This document shows positions 1 to 64,000 of a stretch of 64,000 nt of DNA, piece by piece. The DNA comes from Patiria pectinifera (Eukaryota; Echinodermata; Asteroidea; Valvatida; Asterinidae): the NCBI GenBank assembly GCA_029964075.1, contig CM057147.1, positions 11,243,513 through 11,307,512 on the forward strand, written 5' to 3'. How positions within the stretch are numbered: the stretch's first letter is position 1; each line of letters opens with the position of its first letter. The translations under genes were made by a program, and so were the position numbers. A model generated the notes under the pieces. That model worked only from the letters and a program-made list of their open reading frames with translations, did no database searches and had not been told where the DNA came from.

Positions 1-1065
1 ATATTCAAATGAATGGGTTCTTGGTAGACCTGACTCCTGCAATGTTGAGAAATCTGGGAGATGGGCTGGTGGTGGGTCAAGATGCTGACTTCCAGGTGAG
101 TCAACATGACCATGTAAATCCAGGAGTGAATCACATTGACATTCAAATGAATGGGTTCTTGGAAGACCTGACTTCCCCAATGCTGAGAACACTAGGAGAT
201 GGGCTGGTGGTGGGTCAAGATGCTGACATCTTGGTAAGTCAACATGAACTTGTAGATCCAGGTGTGAATCACATTGATACTTGAATGAATGGGTTCTTGG
301 AAGACCTGGCTCCTTCAATGCTGAGAGCACTAGGAGATGGACTTTTGCTGGGTTAAGATGCTGACTTCCAGGTGAGTCAACTTGATCTTGTAGATCCAGG
401 TGTGATTCACATTGATACTCGAATGAATGGGTTCTTGGTAGACCTGGCTCCTTCAATGCTGAGAGCACTAGGAGATGGACTTTTGCTGGGTTAAGATGCT
501 GACTTCCAGGTGAGTCAACTTGATCTTGTAGATCCAGGTGTGATTCACATTGATACTCAAATGAATGGGTTCTTGGAAAACCTGACTCCTCCAATGCTGA
601 GAACACTACGAGATGGACTTTTGCTGGGTTAAGATGCTGACTTCCAGGTGAGTCAACTTGATCTTGTAGATCCAGGTGTGAATCACATTGATACTCAAAT
701 GAATGGGTTCTTGGAAAACCCGACTTCCCCAAAATGAGAACACTAGGAGATGGGTTGGTGGTGGGTCAAGATGCTGACTTCTAGGTAAGTCAACATGACC
801 TTGTAGATCCAGGTGTGAATCACATTGATACTCAAATGAATGGGTTCTTGGTAGACCTGACTCCTCTAATGCTGAGAACCCTAGCAGATTGGCCGGTGGT
901 GGGTCAAGATGCTGACTTTCAGGTGAGTCAACATGACCTTGTAGGTCCGGGTGTAAATCACATTGATACTCAAATGAATGGGTTCTTGGTAGACCTGACT
1001 CCTCCAATGCTGCGAATTCTGGGAAACGGGATGGAGGTGGTGAAAGATGCTGACTATCATCATTT
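1..1065 (+). repeat. Array 1: 138-bp tandem repeat carrying an exon end and 5' splice site
   Basis: About eight copies with a 138-bp period (46 codons). Each reads MNGFLVDLTPPML...GQDADFQ, the module-end motif of this gene (compare SNGFTVDITPPE in exon 7), followed by a donor. Donor-like sites start at 96, 234, 372, 510, 648, 785 and 923 (GTGAGT or GTAAGT). The last copy is degenerate and has lost its donor. The exon end is phase 0 and matches the phase-0 start of the exon at 2298, so one copy is probably the true end of the preceding exon. Copies 3-5 carry an in-frame TAA, so reading through the whole array is not possible. The array may extend left of the window. Confidence 0.85.
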
Positions 1066-1074
1066 AGATTAGGT

Positions 1075-1590
1075 TTAAAATTAAATTATGTGGTGAATGA
1101 GATCTTAATGGAGCTGACACCCAAACCCTTGACGATTGGCTGATGATTGGTCAAGATACTGACTTGCAGATTAGTTGCATTATCATAATTGCAAGTTAAG
1201 ACTTCTTTCCTGTACCAATTGGCTCTACCTTTTGTTAGTGAGCGCATACAGGGATTATGGTCAATTACTGAAGTAGAAACCTTTGTATAATGCACATTCT
1301 GTTAATCAGCATTTGTTAAATGTTCATCAGCGTTTTGCTAAGCTCAGTGATGCTGAACTGAATAACATGGTGGACTAAATAAGTTCTCCACAATGCAGTA
1401 GAAAGTCTTAGGAATTGCTGCATTGTAAAAGAAGTGAAGTTTTTCTGAGGTTGAGCAATATTCTTCTGGTGGGTTGAACAAGTTTCTCTGTAGATTTTAT
1501 GCCGAGGCGGGTACTGCAACAGGAAAATTTGGCAACTGGATACGTACGAGGTATAGTAAAACAAATATAACATGGTTTGTTTTGGGTGGA
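1075..1590. other. Intron sequence, nothing recognised
   Basis: Unique-looking AT-rich intron between array 1 and the LINE tail. The short open frames show no family motif. Confidence 0.5.
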
Positions 1591-2152
1591 TAACTCTCTA
1601 ACAACGTTCAGGAAAGTCTTGAAGACGCATCTTTTTAAACAATAATTTTACTTTTAGTATGATGTGATCGCCCGCCCATGCTTTTTTACTTGTTTTTGAA
1701 GTCTTATGACACATCTTTATCTTTTCATCTTTTACTCTATGGTTTTTATGGGTCTTCTCAATGTTTAACTTATCTAGCTGTTTTAAGACGCATTTTTTAA
1801 ACAATAATTTCTTTTTCAGTATTATGTAATCGTCCGCTCAAGCCCTCTTACTTGTTTTTGAAGTTTTATGTCACTTCTTTATATTTTAATTTTTTTTATA
1901 TAGTTTTGATGGTTTCCTCCATTTTGTTATTGATCCAGCTGTTTTTACTGTTTTAAGTCTAACTTGTAAGTCTAACTTATAACGTTTTTGTACTTTTCAT
2001 GGCAATTTCATGTGTTTCTTAGGTAGGAATGTAAGATTCCTTTGTAAATTACTTCTCCCTTTTATAGATTTTTAAAATTTGTGAAGCGCTTTGAGAAATT
2101 TTGTGTAAAGCGCTATATAAGTGTCATCATTATTATTATTATTATTATAACT
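1590..2152 (+). mobile_element. LINE 3' end (5'-truncated), with duplicated 3' UTR
   Basis: It begins with the last codons of a non-LTR polymerase ORF: SLTTFRKVLKTHLFKQ then a stop near 1640, the common F+LKTHLF ending of CR1/L2-like ORF2. The following UTR is internally duplicated: about 165 bp starting AAGACGCAT(C)TTTTT at about 1622 recurs at about 1785. It ends with a GCGCTATATAAG signature and (ATT)n near 2115-2150. The same tail type is found on SINEs in this window. Confidence 0.6.
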
Positions 2153-2297
2153 GATATTAGCTCCCATCGGCATTGAAAGATGACCAACTAGTTCCCTTTG
2201 CCTAGCTTGTCTACTTCCAATCCTCGGGGAGCGAATGTTGACTGTCCATCCTCAAACCATGTTATATTTGTGTCATTTTCTTCCTTCATCTCCCTAG

Positions 2298-2418
2298 TCG
2301 CATTCTGATTATCTTGCTGTACATTGGGACTACTTTGATGATGAGTCTGGCATCGAGTCCTTTGAGTTGGCAATCTATGAGATGAAAGAAGGAAACAAAC
2401 ACAAGATCTTTCCATTGG
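2298..2418 (+). CDS. Exon 1: module 1, first half
   Basis: The acceptor is TCCCTAG and the donor GTAAGT; the exon is phase 0 in, phase 1 out. It encodes VHWDYFDDESGIESFELAIY, the tryptophan and DESGI core that opens each module. An in-frame TAG lies just before the acceptor, which fixes the 5' edge. Confidence 0.85.
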
Positions 2419-2507
2419 GTAAGTCCTGCTTTCTGAGATCCAGTGAAAACATTGCAGTATTAAATATTAGCTACTATTCCTTTTGGTTTTTACAGCATGA
2501 TGAGTGA

Positions 2508-2808
2508 TTGTAACCATGGATCCTCTACACAAGGATAAACGACTCCCCCAAATTCTGGTTACATGCGTGATACGGCACTCGGGCGTCGTGCGTGTGCATA
2601 TGTAAGATGCGCATGCACGCACGACTGCACAGTCGAATTTGTAGGGCGCCAGCTAGCTGTAGGGCGTGTGCGCGCACATTGTTCTACATGTTCTATTCGT
2701 TGTTCTATGCGCGGACTTGGCATATCACGCATGTAATCCGTTCCGTACATTTTGTACACAAGCTCAGATTAGTCGTTTATCCTTGTGTAGAGGATCCGTG
2801 GTGTAACA
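2508..2808. mobile_element. MITE with about 30-bp terminal inverted repeats
   Basis: The left arm GGATCCTCTACACAAGGATA (near 2519) is repeated inverted at 2772-2797. The GC-rich core is full of CpG and TGCGCA words. It lies inside intron 1 and codes for nothing recognisable. Confidence 0.75.
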
Positions 2809-2847
2809 CAGTATGGCATTTTCCATATTTTTTCTTATGTTTTTCAG

Positions 2848-3026
2848 ACAAAAATCCAAACAGCTTTGAACTGATTACTGACATCACGGCTCAATCCCAT
2901 GTACAAGATGGGCTGACACTGCAACCAGGGGCTCTGTACGTGACGCGAGTCAAGGCCAGGAACCAGGCCAAACTAGTTGCCTCTCATGAAACCAGTGGTA
3001 TCAAGGTGGATCCTAGCCCTCCTTTG
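2848..3026 (+). CDS. Exon 2: module 1, second half
   Basis: The acceptor is TTTTTCAG and the donor GTGAGT; phase 1 in, 0 out. It encodes LQPGALYVTRVKARNQAK and closes with TSGIKVDPSPPL, the variant of the module-end SNGF.VD.TPP. The mid-module intron splits the codon after the first half, as in the other modules. Confidence 0.87.
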
Positions 3027-3038
3027 GTGAGTAGAGTT

Positions 3039-3385
3039 AAGATAATAATGGGTATTTATAAAGTGCACGTTTCCACCATTATTGGTGCTCAAGTCGCTAC
3101 ATCATTAATACCCTGCTCATTGGGCTAATGAAACACTCCAAAGACCATCTCAGCTTTCTTAGGAGTATACAGCTCAATGCTGCCATTTCGGCGCAAAGCA
3201 GCTAAAATCAACCTCATCAACCATCTCTGCCTTCACATTTACTCCCTGGTGGGGAGAAGCAATGAGTGACAAAGTGCCTTGCCCGAGGGCACAGGCACCA
3301 TAGCCGCAGGCTGGACTCGAACCCACAACCTGCAGAATTACCGGCAGACTACAAATTCAATGCTCCAGGCCACGAGGTCACGACA
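3039..3385 (-). mobile_element. tRNA-derived SINE (family 1), minus strand
   Basis: On the minus strand a tRNA-like head (B-box complement GGACTCGAACCCACAACC near 3313) is followed by a body with CTTGCCCGAGGGCACAGGC and an AT-rich tail with GCACTTTATAAATA and ATTATT near 3040-3070. A second, interrupted copy lies at 46027-46590. Confidence 0.7.
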
Positions 3386-3642
3386 CTCCATGTTAAGATA
3401 GTGGGAGTATTTAGAGGTGTTGTGTTCAGAGAAAAGTGTTGTTTAACAAATGAGAGAATATATTCATACTCTCATTATTTACAACAAAACTGGATTGGCC
3501 ATTATCTTAAGGGGTAGGCCTACCTATTTTCAAGTTTGAACACACCATATTTTTTAATGTTTGATAGAAGTAAAAGAAACTTGCATCGTTGAAGGTTGCC
3601 AATATTGATTGTCACAGGACATTCTGAGGACACTGGACATAT

Positions 3643-4063
3643 GTGACCTGTTCTGTCAAAATCAGACTTTTCTGGGCATATGGTCAAAAATGAGTTTTTT
3701 GCATATTGTTAAAATATGTTCTTTTTCCTTTTAATAGGTGGTTTAATTTTTTAATCCGGTCATTCCTGTGCAAAGTTATGCTATTTTAAAGTTCATTGTG
3801 TTGAAAAGTAGAAAATGGCCACGAACGTCACAAAACAGTAATTTCTTTAACTGACGTATCTTAACAAATCGTCAAAAATACTACATTTAGAGTTCAACTT
3901 AGGGTTTCAAACTTTTATAGTACGTGTATATTTTAGACATGTTCAGGATTACAAATATGCACAAATTTGAAAATCGAAAAAAAATCACCCCCACAGTGTT
4001 TTTTAAGCCCTAACTCAATTTCAATCTCTGCCCAGAAGCGTCTGCTTTTGACAGAGCAGGTTG
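3643..4063. mobile_element. MITE, about 36-bp imperfect TIRs
   Basis: The left arm GACCTGTTCTGTCAAAATCA at about 3645 and the right arm TGACAGAGCAGGTTGAC at about 4047 are inverted repeats, both flanked inward by TTCTGGGCA. The interior is AT-rich with no reading frame of note. Confidence 0.6.
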
Positions 4064-4369
4064 ACTTTTGCCGTTCACATGTTGGAATATTGGTGTAAAA
4101 ACTAATGCACATTGCTATTGGGAGATCTGTCAGAGCTAGCTGACTTGTGCAGATTATGACTTTAATTAGTTTTTGGTCGCCTACGTGACGAGCCTACAGC
4201 TCACATTGAATAGTTGTCATGAGAGGGAAACCTTGTTATTAATCTGGACACAAGAGACAACCATTCGGAAGTGATGATTATCATTTTCATTGTACTTGAC
4301 GAGAGTCTTACATACTAATGTGTCTTTGTAGTATGTAAAATATTTTGATCCATTTGATTTTGATTAAAG

Positions 4370-4529
4370 ATGAGATATGTCCGTGGAGGCAATCTGGATG
4401 GAGAAGTGGAAGAAATCATCAATGGATATTTGTATCAGAACAGTCTCAGCACCATCCAAGCCTCCTGGCTGGCTGTCGATGGACAGAGTGGCATCAAGAG
4501 CTACTGGGTGGCTGTGGGAACTGCTCCAT
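4370..4529 (+). CDS. Exon 3: module 2, first half
   Basis: The acceptor is GATTAAAG and the donor GTCAGT; phase 0 in, 1 out. It encodes RYVRGGNLDGEVEEIINGYL then SWLAVDGQSGIKSYWVAVGT, the SGI.SY...GT.P core. The ATG at its first codon is internal, not a start, because the upstream exons are in phase. Confidence 0.87.
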
Positions 4530-4725
4530 GTCAGTATAACATTTTGGTGTACAGCTAGCTTTGTGTACAACAAGCTAGATATATTGGCTGAAAATTGCTC
4601 CAGTTGGAGACGATGAGCTGTTATATATCAGCTTTATGTTAATTGAACACTGTTTTAAGTCTGTCTGTTAAAAGTTGTTCATGGTCATGTTTTCCTTGTG
4701 ATTGATGTGACGATCGTCATTTAGG

Positions 4726-5389
4726 GTCAGTCAAAACAAAGGAAACCCAAATGATGCCCCCTATTTTTTAAAGAAGTTCTGCATGTAGCGCTTTCCAGAT
4801 CTAAGATAAGAAAGCCCAATTAATAAGCTTTCTTTTAGTGGAAGAATCATTCAAATTACTCATGTACTTTGCTAGTTATGGACTGTTAAACACAAACACC
4901 GTTTTTTAACCTTGTTTGCGGATCACAATAAAGGTAAGTGATATTTTTCAGCAAAAACAAAAACTATTCACATATCAAAAAACACACCAGAACACTCTCT
5001 TAACCATGCTAACCGGCACTTATCACAGCATTTATTTAAAAACCTACTGCTTCCAACATTAAAATAACATGCTATAATTTCAAGAGTTTATAGTCTTGCC
5101 CTGCCTTCTACTTGGCTACCCGGAGCCTTATGGGATTATTCTGATATCATGCTTTCATTTTTACTGAAATATCACGCACCTTAAATGTGATCTGCGGACA
5201 AGGGTAAAAAAAATGTTGTTTGTGTTCCAATTCCATAAATGGAAAGTACATGAGCAATTTGAATGATTCTTGTACTAAAAGAAAGCTTATTAATTGGGCT
5301 TCCCATATCTTAGATCTGGATAGCACCACATGCAGAACTTCTTTTAAAAATAGGGGGCACCATTTGGGTTTCCTTTGTTTTGACTCAAC
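4726..5389. mobile_element. Foldback element with about 200-bp inverted arms
   Basis: The left end GTCAGTCAAAACAAAGGAAA is mirrored by TTTCCTTTGTTTTGACTCAA at about 5370-5386. Pairing continues through AGATCTAAGATA...AAGCCCAATTAATAAGCTTT and its complement near 5281-5320. The middle has no coding capacity. It fills most of intron 3. Confidence 0.8.
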
Positions 5390-5617
5390 CTGTAGAGTAA
5401 ACAGAGTTGTAATTTATTCCTTCATATGTCACATCTAATGTTCATTACAAGTCAGGTCATGAGTATTGAACAGGAGATGAACTACAAACAAACAGATGCC
5501 TTTTGTCATAGCTCAGTAGAATAGCTTGTGACTTGAAACTGAAGGACTTACGATTCTTGTGTGAAGAATTATGAGGATGGTTGTCTGATATTTTGATAAA
5601 TGATGTTTTTGTTCTAG

Positions 5618-5842
5618 ATTCTGAAGACATCCAACAGTTCACCTCCCTGGGCTCTAAGAGAAGCTGTGTCCTATCAGACCTGAATCTCCAACTTACTGAC
5701 CCATCAACATGCAGTGATGAGGCATTCACTGTGGGTTGTCAGCCCATCTACTACGTGTGTGTCAAGAGTCAGAATGGCGCAGGAGCATTCAGTGATGTCA
5801 TTTGCTCCTCACCGATCAGAGTGGTGGAGGAAGATCAGACAG
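5618..5842 (+). CDS. Exon 4: module 2, second half
   Basis: The acceptor is TGTTCTAG and the donor GTTGGT; phase 1 in, 1 out. It encodes CQPIYYVCVKSQNGAGAFS then CSSPIRVVEEDQT. It has extra cysteines compared with neighbouring modules, and the usual TPP end is replaced by SSPIRVVEE. Confidence 0.87.
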
Positions 5843-7387
5843 GTTGGTTGTTAAAATTATAATTTTGGAAAATGTGATATCTGCTTTCAATGTCAAGGCT
5901 GAAAATTGGAAGTACAAACCTGCTTTCTGCAGTTGTGGTATTTGCAGTCTAAGCGAGCAAATATTATTGTTTGAAGCACCAAGAGGCAATCAGACACACA
6001 AAGGCACACAGACTGTTATGTTTTACTATAGGTTCCGTGCGCCAGCAAAAGAGGGTGCCCTTTTACCACTTTTGAGAGCCCCTTGGATGGGTCACACAGA
6101 GTGTGCGTACTGTACTGTTGTGGTTCGCGCCAAGTATGCACGACTTCCTGAATGTGCCAAAGCTGTTAGCCACAGCGACTTTTCGCTTGGGCATCAGGTG
6201 TCGTCGTCACATGAATACATTTGAATTCATCTTGGGATGGTTTCCCAGACTAATTCCGCCCCCAATAACTTTGGATCATTTGAAATACGCAGTGGATGGA
6301 CCGAGAACCAGTCTAGGTCTCCTCCAACTCTCCTTTTCTGGCCGTTGAAGGGGTACTTGTGCATGGAGCCCATACTCCCGAGGACAATGCTTTATGCTTC
6401 CGTTTGTCCCTGTAATATAACACTATCCCAAAGACTAAGCACACAAACTTACTACAGAGGACCGTTTCCAACAAAAGACCGAACTCCTGAGAACTGATAG
6501 GATCTGTTGTTCTTTGTGTGTTGGTCTTCGGGGTTATGTAAAACACATACACCCAGTCGTATTCACACCGTCGATCAGAGACATCCTATTGTCCCTCTTT
6601 TGTTTGTACCTTAAATTTTTAGGAAGTCTCCCATATGTTTTGTACACGACCCCAATCGCGGGCGTATGCTGGGAATTGCGGACGATATTGTTCTCTTTTG
6701 TTCTCTGGCAGTTTTCGTCCACGATTTGAATGCCTGAACATGCCCACCTAGTCTGGTTTTACTATGCTTCCATAGACATAATTGTTCCCTTCTTTTGTTT
6801 TTACTGTTTGGACTTCTAAAAGTACTTTTTAAAAATGTCCTGACACATTGGTACTCTTAACCATACATGTACATCAAATCTACTCAAAATCTAACACAGC
6901 GTACCTGATGTACATGACTTTGAAATTGATTACACTCCTATGAACAGGTACAAGCCAGCTAGACTGGTTCCCTGACCTTACAATTCAAGGACGTCCATAC
7001 ATTGCTCTGTTTCATCTTAAGTGGGGCCAGGGAACCAGACTACAGGAACTTGATTGCTTTTGTTTTGTTTTTTCAGGATCTACGAACACAAAACTTCAAA
7101 CAAGTCAGGGTAATAATATTTGCTATAAAATGCTGACCCCCCAATCCATCCATTTCTGAAACTTACAGCAAAAGCAAAATTGTGTATATTCCCTGTAAGT
7201 GCTAGCTTAAGGACCAAGACGTTGCAATTTGGCCTGACATTCCAGTTATGTGCCTGACATTACAGTTTGGTTTTCTTGTACGGGTAGGTTAACATTTTTG
7301 TAGATTTAGTAAAGTTCACAGCTTTGCAGTAGTTTGTTTGAGTACATTATACAACTCCATCTACCCGTTTTTTTTTTTTTTTGGTAG
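5843..7387. other. Intron 4, old repeats only
   Basis: About 6235-6370 is an inverted relative of 18595-18790 (shared words include CCCCCAATAACTTTGGAT and its complement). The stretch GTGCGCCAGCAAAAGAGGG near 6038 resembles the left end of the repeat at 52952. The rest shows nothing I recognise; a T-run near 7368 forms the polypyrimidine tract of exon 5. Confidence 0.5.
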
Positions 7388-7476
7388 GTTATGTGACTGA
7401 TGGCCCAAGTATGGTACAGGATATAGATGCACAACACGAGAAAACAACAGTCTCCATCTGGTTTGATGACTTTGAG
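7388..7476 (+). CDS. Exon 5: module 3 opening
   Basis: A T-rich tract and TAG acceptor precede it and the donor is GTAAAA; phase 1 in, 0 out. It encodes GYVTDGPSMVQDIDAQHEK and TTVSIWFDDFE. This is the linker and first tryptophan strand of a module whose ESGI part is in the next exon. Confidence 0.82.
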
Positions 7477-8061
7477 GTAAAATGTTTCTCTTAATGGCCT
7501 TGATCTTTTTATGTGTAATTTTTAAAGTCTTGCTGAATAAATATGTTCCATACCTTTTTCATTTATGTATTTGAATAGTTCCCAACTTCATGTTGCTTTA
7601 TGCAAATTGTTATGTAAGCAAATTGTATAGCTCCTCAATTCCTCATTATGTGATCTAGTCTATAGACAAATCCAACGGCAGCCATTTCTGCGGTGGCACA
7701 AGATTCGCTCGAGTCATGCTCTGGTAGTACTCACGCCCCCTGAGCTCTTTCGACCAATAGGAATACCACAGTGCGTGTACGCCTCATCTTTAAGAAAGCG
7801 TGCAGCATGCGTGTGAGCGTTACACCACCGCAGTTCCGCCGCAGTAAAAGCTTTTAATTCTTGTCGCCAGATTCCACTACAGTGAACTGAATTTTCATCA
7901 AAGTGAATTTTCTGTGTTGATTTCAGTCCTTGAAACTGAATTTGCTCAGAAACATGTTAATATTAAAATTGTAATTACTAATTGCAGAGTTATCATTAGT
8001 ATGCATCAATGGTGGCATTATCTATATAAAAAAGAGTGATATTTTTATTTGTTAACCACAG
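7477..8061. other. Intron 5, nothing recognised
   Basis: Contains a CpG-richer stretch at about 7670-7860 (GCCATTTCTGCGGTGGCAC...) that may be an old mobile-element remnant. No structure was established. Confidence 0.4.
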
Positions 8062-8179
8062 AGCCAACTGCATGGCATCTCTCACTATGAATGGGCAGTG
8101 GGTACAACCCCTGGGGGTGAGGACGTCCAACCTATGACCTCTGATGGAATAGTGCCTGGCAGTGATGACGATGTGCAAG
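8062..8179 (+). CDS. Exon 6: module 3, GT.PG strand
   Basis: The acceptor is TAACCACAG and the donor GTATGG; phase 0 in, 1 out. It encodes SQLHGISHYEWAVGTTPGGE then DVQPMTSDG. HGISHYEWAVGTTPGG is the best match in the window to the module core. Confidence 0.87.
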
Positions 8180-8465
8180 GTATGGTTGCCAAAGTGTTGC
8201 GTGTTAATTACTTGGATGAGATGGATGTTTAACCCCAAAGTTTATCTAGATGTCTGGTGCACAGGCTCATCTCCATGAAGCCCCTATCACATAACTCACT
8301 GAGGGGTTGATGACAGGTGGTAATTTCAGTTGTGAAGGATGTTTGATGTGCACACAATGTGTATCCTACTGGCAGTCTTTGTACATTGTGACGTAAGATT
8401 AAAACATAGACTGAGACATATTGGACGGGAAAAGCGAAGGTAGGATGGTTTGTTCAAAACTCAGC

Positions 8466-10140
8466 TCGGTCCACTCTTTGCAGCCCCTCTGGGAGGGCTA
8501 GGTCTCTCTTGACTCCAGCTTTGTTGGCAGAACACCACTATAACAAACACGACAGGGTCCATTAAAAATGTTCCTTATAGCGGTTGTTTGTTTTAGTATG
8601 TTTAGCAATTGTTGTACCATCGGGAACACTTTTGGGGGGAATTTGTCCAATGTTTTCATGGGCCATTTCCATCAGTCGATCACCTCTCCACTGTTGTAGG
8701 TTCATTCCTGCTTTGTGCGTGGCTTCTTGGTCCACTAGTCTTTGCAGCCCCTCTGAGAGGTCTCCCTAGGTCTCTCTTTGAGTCCAGCTTTGTAGGCAGA
8801 GAGGGCCAATTCCGTCATACTTCAGAACGATGAGTAGAGAGGGAGTTGTTTTAGCTGGATCAGGGGAGGAGCATCTGGTGGCAGCTGTGCATTCACGTGT
8901 GGGCGGTCGTTATCATATCTTAGAAAGATCGGCTCATTCTGGGAAAACATGTTCTCGCACTTGTGTGCTGTTGCCGCCAGGAATTCCCCGAACTTCTCTC
9001 TAAACGGTCTCAAACACAATAAGATGATGTATCAGTCCAACCTCACCAGAAACGCAAAAGTTATATTGCAATTGCGACCACGTTGACCACTCTTCTAGCT
9101 GGGGCTCCACGAAGGGCTTGTCTGAACGAACGTCTTGTCCGCACGTAGCCTGTCTCGTTGTTGAAGACACAGTAGGCTAACACACCATGGTGTAGAAACC
9201 ACTGTCTGTACTCAGTGACCATGTTAAGTACACCTTGGGAGTTCCTTGCTTCAGGCACGTCCTCTGCTAGCTTCAGGCTCATCAACATGCCATCCAAAGC
9301 TCGAGCAATAGTGCTGGAAGAAACAGGGGGCTTGTCAGGGAGGGCATAGTCTGGGTCTTCTTTCGTTTGCTTTAGAGTTAGAAGGGGCTCAAGTCTAGCA
9401 GGTGTTGAAGCTCATTCCTCATTTCTTCGTCCATCTTGATGTTGTGAGCCCCTCCTGTGGGCAGTCTTTGACGGCGACCAGTGCGTAGATACTTGACCAC
9501 GATGGATCTGGCAGTCGCTCTCTTGAATCCCAGAGTATCCGCTAGCTCTTGAAAATCGGCGTTGTTGTTCTCAAATGCCTCGATCAGTCTCTCCCTATCC
9601 ACATTTTGTACCCTACGGTAATTTTCACAGGCTGCCATCTTGTCTGTATGAACACTAAATTTAAGAGAGGTTTGCATATACGGATTGAAGATATCATATA
9701 TGCTGAGATACTCGCCCAAACTTTTATTGGAACATAGATATGCAGGAATGTCTTAAAAGATGCTCGAAAGTATTTGAACTATGTTTACCCATTAATGAAA
9801 ACAAATGCCCGATCAACTCTCTTACTCCTGATTTAGACGAAATTGAATGAACATTGCGATTCTTTTAATTTGAATGCATCCTTTACAGGAAAGAGGCGAA
9901 GCTAAAAGATGATGCCATACCTGGATCGTGAAATTGAATGATTTTTTTTTATTGTCGAATGACGATCTGTGTGATCTTTCAATTTCAATCTACATTGAAT
10001 GAACCAGGCGTTCAACTGAATGAAACTTGTTGAAATTGGCCGGAAAAACCTATAGAATTTGCTATTTTGGGAACCTAAGGGGACGTTGGTTATAGCCAAT
10101 TGTTTGTTATAGCTGTGTTCGTTATAGCGGCGTTTCACTG
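8466..10140 (-). mobile_element. Decayed IS630/Tc1-mariner-like DNA transposon
   Basis: Three minus-strand fragments resemble an IS630-like transposase in order. An N-terminal helix-turn-helix lies at 9378-9719 (ADTLGFKRATARSIVVKYL, with a downstream RRQRLPTGGAHN). The middle is at 9061-9297 (DGMLMSLKLAEDVPEARNSQ, with VFNNETGY where the family usually has a catalytic Asp). A C-terminal part is at 8822-9019 (RYDNDRPHVNAQLPPDAP, matching the family's YDNARPHVN). The gene is split by frame changes and looks dead. The right end GTTATAGCGGCGTTTCACTG (near 10120) resembles the left-side CACTATAACAAACACGAC (about 8535) in inverted form. A stretch of about 65 bp at 8466 recurs at 8731, so the left side is partly duplicated. 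Confidence 0.7.
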
Positions 10141-10193
10141 TACTGAGACATGCAGTGTCATCTTTGGTTTGATTGCACATATAGGATTGGCAG

Positions 10194-10375
10194 GCAAAGG
10201 CAAGGCCCAGTCCCCTCTGCCCCTGAAGCATGGAGTGTCTTACTACAGCACACTACGAGCCATCACCAATGCAGACAATGTCTTAGAATCCACCTCCAAT
10301 GGCTTCACAGTGGACATCACTCCACCAGAGATTATGATCACTGACCTGGGCCAGTATGATGCAAGCGTAGGCCTG
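10194..10375 (+). CDS. Exon 7: module 3, second half
   Basis: The acceptor is GGATTGGCAG and the donor GTGAGT; phase 1 in, 0 out. It encodes HGVSYYSTLRAITNADNVLE then STSNGFTVDITPPEIM and DASVGL. This is the closest in-window relative of the array 1 repeat. The transposon upstream ends only about 50 bp before the acceptor. Confidence 0.88.
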
Positions 10376-10682
10376 GTGAGTGGATTATCTTGGCTGCCTG
10401 AAATCCAAAATCATTATCAATATTCTCACTTTTTGTACAGAGTATGTCCTCCATGCAGCAGCGTAGATGGTGCTTCATCACCACTTACTAGAGCCCCAGT
10501 ATAACACGAGGGACACACCACTTGGGTGAACAGTTATTGTGCGAAGTTTACATGGCTTATTTTCATCCGAATATGCACGAACCCATATAGCATCTTGGCA
10601 TAAACATCAGGGCCCAATTTCATAGAGCTGCTTAAGCATATAAAACGTTACGATGAGTTTAATGAAATCGGGTGCAGGTAAG

Positions 10683-10866
10683 CAAGGGCGGATCGGGGGG
10701 GGGGGGGCATGCCCTCCCCCCGCCCCAAAAAAGTGAACCCAATATTTTTTTTTTTTAGGCGGCCCCATAACCCCTCACAGTATTTTTTTGGCCCCACTTT
10801 TTGGGGGACCAAAATTTTTTTGGGCCCCTCCCCCCAAAAAAATTGTGTTCTGGATCCGCCCTTGCA
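10683..10866. mobile_element. Short GC-rich MITE with G and C runs
   Basis: The ends GCAAGGGCGGATC and GATCCGCCCTTGC are inverted repeats. The interior is a hairpin-like run of G, C, A and T homopolymers (GGCCCC, AAAATTTTTTT). It is in intron 7. Confidence 0.7.
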
Positions 10867-10955
10867 GATCAGTAGCAAATCTACAAACTAAACGGACACA
10901 TTAAAAGTGTCCAAGGTTCACATTCAGCCATGGTTTGTTTGTGCTTTATGAACAG

Positions 10956-11154
10956 AGCTTAGACGGTGGACGTCACCTGTATCAGTCTAACACAGACTCC
11001 ATCGATGCCATGTGGGATGTGAATGAAGGAGAAAGTGACATCATGACTACTTATTTCTCCATGGGTCGCTATCCAGGGAGTGGAGATGTCTTCCCTGTGA
11101 CTGCAACTAATAAATCCTACATTCCATCAGCGCTGATGACTCCGGCAAACATAG
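10956..11154 (+). CDS. Exon 8: module 4, first half
   Basis: The acceptor is TATGAACAG and the donor GTATAA; phase 0 in, 1 out. It encodes SIDAMWDVNEGESDIMTTYF and MGRYPGSGDVFP. The ESGI core is diverged to ESDI and GT.PG to GRYPGSGD, but spacing from the tryptophan is kept. Confidence 0.86.
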
Positions 11155-11923
11155 GTATAATTCAACAGTTCTTGCTGGGTGTTGAATCATTCAGCTGGCT
11201 TGAATCCTAAAAGTGGTTGCCATGGACCTTATTCATGAGGAAGCCATTTTGGTCATGTTCCCTGCTTGTATTTTATAAGTTGTGAACTGTTGAATGGGGT
11301 GGTGCCAGACTAGTTATGCATTCTAGCCTCACTTCCATTTATTTTGAAATGTGGCTTTAAACATTAGGGTATGTTTAATCACAAAATTTAATTTGTAATT
11401 TACTTTATGTCATTGCTTTCATGTCTCTTCGCAAGTTCCAAAATGAAATTTTTACCTCGCTTTCAGTTTAATATGGCCGACTCGTGAATACAGCCCATAG
11501 CAATTTGGAGCCAGATGGGAATTTACACATTTTTTTTACCCAAAGGGTTTTTGGGTTTTCTTAGTCATCCTAAATTCAAGTTATTTATGCTTTATGGTGT
11601 ATTTTTTAGATTGCATTAACTTAATGCATATAGTTTCTTTGAGTCCACCTTATCATATTTTGTTTTCAATGACGTATAATTATTGTGTTGTGTGCAATAC
11701 CCTATCTTCCTGTATCATATTATGATTTCATTGGATTTACTATTCGGTAATGTATACAGGGCCCCAATGGAAACAGTTTTTACTTGGTAGTACACTCCTT
11801 GGGTAACTATTGCAGTAAATGAAGTAATAAATATGTGACTTGTGCTGTCAGTCATTATGCTTTTGTAGACACATGACTACGATATTACGCACTTTAATTT
11901 CATTACATTTTTGTTCTATCTAG
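11155..11923. other. Intron 8, nothing recognised
   Basis: AT-rich unique-looking sequence with no clear repeat ends or family motifs. Confidence 0.5.
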
Positions 11924-12030
11924 GAGTGCCTAATATTCTGAGTGTTCAAGCAGTCAACAGTGTTGGATTAAGGAGAACTGTCTATGCCACCAGCTTGACC
12001 GTAGATAATACTCCACCTACTGTTGGACAG
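11924..12030 (+). CDS. Exon 9: module 4, second half
   Basis: The acceptor is TCTATCTAG and the donor GTATGG; phase 1 in, 0 out. It encodes VPNILSVQAVNSVGLRRTVY and TSLTVDNTPPTVGQ, the N..G and TPP signature. Confidence 0.86.
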
Positions 12031-13154
12031 GTATGGATTTTTCAACTCTTGCTTATGACAATCAAAACACAGCATAATACAGGATCTCACAGTTAACATT
12101 AAGATGTCTAAAATTGAACGTTCTCACACTAAACTTCAAGTAGACCACCATTAAATGCTCTAACAGTCTCCTTGTTTATAAGGAACAAGTGCTCAGTCTC
12201 AAGAAATATATATATCAGCTTCTGTGGAGGACTTAGTAGTGTGGGAGATAATTAAGTTGAATTGAACACAAGAAAAGTGCATCAATTTTTTGTTTGATGT
12301 GATGTATGAAAAATAAAGGGTGGGGTGCCATTGGATCTGCAAAAAGAATGCCAATCACATCCCACTTCTGTCAACATGACCTCATAAAGGAGTTCTTCCC
12401 AACTAAAAAGGAATTGAATAAAGAAGAGCACCAGAGGCTCTCTTAAGTATAAACAATATAATAATAATAAGTTGATACTGCCAGGAATAAACATTTTCCA
12501 TTGCCTTGAATATTTCATGTTTTCTCCATTTAGAAACCCCCCTGTAATCAATACCAATTTACATAGCAAATATGAATGGATTAGTCCTACTCCACAAGAA
12601 AAGGGTATAATGTCACACAAAAAATGGAAATTGAGTTATATACGTGTACATGGTTGGAAAGCCCACAACATAAGCTTTCATTTGGTATATAATAGAGCTC
12701 CATAGCCCCTCCCATTGTAGAGATATGACGTATTTGCATATTAATTACTTCAACTCGAATTAGTTCGAATTACACAACTGAGAAAACAGGCTTTGAAGTA
12801 GCTGGCTCTGTTGTAGATTTGGGCACGATGCACTCAGAATTGTCATTTTTCACCACTTTATTCATCAACATCAACACTTTTGTGAATGAACTCTGAAACT
12901 TCAGGTATTGAATACGCATTCGTGACAAAAAATGAAAATCACATTTTGACGAAACTTTCACCCTCTCAATGTTGAGCAGGCCATTACATGATAATGCACA
13001 GCATGACTTGATACCCTTTCTTGTGGTGGAGCAGGTCACATATTGCAGTCAATCCGTATGAAATGTTGGAAGTACCATCTCACCAGATGACTTGTTGTTA
13101 AACGCTGATCATCCAACTAATGGCTGTCTTTTCCTGTCTGCCATTACCATTCAG
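12031..13154. other. Intron 9, nothing firm
   Basis: AT-rich; an ATAATAATAA stretch near 12455 hints at an old element tail. No paired ends found. Confidence 0.4.
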
Positions 13155-13335
13155 GTTCAGTGTCCTGCCTTCATCCATGCCGATAGCGCCCTCTTGTGTA
13201 GTTGGACTGGTTTCTTGGATGCTGAGTCTGGCATTGATCATGTGGTGTTTCTGGTTGGGACGGCCCAGGGACAAAAAGACGTGTTCCAGTCGGATGATCT
13301 GCCTGGCTACCTTACTCACTACAGTGTTACAGCAA
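13155..13335 (+). CDS. Exon 10: module 5, first half
   Basis: The acceptor is TACCATTCAG and the donor GTAAGC; phase 0 in, 1 out. It encodes CSWTGFLDAESGIDHVVFLV then GTAQGQKDVFQSDDLPG, a clear copy of the W.GF.D.ESGI...GT..G core. Confidence 0.88.
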
Positions 13336-13465
13336 GTAAGCAACAGACATTTGAAACCAAACATTTGAATGAGAACTTTCTACGAGTATCTCCAAGAAAG
13401 TGATGTCATTAATCACAGTTTTTCCAAATCACAGGGTGTATCAAAAAAAGGAAAGGCAGCTGTAA

Positions 13466-14127
13466 ATCGTCACCGACACCACGAAGTAACACTCTACCGT
13501 GATAAATCCATATTTTTATTTGATTTTCATTTTTTTTGATTTTCAAACATTATTCATCAAGGCCTACCATTGCACGAAGTTTCAAAGCTTCAAGAGCTTT
13601 ACTTTAATAATTACGCTGAGTATCCATGGCAACTTTTGCGCAAAAGTGACAATTTTCGTTTTCACGAAGTAACACTCAAGTTCCATTTACCATTGCAATG
13701 CATGGCGCGCACTCTGCTCATAAGTGAGCAAAACCGTTTTCACGAAGTAACACTCTTCTTGTAATAAGCTGTATGAGCGCGCGCGCGCTGACCTGAAATT
13801 GCACTTTCCTCGTGTTGTATACATTGAAGAGTGTTACTTCGTGAAAACGAAAATTTACAGTTTCGCAGCTTTTTCGGTTTCACGAACTAACACTCATCTT
13901 TTTTCTCTTATTTCTCATTTATTTAATACACAAACGGGTGAAAAACAGCAGATTTAATAAATTCAGTTCATCAAGTGTCCACAACGAGAAACCCAACTGA
14001 AAATACTCTGTCGTTTTGACGCAAAGTGTTGTTTTAGATGGCGTTCAACTTTAGTTGCCGTTTTCTCCGATTGCTAGTTTTTACTGGTATGTAGATGGAT
14101 GTTACTTCGTGGTGTTGCTGACGAAAT
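13466..14127. mobile_element. Inverted-repeat element with iterated CACGAAGTAACACTC motif
   Basis: The ends TCGTCACCGACACCACGAAG (13467) and CTTCGTGGTGTTGCTGACGA (about 14106) are inverted repeats. The interior repeats CACGAAGTAACACTC near 13663 and 13740 and its complement near 13829, with diverged forms near 13576 and 13880. It resembles the element at 24431 in layout and in the shared ACCACGAA end motif. Confidence 0.75.
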
Positions 14128-14383
14128 GTAATAATATTTTGAAACAACAACAATGTGTCCTCATTCCAGTGCCATGTTGATTGTGCGTCTGTGGCCATGG
14201 ATGACTAGGCATTGGTTGTTATTCTGTCAAGGGTCAAAACCTGCACTGGGCCAAGTTAACGCGCCTGTATAGAATACAAACGTAGATATGCAAAAAGCCT
14301 TACAAGTGCAGTACATGATTTCGGGTTTTACATAGATTTTTGCACAAACATAGGTGCGCCCAGCAGGCATCACTTTTTATCTT

Positions 14384-14730
14384 CAAGCAAACTTGAATCC
14401 TCGATCCTCATTGGTCGTTCCATGGCAACAACAGTGTGATATGAGGCTGTATTGCACGGACCATATCACACCCTGCGTATTGCGCTATTCCAAGATGCAA
14501 GCGACATTCCAGCTGCATGCGAAAAACTGCTGAATGTCCGTGTAAAGTGTGCTCGTTCCAACTTTACTGTGCATCAAGTTTGTTTGAAGATAAATTCGTT
14601 ATCACGCTCGCGCTCGTGGGACATGGAAAATGTAGTGCGTCTGTGTGCCACATACCATGAGGCCGAATATATGGGACACAGACGCACTACATTATTCCGT
14701 GTTCCACTCGCGCTCGCGGGATAACTAATA
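14384..14730 (+). mobile_element. Double-hairpin repeat, family C, copy 1
   Basis: It opens with ATCTTCAAGCAAACTTGAAT, repeated inverted as ATCAAGTTTGTTTGAAGATA about 180 bp later. Then comes a second hairpin built on TAGTGCGTCTGTGTGCC and its complement. Other copies are at 49355-49705 (reversed) and 59758-60115. Confidence 0.75.
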
Positions 14731-14734
14731 GTAT

Positions 14735-15325
14735 ACCGAGCCAGCACTCTAATAATTTAATATAGCTCTATGGTTCTCACTGGCTGTATAGTTATTGTTG
14801 ATTCTTGGTTGCATTCCCCATGCTCTTCAATAAATTCAAATTTTGTTCTCTCTCAATTTTAATATGTATTTTTTTTATTCCAACCAAACACCTTTTTCTG
14901 TGCTTTTTTTGAGGTCGGCATCCCTTAAAAAAGGGTTTTTGATATGGGTACAAACAGATCCACTTTACAAGCAGACCGGCTCCTGATCCGTACATTAGCA
15001 ATACTGAATGTGGAGCGGGAACCAGCCTACCCCGCCAGATGGAATTATTGTCTGGCGTGGCAGCAAATAACTCAAAATTGTAGAGTTATAACTCAATGAC
15101 TAAACATTAGCCAATTTTTTTCTTTGGTTGATGTCTCATTCAAAAGTGACTAACTTTTGCATTGCGAGAAAAATAGCACTTTAGAAAAGGAATCAATTCT
15201 TGGGATGAAAATAGCACGCGGGACACGACTTCAATTATAAGCCATCCCCAAATTGTTAAATGGCATTCATGGTAATGTCTTAAGTGAATGAGCGGACAGT
15301 AATTGGATAACTTTATACTTGACAG
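14735..15325. other. Intron 10 tail, nothing recognised
   Basis: AT-rich sequence upstream of exon 11 with no clear repeat structure. Confidence 0.4.
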
Positions 15326-16030
15326 ATCTGAATCTGATTCACAACCAAGTCTACTATGTCACTGTGGAGGCCTTCAATGCTGTCAACCAAAGCACAATGG
15401 CATTCTCTAGTCCTATTGAGATTGATGATACACCTCCAACATACGGCCTTGTAGTGGAGCTATCGGGTGTGCATAGCTTCAATTTCAGTGATCCTGTGAA
15501 CCAACCAGAATGGGAGTGTGCAAGCGATGAGGAATGCTTGAGCTTGGATGGGGAGTGTCTGGAATCGCTTACCCAAATGCAGATCCTATGGCAGCCGTTC
15601 ACTGATGAAGATACTATGATCACCAAGTATGAGGTTGCCCTGGGCACCACACCAGGAAGGTCTCAGATCAGACCTTTCTACGAGGTGTCCAAGGACCAGA
15701 CTTCAGAGCTTATTACCAACATTGATCTGAGCAGTGTCCGTAGAGTCTACGCCACAGTGAGAGGCTACAATGAAGCCGGCCTGACTAGCACTGCAGTATC
15801 CAATGGCATCTCTGTCAGCCGGTTCAGTGCAGGACTTCAACCTCTCAGACCATTCCAGGTGAAAGATGGAGTCACTGATGTAGACTTGGAAGACTCAGAC
15901 TTCCAGACCTCGCTGCATGAGATGAGTGCATCCTGGGATTTCAGCGGGGATCCGTGTCCAATGAAGAAGTATGAATGGGCCATTTACAGAATTGATGGGC
16001 AGGAGATTCAGCCATTTACCAATGTTCTAG
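15326..16030 (+). CDS. Exon 11: modules 5 (end), 6 and 7 (start) fused in one exon
   Basis: At 705 bp this is by far the longest exon; the acceptor is CTTGACAG and the donor GTAATA; phase 1 in, 1 out. It encodes HNQVYYVTVEAFNAVNQST and SSPIEIDDTPPTYG. A Cys-rich insert follows (CASDEECLSLDGECLESL). A full module comes next (MQILWQPFTDEDTMITKYEV, ALGTTPGRSQIR, YATVRGYNEAGLTSTAVSNG). It ends with the start of another module (SASWDFSGDPCPMKKYEWAI). The introns usual at module boundaries are absent here, so either introns were lost or an intronless copy was gained. Confidence 0.92.
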
Positions 16031-16184
16031 GTAATAACACGACTTTGCCATTGAACTGAAATCACTTTTTGCTTAAAGACCATTTCAGTAAACATGTAAA
16101 CAAATATGTTATCTCTCATGCTGTTTTACCATTACTTGCTGTTTTAATATTTTATTTTTTATTTTATTTTATTTATTACTTCTG

Positions 16185-16455
16185 GTAATGAAACGAAGGA
16201 TTCCCCAAATAGCGCCCTAGGCACTGTAAGCTCGAAAGCCTGAAGAAACCTGTAGAGAGGAGACAATGAAAAGAAATTACAGTTTTAGATGTGGGAGAAA
16301 AAACTCAGACGAATGTTCTGGGGAAAACCCACGGAATCAGGCAGGGACTGAAAAGCCAATCCACATATTGGCCCAGGCGGGATTTGAACCCGGGTCACAG
16401 CTGTGGAAGGTGAGGAAAGTACTGCTACGCCAACCTGACTCTCCCTATTACGTAA
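16185..16455 (-). mobile_element. tRNA-derived SINE (family 2), minus strand
   Basis: The minus strand carries a tRNA-like head with a B box complement GGATTTGAACCCGGGT near 16380 and a GTAGCAGTACTTTCC region, then a body to about 16190. It sits in intron 11. Confidence 0.65.
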
Positions 16456-16817
16456 TTTTTTATAAAGGAATTTTATGTCAATGTGATGAAAGAATGAGGG
16501 TCTGCAATGGAACCAGGTGCCCGGGTACCCGACTGCCACATTATGGAACCAACTTTTCAAATAACTTAGTAATTTCTCAGACAATGAAAAAGAAAGGTGT
16601 CTAATGGCATTTGTGGGGAATTTTCAAAATGAAAATGAGATAGCAAAACAGCAAGGACTTCTTCTGAAACAGTTCTTGCTTAGGATGAAATATCAGGCCA
16701 CTCTAATTTTTAAAGCATTATCTTTTAGTTTTGGATGTCAGTTGTTAGCATTTATTGCCACAGGCAGCCATATAGCCATGTCTCTTTAATATACGGCCCC
16801 TCTTTACAAAGTCTTAA

Positions 16818-17062
16818 CCAGTTAACGCTGGGTTTATTTTGACAAGAACGGACCGAGGCACAGGTTTAATATTCACTCGACTGCAATGCCGGGCGGGTCG
16901 AAGCCATCACCCTGGGGCTAGAGAGTCATATTTCCGGCCTCGGTCGGAGGCTGTGGCTTGCTGACAGATATTTTCCGGCCTCGGTTGTTGCAGGTTTTTC
17001 TGTCATCCAATCTGACTTTCGGAAAACTTTTGCTTGTATACACGGCCTCCGGCGCGAACTGG
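16818..17062. mobile_element. TTAA-flanked MITE, family D, uninterrupted copy
   Basis: TTAA at 16814-16817 and 17063-17066 flank a 245-bp element with ends CCAGTT and AACTGG and inner TATTTTCCGGCCTCGG repeats. The same family at 26691-33296 is split by the DIRS element, so this copy serves as the empty-site reference. Confidence 0.75.
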
Positions 17063-17283
17063 TTAAGGCCATATTTTTTCACTCCTTCATTATCAGTATG
17101 CATTGGAATGAAAATAATTCATTTTATGTCACACGAAGTTTGAGATTTAGAAGAAAATGGATGTTCAATGGGTGGAAATATTATTGACTTCTTTGTACTT
17201 GTTTAATTAAGGCCGTAACTTCCTGGTCATAAATCTACAGTAAGTTTAATTTCTGCGTCTGCATGGATTTATTTTTGACTTAG

Positions 17284-17553
17284 AGCGAACCTCTGACACC
17301 AACACGGACATTCGAATGACCGATGGTGAGACCTACTACACCCTGGTGCGGGCTACTAACGCCCTGGACCTGGCCGTCACAGTCCGATCTGATGGAATCA
17401 CCGTCAAGCGTGATCCCTTGATACCTGGCCAGGTCTATGATGGCCTCTTAGTGGGCTATGATCTGACTTACCAGAAGGAGTCTGATAGGATATCAGCAAG
17501 CTGGAAGGGCTTTGGACAAGGGATGCCGATTAAAGAAACTATCCATCACACAG
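17284..17553 (+). CDS. Exon 12: module 7 end, module 8 start
   Basis: The acceptor is TTTGACTTAG and the donor GTAGGT; phase 1 in, 1 out. It encodes DGETYYTLVRATNALDLAV, SDGITVKRDPLIPGQVYDG and then SDRISASWKGFGQGMPIKE. Module 8 therefore begins inside this exon, as in exon 11. Confidence 0.88.
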
Positions 17554-17629
17554 GTAGGTGTTGACAGATTGAAGGTAGACAGTCTTCTGTTAGGGTTTAA
17601 ATTTTAAGCTAAAGTCAACCAGATCGGTT

Positions 17630-17882
17630 CTTGGTTCTTGGTTCTTGGTTGGTTCTTCTCCTAAATACTCCACGTGGGAGTTTATACAGGAGGCCAGAAA
17701 CACCGGGGCAAACCCCTTCTCTTAGCGATAAGTGTTTACTGGGTTCTTTTACGTGCATTTATGCAACACACAGGACCTACGGCTTAACGTCCCATCCGAA
17801 GGACGAAGCAATAATGGTTAAGTGCCTTGCTTAAGAGCACAAGTGTCCGCCGGTGGGCTCGAACCCACGTCACTAGTAGCTT
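17630..17882 (-). mobile_element. tRNA-derived SINE (family 3), minus strand
   Basis: Shares CAAACCCCTTCTCTTAGCGA and CCCATCCGAAGGACGAAGCA with copies at 40112 (plus) and 43803 (minus). The tRNA head lies at the right end with GGGCTCGAACCCACG. The tail side shows a TTCTTGGTTCTTGG short tandem repeat. Confidence 0.8.
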
Positions 17883-18179
17883 GAAAAAAAACAACCCAGA
17901 ACAGAAATAATTAAACTATACCCAGGCGCTGATCAAGAGGGGGGAGGATGGTTTAGGGGTCGAAAGTTTCAAGGCTTATTGACCTCCAAATTTAGTCGAG
18001 AAGCATTTTGTGTCGGACAAAATGGACAACAATTCTGAAATGTTTGGTATATCTGTACCTTGAATTTGTAGCTGAATGTTTGGTACAGTGATGTTCATTG
18101 TAGCAGTCTTCAACTGTAGTGATTTAGAGTTTTGACTTTTGACTTGATTTCCCTTCTCATTGCCATGAATCCCCTTCAG

Positions 18180-18452
18180 GAAATGCTGAAGTCACCAAAG
18201 ACCACATCACAGAGCAAACTGTGGATTACTACGAGGCTGCAGTTGGAACTGACCGTCGCTACCCGAAGACCAGAGACAACGTGGTGCCCTTCACTTATGT
18301 CGGACAGAACACAACAGTCACTTTCACTAACCTCAACCTCGAGGCTCGAGACTCAACATATTACGTAACAGTCAGGGGATATAGTGCTAGCCTTGCCACA
18401 GCTGAGGTGACATCAACAGGGATCAATGTTGGTATAGACAGCACAGTGCTTG
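18180..18452 (+). CDS. Exon 13: module 8, remainder
   Basis: The acceptor is CCCCTTCAG and the donor GTAGGT; phase 1 in, 1 out. It encodes YYEAAVGTDRRYPKTRDNV and STYYVTVRGYSASLATAEV, ending in TSTGINVGIDSTVL. GT.PG is diverged to GTDRRYPK, and several N-x-T sites are present. Confidence 0.88.
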
Positions 18453-18594
18453 GTAGGTTATTCTCCGTTTTGACTTTTCTTCTCTTGTGTTCAGTTAGGG
18501 ATATCTAAGCAGAGGGTAAACTTGACATCGTACATCAGACATTCACTAACCTTGTACGAACAAGTTGGTAGTGTAAGCACTTTCTTGGTTACAT

Positions 18595-18800
18595 TTGACA
18601 GAGCTCATAGTTGCTGGGTTGTATTTGTCTGAACCTTTACTTGTGTATGGGCTCCGTGTTCAAGTACTCCTTCAACGGCCAGAAAAGGAGAGTTGGGGAG
18701 ACCTAGTCTGGTTCCCAGTTTATCCACTGCGTATTTCGAATAATCCAAAGTTATTGGGGGTGGTCATTACATTGGGAGACCATAAAAAGTTAAATTCAAA
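18595..18800. repeat. Dispersed repeat, inverted relative at 6235-6370
   Basis: Words such as CCAAAGTTATTGGGGGTGG and GAGTTGGGGAGACCTAGTCT are the complement of sequence in intron 4. No ends or coding capacity recognised. Confidence 0.5.
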
Positions 18801-19324
18801 GGCCCTTTGGACAGCAATAAATTGTGGCGTTGCCATGGCTACTTTGAAATGTTCTGTCTAGCAGTGTGCTGGCCATTAAATAACTATCTCCTTAAAATAT
18901 TAGGAAACATTGTGTTGGTAGTGTTTTTGGGTAGTCACAAAGAAAGGCCTGAATCCTTTTCATGCATGGTTCAATATCAGTGAAACTCGTACTGACTACG
19001 GTCAATATCCAGACCGACTGTTTGCTGAAGAGAAAAAGCTGGTAACATTTTCAGTTTTTGTTGGAGACAAGGACTTGTCCAAAGGGACATGTTATTTAAC
19101 TCACCCGGAATGGTTTGTATATTTCTTTGTGGTTGGAAGATATTAATGTTGCATTGAAAAAGGAGAAAAAAAAGCATTTCCCAAACTTAGAACTTGCTTT
19201 CTCTACTTCACGCTTTAATTTGTTTTCAGCATCCAGTGGGTAAGCTTTTGATATTTTTTTGTGTATCTGGTAATAATACACACCAGCTTTAAATGTCTCT
19301 TTATTGCTTTTTATATCTGTTCAG

Positions 19325-19615
19325 GAAGTGAGGTGGAAGTCCCAGAGTATGTAAACTCTGTCTCTGAGGTGCAACTCATGTGGGCTAAATTTCAATCCAC
19401 CTTCCCCATCCTGCTGTACTACGTTGGTCTGGGTGAACCATCTACTTCCTCCATCCCGCCTGAAGATATGGACTGCCTGGATATGCTGTTGGGGACAACA
19501 CAGGCCCTGGCTACATTCCATGAGAGGTTGATGCATTTTGTAGGCAAAGATACCTTTGTGGAGGTCAAGGGCCTGAATCTGACGCAGGAAGGATCCTACT
19601 ATGTCACTGTTGTGG
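19325..19615 (+). CDS. Exon 14: module 9, first half and YYVTV strand
   Basis: The acceptor is ATCTGTTCAG. The donor is chosen as GTGGGT so that TCC TAC TAT GTC ACT GTT GTG G joins GA ATG AAC GAA of exon 15 to give YYVTVVGMNEGG, matching the module; phase 1 in, 1 out. It encodes VQLMWAKFQSTFPILLYYVG and NLTQEGSYYVTVV. Two further GT sites lie within 8 bp, so the exact donor is inferred from the protein match. Confidence 0.82.
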
Positions 19616-20606
19616 GTGGGTGAATACTGTAACTCTTTGTGCAGGGTAGATGGGTAGCTTGAGTGAGAACCTACGAGAGAGAGGTTGAGTAGTGAAATAT
19701 TGACTGTGCATCATAGGGCATTGTTTAACTTCTGTTTAATGAAAGCAACTTGTCTCAGAATGAAGCTGATCTCACTTGCCTCAACAATATCAACCCATTT
19801 CATAGCACATTATAACAATACTGGGCAGTTACCCAGCTTTGGCGGTTCGTAGGACGCATAGAGTTGCTGGATGTAGCGATTGATTACCATGAGAAGTTGG
19901 CCCCCTACTGCGATCTTTTTGCGCCCGAAACTACCCCGAAATCGGTGATCTTTTTGTCATACAGACCCATATGAACAGCGACCTCTATAGCCATATTGGC
20001 GTGTAGCTTTGGAGTTCTCCTTTCAGATACAACCACAGCGTTTGTACGTGTATGCAATATGTACGTGAATGAATATATGCACGTACACACGCTGTACATA
20101 TGTATACATTGTACGTAAGAGAGAGGGCCCCCTGGGAGGAACCCCCGGGGTCACAATCACTTAACAAACGTTGACAAAATCTAAGTTGGACCAAGCCTCA
20201 CCCACCCACAGAGATGGAGCGCCGTGCGACCTGTCACTTCCAAGAACAAGCTCAGACAAACATCCAAACAAACATCTGAACAGAGACTTGCGTATTATGA
20301 TATAGATATATACTTATTTCTTGGAAATGTCCCCAATGAATTGCCCATCTGTTGCCGTGACTCGTGAGGGAGTGTAGTTGGAAAAAGGATGCAGGGAGGG
20401 GGGACCTCCTATATAAGGGCCATTGACCAACGCTGACCATGAGTTGTGGTCAATTCATTAATTATACTTATACATGCGTACATATCCTCTCAAGTGGTTA
20501 TCTAAAATGAAAATCAAAGTGTATTTCTTTCGTGTAATAATATGGTTTTTTTTGTAACACAGAAAAAAAACACATATTTTTTTTGTTTATGCTCCTGTCT
20601 TTCTAG
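19616..20606. other. Intron 14, nothing recognised
   Basis: Mixed-composition sequence, with GTACGTG/CACGTAC alternations near 20045-20115. No paired ends or family motifs found. Confidence 0.4.
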
Positions 20607-20710
20607 GAATGAACGAAGGCGGACAGTGTAACTCCTCCACTAGTTACTTCTCTGTGGATATCACACCACCTATTGAGGGTAGGCTGCGTGTTGGACCTTT
20701 CTATGACATG
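20607..20710 (+). CDS. Exon 15: module 9, closing half
   Basis: The acceptor is TCTTTCTAG and the donor GTAAGT; phase 1 in, 0 out. It encodes NEGGQCNSSTSYFSVDITPP and EGRLRVGPFYDM, a clear module end. Confidence 0.87.
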
Positions 20711-20772
20711 GTAAGTCATCAGGAGATCAGTGTATTGTGTTTCTATATTTAAATGTGGCATCCTGCCATTAA

Positions 20773-21239
20773 GGTTGCAGACCAGTAAATCGGTCCGAAA
20801 TTGCCTACGCCGGCCAAATCAGGATTTGCATGCCCTTAAAATCTTCAGTATTTGAGCATACTGTGGGCCATGAACTTGAGGGTTTGTAAAAAAAATATGG
20901 GTGGAGGCCGTGTACAGGACTGTGAGCTTGCAGTTCCGTTCAATTTGGATGAAATTGGGGCCCTTAAAGCGCTGTATTTTGCAATGGAGTGTAGGCATCG
21001 TTTTTCAAAATGGCGATAGGCTTCAGGACTGTTTTCAGGGGTGATCATCTTCGGATGGAAATTTCTCAAAAAAGTCATCAGTTGACCCCCCGAAAATTAA
21101 AAAGAAAATGAAAGATGATAAGCTTTAATTTGATTTGTGTCTAGAACACCTTGTAGAGTTGTGAGTACTTTTCCCGAATTTCTGAAGTGGGAGCATTTAT
21201 CATTGGGGTCTATGGAAGTTTATTTGCTGGTCTGCAACC
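20773..21239. mobile_element. TTAA-flanked MITE, 467 bp
   Basis: TTAA lies at 20769-20772 and 21240-21243. The terminal inverted repeats are GGTTGCAGACCAG and CTGGTCTGCAACC. The interior is non-coding. Piggybac-like or Kolobok-like transposases target TTAA; which one applies cannot be told. Confidence 0.85.
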
Positions 21240-21539
21240 TTAAGGTTTGGTTGCATGCTGGACCATTCTCTTTCATGTTAGCTACACTCATGAGGGCAAT
21301 GAAAAGGCTTTTTTTTCCTCTCTTCTTTTTGGGAGGGGGGGGGGCTGGTTGGTCTTTCTCAAATCTTCCAGAAGCTATATGCCCAGTTTCAATTTAAATT
21401 TGACATAAAGTGATTTTTAAACAAGTAAAGTGTTTTTTTATGCCCAGTGTGCATGAAATTCAACTTTTAAGGTGTTCCAATCATTTATCACCACTGCTGA
21501 ACTCAAGAGTTTAGTAACCAGTGACACACTTTTTAAAGC

Positions 21540-22056
21540 TCGAGTCCATCATTTCCAGCTATCCAAAAAGTAACTGCCGTAATTATTGTTGAAAAACATA
21601 CTTGGTTGAAAGATAGTAAGGGGACTAAACTCCCTGTGAAATTATTCTTTCTGGCAAGCTGTCATTTTGAAGAAATCAAAGAAAGAAGGCCTTTTCCAAC
21701 GGTGCGTCTTAAGACGCACTGTAGGAAATTTAAATTAGTAGTTCGTTTTGTTTTGCAGTGAAGCGCGCGCAAGCATTGGCACGACGAACACGCGCACGCG
21801 GTTGCTATAATTCGTCGACATCGCGTAGCTGCAATCGGCTGAGTGAGAACGTGTCTCAGACGCTGAATTCAGGCCCAATTTAAAACATGATTCAGCAACT
21901 TTTGATTTGAAATCAAGATCCTAGAATGCTGTTTTTCTCGGAATATACAGCTGTGCTGAAACTTCATCAGGTTAGTTGTTCAATACTTTTCTTTAGATTT
22001 TGAGCACGTTTATTGCTTCAAACGAACAAAATGCACAAATTACAAATGATGGACTA
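21540..22056 (-). mobile_element. Family A MITE, reversed copy
   Basis: Ends GAGTCCATCATTT and AAATGATGGACT. It shares GCTCAAAATCTAAAG (complement) and GCGTCTTAAGACGCAC-type interior with the full copy at 57588-58129. Confidence 0.8.
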
Positions 22057-22604
22057 AAAGAAAAACAAGAAAAACAAGTGCAAGTGCACAATAAGCTCTG
22101 GCTGTCTGGCAGGAAAGTCTTGCATGAAATACATCCTTGCCTGACACGGTCTGCGTTAAGGTAGCCGGTACTAGGGTTTACACATGTAGTGTGAATGTCA
22201 AATAAGTAACTGGCTACTTATTCAACGTTGAACGTCAGACGGGGCACCGGTCTCCTTTCTGCACCAGCGAATGACCAAAATAAGCCCCCTAAGTTTCCAA
22301 AAAAATATAGTGTGCTATATACCACGTGAGATACCACGTGACTGTAACATAACTGCACATATCTCACCTACATTTACAACGTTTTCATAAATGGCTTCAC
22401 GAAGTGTTGCAATTGGTTTTTTTTGTTAAGTATTTAATTTATTTTGTTTGCATTTTTGTGAAGATTAAAATTTGGTAGGAGGTTCGTTTTTTTGGTCAAT
22501 TTTTCGGGGACCGACCAACCACAGAGTGACATGTAGAAGCTCTGGTGCCAGAGCTAAATAATAAGAACATGTATCATCAATGTCTCGTACATCATCATCA
22601 AGAA

Positions 22605-22969
22605 TTATATAACCGACATACAGATCCTTGTCATTTGATTGGTGGAACTCGCATCACGTGACATTCGTTATTGCTCCCATTCACGCCGGGCCTCAATAAG
22701 TCCCATTTGCCCATGGGAAATGGGAAATACTATTGAACAGTTAGGATCGATGCTTGTTCCATGACGCGGTATTTGTGTGCAAATGCATGCTGGTGTGCGC
22801 GTTCAGCGTTGCGCGTAGCGTGAATTGTTCCAAAGAGCCAGCGCTACAGAGTGGGGTTCAAAAATTTTCGTGAAGGGTTTGGAAGAGAGAAATACATTTT
22901 CCTCCAGTTTTTATTGAAATAAAAGTTCAAATATATCAGATGACAAGGATCTATATGTCAGTTATATAA
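22605..22969. mobile_element. MITE with 34-bp TIRs
   Basis: TTATATAACCGACATACAGA at 22605 is mirrored by CTATATGTCAGTTATATAA at about 22951. The GC-rich interior includes TGCGCGTTCAGCGTTGCGCG. Confidence 0.75.
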
Positions 22970-22974
22970 AACAA

Positions 22975-23130
22975 ATATTGAGTGGCTTTAAATAGTGAAA
23001 TGGGAGGAATATTTTCGCTCGGTAAAATCTGGACTTTTCCAGTTCACTCTGCTTCTCCTCTTGAAATGAAAAAGTCTAGATTTTACCTTGCGATAATATT
23101 CCTCCCATTCCACGCTGAGCCACTCAATAT
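22975..23130. mobile_element. Near-perfect palindrome, 156 bp
   Basis: ATATTGAGTGGCT and AGCCACTCAATAT are its ends. The arms pair through TGGGAGGAATATT and TAAAATCTGGACTTT almost to the centre. It starts about 5 bp after the preceding MITE. Confidence 0.8.
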
Positions 23131-23301
23131 AAATTTGTATATCATGTAGAAATTGGCAGCATCTTTCAGCGCCTCTTTGTTGACACATAAAACAGCAACT
23201 ACGCTTTATTCCTTGCTAATATTTCATGCAACTGACTAAAACCCACCAATCACACTCACACTGAATGACCTGTCTGTGACTTTTGAATCTTGTATTTGCA
23301 G

Positions 23302-23514
23302 CCTGTTGCCTATACTGACAGCACTGAGTCTGTCTCTGTGGTGTGGGAGGATTACAGAGATGATGAGAGTGGAATCAAGTCCTACAACCTACGCCTTGTG
23401 CAAGCTGCATCATGTAATGAGGATGAGGATAACCTTACTGCGGTAGCCAACCAAGACTGGCTGGTACTCGGCCCAGCTATTCAGGATTTCACATTCGTGG
23501 ACTTGAACCTAATT
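23302..23514 (+). CDS. Exon 16: module 10, first half
   Basis: The acceptor is TATTTGCAG and the donor GTGAGT; phase 0 in, 0 out. It encodes VSVVWEDYRDDESGIKSYNL, then an acidic CNEDEDNLTAV insert instead of GT.PG, and DFTFVDLNLI. Confidence 0.87.
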
Positions 23515-23639
23515 GTGAGTTAAATTAAAAAAACACATTAGGGTTTGTAACAATGGAATTGTGTTCTGTTGACTGTGTTTTTGTAGGCATAGACCTCAGA
23601 CATAATGACATCACACTTTGTTCACATGTGCGCTTCCTA

Positions 23640-23880
23640 TCTGCTCCGTTTACAAGTACCCCCTTACCGGCAAAGAAGGTAGAGTTGGGGGTGACCGATC
23701 GACGCCATCTTGCCTGACTGCAATTTTGCCGCGACGCGCGGCCGCACCACTGCGTGTACATAGTACAAATCTCCTGGTGTACCTGCGTCACACACAAGGA
23801 ACGGTGCGCGTCAATGTTCCGCCCATGGGACATCGTTGCTAGGTAAAAGGGCGCCCTCTTTCATTGGCACACGGAACTCA
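23640..23880 (-). repeat. Family F dispersed repeat, reversed copy
   Basis: Reverse complement of much of 52952-53213; shared words include GGTAAAAGGGCGCCCTCTTT and GACGCGCGGCCG. CpG-rich for this window. Confidence 0.65.
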
Positions 23881-24430
23881 TAGGAGCCAGGTGGGGACGG
23901 GAGCCAATGGTCCCTGCCTGGCTCCCATAGGAAAGCGCACATATGAACAAAACGTGATGCCATTATATCATAGGTCTATAAAAGTTATTCATTTGTTTGA
24001 ATCGTATTTTCCAACAAAATCTGATTTTGTTTTCTCTTGACCAATTTTCAACTTGTCAACCAAAAGGAAGCAACTTTTTTGTCTATTTTGGGTGTCTACA
24101 ATCCCTTTGAAAAAGGCGTGTGGTTGCTTTTGTGAACAAACTGATCCTGGCTGTTTCCCAGTCCCTCCGTTATCGGTTCTCACAGCAAATAGTTCAAAAT
24201 TGTAAAGTAATTATTCCACAACTAAGCAAGGGCCGCTGCAAGATTGTGTTGCTAGAAAAATACAAATCTAAAAACAAAAATCTTTTATTCTTTTTTCAGG
24301 GTGAATCTTGAAAGTAGTATTGAGAGTATATCTTTAAGCTATCGATGTGTGTATCATTGAAACAAATGTGTTTGAATCGTCAGTAAAACTTTCTGATTTT
24401 GTCATGGATTCTACTATTTCGTTTTGAAAC

Positions 24431-25021
24431 AATTCGTCGGTCGCACCACGAACCGGCGTATCTCGATTTTTGCCAAATTGAGTTTTTGTCATTAACATTA
24501 TTATTTCATCACAGTGCTCATTCTCAGAAAGTTTTATTCCAATCGGAGTTCTAATTAATTAAGAACGCTAATTAGATTGTGCGGCGTATCTCTAAAAAAT
24601 GAAAAATGCTGCACCACGAAGTGGCGTATCCCGATACGCCGCTTTACACGCTACACGCTTACCAAGCAGCGTCGACATGAACAATTGGAATTTAGCGTTT
24701 CACGAACCGACGTATCTCCGTATCTGGCACACGGCCACTATTACGCGCGTTGTATGACATACGATAAACAGGATAAAAATCTGTTTCACGAAGTGACGAG
24801 TAACTTTAGAGCTGAATTTCTCAAAAACTCAGCAACTCAGATGCACACGGATTGCAAACAATAAAGTTCAATCTATAATTTACTAGCAAAAACGAAACAG
24901 CTTGAATTCTTACACAGGGAGTATATGGAATGAGCCTACAAAATAATGACCAACTTTAAATCGGTTTTTCTCGAAACACAAAAAAATGCGATACGTCGGT
25001 TCGTGGTGCAACCGACGAATT
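24431..25021. mobile_element. Inverted-repeat element with iterated CACGAA motif, second type
   Basis: AATTCGTCGGTCGCACCACG at 24431 is mirrored by CGTGGTGCAACCGACGAATT ending at 25021. The interior contains CACGAAGTGGCGTATC, CACGAACCGACGTATC and CACGAAGTGACG. Same design as 13466-14127 with a different spacer sequence. Confidence 0.75.
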
Positions 25022-25394
25022 ATTGACATTATAAGCCAGTTAGTTATGTCGATGAAGTAGTCCAGTTCAGAGGTCATTCGGGGTCAAATTCCTGAGGTGA
25101 TGTTATGTGATGTTACGCAAACGCCCGTTCTGCTCGTAATTGTCCTATCGCGGTAGAATCGTATCGACGCAGCTTGTGAAATATTGTCCAATTACATGAT
25201 ATACAAATGGACGCGAAACTGGCAAAATCTGAAACAAAGGAAAAGTAATGTACACAATCCCATAGGGTTGTCTGAGGAGCGTGGCTAACTCGCAAATGCC
25301 GATATGGTCGATTAACGCGTGAGCATTCTGCGCCCATGTCCCTGCACATTCATGCACCTTCGATGAGCATTTGATTGTCCTGAATGACCCGTGG

Positions 25395-26020
25395 CTCGAC
25401 AAACCAGCCCTATGTTGTTCAGCTATTGGTAGTTAAAGAGGTTGTGGAATGCTCCAAGACATTTCCGTCATTTTTTGGGTATATGTAGCCTAAGGTGTGA
25501 TGAAATAAAAACGATTATTGTTTCTGTCATGAAATTAGTACAAAGGTTACTTTTGAGAGCTATTTTTCACGTCCTGTTTCGACCCGAACGTGCAATTTGT
25601 GTAAAAGTTGTCGTTGCGGGCAGCAAACAAAACACAGTAAATCGTGACGTAATAAACAGGACTCGTTTATGCTACTCTGCATCGGGAGTCCTGTTTATTA
25701 CGTCATGATTGACTGTGTTTTGTTTGCTGCCCGCAACGACGACTTTTACACAAATTGCACGTTCGGGTCGAAACAAGCATGACAGGACTTGAAAAACAGC
25801 TCTCAAAAGTACCTTTTGTACTCATTTTATGACAGAAACAATAGTCGTTTTTATTTCATCACACCTTAGGCTACATATACCCGAAAAATGGCGGAAATGT
25901 CTTCGAGCATTCCACAACCTCTTTAACCATGCAGGAGCCTGTACTATCCCAAGTAGGACCCATCTTTGTACTCGTCTGAGCTGACAGCAAGTTTAAACGT
26001 GACTTATGGTTAAGCGTGCA
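25395..26020 (+). pseudogene. Duplicated, broken copy of exon 17, split by a MITE
   Basis: 25395-25436 (GACAAACCAGCCCTATG...) matches the start of exon 17. 25923-25978 continues it exactly at TTAACCATGCAGGAG, with AAGTAGGACCCATCTTTGTA. The copy then jumps to sequence like the intron after exon 17 (AGCAAGTTTAAACGTGA, also at 26432). Small deletions shift its frame and it lacks the end of the exon and a donor, so it should not be spliced in. Confidence 0.85.
25437..25922. mobile_element. TTAA-flanked palindromic MITE, 486 bp, inside the exon copy
   Basis: TTAA at 25433-25436 and 25923-25926 flank a nearly complete palindrome with ends AGAGGTTGTGGAATGCTC and GAGCATTCCACAACCTCT. Arms of about 230 bp pair through GGCAGCAAACAAAACACAGT to a short loop near 25680. 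Exon 17 supplies the unfilled target (GTTAACC). Confidence 0.92.
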
Positions 26021-26204
26021 TTATCCGTGAGCAGTTGATTTGAATTGGAACTTGAGGACTCGTGATTGACTTGCAGGGACATGTGAAGGACTGGACTGCA
26101 TCCCTGACATTGAAACAATTGTCAAGGGCTTGATTTGGGTTGCACTTGCAAAATTCACCATTAAATCATTACCACTGATCATATACCATTTCCTTTCTGC
26201 ACAG

Positions 26205-26379
26205 ACAAACCAGCCCTATTTTGTTCAGCTGTCGGTCGTTAACCATGCAGGAGACAGTGTCCTATCCCAAGTAGGACCCATCTTTGTTGACTCGTCTGAG
26301 CCAAAAGCAGGATTGGTAGTTGATGGAATGGACTTCAAGATGGACATGACAGACAGCGGAGACAGAAGCCAAGTTACTG
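26205..26379 (+). CDS. Exon 17: module 10, second half
   Basis: The acceptor is TCTGCACAG and the donor GTAAAT; phase 0 in, 1 out. It encodes TNQPYFVQLSVVNHAGDSVL, GPIFVDSSEPKAGLVVDG and an acidic tail. VDSSEPKAGLVVDG is the diverged TPP..G.V.DG module end. It is followed by a 7.4-kb intron that holds the DIRS element. Confidence 0.88.
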
Positions 26380-27419
26380 GTAAATGGAAATTGCTACATA
26401 ATTTTAGTTAATGTTCTTGCATGAATAGTGCAGCAAGTTTAAACGTGAACTATGGTTAAGCATAGTTTGACTAACTTCATTTAACACGGGTTTGACCACT
26501 CAACTTTGGAATGTACTCCACAGCATGCATGGTTGCATTGCTTGTTGCCATGCATATCATTATGTACAGCAGGGAGCCAGGACCAAGAAGTATTGAGATG
26601 ACTTTTTGAGGCACACACAATTCAACTTCTGATCTGATGTGCACAGACAAAAGCAAAAAGAATCAGACACGGTCTCGACCATCGTGACTTGGTCAACCAG
26701 TTCGTGCCAGGTTTATTTTGACAGTGACCAGACCCAGGTGTGTGATTATTTTTCACGAGATCGATGCCAGATGGGTTCAGGCCAAAATCTGCGGGTAGCA
26801 CACCCTGATATTTTCGGCCTCGCTCGCTGCGAGCGGGTTGTCACCGACAGATATTTCTGGCCTCGCTCGATGCATGTGTCCACTTCGTGTCCTACTTACC
26901 TGTTGGACCTATAAATGCATATTTCCTTAACTATGTAAATTAACCGCTAAAGTAAAGATTTGCTATAGCGTGCCACAGCGCCCTCCTGCGCCAGCGCCCA
27001 CAATAGTCAGAGCCCCCGCCATTATCGTCCTCTTTTCTTTAGCGCTCGTGTCGGTAGGACGTGTTTTTCAATGCTCACAGTAGCATGCACGTTTTTACTG
27101 GATTTAATCGCTATTTGTTATTAATTTTCTCAAGATTTGCAGTACATTTGTTTCTCGGAAGCACTAGGTGTGTTTCTGGTTACATTTGTTTGTTTTTTAG
27201 ACGAGTTTTATAAACGTTTTTATTTCGTTTTATGACCTCGTGTTTTTGCGTGTATACATTGTACATTAAAGGATACGTATGTGTTTGTATTTTTATTGTA
27301 CATTAAAGGATACGTATGTGTTTGAATTTTTTTATCCTTACAGTTTGAAGAAAATCCTACTATAGTTCTGAGACTGTTCTGGTTTTTGGGGTCTTGATAA
27401 AAGGCCTCCCAAAAATTTC

Positions 27420-29750
27420 GTGACTTGTGATAAATGTCACAAGATTTTGCCGAATAGCCTAGACGACTCCCACGAATTATGTCCTAAGTGTAGGCCATGT
27501 TCTAGAGCTCTTAGGTGTTCCATTTGCGAGCCATGGGGCTCCGAAATGTGGACGAAGATTGACACCTGGCTAGCGAAATCTACAGACTCGGCAAGAAGTG
27601 AAGCTTCGACCACTTCTGGAAAGAAAAAGAAGTCATCGAAGCGGGTAAGTACGGAGCCACCGCGGTCCGTTCCTGGTATTGGTTTTACCGATCCTACCGG
27701 ACGCGCGACGGGGCTTTCGCGGACTGGAGCCGGGCCGATGGCCGAGGGTTCCAGTGCCGCAAGTCTTTCCCGGGGACAGGTTTCGGGCACGGAAGTGTCG
27801 CAGGCCAGTCCCCAGAAGGGAAGGAAGAGGACCGGTGGTGGGCGCGATGCGCCGAAAACCACCGGCCCTGACTCGGTTCAAACCGGGGCCAGACGGAAGT
27901 CTGCGAGCTCCCGGGCCGATGAGTCGGCAAACCGAGAAAAACATCGGTCTACGTCGGCAATCCCGCGACCGACACCGGGATTTCCCCGGGGCAGATTGCT
28001 CGAAGGGATTCCCGGATTTTACTCAGCCACCGGTTGAGGGCGCAAAAACGAAAAACAAAACCGATCGGCCCATCGCGTTTACGTTCGGCCCGACCGTTGG
28101 TCTGGGGAACCGAGCGGAACCGGCCCTATCGGTCTGACGGCCGGCGTGCCGGTGGCACCCGGGTTCTTTCGGACGTTCCTTCGGGAATTTCTGATTTAAT
28201 GGCTCGTCACCGTGGATCGAACATCGATCACGCCCAAGAATAAACGGCGCCGGGCCCATAAATCCCGCCGCCGTTATTCTAGCTCTTCAACGAGCGACAG
28301 TGCCAGTACGTCGCCGACTTCTGGCCAGTCATCGGACCCCCCACGTCATCGCAAACGCGGGCGGAGAGACAATACATCGGATTTATTGCTGAAAGGTTTT
28401 CAGGCTTTGTCGGCTCAGTTGGCGGCGTTGGCGCCACAACAACTCCCAATTTTCCCTCAAGCTGAGGCCGAAGATCGGGAATTTGACCGGGAATCAGGCG
28501 GCGCTATTTCTATTCACCCGTCTGATTCATTGCAAGAGTCGGACTCCGACGTCAACCGCGCTACGCGCAGAGACGCCAAGAGACCTTCACCTACTCATTC
28601 TACAGCTGTAGATACACACGAGGCAACACCTAAGGGTAACCTCGAGTCCCGGCCGGGTCCATCTTCGATGGATCGGCCGTCCGACGTGGATTCTACCGGG
28701 AGTCATCCTTATGAGACTACCGATAATAGATTTCGTGAAGTGATGTGGGATATGGTTCGTGTATTAAAGGTTCCCATTCCCGAACAGTCAGAATCTTCAC
28801 AAGGTACACGGCCTAGTTTTAAAAAACGCACAGGTGTACCAGAGCGGGATTCCCCGAAGTCAACCTTTCCGGAATTCCCGGTGGACAGGGTTTTTTCTAA
28901 CCGTCTTAAAACAATAGCTGGTCAGAAAAAATGGCAACCCTTTGCCAAGGCAGCATGTCATCCCTTTCGGGTTCCAAAGCAGGATACCGAAGAATTTTTG
29001 ACAGTTCCGGTTATCCCAGACAATGCAAAGGACAAGATGGCGGCAGATACAGGGAAACAATCACTTAAAGTTCCCTTTGCCGATCCTGTCCGGAGTAAGC
29101 TTGAAGAGGCATTACATAAGGTTGATGCAGCATCCCGCATGGGTCTGCAAACGACTTCATTTATGCTTCTTTTGTCAGAATACCTGGTTACTGCATGTGA
29201 TTCCGGTTCCAGTGTTTCTCCTACAATGGCTGTCAATGCCTTTCAATGTCTGGAGGATGGATTACGCATCATCCTAGACCAATTTGCTAGGGTCTCGGTG
29301 CTTGCCACGGTCTCCAGACGTTCCAATGTTCTAGAAACGATCTTCTTCCCTTCAGAAGGGGCAAGAAAACGCATGGAGGCCCTTCCTTTATGGAGCAAGG
29401 ATTTGTTTGCGGATCAGTTCCAGTTCCAGACGATGATGGAGGCCGAGGCCAAACGTCTAGAAGCAACAGACCGTATTAATTTACAGGCCCCTCGGAAGAA
29501 GTCACAACCAACAGCTAAGGTCCCGACTCCTTCGAATAGGTCCAAAGGGTTTAGAAAACCTTTGCCCTCCTTTCGGACACCCAAGTCTACCCAATCAACC
29601 ACTGTGGCTCGATCAACACCAGCAGCAGCCGCAACAACATCACAGACAACTTCCGGACGAAGTTTTGGCTGGCCAACCTCAAGAGGTCGTGGCACGCGGT
29701 TTCCCTCCCGCCAGAATTCTTCTCGAGCGGGTCGGGGGTGGCGTCGGTGA
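27420..29750 (+). CDS. DIRS gag-like region
   Basis: The region before the polymerase encodes a CDKC...CPKC...CSIC cysteine cluster near 27420-27540. A Ser/Arg-rich basic segment follows (RRRAHKSRRRYSSSSTSDSA at about 28245), then a globular-looking stretch to about 29750. The position and composition match the ORF1 of DIRS-like elements. Its exact role is not established in the family. Confidence 0.65.
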
Positions 29751-29899
29751 CGCTGGTTCTCCATCCGTGGCCCCCCAGATTGGGCCCGTGGGGGGCCGCT
29801 TAAGGCAATTCGGGGAGACTTGGGCCCACTTTTGCACCGATGGGTGGGTGCTTCAGACAGTCACACAGGGGTACAGCCTCGAGTTTACGAGCACTCCTC

Positions 29900-31300
29900 C
29901 ATCGGTAATGTTCTCACGTCCCACCCCTGTTCCATCAGACAGAGAACAGCGGAAGGTATTGGAGAAAGAAATAGAAACCCTGCTATCAAAGCAAGCAATT
30001 CAACCGGTACAAAGCCCAGTAGAAACATCAGGTTTCATGTCGACATTCTTCCTTACACCCAAGAAGAAGCAAGGCGAGTGGCGTCCTATTCTGAACCTAA
30101 AACCGTTGAACAGGTTTATTCGTCCACGGCGGTTCCGAATGGAGACCCTGCGCACCGTCTTAAATTCTCTCCCAACACCATCCTGGGCCGCATCAATAGA
30201 TCTGCAGGATGCTTATCTTCACGTACCCATTTGCGAGGAACACAGAAAATACCTGCGTTTTCAATACAAAAATACAATTTTCGAGTTCCTCACTCTTCCG
30301 TTCGGTCTGTCAACATCACCAAGGGTCTTCACCAGAGTAACAAAGACCCTGGCAACAATACTCAAGAGCGAATATAATGATATTCCTCTATCTGGACGAT
30401 TGGTTAATCGTAGGCAGGTCCAAAGAGGAAGTTCAACAGTCCTTAGAGGTAACCGTCGACTTGACGACAAGGTTAGGGTTTCTGATAAACTTGGAAAAGT
30501 CTCATATGGTCCCCACCCAGACACCGTCTTTTCTAGGGGCAGAAATCGACCTGGTAACAGGGATCGCTTACCCTTCGAGCGAACGCATACACAATGTCCA
30601 GGAGTGCGCCACACTGTTCCTGACGGCTCGATCAGCACCAGCGGTGGCCTGGCTACGACTGCTGGGCCTAATGGCCAGTCTGGTCGATCTAGTCCCATGG
30701 TGTCGCCTGAGGATGCGGCCAATTCAAATGCATCTTTTGGCTCATTTTCGGCCCAGTCAACATCCTTTGTCAAGGAGCATACCAATACTGAAGCCAATCA
30801 TCCCCCACATTCATTGGTGGACAATTTGGAGCAGCCTGAGTCAAGGTTTGCCTTTTCCTCCTCCACTTCCCACGGTGACTCTTACGACAGATGCGTCCAA
30901 CATGGGATGGGGTGCGCATCTGCAGTCACAGCAAGTGTCAGGTCTTTGGACATCAGACGAACTGATTTTCCACATCAATGTTCTGGAACTCCTTGCAGTT
31001 CGCAGAGCCTTATCCCAGCTCATCAGCCTAGTCAAACAGAAGGTTGTAATGGTGCAATCCGACAACTCAACTGCAGTGGCCTACATAAATCGCCAAGGAG
31101 GAACACGTTCCCCCCAGTTGTGCTTCCAGACTTGGAAGCTACTCCTTTGGTGCATAGATCACAACGTAACTCTTGTGGCATGTCACATACCAGGCGAGTT
31201 GAATGTCACTGCAGACGCGCTGTCCAGAGGAAAGATCCTTCCAACAGAATGGCAACTACACCCAAAAGTTGTCCAAACACTGTTCAATCTACTGGATCGT
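29900..31300 (+). CDS. DIRS reverse transcriptase and RNase H region
   Basis: Reverse transcriptase motifs are visible: WRPILNLKPLNRFI near 30080, SIDLQDAYLHVPI near 30195, LPFGLSTSPRVFT near 30293 and YLDDWLIVG near 30386. RNase H follows with TLTTDASNMGWGAHL (about 30870) and SDNSTAVAYINRQGG (about 31050). The overlap of this region with neighbouring frames is normal for DIRS elements. Confidence 0.88.
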
Positions 31301-31619
31301 CCCAACATAGATCTATTCGCGTCACCACTGAACAACCAATTGCCGGTATACTGCACTCGAGTCGTGGATCCAAAAGCCTTGGCAGTCAATGCCTTAACAA
31401 TCGACTGGACAGGCATGTACGCATATGCATACCCACCGATCTCAATTCTCTCGAGGGTACTGCACAAGATACAGAAGGAGCCCTGCAAGGTAATGCTCAT
31501 AGCTCCATTTTGGCCTCGCCAAACCTGGTTCCAAACGATGATCAGGTTGCTGGTTCATCAGCCCATCATCCTCCCGCAAAGACCAGATATACTGAAACAG
31601 ACCCGGCCCAAGTTGAACC

Positions 31620-32757
31620 ACCCGGATCCGGAGTCACTACGCCTGACTTGTTGGCTATTGTCCAGCATTCCATGCGAACAGCAGGCCTTTCTGAGGAAGC
31701 TGCCGCCTTGGCAGCCTGTGGCCGGAGATCGTCTACAAGGAAGACATATGATAGCCGACTCCGACATTTTTTTAGGTGGTGCGACGGGAGGGACGTGGAT
31801 CCCCTCTCTGCATCTGTAACCATCGTTGGGGACTTCCTCCTCCACCTGTTTAATACAGGGCTAGCATTGGCCACAGTAAAAAATTACAAGTCGGCCATTG
31901 CTGCAGTGCATCAAGGTTTTCAAGATGGCTCCTCTGTATCAAACAACCTGGCACTAGGTCAACTGCTCAAAGGCATGTTTATGAAGCGTCCTCCTCAACG
32001 TAAACTTATCCCAGCATGGGATTTAGGAGAGGTCCTACGTACTCTGGCAAACCCGCCCTATGAACCTCTTGCGACGGTACCCTTGTTGGATCTGTCAGTC
32101 AAGGTAGCTTTCCTCCTCGCTGCTGCAACAGCTAGGAGACGGAGCGAGCTCCATGCATTGACCCTGGACAAGGGACACATAAGATGGGAGCCGCACGGAG
32201 TACGTCTCATCCCTCGAAGTACTTTCCTTACTAAAAACCAGTCTCCTAACTTCCAGCCTCCGGACATCTTTGTTCCTGAGTTGAAATCATTATCTTCGGT
32301 CCCCGAAGATAAGAAATGGTGCCCAGTTAGAGCTCTAAAATGGTACATAGCTCGCACAAAACCCATCCGCGGTGGGGAGTCTCAACTGTTTATAACTTCG
32401 ACTCCTCCCCACCGCCCAGCATCCCGTGACACAATTTCTCGATGGATAGTTACAGCTATCCGATCCCAAATGCCAGACAGTCCTCGGAACGAATCCCGTC
32501 GGACGATTCATGCTCATGATACAAGGGCGGTCACAACATCATGGGCACTATTGCGGGGTGTTCCTGTGGAAGAAATAATGCAGGCAGCATGCTGGAAAAC
32601 AGCAACGACTTTTTCGTCATGTTACCTGAGAGATGTCCTCTTAACAGAGGGGCGGACTGGGCGGGTGACGATGTCAGCCACCATGCCATCAGCTGCCCCA
32701 AGACAACCCTCCAAAGAGGTCTCAACCCAGGCTGTTGTACCAACAACTCAACAGTAG
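31620..32757 (+). CDS. DIRS tyrosine recombinase
   Basis: A phage-integrase-type recombinase: an N-terminal SAM-like part (TRKTYDSRLRHFFRWCDGRD, LATVKNYKSAI) and a catalytic part. The catalytic part has the Arg in AAATARRRSELHALT, the H..R pair in HAHDTRAVTTSWA and a terminal Tyr in SSCYLRDV. It would recombine circular DNA copies into the genome in place of an integrase. Confidence 0.88.
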
Positions 32758-33754
32758 GGTGAGTAAGGCTCATGGTAGTTTGTAATGTGCCTTTGTGTAG
32801 TCCATGAGGGGATTCCTTATTTGTGTGTCCTTCTTTGACTCAATTGCAGCCCACTCCCACCACCAATTTCGGTGCCAGTCTATGCATTTATAGGTCCAAC
32901 AGGTAAGTAGGACACGAAGTGGACAACCCCCAAACAATGGTGTTTGGTTGTCCACGAGGGGACTACTTACCTGTTGGACCGTCCCGCCCGCCTTTCCCCA
33001 CAGTGGGCTCCTCCTTTGGTGTGATTCACTCGCGCTAAAGAAAGAGGACGATAATGGCGGGGGCTCTGACTATTGTGGGCGCTGGCGCAGGAGGGCGCTG
33101 TGGCACGCTATAGCAAATCTTTACTTTAGCGGTTAATTTACATAGTTAAGGAAATATGCATTTATAGGTCCAACAGGTAAGTAGTCCCCTCGTGGACAAC
33201 CAAACACCATTGTTTGGGGGTTTTATCAGTCATCCGTTCCAAATACCACAAAACCATTGCGTGTATACACGTCATACGACGCGAACTGGTAGTTAATGCT
33301 GGTATTCTGTGCCACCTTAGGCAATGGTTCATGCAAATGAACCATCAAATTTGGCTCTGAGCTGATGGTTCAGCTGCGACTACGGCTACATACCTGCATA
33401 GGCCTGTAGTTGGACGTGCTGATTGCCATTGAAATGTGTACCACGTTGGCTTTGAGGATGTTACAAGTTATTTACAGTTTGCGTGCTTCATGTTTAAGCA
33501 CTTTGAAGTAAAACAGGTAGGGCCAGACTTGAACTCGGAGATGGATTCCAACCAAATGGCGTGAGTCTTGGACTCTGACTGAAAGTGACTGGAGACTCAG
33601 ACGCGACTTGACTATTCCTATCATGTATCTTGGTCTTTTCATCAGTGAGGGGAAGTTTGTGTGCCCAGAGTCTATAAGATTCATAAACGGCAGTATCTGA
33701 CGCCCTTATTGAAAGTTTGAAATCAATAAATTCATATTGACTTGACTTTTACAG

Positions 33755-33903
33755 GCACAATCCTACACTTGCCCAACCCAGAGGGCCCACCTTGTCCACT
33801 GAGAGACATTCCCTTCACTGATCCACAGTGGTCAGCGATGGACTTCAAGGGACTCTGGAACATGAACAGGAAGAAGTGGGACCTGGAGTATCAGTCTCAG
33901 CAG
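33755..33903 (+). CDS. Exon 18: start of the unique middle region
   Basis: The acceptor is CTTTTACAG and the donor GTAGGC; phase 1 in, 0 out. It encodes LPNPEGPPCPLRDIPFTDPQ then WNMNRKKWDLEYQSQQ. No module signature is present; from here the protein changes character. Confidence 0.83.
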
Positions 33904-34243
33904 GTAGGCTCAAGAAAATTCTTTTTGATAGTAATTGTATGAACTCAGTGGGGGAACAGAAGTTATTGCGACCACTCACTAAAGCTCAATTTGTGGGAAT
34001 CGCTGTACCTGCCCTAAACCTTACATTTGGAGATGTGGGCTACGTACATGTACTTGTATTGCCCTTGAATTGACGTATCTATTACTCCCCATCCACTGCA
34101 CACATGGGCACGTGAGCTTCTTTAATGCCACACTGTATGAGCTAAACGTGACATACATGTCAAACATTTGTGCATGCATATCAGACATTTATCATGTTTG
34201 TTATTAAATAAGACTTAAGGGTTTGCATATGGTGGACATGATC

Positions 34244-34896
34244 AATGAATGGGAGGTTTGTGCTAACACCATGTGAATGATATCTCTTGGTGAGTTGTGT
34301 GGTTCTGAGAAGAACCAGTGTGTTCAACTCGAAGTATCGATCCGTATGTTCTGCTCGTCATCAGGAGACTCCTGATGATGAGCAGAGCATACTGTTTGAA
34401 ACGTCAAGTTCAACACACTGGTTCTTCTCCTAATGACTAGCAGAGCATATTGTTCAAAACGTCAAGTTAAACACACTGGTTCTTCTCAGAACCACACAAC
34501 TTACTGTCATGGCCCACCTCCATGTAGGGGGACAGAAGGAGGTCGGTCCAGCTAACTAAAGCGGACGAGCACTCACTGACAAGGAGGGACAAGCAAATCA
34601 AAATCCGCAGGGCAACAGCGCGCTGTGGCTTACACGTAGTAAACGCAATATGATTTATTTGGTACTCGGTGTAGCTTCTCACAAAAGTGGAACGAACAGC
34701 AAAACCCTGGTAGAGTAATCATCGGCTGACAAAACCCCCATTGCCTGGAATAGTATTCAAAATACGAACATTCAATTGTGTATATAAAACAACGACATTC
34801 GAGTTAAACACACTGGTTCTTCTCAGAACCACACAACTCACTAAGAGATATCTTTCATTCACATGGTGTTACTGCCAACCTCCCATTTAATGTTTG
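34244..34896. mobile_element. Penelope-like terminal repeat region with hammerhead-like core
   Basis: Outer inverted arms GGGAGGTTTGTGCTAACACC (34251) and GTGTTACTGCCAACCTCCC (34865) enclose repeats of AACACACTGGTTCTTCTCAG. The CTGATGA...GAAACGTC core is at 34372-34405, with a diverged copy in the opposite arm (about 34335-34370) and one more in series (about 34430-34460). A related copy is at 46850-47040. Confidence 0.6.
34372..34405 (+). ncRNA. Hammerhead-ribozyme-like core
   Basis: CTGATGA, then a spacer with a short CAG/CTG stem around GCATA, then GAAAC directly followed by GTC. These are the conserved CUGANGA, GAAA and GUC elements of a type with a minimal stem III, as known from Penelope-like elements. 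Stem I pairing and activity are not established. Confidence 0.45.
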
Positions 34897-35371
34897 TGAT
34901 TGGTCAAATATGCATAGGACGGAGCTTAGTGATTGGTCAGTTATTCTTCCCCTCAAGAACTTCCCTTGTGATGAACTGTCAAATAAAGCTTGATGTGTGC
35001 GGTACCATTCTTTCATTTCTTAGAGTACTCCACAAATACCGTCATACAAGAATAACATTTTGATCAATATACTCTGTTTCTCATATAGATGCTGCTGTAT
35101 TCCAACAAGATGTGGGGTTTACATAGGCATTAAAGCACAGATGCGTAAAAGGTGGAACGCTAAACGTTAACTTGAAACACAACGTTCACAAAAGAGATAT
35201 ATTGTCACAGGGTGTCCCTTCTAACTTCATCTTTTTTTGACTTCACCATTTAAATCTTGAAATGTTTAAGTATATATATTTACATGTATATATCGATGTA
35301 AAATCCTGAGGTGTTTTCAAGCAAACAACCCAAAACCCGTTCATTTTAACCCCATTGCTGTTGATAACCAG

Positions 35372-35488
35372 GTACATGCATCTGATGAGAGTGTGATGCT
35401 GATTATGGAGAGAGATACAAGAGGGCCTCGTATGCTGTCTGGAGCCTACGTCACCAATGCACAGATTGTAAGGAGCTCGGAATATGAG
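35372..35488 (+). CDS. Exon 19: unique middle region
   Basis: The acceptor is GATAACCAG and the donor GTCAGT; phase 0 in, 0 out. It encodes VHASDESVMLIMERDTRGP and SGAYVTNAQIVRSSEYE. No family is recognised; beta-rich composition. Confidence 0.83.
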
Positions 35489-35639
35489 GTCAGTACTCAG
35501 CTAGAAACCTTGAGATATCAGCCCCTCACAGCCATGACATCAGTGGTGTGATTAATGCATGAGAATCAGTAATGCCATCCAGGATGTTCATTTTGTCCCC
35601 AACAATTCCTGCAAAGAATTTGTTCAATTTCATTTCATT

Positions 35640-36245
35640 TCAATGTATAAAAAAAGGCTATTGACTTCATTTTTATTTTGTTTTCACATACATTTTCTTT
35701 TATTCTGACCATACCTTACCTATCCTCTTCGTGCCCAGTGGCACATAAAGTTTCCACGCTCATTTTCCATCTTCTTTTATCCATGCTTGTCCTCTGACTT
35801 CATTCCATGTTTTCCATCCGGATTCGTTTCTCTCTTTTTCAACTGTCCTCCATGTTGTTTCCCGTCTTCCAATTTTCCTTCTGCCTTCAGGTCGCCAAGT
35901 CGAGGCTGTCGTGCAGTGGTGATCAGTTTTTCTTCCTTGTTACGTGACCTATCCAGTTCCAACTTCTTCGTTTTACTTTTGGCTCATTTTTTGAGATTTG
36001 GGTTAGGTTATTGAGTTCTTCCATTGATATGATATTTGACCACCATATGTGCATTATGTTCTTCAGGCATTGATATTGGAAGGAGTTATAGTTTGTTTTT
36101 GTCACTTTTGTTCGTTTTCCACTTCTCGTATCCGTACAAGAGGACTGGTCTTGCTATGGTTTTAAAAACTTTAATTTCTTTTATACTTAGTATGTTTAAT
36201 TTCCGCATATTTTTCCGTTTATACGTCGGTGAAGGGGAAACCTAA
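35640..36245 (-). mobile_element. LINE ORF2 C-terminal fragment, minus strand
   Basis: Minus-strand reading gives QCLKNIMHIWWSNIISMEEL, WNWIGHVTRKKN and, across a frame change, KENWKTGNNMEDS and WKLYVPLGTKRIGK. This is the RRLRWLGHV...GRP..TW endpiece common to several LINE families. It carries stops and frame changes and is truncated at its 5' end. Confidence 0.65.
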
Positions 36246-36559
36246 TTGGATTTACATCACCTCGACGCAAAACTCCCATCTGATGCATATTTTTCCATCA
36301 CAAATTTACTCTGAATACTAGAGTTATTGTCAAATTATTCATCATTCACATAAAAGGTCACAAGAAACTTGATAACCAGAGACCAAGGAATGCCTTTGTT
36401 GCAGTTTATGTAAAAAGCTTGTGACTCAACCAAAGACTGAATGACTTGATTGAGTTGTGAAGAGTTGACTTCAACTCTCACATGCACACAATGGATGTGA
36501 CCTGCTATGCCGAATACCCCAGAAGACTTCCTTTACCTTTTTTACTTCTGAAATGATAG

Positions 36560-36715
36560 TTTAACTTGAAAGCTGCCCCACCTGACCTGCACAGTGTGAC
36601 CAGCATTCTATTCTGGGATGGCCCGGATGGAGCAATAGGGGAATATGACTTTGGTGGACGGGAGAACTGGCAAGAAGGGATCTGTCAGTGCTGTTATGAC
36701 CAACCCTTCAACCAG
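36560..36715 (+). CDS. Exon 20: unique middle region, Cys pair
   Basis: The acceptor is AAATGATAG (an in-frame stop lies just upstream) and the donor GTAAGT; phase 0 in, 0 out. It encodes FNLKAAPPDLHSVTSILFWD and EGICQCCYDQPFNQ. The cysteines CQCC lead into the CPQCDC of the next exon. Confidence 0.82.
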
Positions 36716-36787
36716 GTAAGTGAGGCAACCAGATAGAGGGGGCATGACTGCAACAGTGTTTATATAAACCATGGTTTAAATGTAGAG

Positions 36788-37165
36788 TACATCACTTGAA
36801 ATTTGCGCATTATGTTCGTTTGAAGCAACAAAAGTGCTCAAAATCTAAAGAAGGGTGCTGAACAACTAACCTGGTGAACTTTTAGCTCAGTGAATGCTGT
36901 ACATTCCGAGAAAACAATGTTTTAGGATTTTGATTTCAAATCAGAAGTTGCTGAGTCATGTTTTGAATTGCACCTGAATTCAGTGTTCACGTTCTCATTC
37001 AGCCGATTGCAGCTACTTGATGTTGCGAACTGAACCGCGGAATTGTAGCAACAAAAGTGCTCAAAATCTAAAGAAGAGTGCTGGACAACTAACCTGATGA
37101 AGTTTAATCGTGTCAATGCTTGCGCACGCTTCGCCGAAATAAAAAGAACTACTAATGGAAATTGC
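36788..37165 (+). mobile_element. Family A MITE, degraded copy
   Basis: Contains GCAACAAAAGTGCTCAAAAT twice (36825 and about 37050) and CTGATTTCAAATCAGAAGTT-type sequence shared with 57588-58129. An internal duplication is specific to this copy. Confidence 0.7.
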
Positions 37166-37266
37166 CAAGAATGCACCAGAATTAGAATGCATCTTGTTAT
37201 TACAAACAATTACTGAAATTTGTTTTATCCTTTTATTACTTCTTAAGACCTTTTTCTTTTCAACAG

Positions 37267-37546
37267 TCTATGTGTCCTCAGTGTGACTGCCAGGATTTCT
37301 TGGGGATATTGGATTCATCTGAAGACAACTCAACATTTGCCAGCACCACAAATAGGTCACTTGAAGCCACACCAACCAACGAGGTCATAATCAGTAAGAT
37401 GACTGAAGTAACCAGCGCTTCATTGACCACAATGGGTCCCGTCCCTTGGACTATCCAGAAAATGGACGAAGATGGGGACAGTGTGTCTGATGATGAGAGT
37501 GGGAGATGGATATCACAGAGAGCTTGCGGCATCCAACTCTATCCAA
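37267..37546 (+). CDS. Exon 21: Cys cluster and Ser/Thr-rich linker
   Basis: The acceptor is TTCAACAG and the donor GTAAGA; phase 0 in, 1 out. It encodes MCPQCDCQDFLGILD, then a Ser/Thr/Asn-rich stretch (TTNRSLEATPTNE) that looks glycosylated, and WISQRACGIQLYP. The last 15 bases and the donor are multiplied in array 2. Confidence 0.86.
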
Positions 37547-37820
37547 GTAAGATAATAGATCAATCCATTAAGCTCTGCCCCATGGTGTTCTGACCAATCA
37601 CAGCTGTGATTTATGTCAGACATGTCCAACTCTATCCAAGTAAGATAATAGACCGATCCATTAAGCCCCGCCCCATGGTGTTCTGACCAATCACAGCTGT
37701 GATTTATGTCTGACATGTCCAACTCTATCCAAGTAAGATAATAGACCGATCCATTAAGCCCCACCCCATGGTGTTCTGACCAATCACAGCTGTGATTTAT
37801 GTCTGACATGTCCAACTCTA
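37532..37820 (+). repeat. Array 2: 93-bp tandem repeat of exon 21 end plus donor
   Basis: Copies start at 37532, 37625, 37718 and (partial) 37811. Three identical donors (TATCCAAGTAAGAT) lie at 37547, 37640 and 37733. The intron part of the unit, CATTAAGCCCCGCCCCATGG...GTGATTTATGTC, is the left part of the MITE found whole at 63488-63687. Use of a downstream donor would hit an in-frame TGA near 37591. Confidence 0.92.
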
Positions 37821-38074
37821 ATCCATTAAGCCCTTCCGCATTTGACCTTTTACAAACCTAAACTATCTAGTCATCTACATTTCTTTTTGTGCTCTTGTGA
37901 TCGTCATCGTCAATAATGACTATCTTCTCATTTTTGTTCATATTTTCTGTCTCTTTATTCTTGTGAGCCCTTACCTCAAGTAACAATTTGACCTTTAGGG
38001 ACAATTTCCATAATGACATGGGGATCAATGTACCACACACCAAGTTGAAACAGAGGCTGCCTATTCTTTTCTAG

Positions 38075-38226
38075 ATGGTAGTGCATCTCAAGCTGTCCTG
38101 TGGTGTCGTTATTTGGAGGATGCCTGGCGAATGACATCAGAGGTCATAGATCTTGACTTTGATCCATCAATAGAGGAGCATCATTTCTCAGTCCTCATCA
38201 AAGTCATGCCGTTTGATGCAAATGAG
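38075..38226 (+). CDS. Exon 22: lectin-like region, part 1
   Basis: The acceptor is TTTTCTAG and the donor GTATTG; phase 1 in, 0 out. It encodes GSASQAVLWCRYLEDAWRMT and EHHFSVLIKVMPFDANE. The alternating hydrophobic strands suggest a beta-sandwich. No family is assigned. Confidence 0.83.
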
Positions 38227-38299
38227 GTATTGTTACTGTGCTTCTAGAGACTTTACACGCTTATAAGGAACATCAATTTTACAAATGAACAATAGTATA

Positions 38300-38448
38300 C
38301 AAATATTGAATGCTTGCTGGTGTGGTAAAACTAGGGGGTGGTCCATGGATGGACATTCTATTTTCCCGAGGCGAAGCCAAAATAGAAAATAAGTGATCCT
38401 CAAGGGAGGCTAGTTTTATTCACCACGACTTAAGGCATTCAATATTTG
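38300..38448. mobile_element. Small palindromic MITE, 149 bp
   Basis: CAAATATTGAATGC and GCATTCAATATTTG are its ends; inner GTAAAACTAG and CTAGTTTTAT continue the pairing. Confidence 0.7.
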
Positions 38449-38449
38449 T

Positions 38450-39615
38450 TTTATAACACTTAACCCACCACTTCATGCACAGTGGTTATATTAAATTATT
38501 TTTAAATGAACACACAGTTGAAAAATATCAATATTTTTCAACAAAACTGGAAAAAATGTTGAACTCTTCCAAACTACCCCCGCCTTCATAAAAAACCTGG
38601 AACTCGCTGGCGGCGCTTCAACTTTGGGACAAGAAATGGTGCAAATGCATTCAAATCGCCTTAGCATGCATTGCAAACATAATATTTTGCACACAAATGG
38701 AAATAGTACTTTGGGAGTGGTTTCTACTTTGCTAATATGGGTATGTACTTCTTTGGTTTGGCAAGGTATGAAAAATGGAGTTGTATATTTCTCTCCATCA
38801 ACATGCTCATGATTTCTTTCTGAGAGCTTGTGTGAAGAAATGCACCAACTTGTTTGGATGGGACTTTAACCCACAACCTCCAGCTTAATTATACAAACAA
38901 TGAGTTTGCTGGGGTCAGCTGGCTAATTGCAATCGTATAGAGTAGATACGTATTTAATAATTGTGCACAAAAATATTATCACACTAACAAATTGAAATTC
39001 CTTGTGGGTTTTCCTTTGTGGATGCACTTCATTTTGTTTTGACATAAAATGTGCTGCGTAGTTCATGGGCCGCTGCCTAATTGTCATGGCAGAGGTAATC
39101 GTGTAGTGTTGGACTCCGTTCCCAAAGAAGAGAATGAAAAGACCCTCTATGTTTTGAGACTTAATGCCTTAACATTTGGCGATGATACAAGTAGGAAAAC
39201 TCACTCTGTGTGTTGGAAATCATCTAAATAGTTTGCTGAGATACCATGTTGAATGTCATCTAAATTAATTTTGTGGAAAGGGGGGCAGGGTTTGGATTTA
39301 TGAACGGATAGAGGTGTCCTAAACTTCACGATTACAACGGCAGGGATACGTTGCGCTGGGGTTTGCCAATTACTTCGTTACTCAAAACATTTCACACATG
39401 CATCAGCAAGTTGTGGGTCCGAGTCCCACCAGAGCAAGCCAGTGAAATGTTTCTTGCAAAATATCATGTAGTCTATTTATAAACTATACTTAGTATAGTT
39501 TGTAAATTGTGTGCTTGAAGGGCAAAACTTTATATGCAAAGTTACATCTTCTTATTTCAAAGAAAATAAATTCAGTCAGGAAAATCTCAGTTGTGATGGA
39601 TTTCTATCGTTACAG
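38450..39615. other. Intron 22, tRNA-like SINE scraps
   Basis: GGACTTTAACCCACAACCTC near 38860 (complement of a B box) and GTGGGTCCGAGTCCCACC near 39412 look like remnants of tRNA-derived SINEs. The rest is unrecognised. Confidence 0.35.
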
Positions 39616-39794
39616 GATGAATGGTCCTTTGAAGTGTACGTTGATGGCGAACTCCTGTCTTCACTGACTGGCATACCAGTCCTGTCCTCATCTACTAAGC
39701 TCATCCTTCATGTCTTCAATCGAGACAGCTACATCGCTGAGCTACAAGACCCCTTCAATCCTCCAGCTGTCGCAGCAACACTTAGAAATTTGAG
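39616..39794 (+). CDS. Exon 23: lectin-like region, part 2
   Basis: The acceptor is TCGTTACAG and the donor GTCTGT; phase 0 in, 2 out. It encodes DEWSFEVYVDGELLSSLTGI and TKLILHVFNRDSYIAELQDP. WSFEVYVDGELL resembles laminin-G/pentraxin-type strands, but this is not firm. Confidence 0.84.
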
Positions 39795-40111
39795 GTCTGT
39801 ACAACTTTCTTGTTCTGTTTCAAACATTTTTGTCATTTTCTCGGTTTTCTAAAGTGTGCTTTGAATAACTCATTTACGGGTCATTTGGGTCCAAATTTTG
39901 TTCATGTCCCTGTTACATCTTATTGAAAAAAGAAATTGGACACATTCTGTGCCTTTTATCTTCAAGAGTGATTACAAAGACCTCCTACAAAAATAAAGAA
40001 TAGTTGGAAGTAAATTTTAATGATACTTGAATGGCAAATTACACAGGTCAGGTGTAACAGGGACACAAAAATGTAACACTTTTGGAGCCAACATTTATGG
40101 GATGACCCTTA

Positions 40112-40545
40112 TCATGGGGTGCTGTGGTCCAATGGTTACGGTGTTCGACTCGTGTGCCGTGGTACATGGGTCCGAATCCTGACCGTCGGAAAATGTTGCT
40201 TGCGCTCCTGAGCAAGGCGCTTTACCACTATTGCTTCGTCCTTCGGATGGGACATGAAGCCGTAGGTCCCGTGTATTGTGTAATGCACGTTAAAGAACCC
40301 AGTAACACTTATCGCTAAGAGAAGGGGTTTGCCTTGGTGTTTCTGGCAGTGGCTGCTTAATGCGCCGCAGCACCTTGTAAACCATTATAAAGGTGTTACA
40401 TAATGGTTCTCATATTTCTCATGTACTGTACTTCATTTACCTGTCTCTAATAATAGACATAATTTCCAGCGCCTTGAGTACCTAATTGTTGGTAGATACG
40501 TGCGCTATATAAGACTTCAGTATTAGTATTATTATTATTATTATT
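40112..40545 (+). mobile_element. tRNA-derived SINE (family 3), full length, plus strand
   Basis: The A box (GTCCAATGGTTACGG) and B box (GGGTCCGAATCCTGA) are in the head. The body has TTCGTCCTTCGGATGGGACA and TTATCGCTAAGAGAAGGGGT. The 3' end has AGCGCCTTGAGTACC, GCGCTATATAAG and (ATT)n. Its tail resembles the LINE tail at 2085-2150, which suggests it used a LINE polymerase with that tail. Confidence 0.85.
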
Positions 40546-40708
40546 ATTCCTTTAAAGGTTTTGCTGTACTGGAAGGGTCAGCATATAGTCATCCTACAAA
40601 GCAATGGTCCAGCTTGACTCAGGAAGCCTGGTCTTGTTAACTGGTTTTACCACAGCATTTGTGACTATTACATTCATTAGAATACTCTGTCGCTTTCATC
40701 TGTTATAG

Positions 40709-40838
40709 GATGCCGCCTGATCAGAGCAATCTGTGTCGTTATGGTGCACCATTCAGGGCTGGAACCAGTCCTGTCTCACGCTACTTTGCTGGTGTTGGCT
40801 CAGTAGCAGGAGCCACAGATATTGTGCCATTTGAAGAG
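40709..40838 (+). CDS. Exon 24: lectin-like region, part 3
   Basis: The acceptor is TCTGTTATAG and the donor GTAAGG; phase 2 in, 0 out. It encodes MPPDQSNLCRYGAPFRAGTS and YFAGVGSVAGATDIVPFEE. Confidence 0.84.
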
Positions 40839-40984
40839 GTAAGGCCAGGCATGAACTTTACCATTTTCAATCGATGTTTTGTTTTCCAGACAATTTCCAG
40901 TTTTAGTATTTCTGAGTATTATAAAGGGTTTTGTAATGGATATGTCTCCAGCTTCAAATCTGTCGCTCTGCAGGTGATGAAACT

Positions 40985-41545
40985 TTATACATTTAATAAG
41001 GGAATAAATGTGTGCTTGGCCGCTTTTAAACGCTATGTTTAAGACCGGTTGGAGTCTGGATGCTGATAATTACCTGAGCTGGTCTTACACATGGTGTTTA
41101 GTACCGACCAAGCACATATTTATTCCCATTCATAATCTTGGGTCAAAAATCTAAACTTTTTGGTCCAAAAGTCAAAAATTATAAATTGACAACGTTATTG
41201 TTCGACAATATATTTCATGAAACACCCCTCTAGCTATATAATGTAGTGTCCAACTCCTTTTATTGAGAGTGGCGTCACGCCAACTGTGCGATGACGCGCA
41301 GATGCAGCTGTGGCGAGTGCATTGTAAATTTAGGACTACGAAATACTGACTCACTGGTAGTTGTGCGAACGTTCCACCAATAAAATGGTAAAAGGCATTA
41401 GATTTTATGAGAAGTCCAAATTTCATGTGAAAAGTGTTTAAGACCATGCCTTCGCCAGCCATGTCTTTATGAACAGTTTTAAACCGGCCACGTGACAGGC
41501 TCTCGATCAATAGGAATTGTTAAACTATTTTAGGTATTTATGAAT
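40985..41545 (-). mobile_element. Family B element, reversed copy
   Basis: Shares GAGTCTGGATGCTGATAATT, a GACCAAGCACATATTTATTC-type end and CACGTGACAGGCTCTCG with 58290-58930 in the opposite sense. Confidence 0.7.
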
Positions 41546-41708
41546 GGTGCTTTGTGGCCATTTTTAAGACATTAGAGCATAGAGGCCCATATCATAGGTC
41601 AGGTTGATAAACCTGTAGCTTGTTTCACTAACCAACCCCAAATATCAGCAATCAATGTTCTTGTTACTCATGGAATGCCTGTCTTGGAAACACTCTCTGT
41701 TTGTACAG

Positions 41709-41919
41709 ATTGCCAGGCCATGCGTTCCTTGCATCCATCCGTGTGATCGTTACCAGTGTGATCCCTCATGTTCCCTGGATGCTGTTCCCATCACCTTCAC
41801 ATTGACCAACCTGACTCTGCCGAGACTGGAGCTATCCAATACCACCCTTGGCGATGATGCGAATGCAACAATGCCACCTTCAAACCAAGATGAGGGGTCA
41901 CTGCCATTCTTCCTGACAG
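41709..41919 (+). CDS. Exon 25: six-cysteine segment and linker
   Basis: The acceptor is TTTGTACAG and the donor GTGAGA; phase 0 in, 1 out. It encodes ARPCVPCIHPCDRYQCDPSC, a compact Cys pattern, followed by LTNLTLPRLELSNTTLGDDA with several N-glycosylation sites. Confidence 0.85.
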
Positions 41920-42615
41920 GTGAGATAAATGAAATAATCCTCAAATTGAGAGATTTTCCCCAAATGGTAATATAACTTCCCTGTGACTGTTTACAGCGAG
42001 AGTCACATACTTACTCAAGAACATGTTTTATTACCAAACTGTACTTATCAATCACATGTTGTTTAGAGACAGTTTCTTATCATAGTTTACCTAACTAGTG
42101 CAGTGCCCGTTCAAAACGTGCCTGTTTGGAACGGGCAAATTGCTTGGCCTCCGGTAGACCCGCAAACGTGGCGGTATAGAGTGCAGTGCCCGTATAACAT
42201 CGCACCTTATCTACACCTCCCCGTTGTGTGATCGTCCCCTTCAAAAAAATGGTTGAGGCACACCTCACCGTTGAGCGATCTTCCCCCTTCAAGAAATGGT
42301 CAAGCCCATACAGCCAACTACCATTTGCACATGTGTTTACCCGTGTCCGTGGTGCGGTATAGAGTGCAGTACCCGTTCAAAATGTGCACACATTCTTGTT
42401 CCGTAATTGGGTGGGCTTACACTCGTCTGTGCAAGGTATTTGTGGGGACCGAAAATGCTATGGGGACAGCAGAAAGTCCCCATAACTCGGTCCTAATTTG
42501 CCTAACAATAAAAAACTTCCCCATAACGCAGTGTATGCCTACCCAGCGGTGCAGGTCTGTATATTACACACGTTTTTATGGGCTAGCACTCGGAAAATGC
42601 TGCTTTTTTTTGCAG
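41920..42615. other. Intron 25, CpG-rich repeat-like stretch
   Basis: GAGTGCAGTGCCCGT and close variants recur near 42098, 42179 and 42366, and TTCAAGAAATGGTCAAG-like words repeat in between. This suggests an old tandem or inverted element between about 42098 and 42400. No family recognised. Confidence 0.45.
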
Positions 42616-42770
42616 CTTCTTTGAGAATCGCTCATCCAAACAACTTCAAACTTGACACTGCATATTCTTGGGTGCTGAGCAATATACCCGCCGATTTTCA
42701 ACTTCATACAGTGCCTGGTTCAGGAGATAATGGAAACACAGACAGATGCACAGAGATTCCTGGAATTATA
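42616..42770 (+). CDS. Exon 26: end of unique region
   Basis: The acceptor is TTTTTTGCAG and the donor GTAAGA; phase 1 in, 0 out. It encodes RIAHPNNFKLDTAYSWVLSN and NGNTDRCTEIPGII. Its phase-0 end does not fit the phase-1 start of the next exon, so the 3' edge is doubtful. Confidence 0.68.
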
Positions 42771-42866
42771 GTAAGATGCAGTAGATTTTTTTCTTTTGAC
42801 TATTTCTGATACCATATTTTACATGAGCCAATTTTAGTGGATGATTTTTTTTTGGCAATCCCCCAG

Positions 42867-43063
42867 TGAAAACTTTCTTAGGAAATGGGAAATCGGTGTC
42901 AGCATCCTCCAATGGTTTCTACATCGATGACACACCACCAAAGCTGGATCTCTTCTTCTATTTGGACGTCAATCTTAACCAGTCTGTGCCAACATCATTC
43001 CAGTCTTCAGACTCTATCATCAGTGTGCTGTGGAGTTTCATTGACATGGAGAGCATGGTCAAG
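42867..43063 (+). CDS. Exon 27: module end and start of module 11
   Basis: The acceptor is taken as CCCCCAG (42866); the donor is GTAAAA, phase 0 out. It encodes KTFLGNGKSVSASSNGFYID, DDTPPKLDLFFYLDV and SIISVLWSFIDMESMVK. The frame needs one base carried from the previous exon, which exon 26 as drawn does not supply. An alternative acceptor after TTCTTAG (42881) has the same phase problem. Confidence 0.75.
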
Positions 43064-43094
43064 GTAAAATGATTAGCGGAATACCACTTCAATA

Positions 43095-43560
43095 ATTTAC
43101 AGCTATAGTCCATCATTTGCAGCCATCGGAAAAAGTAACTGGCGTATTATTGTTGAAAAACATAGTAAGGACTACTAACTCCCCTGTAATTTAATCTGGC
43201 AAGCTATCATTTTGAAGTGAATCAAAGAAGGAAGGCCCAACCAACACAGCGCCTTCTTCAAGTAGTTCAGTTTGTTATTCGCGCAGTGCAAGCGCAAGCA
43301 ATTAGCACGGCTTACGGGCGCGTTGCGCTGGCCTAAGTGGTTGCAAGGCTGTGCGCGCTGTAGCTGCAGATAAATGCAATTCAATTCAAATTCAAAACAA
43401 ACAATTTGAACTTTGAGACTGAGATTGCTGAATTTAGATGGAATATTTCTCTGAATATACAGCTGAAGCTGAGAAGAAACTTCATCAGGTTATCAGTCCA
43501 GTATCCTTCATTAGATTTTTGAACTTTTTGTTGCTAAATGCCAAATTACAAATGAAATGC
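43095..43560 (-). mobile_element. Family A MITE, reversed copy
   Basis: Begins TAGTCCATCATTTGCAGCCA and ends near CCAAATTACAAATGA; shares GAAACTTCATCAGGTTA with the other copies. Confidence 0.7.
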
Positions 43561-43802
43561 ATTTAACAGTGTATTTACAAATGCATTTGCTTAGGGATAC
43601 AAGTTTAAGCAAAGAAATCGGCCGGAGCAGAGTTTGAAGCTCCAACCTCCAGAAGACTGCACTGATGGCAATCTTTCCATCACTCACTGTCTGTTGATTG
43701 GATGCTAGTCAGAAGTCATAATGTCATGTTTTCATGTGCCAAGGATCACATTCATGCTGGGAGCTCATACCGTTGCTGTTCTAGAGTCAGGCCTTGCAAA
43801 CA

Positions 43803-44122
43803 ATTAGTACTTGGTACTTGGTTGGTTCTTCTCCTAAGGACTTCCACAAGGGAGCATAACTAGGAGGCCAGAAATACCGGGGCAAACCCCTTCTCTTAGC
43901 GATAAGTGTTACTGGGTTCTTTTACGTGCGTTAGGCCTTAAACAATACACGGGACCTCCAGCTTACATGTGTAATGTCCCATCCGAAGGACGAAGCAATA
44001 ATGGTTAAATGCCTTGCTTAAGGGCACAAGTGTCCGGGCCCGGGCTCGAACCCATGCCATGGTTGCCTCTGAAACACCAGAGCATGAGTCCGGTGCTCTT
44101 AACCGCTAGGCCATGACACTCC
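43803..44122 (-). mobile_element. tRNA-derived SINE (family 3), minus strand
   Basis: Same body words as the copies at 17630 and 40112, with GGGCTCGAACCCATGCC (B-box complement) and CTCTTAACCGCTAGGCCATG (A-box side) at the right end. Confidence 0.82.
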
Positions 44123-44256
44123 TAATTAGTACATAGTGCAAAACTTAGAAAACTTTGCGCGCAATTCACTGTAAAAATGTTGTGCTTTGGCCAAAAGAGG
44201 ACCACTATATGCATGCATGGATCCCATCGCAATAATATCTGAAATTGTGTTTTTAG

Positions 44257-44440
44257 GAGCATCACTGGGCGATAGGAACGTCCAAAGGCGCAACAGACCT
44301 GCAAGACTTTGTCAACATTGGGTTGAACCAGACAGCTACTAACAGTGGTCTGATGGGATTACTGCATCACAACACTACATACTATGTGACTCTGAAGGCT
44401 ATCAATGGAGCAGGCTTGGCAACCATAGTAGAATGTGATG
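44257..44440 (+). CDS. Exon 28: module 11, second part
   Basis: The acceptor is TGTTTTTAG and the donor GTAGGT; phase 0 in, 1 out. It encodes EHHWAIGTSKGATDLQDFVN then NTTYYVTLKAINGAGLATIV. Its last 97 bases and donor are the seed of array 3. Confidence 0.9.
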
Positions 44441-44915
44441 GTAGGTAGAGAAAGACTGACACAGAGACAAACAGACAGACAGCATGACAGTGATCTGACA
44501 GGATTACTGCATCGCAACACCACATACTATGTGACTCTGAAGGCTATCAACGGAGCAGGCTTGGAAACCATAGTAGAATGTGATGGTAGGTAGAGATAGA
44601 CTGACATACAGACAAACAGACAGACAGCATGACAGTGATCTGACAGGATTACTGCATCACAACACTACATACTATGTGACTCTGAAGGCTATCAATGGAG
44701 CAGGCTTGGAAACCATAGTAGAATGTGATGGTAGGTAGAGATAGACTGACATACAGACAAACAGACAGACAGCATGACAGTGATCTGACAGGATTACTGC
44801 ATCACAACACTACATACTATGTGACTCTGAAGGCTATCAATGGAGCAGGCTTGGAAACCATAGTAGAATGTGATGGTAGGTAGAGATAGACTGACACACA
44901 GACAAACAGACCAAC
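44344..44915 (+). repeat. Array 3: 145-bp tandem repeat of exon 28 end plus donor
   Basis: Four copies with exact 145-bp spacing; donors (TGTGATGGTAGGT) lie at 44441, 44586, 44731 and 44876. Each unit is about 97 bp of exon (TACTATGTGACTCTGAAGGC) plus about 48 bp of intron (ACAAACAGACAGACAGCATG). No acceptor lies in the unit, so copies 2-4 can act only as alternative exon ends. The period is not a multiple of three. Confidence 0.93.
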
Positions 44916-45185
44916 AATCATCTAGGCTGGCAGCTATATATCTAATGAGGTACTCCATCTCAGTAGGTACGTACTCCGAAGGTTATCAATATTTGAAACC
45001 GAAATTCCATCAATAATGAAGGCCTCGATACACATCATTAGAATTTGATGATACTTTATATTTCATGCATATCCAATGCAAATAAAGTTCAGGAAGACAG
45101 CCCGGTATCCTTTTTAGCTTTACTGTTGACACGGTAGTAAGGGAGCTTTTTGTTTTGGTAAAATGTTTTTTTGAATCATCCTTAA

Positions 45186-45708
45186 AGGGAATGTACATCA
45201 TTGGCTTTTGCTGTAATTTTCAGAAATGAACTATTTGAGGGGTTAGTATAATAGATCAAATATTGTTACACTGACATGTTTGAAGTTTTTTGTTCAAAAA
45301 TGCTGGAAAAACCAAGAAAAACAAAAATGTTCAAGTAGTCCGGTTCCCTGACTCCACTAAAGATAAAATGGATCAATTTTCAGATGCCGGAAAATTGTAA
45401 GGTAAGGGAACCAGTCTAGCTGGCCTGCACCCGTTCATGAACATGTAACCAATAGCGAACAAAATTTGGACTGAATTAATGGTGAATTTGGAGCAGTAGT
45501 TGAAAAATAGTTAGGTTTTTCCAACGGTGGTCGGCCGACCACCGCTGGAAATTTTTACAAAAATACCATTTTCTTGAAAATGACTTCACACCAGGTGCCA
45601 TAAGTTTACAGGATGCTTTAGACTGTTATTTACCAACATCCTATTAAGGTATTTCATAAAAACTTGGTAGTTTTATTTTTCGATGTTTGCAAATGTTGTA
45701 TATTCCCT
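45186..45708. mobile_element. TTAA-flanked MITE, family E, copy 1 (523 bp)
   Basis: TTAA at 45182-45185 and 45709-45712; ends AGGGAATGTACA and TGTATATTCCCT. The interior is nearly the same as 62576-63096 (for example CCAAGAAAAACAAAAATGTT). Confidence 0.9.
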
Positions 45709-45842
45709 TTAACCAAATAGCACTCTCCTATTGTGTCCATCATATATCAAAGGCTAATTGTGATGTCCAGACTGGACCACACATGTATTGATTCATTAGT
45801 TGGAGACCTTTGTTGATGACCCTACATGTTTGTATTTTCTAG

Positions 45843-46013
45843 GTGTGACTGTCCTTCTGGAAGAGCCCACTGCAGATGATGTCAACACCACCTCCATGTT
45901 TAGCAAGAAGTTTGAGGAGGATGTTTACCCACCTGATGTGGAGAAAAGCAAAGACCCAACAAAGACTGGTACCTCCTGGTCCAAACCACAGGATGAGTCC
46001 ATTAATCGCTACG
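45843..46013 (+). CDS. Exon 29: acidic linker after module 11
   Basis: The acceptor is TATTTTCTAG and the donor GTAGGA; phase 1 in, 1 out. It encodes GVTVLLEEPTADDVNTTSMF, VYPPDVEKSKDPTKTG and SKPQDESINRY. Confidence 0.85.
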
Positions 46014-46026
46014 GTAGGACATCTTG

Positions 46027-46590
46027 CAATTAATAATAAATCATAATAATGTGCTTATATAGCGCTTTATACTCAAAGTGCTTTACAATTATTACCCCAA
46101 GGGTGGTGGCACCTCAGGGGGCTTGAGCCCCCCCCCCCCCAGAGGTTGTCAATTTTTTTTTATTAATTTTTTTTAAGTCACACGATTTGACCTTGGTGAT
46201 ATGTATGTGGCCTATTTTTGATGCCACCAATGTTGAAAAAGTCCACCCACAAAAAATAAAACCCAATTTTTTTCTGCTTCCAAATTTTGGGAAACATTTT
46301 TTGAAAAAAAAAAAAACTTCTAAAAAATTTGAACAACAAAATTGAGCCCCCCCAACAGCCAAATCCTGGGTGCGCCACTGATCAGTTTTGCAGCAGCTTG
46401 AGATCAGCGCATTCTAGTCTCTGCCTTCACAGGTACCCATTTATACACCTGGGTGAAGAGAGGCAATTGTAGTAAAGTGTCTTGCCCAAGAACACAAGCA
46501 CCATTTTCCCCGTCAGGGTTTGAACCCATTTACCATGGAATGTAAGTCGAACACCGTAACCAGTGGACCACAGCGCAATTGGTAGACTGT
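46027..46590 (-). mobile_element. tRNA-derived SINE (family 1), minus strand, interrupted
   Basis: The tail (TATATAGCGCTTTATACTCA) is at 46055-46075. The body and head (CTGCCTTCACAGGTACCCAT, GGGTTTGAACCCATTTACC) are at 46385-46590. The middle is displaced by the element at 46100-46381. Confidence 0.75.
46100..46381 (-). mobile_element. MITE with C/T-rich interior inside the SINE
   Basis: The right end reads, on the minus strand, CAGTGGCGCACCCAGGATTT and the left end has GTGGCACCTCAGGGG. The CAGTGGCG start is typical of some hAT-like MITEs. The interior is homopolymer-rich. Confidence 0.55.
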
Positions 46591-46849
46591 CACATTTGTA
46601 TCAGTTGAAAAATGGGATCTAATGGGAAAGTAAACAATATACCTATAACAATACCGAACACCTCTTCTAATTTACAATTGTAACAATGTAATCTCCCCCC
46701 CCCCCCTCCCCCGGTCGGGTAATTCAGAACAAGATTCCTTTATCAATCAATGAAAACACTGTAGTGAAGTACATCACAAATCCTCACAAATTCCATTGCA
46801 AGTCGGTACAAAGTCACATAGACACAAGTCAAGTCAAGTAAGATTTGAG

Positions 46850-47040
46850 GCTTTGCATGGTGGAGATACTAAATAATGAAAGGTTTGCGGAAACACCATG
46901 TGCGAATAATATCTCAACTAAGAGAATGGTTCTGAAATTCTCTCCTGAAGACGGTCAGAGCATACTGACCGGAACGTCGAGTTTATACCTCTGGTTCTTT
47001 TTCAGAACCATTCTCTTAGTTGAGATATTATTCGCACAAG
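46850..47040. mobile_element. Penelope-like terminal palindrome with hammerhead-like core
   Basis: GTGCGAATAATATCTCAACT (about 46899) is mirrored by TTGAGATATTATTCGCAC (about 47018). Between them lies CTGAAGA, the stem CGGTCAG/CTGACCG, then GAACGTCGAG at 46945-46978. The phrase CTCTGGTTCTTTTTCAGAAC matches the 34.3-kb copy's CACTGGTTCTTCTCAGAAC. Confidence 0.55.
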
Positions 47041-47290
47041 TCAAGTCACAAGCTATTTAAAGGCACTGCGACAAAAGATATTTCTTTGAAACTGTTCATC
47101 CCATTCTTCCTTGAAGTCATGATGAAGTGACTTCAAATTGACTTGACCTGGACTAATGTTGGACTTGTGATTGACTTGACTTATGTGACAACGAGGTACC
47201 TGTTTTCCATTTCCCTCGTAGCGGTTGTCAACAATCCTAATGTCTCATAGTACATGGCAGTGGCCCCCATGTCTCCCCTTCTGCTTTTAA

Positions 47291-48052
47291 CTCTTTCAGT
47301 GCCCGCGACATTTCAAAAGTTTAACCCTAAAGCGCCCAACTTCGAGCTTTTTTGTTAATTATTCAAAATTCTATAAAAAAAAAAGGAAATAAGTTGTAAT
47401 CACCAAACGTATTGTATCTTGCTCTCTGGTATATTCTTGTTACCTTCAAAAGTCAATATTAGTCATGCACCTAGTAATAAACCCTGAAACACTCTCCTGA
47501 ACACAGGGGAATTCCGCACTTTTGCAGAATATACGTGTGTCGCGTCTGAAACCCCTCCTCGTACAAACTCTGTTCATTATCATAAATATTGCCATGATTG
47601 TCACTTTTAGCACCATCGTTATCATTTGTATCGGTATCCCAATGTTCGTCTTCTGATTCACCATCCAGTTCTGAAATATCCATGGATTATTCTGAATCAG
47701 AAAAGTAATCCCTTACCCTGTCCAAATCGGCGAAAAAATACACTGATTTTCTCTGGAGATAACACGCGAGCTCGGTTAATGGGCGCCACCATTTTGTCAA
47801 CAAATCGAAACTCAGTGTGACGCCCTCTCACAAGAACTCGAATTTAAAAATAAATATACATGTCGTACATGCATGAAAATGGTACCATTAGAAAGAGCGA
47901 GAGTGCCCCCTCTTGATAACATGTTACTCTACCTCGTACATGTACGAGGTTTGGCGATTTTAAGCACGAACATTACCTCGTACATGTACGAGGTTGGCGC
48001 TTTTGGACTAACAAAAATACCTCGTACATGTACGAGTTTGGCACTGAAAGAG
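47291..48052 (-). mobile_element. TTAA-flanked piggyBac-like element, 762 bp
   Basis: TTAA at 47287-47290 and 48053-48056; ends CTCTTTCAGTGCC and GGCACTGAAAGAG. A minus-strand reading at 47471-47683 begins MDISELDGESEDEHWDTDTN, an acidic start like that of many piggyBac-type transposases, and then decays. Near the right end are three copies of the palindrome CCTCGTACATGTACGAGG about 44 bp apart. Confidence 0.7.
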
Positions 48053-48118
48053 TTAAACCTCCTCAAGGTTTCAAGGTTTCCTCAAGGTTTCAATATCTCC
48101 TTCCACACTACCTTATAG

Positions 48119-48341
48119 AATACTGTGTGAGTAGTTCAGCGTTGCTCCTAGATGATGTTGTGCCCTGCATGGTGGTTGGAGGCAACTCCTCTGGCTCAGT
48201 GACCATAGAGGATGGAATGATCATTGTCCGTGCTGGTGACGGGGAAGAAAGGTTCAACATCACTGACTTCAAGGCACCAAAGGACTCCAGCCAGGGGGAA
48301 ATGATTGAAAAAGCTGCCAAGTTCAATATGGAACCTGGGAA
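48119..48341 (+). CDS. Exon 30: start of second unique region
   Basis: The acceptor is TACCTTATAG and the donor GTAAGT; phase 1 in, 2 out. It encodes EYCVSSSALLLDDVVPCMVV, GNSSGSVTIEDGMIIVRAG and EMIEKAAKFNMEPGK. No family recognised. Confidence 0.87.
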
Positions 48342-48466
48342 GTAAGTCTGTGGGCCGGTTGCATTTGAATCAAAGAATGATACATGAAAAAGAATTTAAT
48401 CAAGAAATCTACTTGTAAGGTTTTATGAAATGCCATTCCTATCAATGAAACCTTGTCATCCCCGGC

Positions 48467-49263
48467 TTAGACAGGCCTTCTAGAGTCGCACTGAACAAAA
48501 TAAAAGGCAAGATTTGAATTAAGTACACGAAAAGTTTGACGTCTGAAACAATTAGGAGCGACTAGACACGCCAGATGGCGAAAGATCGACTGTCCGAGTC
48601 GTTCAGAGCGACACAGGAGTGACTTGATTTCAGACGTTGCTCTAGTTATGAGCCGAACTCAATGCAAATGTATGTAAATGTATGTTAATAAGTAGTGACC
48701 TTCATAAATTAGGACTGCAGACGATGTGTTTAACACGCGATGCAGTGCTTAAAATTTGAAAGTTTTCTGTTTGCAGAATCAATCCTTTCAAACACGAAAT
48801 TTGGACGTCTTGTTATAGAGCAAGAACTTATATTAAATGTACGTACCTCTGTTGTCCCTATACAACACATTATACAATTTGTCAGCGAAAAACCGAGACA
48901 TCCAGTATCCATATGGTACAGGCATCGTGCAGTCTTGAAAAAAGCAAACATTTATGTGTGACGTGACGTGCAAAAGATAACGAGAGCGCACATGGTGTGC
49001 TAATACGCTCTGAAAAGTCAATCAGCGTCGTAATACGTATTCTTCATACACGGCCAGGCGTTTATTAAAGGAACGCGCTCGCAGCCCATATGCAACGACG
49101 GCGCTGCACCATGTCGGCTTGTTGCTAAGATCGTGTTTGTTTGTTTGTGCAATATACTCCAATGTATTAAGTTTGCCTGTCTTAAACCAAAATCTAATTG
49201 GGTCGTTTTCGAGTCGCTCCTAATCTATTTGGTTCGTTGCGACTCTGGAACGCTTGTCTGAAC
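48467..49263. mobile_element. Imperfect TIR element, about 800 bp
   Basis: TTCTAGAGTCGCACTGAACA at about 48478 and TTCGTTGCGACTCTGGAACG at about 49232 are inverted repeats. GACGTCTGAAACAATTAGGAGCGACT and CGAGTCGCTCCTAAT are partly shared inner words. No coding motif. Confidence 0.5.
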
Positions 49264-49354
49264 AGGGGGTCAGACTGCTTGTAAGGCAACATCTGAATGT
49301 TGTGGCATGGTCAGTGTAGACTTCATTTTGCACAGATTCTTGTATATTCAATGT

Positions 49355-49705
49355 GAGTGGTCTTATAATTATCCCGCGAGCGCGAGTGTAACATGGAATA
49401 ATGGAGTGCGTCTGTGTCCCAGGCCGAGTGGTATGTGGGACACAGACGCACTACATTTTCCGTGTTCCACGAGCGCGAGCGTGATAATGAATTTATCTTC
49501 AAGCAAACTTGACGCACAATAAAGATGAAACCCACGCTGTTCACAAAGCGCTTATCCTATTACACATGCGTGGTTTGTACGGAATGGCGCGCATCTTGGT
49601 AAGGCGTGGACCGTGGCCGTGCTACATGGTTATATGTAGCACGGCTTGTTGCCATGGATCGACCAATAAGGATCGAGGATTCAAGTTTACTTGAAGATAA
49701 AGTGT
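49355..49705 (-). mobile_element. Double-hairpin repeat, family C, copy 2 (reversed)
   Basis: Begins ATTATCCCGCGAGCGCGAGT, contains GAGTGCGTCTGTGTCCCA paired with TGGGACACAGACGCACTA, and ends AAGTTTACTTGAAGAT. Confidence 0.78.
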
Positions 49706-49921
49706 AATGTAGGTGTTGCTAACTTTTCTTGATGCTTGTTACACTGTACAAGTTTCACAAGTTCTGCTGATTGGGACTTAACTTTAATGAATCAAGTGGT
49801 ACAAATATATGTGTAAAATGATATCTACTTTTATTCACTTCAACCCAAAATTAAAAATGAAAATATTTTTGCAAAAGTTCTTTTTGATTTGAGGATCATC
49901 ATCAAACTACGTGACTTGAGA

Positions 49922-50390
49922 TTGTGACTTGGACTTGACGTATTTGACTCCAGACTCAAGCCGTATCCAAATGACGTGGCTATGGCTTACGATCACACAT
50001 GCGCCTATGCAAGCAGCTGCAGCCTCTACCTATAGACATTGTGACTTAGACTTGAAGCATTTGACTCCAGACTCAAGCCGTAGCCAAATGACTTGGCTAT
50101 GGCTTACGATGACACATGCGCCTATGCGAGCAGCTGCAGCCTCTAGTCTACCTATGGACATTGTGACTTGGACTTGAAGCATTTGACTCCAGACTCAAGC
50201 CGTATCCAAATGACTTGGCTATGGCTTACGATCACACATGCCCCTATGCAAGCAGCTGCAGCCTCTACCTATAGACATTGTGACTTGAAACATTTGACTC
50301 CAGACTCAAGCCGTATCCAAATGACTTGACTATGGCTTACGATCACACATGCGCCTATGCGAGCAGCTGCAGCCTCTCTACCATCTACCT
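49922..50390. repeat. Intronic tandem repeat, about 118 bp x 4
   Basis: Four copies of a unit with GACTCCAGACTCAAGCCGTA, GGCTATGGCTTACGATCACA and GCAGCTGCAGCCTCTA. Unlike arrays 1-4 it holds no exon end. Confidence 0.85.
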
Positions 50391-50526
50391 CTACTCTCTA
50401 TGTGTTGACCTGCCATAGCCACTGTGGAAGCGGCCTTCAACTGTGGGCTTTGATGGAAGGACTTCACTATACATGGACTTGTTTAAGCCATTACTGTGCC
50501 TGTTCTTTATTTTACTGCTATTTTAG

Positions 50527-50606
50527 GTGCCTGTATACCTGGATGAAGATGTGCAACCCAGCTATGTTATGTGTCACAGCATCAGCAGGAACTACAACAG
50601 TGCTGG
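50527..50606 (+). CDS. Exon 31: short Cys-containing exon
   Basis: The acceptor is TGCTATTTTAG and the donor GTCAGT; phase 2 in, 1 out. It encodes CLYTWMKMCNPAMLCVTASA and GTTTVL. Confidence 0.83.
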
Positions 50607-51035
50607 GTCAGTATTTGAACATCAGTATGAGAGATATCAGGCCATTGTCATTGCTGCTTGCATGTGGAAAACAAAACATTAGCTAAGACCTTCCGGTGTA
50701 ACTTGAGGTTTTAGGAATATCCTTTAACAGAAAAGCAATGTTTGAGGTGGACGGAGAAGAAAGATCTTTACTTGGCAATGTAAAGTATCAATTTGTTGTT
50801 ATGGAAAGCCCCCTTATCAGACAAATAATTGCAAGACTCACTTCCCGGCAGAATGTGACTCGTATAATAGTCTTTGGGAAAATCACTTCGTTGTTTAGTT
50901 TGTTTATATTTCATTTGGGAGTTTTAGTGAAGTAAGTCAGCTTAATAATTTCTGCCAGGTAAAGATCAAAAATAGTTTATATTACTTAAAATTGTTGAAA
51001 AACATTCATTAACCTTGTATTATCCTGATCAACAG

Positions 51036-51164
51036 GAGACAGTGATATGATGATGACATCACCCAATGGCACAGACCTTGTTCTGGCATCACCAACAAGC
51101 CAGAGAAGGAGGAAGAGGGCCATTGATGAAAACCACTTTGATTTCACTGTGGCTACAAAGGGAG
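51036..51164 (+). CDS. Exon 32: furin-type site RRRKR
   Basis: The acceptor is GATCAACAG and the donor GTAGGT; phase 1 in, 1 out. It encodes TSPNGTDLVLASPTSQRRRK followed by RAIDENHFDFTVATKG. SQRRRKR-A fits the R-X-K/R-R rule for proprotein convertases, so the chain may be cut here in the secretory pathway. Confidence 0.86.
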
Positions 51165-51271
51165 GTAGGTTAATACAACATGGTTTGACTGGTCCCATGG
51201 TGTTTACTGATTTGACTGCCTCCTGGGCCAACTTTTGAGGCTCTGCTTACCATCAGCGAAAAATCCCTGCA

Positions 51272-51900
51272 TATTGTAATAATAATGAACACTTATAAGG
51301 CGCCGGTATCCACCAAGCAAGACACTCATGCCGCACAATACAAAAAACAACCAAGACAATTACAATTTAAAATGAAATTGAATTTGATTAATAAAAATCA
51401 GCAACAAAATAATGAATACCAACTCATTAAACACAAAAATGTGAGGCAAACATTTGGGATTTCAGAGAAGATTTAAATACAGACAATGATGACGACTGAC
51501 GAATTTCAAGGGTTAGATTGTTCCAGAGTTCGGGAGTGGCGCGTGAAAAAGACCAGTCTCCCCAAGAGTGATTGGTGCAGAGAACAGCAAGCTGTGGCGC
51601 TCTGAGTGGTGCGTCTGGATAAGGTGATGAGGCGAGCAGTGGCATTTTGGTGGCGCTGAGGTTTGATGATTTGGTGTTGTGACAGGTTATACATGAGGGA
51701 GTTACAACAATCTAAGCGTGAAGTTATAAATGCATGGATGAGTTGCTCAGTGGCTGTATGATTGAGATATTTCGGAATGCAGCCAACATTTCAGAGATGA
51801 AATCTGACTAGTGATTTTGACTCTGCCATAAAATTGGGCCCTGATGTGAAAGGGAGGGAATATATCAAAATCAGCCAACACTGCGATTAACTAAGTTGTA
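51272..51900 (-). mobile_element. CR1/L2-like LINE 3' part, minus strand
   Basis: Minus-strand ORF2 C-terminus: HLRNVGCIPKYLNHTATEQL, TSRLDCCNSLMYNLSQ, then SWGDWSFSRATPELWNNLTL and SVFKSSLKSQMFASHF. All are hallmark phrases of this family (usually R.LDYCNSLL and F..A.P.LWN.LP). At least one frame change splits it near 51600. The 3' tail at 51278-51310 reads GGCGCCTTATAAGTGTTCAT plus (ATT)n on the minus strand. Confidence 0.85.
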
Positions 51901-52004
51901 CATGTATTTGTTTTATTACACATTGTACATAGTTAGTGCCATTATTGTACTGAAAAAATTTCTGAGGAACTATCTCCCATGGAATGCGTATCACATACAG
52001 CTTG

Positions 52005-52350
52005 GGTGGCACGGGTGGCTTGTGCGTAAAGCGCTTGCCTCTCACCAAGGTGACCACGGTTCGAATCCTGGCCGCGGATCACATGTGAGTAGAGTTGTGC
52101 GTTGGTTCTCTCCTGTGCCACGAGGGTTTTTCTCCGGGCCCTCCGGTTTTCCTCCCTCCGAAAAAATCAAACATTTTCGATCTCAGGCTGTGCTCCGTGG
52201 TCTTATATGGGTCGATGAGGCAGGCAGCCAGAGGCGCCTTTACGTGCCAGCGGCCCAATGACGTTGTAGCCGTGTCGTTCGCAATTCAGCATCCCAGCTG
52301 TGAGTAAGGATGATTAGCCTCCCAAATTATTATTATTATTATTATTATAC
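52005..52350 (+). mobile_element. tRNA-derived SINE (family 4), plus strand
   Basis: The head has GGCTTGTGCGTAAAGCGCTT and a perfect B box GGTTCGAATCC. The body has CCCTCCGGTTTTCCTCCCTC. It ends in (ATT)n at 52327-52348. Confidence 0.85.
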
Positions 52351-52521
52351 AAGGTGTGATGTCAGATGCAACTGTGCAAGGGGTCCATACTGTTAGCTGC
52401 TTCACCTGCTATCACAATGTAGCCTATAACCACCTATGACATCTGAACAAAATGAAGATTGAGGACTGTCAATGGTGGTAGAGGACTATCTGCACTTCCA
52501 CCCTTACTTGTGTTATTGCAG

Positions 52522-52672
52522 GTCTACACCAGGGTGGCTCACTCATCCTAGGTCTGCTGGATGTCAATAAAACCAACCAGGAATTCACCTCGGATGCTGC
52601 CCTGGATTATAAACCATACATCACCAATCCACTCTACACCATCCAGTACACATCAAGACTGCTTAGACACAG
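52522..52672 (+). CDS. Exon 33: second unique region
   Basis: The acceptor is TTATTGCAG and the donor GTTGGT; phase 1 in, 2 out. It encodes LHQGGSLILGLLDVNKTNQE and YITNPLYTIQYTSRLLRHR. Confidence 0.86.
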
Positions 52673-52951
52673 GTTGGTTTGCTGCACACTGTGTGTTTAC
52701 CCTTCAAAAGTGATCAGACAAATTCAATACAACTTAAGAATGAAATTTTCTCTAAAACTAGTCTCATATTTGTTGGTTTTTTTTTTTCTTTAATAATTGT
52801 CTGCATTCTTGTTCTTGTGTGGGTATAGAAAATGTCCTCTTAGTATTGAACTGTTAATTTTTGTAAGCAGACCGTTCATGGAAATAACTGCCAAGACTTT
52901 ATTCAGAATATCAGGTAAATTATACAATTGTTAATATAGCAGTACAATTGT

Positions 52952-53213
52952 CCTATGGGCTCCGTGCGCCAACGAAAGAGGGCGCCCTTTTACCTAGCAA
53001 CGACATATGGCGGGACATTTAGCTGGTGGATGTACACAGTTTCCTGTGTGTGCCGCACGTACACCAGGGGATTTGTACTATGTACACGCAGTGGTATGGC
53101 CGCGCGTCGCTGCAAAATTGCAGTCGGGCAAGATGGCATCGGTCAGTCACCCCCAACTGTACTTTCTTTGCCGATGAGGGGGTAATTGTACGGAGCGGAT
53201 AGAAAGCCAGTAG
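52952..53213 (+). repeat. Family F dispersed repeat, plus copy
   Basis: CpG-rich 260-bp repeat with GCGCCCTTTTACCTAGCAAC; reversed partner at 23640-23880. It lies in intron 33. Confidence 0.65.
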
Positions 53214-53368
53214 TCATTTTGGTTGCATACTTTACCATTGATTTGCTTTTTCCTGTGACGGTTAACATAAACAGAAATTATTACCACCTAAAAGACAATG
53301 GACAATGGACAATAAGGATTGGAAATAGATGTGTCAACACAATTATACATTTTCATTTTGAATTCCAG

Positions 53369-53511
53369 GATACGTTTTGTGTATGAGCCAACCTTCTATA
53401 TCACCAGTCTTGGTCAGACGGAGCTGCAGGGACCATTAATGATTAACATGAGCCTAAGCACACCGGGGAACTGGACATTGGAAAAACCTAGACTTATCTA
53501 CTGGGACACAG
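53369..53511 (+). CDS. Exon 34: second unique region; end multiplied in array 4
   Basis: The acceptor is GAATTCCAG and the first donor is GTGAGT at 53512; phase 2 in, 1 out. It encodes RFVYEPTFYITSLGQTELQG and MSLSTPGNWTLEKPRLIYWD. The last 64 bases are the repeat unit of the array that follows. Confidence 0.86.
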
Positions 53512-54980
53512 GTGAGTCTAAGCACACCGGGGAACTGGACAGAAACAAGACCTAGATTTATATACTGGGACACAGGTGGGTCTAAGCACACCAGGGTACA
53601 GGACAGAGACAAAACCTAGACTTATCTACTGGGACAAAGGTGAGTCTAAGCACACCGGGGAACTGGACAGAGGCAAAACCTAGACTTATCTACCGGGACG
53701 AAGGTGAGTCTAAGCACACTGGGGAACTGGACAGAGACAAAACCTAGACTTATACACTGGGACAAAGGTGAGTCTAAGCACACCAACTGGACAGTCTAAG
53801 CACACAGGGAACTGGACAGAGGTAAAACCTAGACTTATCTACTGGGACAAAGGTGAGTCTTAGCACACCGGGGAACTGGACAGAGACAAGACCTAGACTT
53901 ATCTACTGAGACAAAGGTGAGTCTAAGCACACCGGGGAACTGGACAGAGACAAAACCGAGACTTATACACTGCGACAAAGGTGAGTCTAAGCACACTGGG
54001 GAACTGGAGAGAGACAAGACCTAGACTTATCTACTGGGACAAAGGTGAGTCTAAGCACACCAAGGAACTGGACAGAGACAAGACCTAGACTTATCTACTG
54101 GGACAAATGTGAGTCTTAGCACACCAGGGAACTGGACAGAGACAAAACCGAGACTTATACACTGGGACAAAGGTGAGTCTAAGCACACCGGGGAACTGGA
54201 CAGAGACAAGACCTAGACTTATCTACTGGGACAAAGGTGAGTCTTAGCACACTGGGGAACTGGACAGAGACAAGACCTAGACTTATCTACTGAGACAAAG
54301 GTGAGTCTAAGCACACCGGGGAACTGGACAGAGACAAAACCGAGACTTATACACTGCGACAAAGGTGAGTCTAAGCACACTGGGGAACTGGAGAGAGACA
54401 AGACCTAGACTTATCTACTGGGACAAAGGTGAGTCTAAGCACACTGGGGAACTGGACAGAGACAAAACCTAGACTTATCTACTGGGACAAAGGTGAGTCT
54501 AAGCACACTGGGGAACTGGAGAGAGACAAGACCTAGACTTATCTACTGAGACAAAGGTGAGTCTAAGCACACCGGGGAACTGGACAGAGACAAAACCGAG
54601 ACTTATACACTGGGACAAAGGTGAGTCTAAGCACACTGGGGAACTGGAGAGAGACAAGACCTAGACTTATCTACTGGGACAAAGGTGAGTCTTAGCACAC
54701 TGGGGAACTGGACAGAGACAAGACCTAGACTTATCTACTGGGACAGAGGTGAGTCTTAGCACACCGGGGAACTGGACAGAGACAAGACCTAGACTTATCT
54801 ACTGGGACAGAGGTGAGTCTTAGCACATCGAGGAACTGGAGAGAGACAAGACCTAGACTTATCCACTGGGACAAAGGTGAGTCTTAGCACACTGGGGAAC
54901 TGGACAGAGACAAAACCTAGACTTATCTACTGGGACAGAGGTGAGTCTTAGCACACCGGGGAACTGGACAGAGACAAGAT
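53448..54980 (+). repeat. Array 4: 64-bp tandem repeat of exon 34 end plus donor, about 24 copies
   Basis: The unit is CTAAGCACACCGGGGAACTG...CTTATCTACTGGGACAAAG then GTGAGT. Donor-like sites start at 53512, 53576, 53640, 53704, 53768, 53853 and 53917, then every 64 bp to 54941 (23 sites). All are GTGAGT except GTGGGT at 53576. Only one spacing (53768-53853) is irregular. Units are about 90-95% alike by eye, so the array looks young. No acceptor is seen within the unit. Confidence 0.95.
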
Positions 54981-55394
54981 GCCAACACAATCTGATCTTT
55001 ATTGATAAATGCTTTTTAAATGTTGAAGTCAAGGATGGATTAATGTACGTCGCTTTTTCGAGTTTTCAAGTAAGAAATAAAAGCTGCTGCAGCGATCTCC
55101 TGAACAGCTGTCATGCCCTGACATACTTACATCATAGAAATCAGAGGGCCTGAAGTTTCCAACCTAGAGGCCCTTTTTCATTGAGGGCATCTCTTTAATG
55201 ATTCCATTGAGCTTTGGACTCATGGACGTGATGTCCACTTATCACAATTTTCCTAATTATATTGATTTGCTTACTTCTTTTATATGTTAATATTGAAAAA
55301 TGTTTGGTAATGATTCCTTGAGCCACCTAATGACTGTTTTGTGGTATATGCAATTATGAGTTCTATTTAAGTGTCATCTCATATCTTTGTGTAG

Positions 55395-55483
55395 ATCAAT
55401 CTAAATGGCAAGATGCAGCTAAGACATGCAGTGATGTGGATCAAATTACATACCTTGATGATGGGAACCAAGTCAATGTTCAG
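55395..55483 (+). CDS. Exon 35: WQDAAKTC segment
   Basis: The acceptor is TTGTGTAG and the donor GTTGGT; phase 1 in, 0 out. It encodes DQSKWQDAAKTCSDVDQITY then DDGNQVNVQ. With VCSTQ of the next exon it gives a W...C...C pattern seen before cleavage or juncture regions of some large receptors; this is only a resemblance. Confidence 0.82.
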
Positions 55484-55639
55484 GTTGGTGTTGCAGTTTA
55501 AAGGTTTCACTCGGTTATTCTTACTTCAAGTAGTCTTGGCCCAAGTCAGGCAGCCAGACCGTGGCACGTGCAGACATCCCACCATGGCAAAGTTAGTTCT
55601 GCAGACCACTTGTCTTTATTTCAAGTAGTCTTGGCCCAA

Positions 55640-55735
55640 GTCAGGCATCCAGGCCAGGCATCCAGGCCAGGCATCCAGGCCAGGCATCCAGGCCAGGCAT
55701 CCAGGCCAGGCATCCAGGCCAGGCATCCAGGCCAT
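55640..55735. repeat. 13-bp minisatellite, about 7 copies
   Basis: CCAGGCCAGGCAT repeated head to tail in intron 35. Open frames across it (RPGIQA...) are artefacts. Confidence 0.9.
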
Positions 55736-56207
55736 GGCAAGTGCAGGCAACCCACCATGGCGGTAGATGAATCAAATCTAGTTCCGGGAGTTTCGGCACT
55801 CTGACAGACTATGTCCTTTGTAATGTGCGCTTGAGGTTTACTTAGAAATTCTCAGGTTTGAGTGCAAATTCCCCAACTGGAAGGGGTTCATCTTGTTTAT
55901 AGCTTGCTGTTGGGTTTGTAGGCATTTGCCAGGGACTGGCTACATTAGTGCAACATGATCCAAAATCCACTCTTTTGCCAAGTCTAATTTAAAAGACGAA
56001 ATGGAACACAACTCTTTAGAACCTTTCAGGACTTTGAGTTTTGAAAAAGGTATAATATGATTTCATTTGCACATTCCAGACAAACGGAGTTGGAACAAAA
56101 ACAGCTGTTGGACCATTAATTATTCTCTTCATACCAATGTGCATGTGTGATAGCTGTCCGCTTGAACAACCAGTTTACAGACTTATGTCACATTCGACAT
56201 TATCAAG

Positions 56208-56420
56208 GCTGGTTCATACCCGGCACAAAAGTGAACGCGAATGCGAATTTGTGACATCAGTGCACATTTTCGCGCTGCAAATTCCCAAAAGTTGAACACA
56301 TTTCTACTGCAGTTTGCAGCAGTCCTATTAATTTTAACATTTCGTCTCCGATGAATTTCGCAGGGAATTCTTTGTAACGTCAAATTCCCATCGCATTCGT
56401 ATTGGCATGAAGTATGAACT
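56208..56420. mobile_element. Short TIR element, about 210 bp
   Basis: GCTGGTTCATACC...CGAATGCGAATTTG on the left is mirrored by CAAATTCCCATCGCATTCGT and GAAGTATGAAC on the right. Confidence 0.55.
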
Positions 56421-57033
56421 GAACTTCACTTAGATTTACTGATATTTTACGTCAGTAGCATCTCTCTGTTCTTTTGCTGGTTGTTGCATTTTGCACAGTT
56501 TGTCAAGACTATCGAAAGCATGATATCTAAACATGCCTGGATTCCAGTTCCACATTATGGAGTACCGAAGTGTGACATCATTTAGAACCAGAAAGTGTAG
56601 TGCAAACGAATGGAGTACGCGCGCGTGCTGGTTCACAGGCTGAATCACGAGCTAATGTCTTTCACACATGTTTTGTGCGCGTGACGTATTCACTTCAGTA
56701 CCTCATAGTTGAACTATGGTAACTGATGTAGTTCACGCTCCAACTTGCCATGGAATGCAAGAGTTAGAGGATTCCTAACTCGGGACTTTAATGTAGCCCC
56801 TTTAATTACCCTCCCTTTTCCATTCTAGAGATAACACAAGCAGATATCAGTATTGAGTGTTCACCTACTGGTTCTTAGATGCACTTTGTTACCCTTTTAA
56901 AATGCCAGAGACCTTCCACAATATGCATCACTATGCAATGCTTGCATATCTGATCCATATCTGATCCATTTCTGTCAATATCTGTTTTAATAAGCATATA
57001 GCTAACACAATGTGTTTTCCTTTCACGTTGTAG

Positions 57034-57238
57034 GTTTGTTCCACACAGGCTCCAGCCTCGTCATCCTCAGAGCCAGGTCGCAAGCGGCGTGCCTTGCAAG
57101 AAGAGTCAGTTCCTTCCAACACGACATACTTCAGCCATGAGACTCATTTTGCATTTGCTGTTGTCTTAGACGCCATCCCCAATAACCCACCAGTTATCAC
57201 AAACTTGGTAGAGAATATGTTCATGAATGAGGATGAAG
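57034..57238 (+). CDS. Exon 36: second furin-type site, start of cadherin-like repeats
   Basis: The acceptor is ACGTTGTAG and the donor GTAACT; phase 0 in, 1 out. It encodes CSTQAPASSSEPGRKRRALQ, a basic R-K-R-R site, then HFAFAVVLDAIPNNPPVITN and VENMFMNEDE. NNPPV and NEDEG open a cadherin-like or tandem-95 repeat. Confidence 0.88.
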
Positions 57239-57587
57239 GTAACTTTACCTTTTTGATCAATTTAATGTTTCCACCATATTTATAAAAACTTACATCTAAT
57301 ATTTTCATTGTATTCTATTGATTATCGCATAGCAAAGTGAGATTTATTAAAAAAAAAAACTAAATCAAATTGTTTCCATAATGGTTCATTTGTTGTCTGA
57401 ATGATGTCATAGCAATACAGTGTGTATAAAAAAAAATGATACGTTTAGAGAATTTTTTTTTTTGAATTGAAGCTCCTATTTTGCTTAATACTAACTTATA
57501 AACGTTTTTTAGAATGATTATTTCTCAACACAATGTTGTTTTCCCTATCTCATTTGGACACCTACATCCAGAGATATAGACATTTAA

Positions 57588-58129
57588 AGGTACAGTCCAT
57601 CATTTGTAATTTGTGCATTTTGTTCGTTTGAAGCAACAAAAGTGCTCAAAATCTAAAGAAGGAGGCTGAACAACTAACCTGATGAAGTTTCAGCTCAGCT
57701 TCAGCTGTATATTTCGAGAAAAACAACATTCTAGGATCTCGATTTCAGATCAAAAGTTGCTGAGTCATGTTTTGAATTGGGCTTGAATTCAGCGTCCGAG
57801 ACACGTTCTTACTGAGCTGATTGCAGCTACGTGATGTGGCGCACCGATCCGACGAATTATAGCAACCACGTGCGCGTGTGCGTTGTGTCAATGCTTGTGC
57901 GTGCTTCGCCAAATGAAAAAAATGAACTACTAACGGAAATTTCCAACAGTGCTTCTTAAGACGCACCCTTGGAAAGGCCTTCTTTCGTTGATTTCTTCAA
58001 AATGACAGCTTGCCAGCAAGAATTATTTCACAGGGAGTTAGTCCCCTTACTATCTTTCAACCAAGTATGTTTTTCAACAATAATTACGCCAGTTACTTTT
58101 TGGATAGCTGCAAATGATGGACTCTGGCT
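57588..58129 (+). mobile_element. Family A MITE, full copy, TTAA-flanked (542 bp)
   Basis: TTAA at 57584-57587 and 58130-58133; ends AGGTACAGTCCATCATTTG and CAAATGATGGACTCTGGCT. Other copies are at 21540, 36788 and 43095. Confidence 0.88.
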
Positions 58130-58133
58130 TTAA

Positions 58134-59046
58134 TTGAAAGGAATGTCAATGTGTCCCAATTGCAGCAAAGTGGATGAAAGGAGATTAACATGCCAGCAGT
58201 CTCTCTGTTGGCCAACTTACCTATTGTTCTTTGCCATCAATATTGAGTTGAACAACCTGAACTTATGCTCCAATGATTATATAAATGAGTTACAAATCAG
58301 TTATTCATAAATACCTCAGAGAGTTTAACCATTTCTATTGGTCGAGAGCCCGTCACGTGGCCAGTCTTAAACGGATGATAAAGACATGGCTAGCTGGTCT
58401 TAAACACTTTTCCAGTGTCACATAAAATGTGGACACCCAAAAATCCAGTGCCTCTTACCGTTTTATTGGTTGAACGTTCACAGTCCTCACGTAGGCATGC
58501 GCAACACTACCAGTGAGTCAGAATTTTATAGTTCTAAATTCAAAACGCAACGCCCCAGGTGCGTTCTGCGCGACATCGCACAGAACGTGCCACGCGCGCG
58601 TCAATCTCCATAAAAGGGTTGTTTACATCTTAATCGCCAGCTGAACACTCCATTATTTAGGTAGAGGGATGTTTCAAAGAGCATGAAGCACGTGAACTTG
58701 TTGAACAAAATCGAGATTTTTTGATCGAAAAGGTATTTATGAATGGAAATAAACATGTGCTTGGTCGGTATTAATCACTCTGTTTAAGACTGCTTAGAGT
58801 CTGGGTGCTGATAATTACCCTCGCCTTCAGGTCGGGTAATTATCAGCATCCAGACTCCAAGCAGTCTTAAACAGAGTGATTAAAACCTCCCGAGCACACA
58901 TTTATTCCCCTAATCATACATGTAGGTTCCAACTCAATATTATTGGCAAAGAACAATTGGTAAGTTGGCCAACATTGCTGCCATGTTAATTTCCTTTCAT
59001 CCACGTTGCTGCAACTTGGACCACATTGACATATCATCCCTTTCAA
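58134..59046. mobile_element. TTAA-flanked long-TIR element, 913 bp, holding a family B element
   Basis: TTAA at 58130-58133 and 59047-59050; ends TTGAAAGGAATGTCAATGTG and its complement, with arms of about 120 bp (GTTGGCCAACTTACC pairs with GGTAAGTTGGCCAAC). The middle, about 58290-58930, is family B (other copy at 40985) and itself holds a hairpin on GCTGATAATTACCC near 58808-58850. Confidence 0.82.
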
Positions 59047-59089
59047 TTAACTGTCTATATCTCTGGAGGTAGGTGTTCTAATTGCAACC

Positions 59090-59757
59090 GGTGAAATGTT
59101 TTAAGCATATTTCAATCATATCTTTTTTGGCACCTTTGCTTTTCCTATTTCTACTGAAAGTTTTATTAATATTTCAATTATATCCCAGTAGTCGGTAAGT
59201 GGAATTGCTTTTTCACAAGTTTTGGATTATTTTCATGTTCACACATTTCCAAGTATTGCAATTATTATTATCTTCATTGTTTTATGTACATGTAATATTT
59301 TGAGAAAATCTGTCCTTTGGCCCTGGGTGGGTCAGCCACACACTCCAAGTTTCTTCAGTTCAGTCCTGTGTTAGCCACTGACAAGAAAAGACATACAGTA
59401 AAAGTCTTGTGATTTAAAGAAAGTTTTACAGCACTGGCAATTGCTGCCATGCGGCCACTGAGAAATAAAAACAGTATTTATTCCATCTAAACTTGAAGAT
59501 CCTGTATTTTCCCGGTCACATAATGAGATGGGAAAAACAGCATTGTATTGAGAAACAATCAGTCTTTAAGCAAGTTAGTATTAAAATAGGTGCTAGCATT
59601 TCAAATATTTTTTCTCTAAATGTATTTTTTGTTTTGATACAGACTGTATATCGCAAACGTTCTGTTGTATTATTTTACTTGGGTTATTTAAAGATATATG
59701 TACATTAAATATATGTGGTAGTCATTTTGTCACCTTTTCTGATTTCAGATTTGACGT
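59090..59757. other. Intron 36, nothing recognised
   Basis: AT-rich intron with no clear repeats. Confidence 0.4.
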
Positions 59758-60115
59758 ATTATCTTCAAGCAAACTTGAATCCTCGATCCTGATTGGTCGT
59801 TCCATGGCAACAACAGTGTGATATGAGGCTGTATTGCACGGTCCATATCGCACCCTGCGTATTGCGCTATTCCAAGATGCGAGCAACATTCCAGCTGTAT
59901 ACGCTAAGTTGCTGAATGTCCGTGTAATGTGTGCTCATTCCAACTGTACCGCGTGTCAAGTTTGCTTGAAGATAAATTTGTTATCACGCTCGCGCTCGTG
60001 GAACACGGAAAATGTAGTGCGTCTGTGTCCCACATACCACTCGGCCTTCGGCCTTGTGGTATGTGAGACACAGACGCAATACATTATTCCGTGTTCCACT
60101 CGCGCTGGCGGGATA
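59758..60115 (+). mobile_element. Double-hairpin repeat, family C, copy 3
   Basis: ATCTTCAAGCAAACTTGAAT at 59760 is mirrored by GTCAAGTTTGCTTGAAGAT near 59956. A second hairpin follows, GTGCGTCTGTGTCCCACATA...TATGTGAGACACAGACGC, with GGCCTTCGGCC at its loop. Confidence 0.8.
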
Positions 60116-60230
60116 ACTAATAATATACTGTATAAACAATGCAATTATTACACATCACTGGCAGAGCAAATGTTAGTGAATATCAAATATCGGTTGTTGT
60201 TATTTTTCTTGCTTTTATATTCTATTCCAG

Positions 60231-60398
60231 GAACTCTGTCGTACACATTCCAGGCCACTGATCTTGAAGATGACATTTTGGTCTTTGAGCTTGGTAGTCA
60301 CAGTAACATGCAAGGCACAGCGACGATCACAGAGAATGGTGAATTCAGCTACACACCTTGTACTGATTGCTACGGTACTGTCACTCTACAAATCACTG
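60231..60398 (+). CDS. Exon 37: cadherin-like/tandem-95 repeat
   Basis: The acceptor is TCTATTCCAG and the donor GTAAGA; phase 1 in, 1 out. It encodes GTLSYTFQATDLEDDILVFE, GTATITENGEFSYTPCTDCY and GTVTLQIT. The ATDLEDD calcium-site-like loop and G.F.Y.P pattern fit bacterial-type cadherin-like repeats found in large animal surface proteins. Confidence 0.9.
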
Positions 60399-60695
60399 GT
60401 AAGAGTCTCTACAAGATTTTGTTTTCTGAAAGATAATATCTGCCAGAACAATTTGCCAAGATGTTTTCTCGATAATATGTATTTTTATCAATGCAAAATG
60501 TGCAAAATACAAGGAAAAAAATATAAGTAATTCAAAAATACGTTATAAAAGGAAAAGCCATGGAAAGTCATTGGAATGTATATTTGTTTTTAGACACATT
60601 TCTCTTCGAAAAGCTGAAAAATTCAGTAAATTTTCCTTTGCACAGCATGTCAGATAAATAATTTCATGACGGGTTTATGACTACGGTTTATATCA

Positions 60696-60985
60696 GGCGC
60701 GGTTCTAGAGCCTATATTTTTGGGGGGCTAGCAGGGGTGGATCCAGAAATGTTTGCAGGGAGGCGTGCTAAAATGTAACTGTTTTTTTTCTCTGGACATT
60801 TGTAGGCCTTTTGAAAATCAATGGGGGGGGGCTCATACCGCATTTTCAATGGGGAGCGCTGATGAAATCTTACAATCATGTACACTGTAGTACCTAATAG
60901 TGCACGAATGCCCCCTCCTCACGACTACTACTTTTTGGATTTTTTTTGGGGGGGGGGGGCTAGACATAAAGCCCCCTCCCCCCTG
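60696..60985. repeat. G-rich repeat remnants
   Basis: Runs of G (GGGGGGGGGGGCTAG near 60950) and C with GGTGGATCCAG-like words, similar in texture to 10683-10866. No clear ends. Confidence 0.4.
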
Positions 60986-61136
60986 TTGAAGAGCGTTTGA
61001 AAGTTTATGTGTACTGAATTGGTGGTTTTGCGCAGTAATTTGTGGTATAAATGTTTAGATAATTATAAATGGTGCTATGCAAGTGATACATTTACAGACT
61101 TTTTCTATCTCTCTTTTCTTTTTATTATTTATTCAG

Positions 61137-61279
61137 TGAGGGAGGTACAGACCTTCCATGAGATAGAACCTCTATCTACCACTGTCAATCTCACCATTGA
61201 AGTCCGACCAGTCAACGATAATCCGGTGTTATACAGTGCACATAATGGTCAAGTTGTTGGCAATGGACGCATTGCTTTG
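61137..61279 (+). CDS. Exon 38: end of a cadherin-like repeat (PVNDNP)
   Basis: The acceptor is TATTCAG and the donor GTAAAT; phase 1 in, 0 out. It encodes VREVQTFHEIEPLSTTVNLT, IEVRPVNDNPVLYSA and VVGNGRIAL. V.PVNDNPV is the classic linker between cadherin-like repeats. Confidence 0.89.
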
Positions 61280-61800
61280 GTAAATTAAATAATGATAATG
61301 TTTGCCTTTTTATTTCACATGTTTTTGTGGTGGTGCTCCTAATAATCAGATGGGGGGTTTATGGGATTCATCACATGTGCGTTCCTTTACATGTAAACTT
61401 TTTTATGCTTCCTTACAGAAATTCAAACAGTTGTAAACAAATGATGCAAAAGCCATGATCTCATCTTATAGCTCACACCTATATTTTTGACAACCCTCAT
61501 TTTCTAGCCCCAAACTTTTATAATGGTCAGCGTGTCCATTGTCCCCATGATCACATCAACTAATATTGACAGTGATGCACACATCATTTGTCAATTTGAT
61601 TTATTGCTGATTTTTGTTACAATTTTTAATAAATATCTATTAAATTTGATTGAGTTCACTCATCTCCACAGCAAAAAATGGCATTTAACGCGCAAATCAC
61701 TGCAAACTCTTATATTTACGTAGCCCAGGTTGGACAACGTCTTCATTGCATTATGACTGATGTGTAGGGTATTCTACTACCATAGCCAAACAAATTATTG

Positions 61801-62390
61801 TTACCTGTTGGAGGAAGCTGAAATTTTGTTTACATATTTCTTGTGTCAGGGGTGTGAAATCTCAGCTTTAAAGCTGATTTCAGCTTTTTTTGTTTTGGAT
61901 TTCAGCTTTTTTTCTTTCACTTGCTGTGTACAAAAGTATAGGAGATGTCCAAAGTTCAGCTGTTTTTACACCTTGTTCAGCTGTTTTCAGCTATTTTTAT
62001 CAGCGGTCACTCACACCCCTGTTGTGTTCAGAATTATGTCTACGCTGGGTATAGAAAAGGTAAAAATGTCCATGGAGGACGTGTTTACTAAAAATAAACT
62101 GCAGATCCATGCTTTTGTCAGAAACATTTTCAGTACGAACTCCCCGTTAGAAGAATTACGTGTGCGTGCAACACAGTTACTATGCCATGTACGCAGCCGC
62201 GCGCGTAAGTGTTCACACAACATGCTCATACTGAGGACGTTTTCGACGAAAGCGTGGATCTGCAGTTTATTTTTTTAAACACTAAATACATCACCCATTG
62301 ACAAATCTACCTTTTCTAAACCCAGCGTATGCATAATTCTGGACACAAGGAATGTTTAAACAAAACTTCAGCTTCCTCCATCAGGTTACA
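61801..62390. mobile_element. Foldback element with long inverted arms
   Basis: ACCTGTTGGAGGAAGCTGAA is mirrored by TTCAGCTTCCTCCATCAGGT near 62369. Further pairs include AATTATGTCTACGCTGGGTA with ACCCAGCGTATGCATAATT, and AACTGCAGATCCATGCTTT near the loop. The left arm is interrupted at 61847-62021. Confidence 0.75.
61847..62021. mobile_element. 175-bp MITE inside the left arm of the foldback
   Basis: Ends CAGGGGTGTGA and TCACACCCCTG, hAT-like in look; TTGTGT on both sides is the likely duplicated target. The opposite, uninterrupted arm (complement of GGACACAAGGAAT) shows the site before insertion. The interior repeats CAGCT words. Confidence 0.75.
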
Positions 62391-62575
62391 AATATGAAAA
62401 AAATGTGTTATAATTTTTTTCGCTATGGCAGCAGACGTTCATACCTTGGACTCCGTCGCTTGTACACAATGGAGGATTCCAACCTGGGCTCATTTTAACA
62501 GTCTCGCTTCACAAATACACTTGTAGCAATTTATGTAAAATTGTGAAGAGATTTATGCAAATTTTATGATATTAA

Positions 62576-63096
62576 AGGGAATGTGCATCATTGGCTTTTG
62601 CCATAATTTTCAGAAATGAACTATTTGAGAGGTTAGTATTATAGATCAAATATTGTTACACTGACATTTTTTAAGTTTTGTGTTCGGAAAGGTTGGAAAA
62701 ACCAAGAAAAACAAAAATGTTCAAGTAGTCTGGTTTCCTGACTCCACAAAAGATAAAATGGATCAATTTATAGATGATGGAAAATTGTACGGCAAGGGAA
62801 CCAGTCTAGCTGACCTGCACCCGTTCATAACATGTAACCAATAGCAAACAAAATTTGGACTGAAAAAATGGTAAATTTGGAGCAGTAGTTGAAAAATAGT
62901 TAGGTTTTTCCAACGCTGGTTGGCCGACCACCGTTGGAAATGTATACAAAAGTACCATTTTCTTGAAATGACTTCACACCAGGTGCCATAATTTTACAAG
63001 ATGCTTGAGACTGTCATTTACCAACATCCTAGTAAGGTATTTCATAAAAACTTGGTAGTTTTATTTTTCAATGTTTGCAAATGTTGTATATTCCCT
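62576..63096. mobile_element. TTAA-flanked MITE, family E, copy 2 (521 bp)
   Basis: TTAA at 62572-62575 and 63097-63100; ends AGGGAATGTGCA and TGTATATTCCCT; about 90% like copy 1 by eye. Confidence 0.9.
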
Positions 63097-63168
63097 TTAA
63101 GATTTGCCTTTCCACATTTACTCATGATATGAAAGTTTACCCGTATGTTTTAACTTTTATAAATGCAG

Positions 63169-63408
63169 TTAACTGTTGAGCAGAACACAGGGTCCAATGT
63201 TGCCTACAAGGATCTGACTGCTATGCTAGGAGCATACGATGCTGACACCAATGATGAACTGACCATTGTAACCAGGCCCCCGACTTATGGCACCCTGACA
63301 CTGACAGGCCAAGTCAAGACTGTGCCTTCCAGGCAGAATTGCAGTGAGCCCTCTGTAGACAGTGAAGAGCCAGTCATTCCTTGTGGGATTGAGTTGCCTC
63401 ATAGTGAG
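63169..63408 (+). CDS. Exon 39: cadherin-like repeat, 3' edge uncertain
   Basis: The acceptor is AAATGCAG, phase 0 in. It encodes LTVEQNTGSNVAYKDLTAML, YDADTNDELTIVTRPPTYGT and CGIELPHSE. DADTNDEL is the repeat's acidic loop. The end is placed at GAG|GTAGAA (63408), a weak donor; the frame stays open to 63525, running into a MITE from 63488, so a later end cannot be ruled out. Confidence 0.78.
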
Positions 63409-63487
63409 GTAGAAGTTGTGATATTAAAGAGGTTGTTGAAACCTTGGCCTCACCTCCAGCTTTGGTTTATACCCACTGGTTCCACAG

Positions 63488-63687
63488 TGGATCGATCCAG
63501 TAAGCACCGCCCCATGGTGTTCTGACCAATCACAGCCGTGATTTATGTCCGACGTGCGTGCACAAAAGTCCGACATGCGTGCACGCGCGTATGATGCGCG
63601 CGGCAGGAAAATACAGTGTAGCATTGGAGAGGAGCATGTGTTAATTTGCCCAGTGCGCAGTGGGCGGGGCTTACTGGATCGATCCAT
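63488..63687. mobile_element. MITE, family G, 200 bp
   Basis: TGGATCGATCCAGTAAGC and GCTTACTGGATCGATCCA are perfect inverted ends, each starting with the palindrome TGGATCGATCCA. The part CCGCCCCATGGTGTTCTGAC recurs in array 2 at 37.5-37.8 kb. Confidence 0.88.
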
Positions 63688-63689
63688 TA

Positions 63690-64000
63690 CATAAAAGCCT
63701 CCAATGTCCAAACCGTTAACTTTGATCTCATGTTATACACTCTGATGTTCCTGAGGCCAAACACCAGACCTATATAAAGCCATTGTCCCAAAGAATAAGG
63801 GGCATACAATTTCCTGCTGATGCTGGAGACAATGTCAAGGTTTCAAAGCCCCCTAGGTTTGTCTGTCACAGTTGTTGTGCTTAAAGTAAGATTTATTTGC
63901 CAGCGGTACCTTACTGATACATGTACCTCACTGATTCTTACCGAGTACTAGAGACTTTTTGGTGCAGTTGTTGTGCTGAATGATTCCTGGGGTAGCTTGA
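63690..64000. other. Intron after exon 39, nothing recognised
   Basis: Unique-looking sequence to the window end; no further exon found. Confidence 0.4.

Follow-up and report, generated by a model that had tools for sequence, protein, structure and literature searches.

Four tandem arrays across exon ends and their donor sites in one Patiria pectinifera gene resemble the 'mirage' minisatellites of lancelets

Tandem arrays lying over exon-intron boundaries have been described in the amphioxus Adh3, globin, TnC and PGBD5 genes, and the excerpts of PMC3087553 and PMC3902484 report undisturbed splicing for Adh3, the globins and TnC despite the arrays. The repeat units of these 'mirage' minisatellites, as given in the same excerpts, are 10-72 bp in Adh3, 150-160 and 157 bp in the globins, and 60 and 108 bp in PGBD5. 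Lancelet tandem repeats are also mentioned in the excerpts of PMC2632668 and PMC2206037, the first of which refers, with the data not shown there, to partial exons with canonical splice sites in lancelet introns. A genome-wide survey of boundary arrays was not found among the literature matches listed.

The sequence examined in this study (the window) is a 64-kb stretch of P. pectinifera DNA. TRF and the gene model placed four tandem arrays in one gene, with units of 138, 93, 145 and 64 bp, each running over the 3' end of an exon and the GT donor there. The original prediction of four arrays over an exon 3' end and donor was borne out by the TRF rows, the donors and the modelled exon ends, and its donor numbers of 7, 3, 4 and 23 (arrays 1 to 4) were the same on recounting. 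This type of structure is already published as the lancelet mirages, and the present arrays are dense new examples of it. As far as the excerpts describe BflGb6, BflGb9, Adh3, TnC and PGBD5, the likeness extends to boundary-spanning arrays, repeated splice signals and edge copies that lie outside homogenisation. A boundary-spanning unit was found in all four arrays, the boundary being a modelled one and the array-1 exon lying partly inside the window. As in mirages, many copies, though not necessarily all, carry the splice signal, which in array 2 is AA|GT and not AG|GT. Unlike the lancelet cases, there are four arrays in a single gene, all on the donor side, and one of them has 23 donors; the published mirages, in the excerpts of PMC3087553 and PMC3902484, include the acceptor-side BflGb6.

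The concentration of donor motifs is evident on the plus strand of the window, where MAG|GTRAGT occurs 30 times, 26 of them inside the arrays and 21 in array 4; the minus strand has two. Splice sites were scored in bits with assumed weights, by which 5 of the 7 array-1 donors and 18 of the 23 array-4 donors (AG|GT being kept in 22) reached 8.2-8.8 bits, and the donors of arrays 2 and 3 (CAA|GTAAGA and ATG|GTAGGT) stayed below 4 bits. The best acceptor scores in arrays 1 to 4 were 1.9, 1.4, 0.3 and 2.3 bits. These are under the lower quartile (2.8 bits; median 4.0) of 25 hand-picked model acceptors, in agreement with the earlier statement that no array contains an acceptor. Neither an Rfam match at the gathering score nor, with ARAGORN, a tRNA was detected.

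The gene model was obtained by exon chaining on the plus strand only, with 26.9-33.6 kb barred from exons, and all features located here are on that strand. Modelled exons at 37267-37546, 44257-44440 and 53369-53511 each stop at the first donor of their array (2, 3 and 4, respectively). The first two have no Pfam family, the second of them encoding the latter half of an FN3-like module, and the third comes from the gene model with no outside support. The modules containing the array-1 and array-3 exon ends resemble the other FN3-like modules of the gene in a leave-one-out profile (E 2.5e-12 and 1.9e-16; best of 2000 shuffles 0.59 and 0.27). The array-1 module sits mostly in later exons; the exon tail is joined in phase 0 to the exon at 2298-2418, which matches the FN3-like profile and has an fn3 match of E 1.5e-4, below the Pfam cut-off. 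The chaining program also placed exons in later array copies (785-1036, 44502-44585, 44647-44730, 44792-44875 and 54747-54812) and ran past array-1 donor 96 to donor 234. These array-internal exons were removed by judgement before the exon-end scan, the enrichment test and the sliding control; for the latter two, the exon at 7077-7109 was also removed and that at 28-233 was trimmed to 28-95.

Array 1 (1-1059, or 1-1055 in the TRF row; 138 bp x 7.7) consists of exon tail, donor and intron, and exceeds the window at the left. Its exon tail is at least 95 bp, the exon starting left of the window, where the real first donor may also be. Donors are present at 96, 234, 372, 510, 648, 785 and 923, together with five weaker CAG|GTGTGA sites of 4.2 bits, and the final unit has no donor. 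A decayed copy with a ruined donor (CAG|ATTAGT) follows at 1094-1175, scoring 62 compared with 38 for the best of 100 shuffles. Array 2 (37532-37825; 93 bp x 3.2; donors 37547, 37640 and 37733) has a unit of 15 bp of exon tail, the donor, and intron; a dispersed repeat matches 67 bp of the intron part. A partial fourth copy at 37811-37854, aligned with no shuffle control, has its donor deleted by a 21-bp gap.

In array 3 (44329-44911; 145 bp x 4.0; donors 44441, 44586, 44731 and 44876) the unit comprises about 112 bp of exon tail, the donor and intron. The sequence CAGAC is common to the exon at 44326-44333 and the intron at 44904-44911, which might represent microhomology at the joint, and a weak AG (0.3 bits) would yield in-frame 84-bp cassettes. 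A candidate decayed copy at 44990-45053, its donor lost, scored 39 compared with 32 for the best of 100 shuffles; it is tentative because scores of 36-41 also arise at unrelated sites in the sliding control. Array 4 (53449-54979), reported as rows of 5.2 and 18.6 copies of 64 bp, has its 23 donors between 53512 and 54941. Its unit is 62 bp of exon tail plus GT, so that every donor falls at a head-to-tail joint, and TGAG occurs both at 53449 in the exon and at 53513 in the donor, again a possible microhomology. The intron copies (n = 20, with 2 irregular or end copies omitted from the averages) had a mean identity of 91.6% among themselves and 85.2% to the exon copy. No clear higher-order period was apparent in array 4, mean identity being 0.912-0.926 over lags 1 to 8.

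The frame test distinguished between the donors of arrays 2 to 4. The reading frame stays open only if the exon ends at the first donor (37547, 44441 or 53512), and all 27 later ones (2, 3 and 22) each bring 1 to 23 in-frame stops. In array 1, the unit of which equals 46 codons, donors 96 and 234 both keep the frame open. We consider it likely that the arrays are mirage-type minisatellites of exon-intron boundaries, whose first donor is used and whose extra donors are passengers. A short tandem duplication would have captured 15 to about 112 bp of exon end, the donor and 2 to about 78 bp of intron, and the unit would then have multiplied through slippage or unequal exchange. Before the first donor, the exon copy would remain whole and coding, all further copies becoming 5' intron sequence. 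The first donor would be spliced, paired with the upstream acceptor through exon definition, and the others would be homogenised within the array and, in some arrays, decay at its distal edge. From the sequence we infer this donor choice, the mechanism of duplication and the neutrality of the extra copies. Against the passenger reading stand the choice of array-internal exons by the chaining program, the open frame at both donors 96 and 234, the in-frame cassettes that the weak AG of array 3 would yield, and the presence of decayed copies in only two of nine flanks. Array 4, with 23 donors of which 18 approach the first in score, lends itself to asking how the spliceosome chooses among near-equals and how tandem duplication supplies intron evolution.

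The main complement to the passenger model, and no replacement for it, would be that, in this lineage, mutation generates tandem duplications with unusual frequency at donor regions, microhomology between donor and exon or transcription-linked breaks being conceivable causes of such hot spots; we regard this as possible but put it forward tentatively. The proneness of donor regions to duplication had been proposed originally, along with the view that four occurrences in one gene were unlikely by chance. A donor is part of the unit in four of the five long-unit arrays of at least three copies, compared with 0.33 expected (P 5e-5 with a one-unit footprint, 0.0012 with a two-unit footprint; a post hoc result from one gene). 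The fifth is the single other long-unit array of the original prediction, at 49918-50377 (49921-50377 in the TRF row; 117-122 bp x 3.9), which is indeed intronic with no modelled exon boundary. When the test was widened to every TRF array with a period of at least 30 (8 in total), including those of fewer than three copies at 27258 (37 x 2.0), 34369 (58 x 2.1) and 47930 (44 x 2.6), P was 4e-4 or 0.005. With all 12 local duplication clusters, the period of one of which (446 bp) was estimated, it rose to 0.026 or 0.21. The five arrays fit the proposal of duplication-prone donors, but the case weakened once two-copy duplications were counted.

In the exon-end scan (39 model exons, array 1 represented by donor 234), 5 of 38 donors and 1 of 37 acceptors had a copy nearby whose score beat the highest of 60 shuffles by over 4; at a further acceptor, 45843, the margin was 2. 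The sliding control (1157 segments, 25 clusters) used donor 96 for array 1, and the first of its 38 acceptors, having no upstream sequence, was unscorable. In this loose scan, with the arrays included, 5 of 38 donors compared with 114 of 1157 window segments, which is little excess. The short TGAG shared by exon and donor in array 4, a possible microhomology, may point to a hot spot. Two candidates were rejected in these scans. Donor 20710, the only one with a copy apart from those of the four arrays, has a weak copy at 21240-21301, past a TTAA element, that none of 1000 shuffles equalled; it was not counted as a further boundary array because scores of 36-41 occur at several unrelated places in the sliding control. 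The match at acceptor 26205 is a decayed upstream exon copy split by a palindrome.

Tolerance of the copies may explain the lack of arrays in exons and at acceptors, but it would not produce an excess of donors over intron interiors, since the interiors should be at least equally tolerant. Such an excess, if real, would require that mutation be biased towards donors or that arrays be retained better there. That 5' splice sites in this lineage far exceed intron interiors as duplication hot spots, with exon ends being steadily copied into introns, we consider rather doubtful. Should donors be hot spots, the choice of the proximal donor would be a constant burden on splicing, new splice sites would be supplied, and a genome-wide count would distinguish biased mutation from tolerance under selection.

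The original prediction had also offered tolerance as an explanation, with the extra donors acting as redundant ends of the exon and selection deciding which arrays survive. Tolerance is plausible, as the exon and first donor are intact and the copies are intronic. It is improbable, in our view, that the extra donors are functional, either as spare or alternative exon ends or as a cluster of U1-binding sites. The 22 array-4 donors retaining AG|GT, and the 18 at 8.2 bits or more, would fit such a function, but redundant ends are unsupported in arrays 2 to 4, where the later donors add stops. The donor 9-mer ranked 13th of 64 unit windows in array 4 (21 of 23 units used) and 105th of 138 in array 1 (5 of 7 units), no clear conservation beyond the other windows. 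At the edges of arrays 1 and 2 there are copies with no donor, for array 2 on the alignment lacking a shuffle control. A search of nine flanks of the five arrays gave two decayed copies that beat all shuffles, downstream of arrays 1 and 3, and none flanking array 4; BLAST with one unit per array, at E up to 0.01, did not list these two copies. In contrast to arrays 1 and 2, array 4 displays no donor decay at its edges.

Array 4 could also be read as a string of AG|GT sites each serving as acceptor and donor, with stepwise removal of units or the birth of introns. Its units are exonic sequence ending in AG|GT, the geometry found in the excerpts of PMC3443670 for intron gain by AGGT tandem genomic duplication, and its sites are evenly spaced in a tandem repeat like the dual-specific sites of human UBC in the excerpts of PMC10809524. 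Unlike the intron gain, however, the segment repeated here is the end of an exon and is followed by a modelled intron, and an acceptor role for the downstream AGGT would be putative. The UBC sites, in the same excerpts, recur every 228 nt in coding sequence and keep the frame, whereas the 64-bp unit of array 4 shifts the frame and introduces stops, and its best acceptors score 2.3, 1.6 and 1.0 bits against the model median of 4.0. A dual role is very unlikely.

Just as improbable is an assembly or sequencing artefact, to which the poor assembly of tandem arrays, the examination of a single sequence and the one-base difference between array-3 copies 3 and 4 would point, but against which stand the divergence among copies within arrays 1 and 4, the decayed copy trailing array 1 and the in-frame continuation of the array 2 to 4 exons into the first copy. 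An indel offsets the unit at 785 in array 1, and another that at 53853 in array 4, so that the mismatch counts of both come out too high.

The four tandem arrays noted across exon ends and their GT donors in one gene were recovered by Tandem Repeats Finder: array 1 at 1-1055 (138 bp, 7.7 copies), array 2 at 37532-37825 (93 bp, 3.2 copies), array 3 at 44329-44911 (145 bp, 4.0 copies) and array 4 at 53449-54979 (64 bp, split into one row of 5.2 copies and another of 18.6). As also noted, the sole further long-unit array with at least three copies, at 49921-50377 (117-122 bp, 3.9 copies), lacked a modelled exon boundary. Three additional arrays of period at least 30 in the window had fewer than three copies each. 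Recounting gave the expected 7, 3, 4 and 23 donors, with five extra, weaker CAG|GTGTGA sites in array 1, and 26 of the 30 MAG|GTRAGT motifs on the plus strand of the window lay within arrays.

Unit composition was measured with the donor as anchor. Exon and intron contributed 15 + 78 bp in array 2, about 112 + 33 bp in array 3 and 62 + 2 bp in array 4, whose unit is thus exon sequence plus GT, with every donor at a head-to-tail joint. The array 1 unit was 95 + 43 as cut, a split that is uncertain because the left edge lies outside the window. In array 2, 67 of the 78 intron bases matched 63490-63556 at 91%, in a dispersed repeat of which a portion is found again in inverted orientation at 63689-63662 (89%). 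The repeat, at 63490-63689, apparently has inverted ends.

A purpose-written exon-chaining program (plus strand only, assumed splice weights, self-trained codon usage), with the retroelement region at 26.9-33.6 kb barred from exons, gave a model of 44 exons. Five of these were later copies within arrays 1, 3 and 4, and exon 28-233 ran through donor 96 of array 1. The later-copy exons were dropped and exon 28-233 was cut by judgement, and therefore the gene model alone leaves use of later copies possible. The first donor of array 2 closes plus-strand exon 37267-37546, that of array 3 closes exon 44257-44440 and that of array 4 exon 53369-53511; the array 1 exon starts left of the window and its tail is in frame with exon 2298-2418. 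In the predicted peptide, a series of FN3-like modules (one stretch matched fn3 at E 1.5e-4, which does not reach the Pfam cut-off) precedes cadherin-like domains (Pfam Cadherin_4, E 2.1e-9; Big_9, E 1.4e-7). Complete modules containing the array 1 and array 3 exon ends were scored against a profile of the five other modules cut out by us, giving E 2.5e-12 and 1.9e-16 (best of 2000 shuffles, 0.59 and 0.27). For the array 2 and array 4 exons there was no covering Pfam family and no module-profile support; the one PDB match for the array 4 region was weak (E 0.045).

The frame was followed from the acceptor of each exon through to every donor: in arrays 2, 3 and 4 it stayed open at the first donor alone, and all 27 later donors brought in 1 to 23 stops. 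In array 1, stops appeared from the third unit onward. Since the frame there is open at donor 96 as well as at donor 234 and the unit equals 46 codons, read-through into a later unit is possible. The absence of acceptors from the arrays held: the best candidates reached 1.9, 1.4, 0.3 and 2.3 bits, none near the usual strength (median 4.0, lower quartile 2.8 bits for 25 model acceptors of our choosing). Weak AGs in the array 3 copies, chosen by the chaining program, would give in-frame 84-bp cassettes, a reading judged unlikely.

Decay was seen at the edges of some arrays. A copy 3' of array 1 (1094-1175; score 62 against 38 for the best of 100 shuffles) carries a destroyed donor, the last unit of array 1 is without a donor, and a fourth copy of array 2 is missing 21 bp, the donor among them (without shuffle control). 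A possible decayed copy 3' of array 3 scored 39 against a best shuffle of 32, with scores of 36-41 also found elsewhere in the window. No decayed copies were found in the flanks of array 4, and a BLAST search using a single unit of each array did not list any of the decayed or extra copies of arrays 1, 2 and 3. The intron copies of array 4 averaged 91.6% identity among themselves and 85.2% to the exon copy, which together with the edge copies suits homogenisation inside an array and decay at its edge. The donor 9-mer was not clearly protected within units, ranking 13th of 64 windows for conservation in array 4 and 105th of 138 in array 1.

PMC3087553 describes exon-intron boundaries of amphioxus globin genes that are tandemly duplicated in minisatellite-like fashion, termed 'mirages'; splicing is noted as undisturbed, and edge copies as escaping homogenisation. 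It cites the same duplications, with somatic instability, in Adh3 and proposes mirages as a source of new introns. PMC3902484 adds PGBD5 and TnC. Mirages as described there share the structure of arrays 1-4, whereas here four occur in one gene and all are donor-side. Judged by sequence, arrays 1-4 are filed as fresh members of this kind, already described in amphioxus.

Chance had been considered unlikely. With 38 model exons, random placement of five units of the observed lengths would set 0.33 on a donor, against four observed (n=5; P 5e-5, or 0.0012 with a two-unit footprint, in a post hoc test). P was 4e-4 or 0.005 for all eight arrays of period at least 30, but 0.026 or 0.21 for all 12 local duplication clusters, and in a sliding scan 114 of 1157 segments had a local copy, versus 5 of 38 donors (acceptors 1/38, one untestable). 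The donor excess is thus confined to multi-copy arrays and does not extend to local duplications generally, and the pattern was spotted ahead of testing. The proposed filter, by which extra donors are tolerated, may be why exons and acceptors here show no arrays. It cannot produce an enrichment at donors relative to intron interiors, where tolerance should be no lower. If real, the excess calls for a higher rate of duplication at donors, or for arrays there that last longer or are easier to detect. TGAG occurs in both exon and donor at the array 4 joint, and CAGAC in both exon and intron at that of array 3, short matches that hint at microhomology and could be due to chance.

Other repeats were noted in the window. 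A 13-bp tandem repeat (7.5 copies, 55642-55739; Tandem Repeats Finder) lies in the intron 3' of exon 55395-55483. The retroelement around 27372-33217 (Pfam RVT_1, E 2.8e-7, with weak RNase H matches) looks DIRS-like, with a putative recombinase-like tail. A TTAA-flanked element with inverted ends GGTTGCAGACCAG occupies 20769-21243, in the intron about 60 bp 3' of donor 20710, and a weak copy of that donor's exon end is present at 21240-21301. Exon 26205-26379 has a decayed partial copy upstream in the intron (region 25398-26461), interrupted by a self-complementary stretch at 25432-25927.
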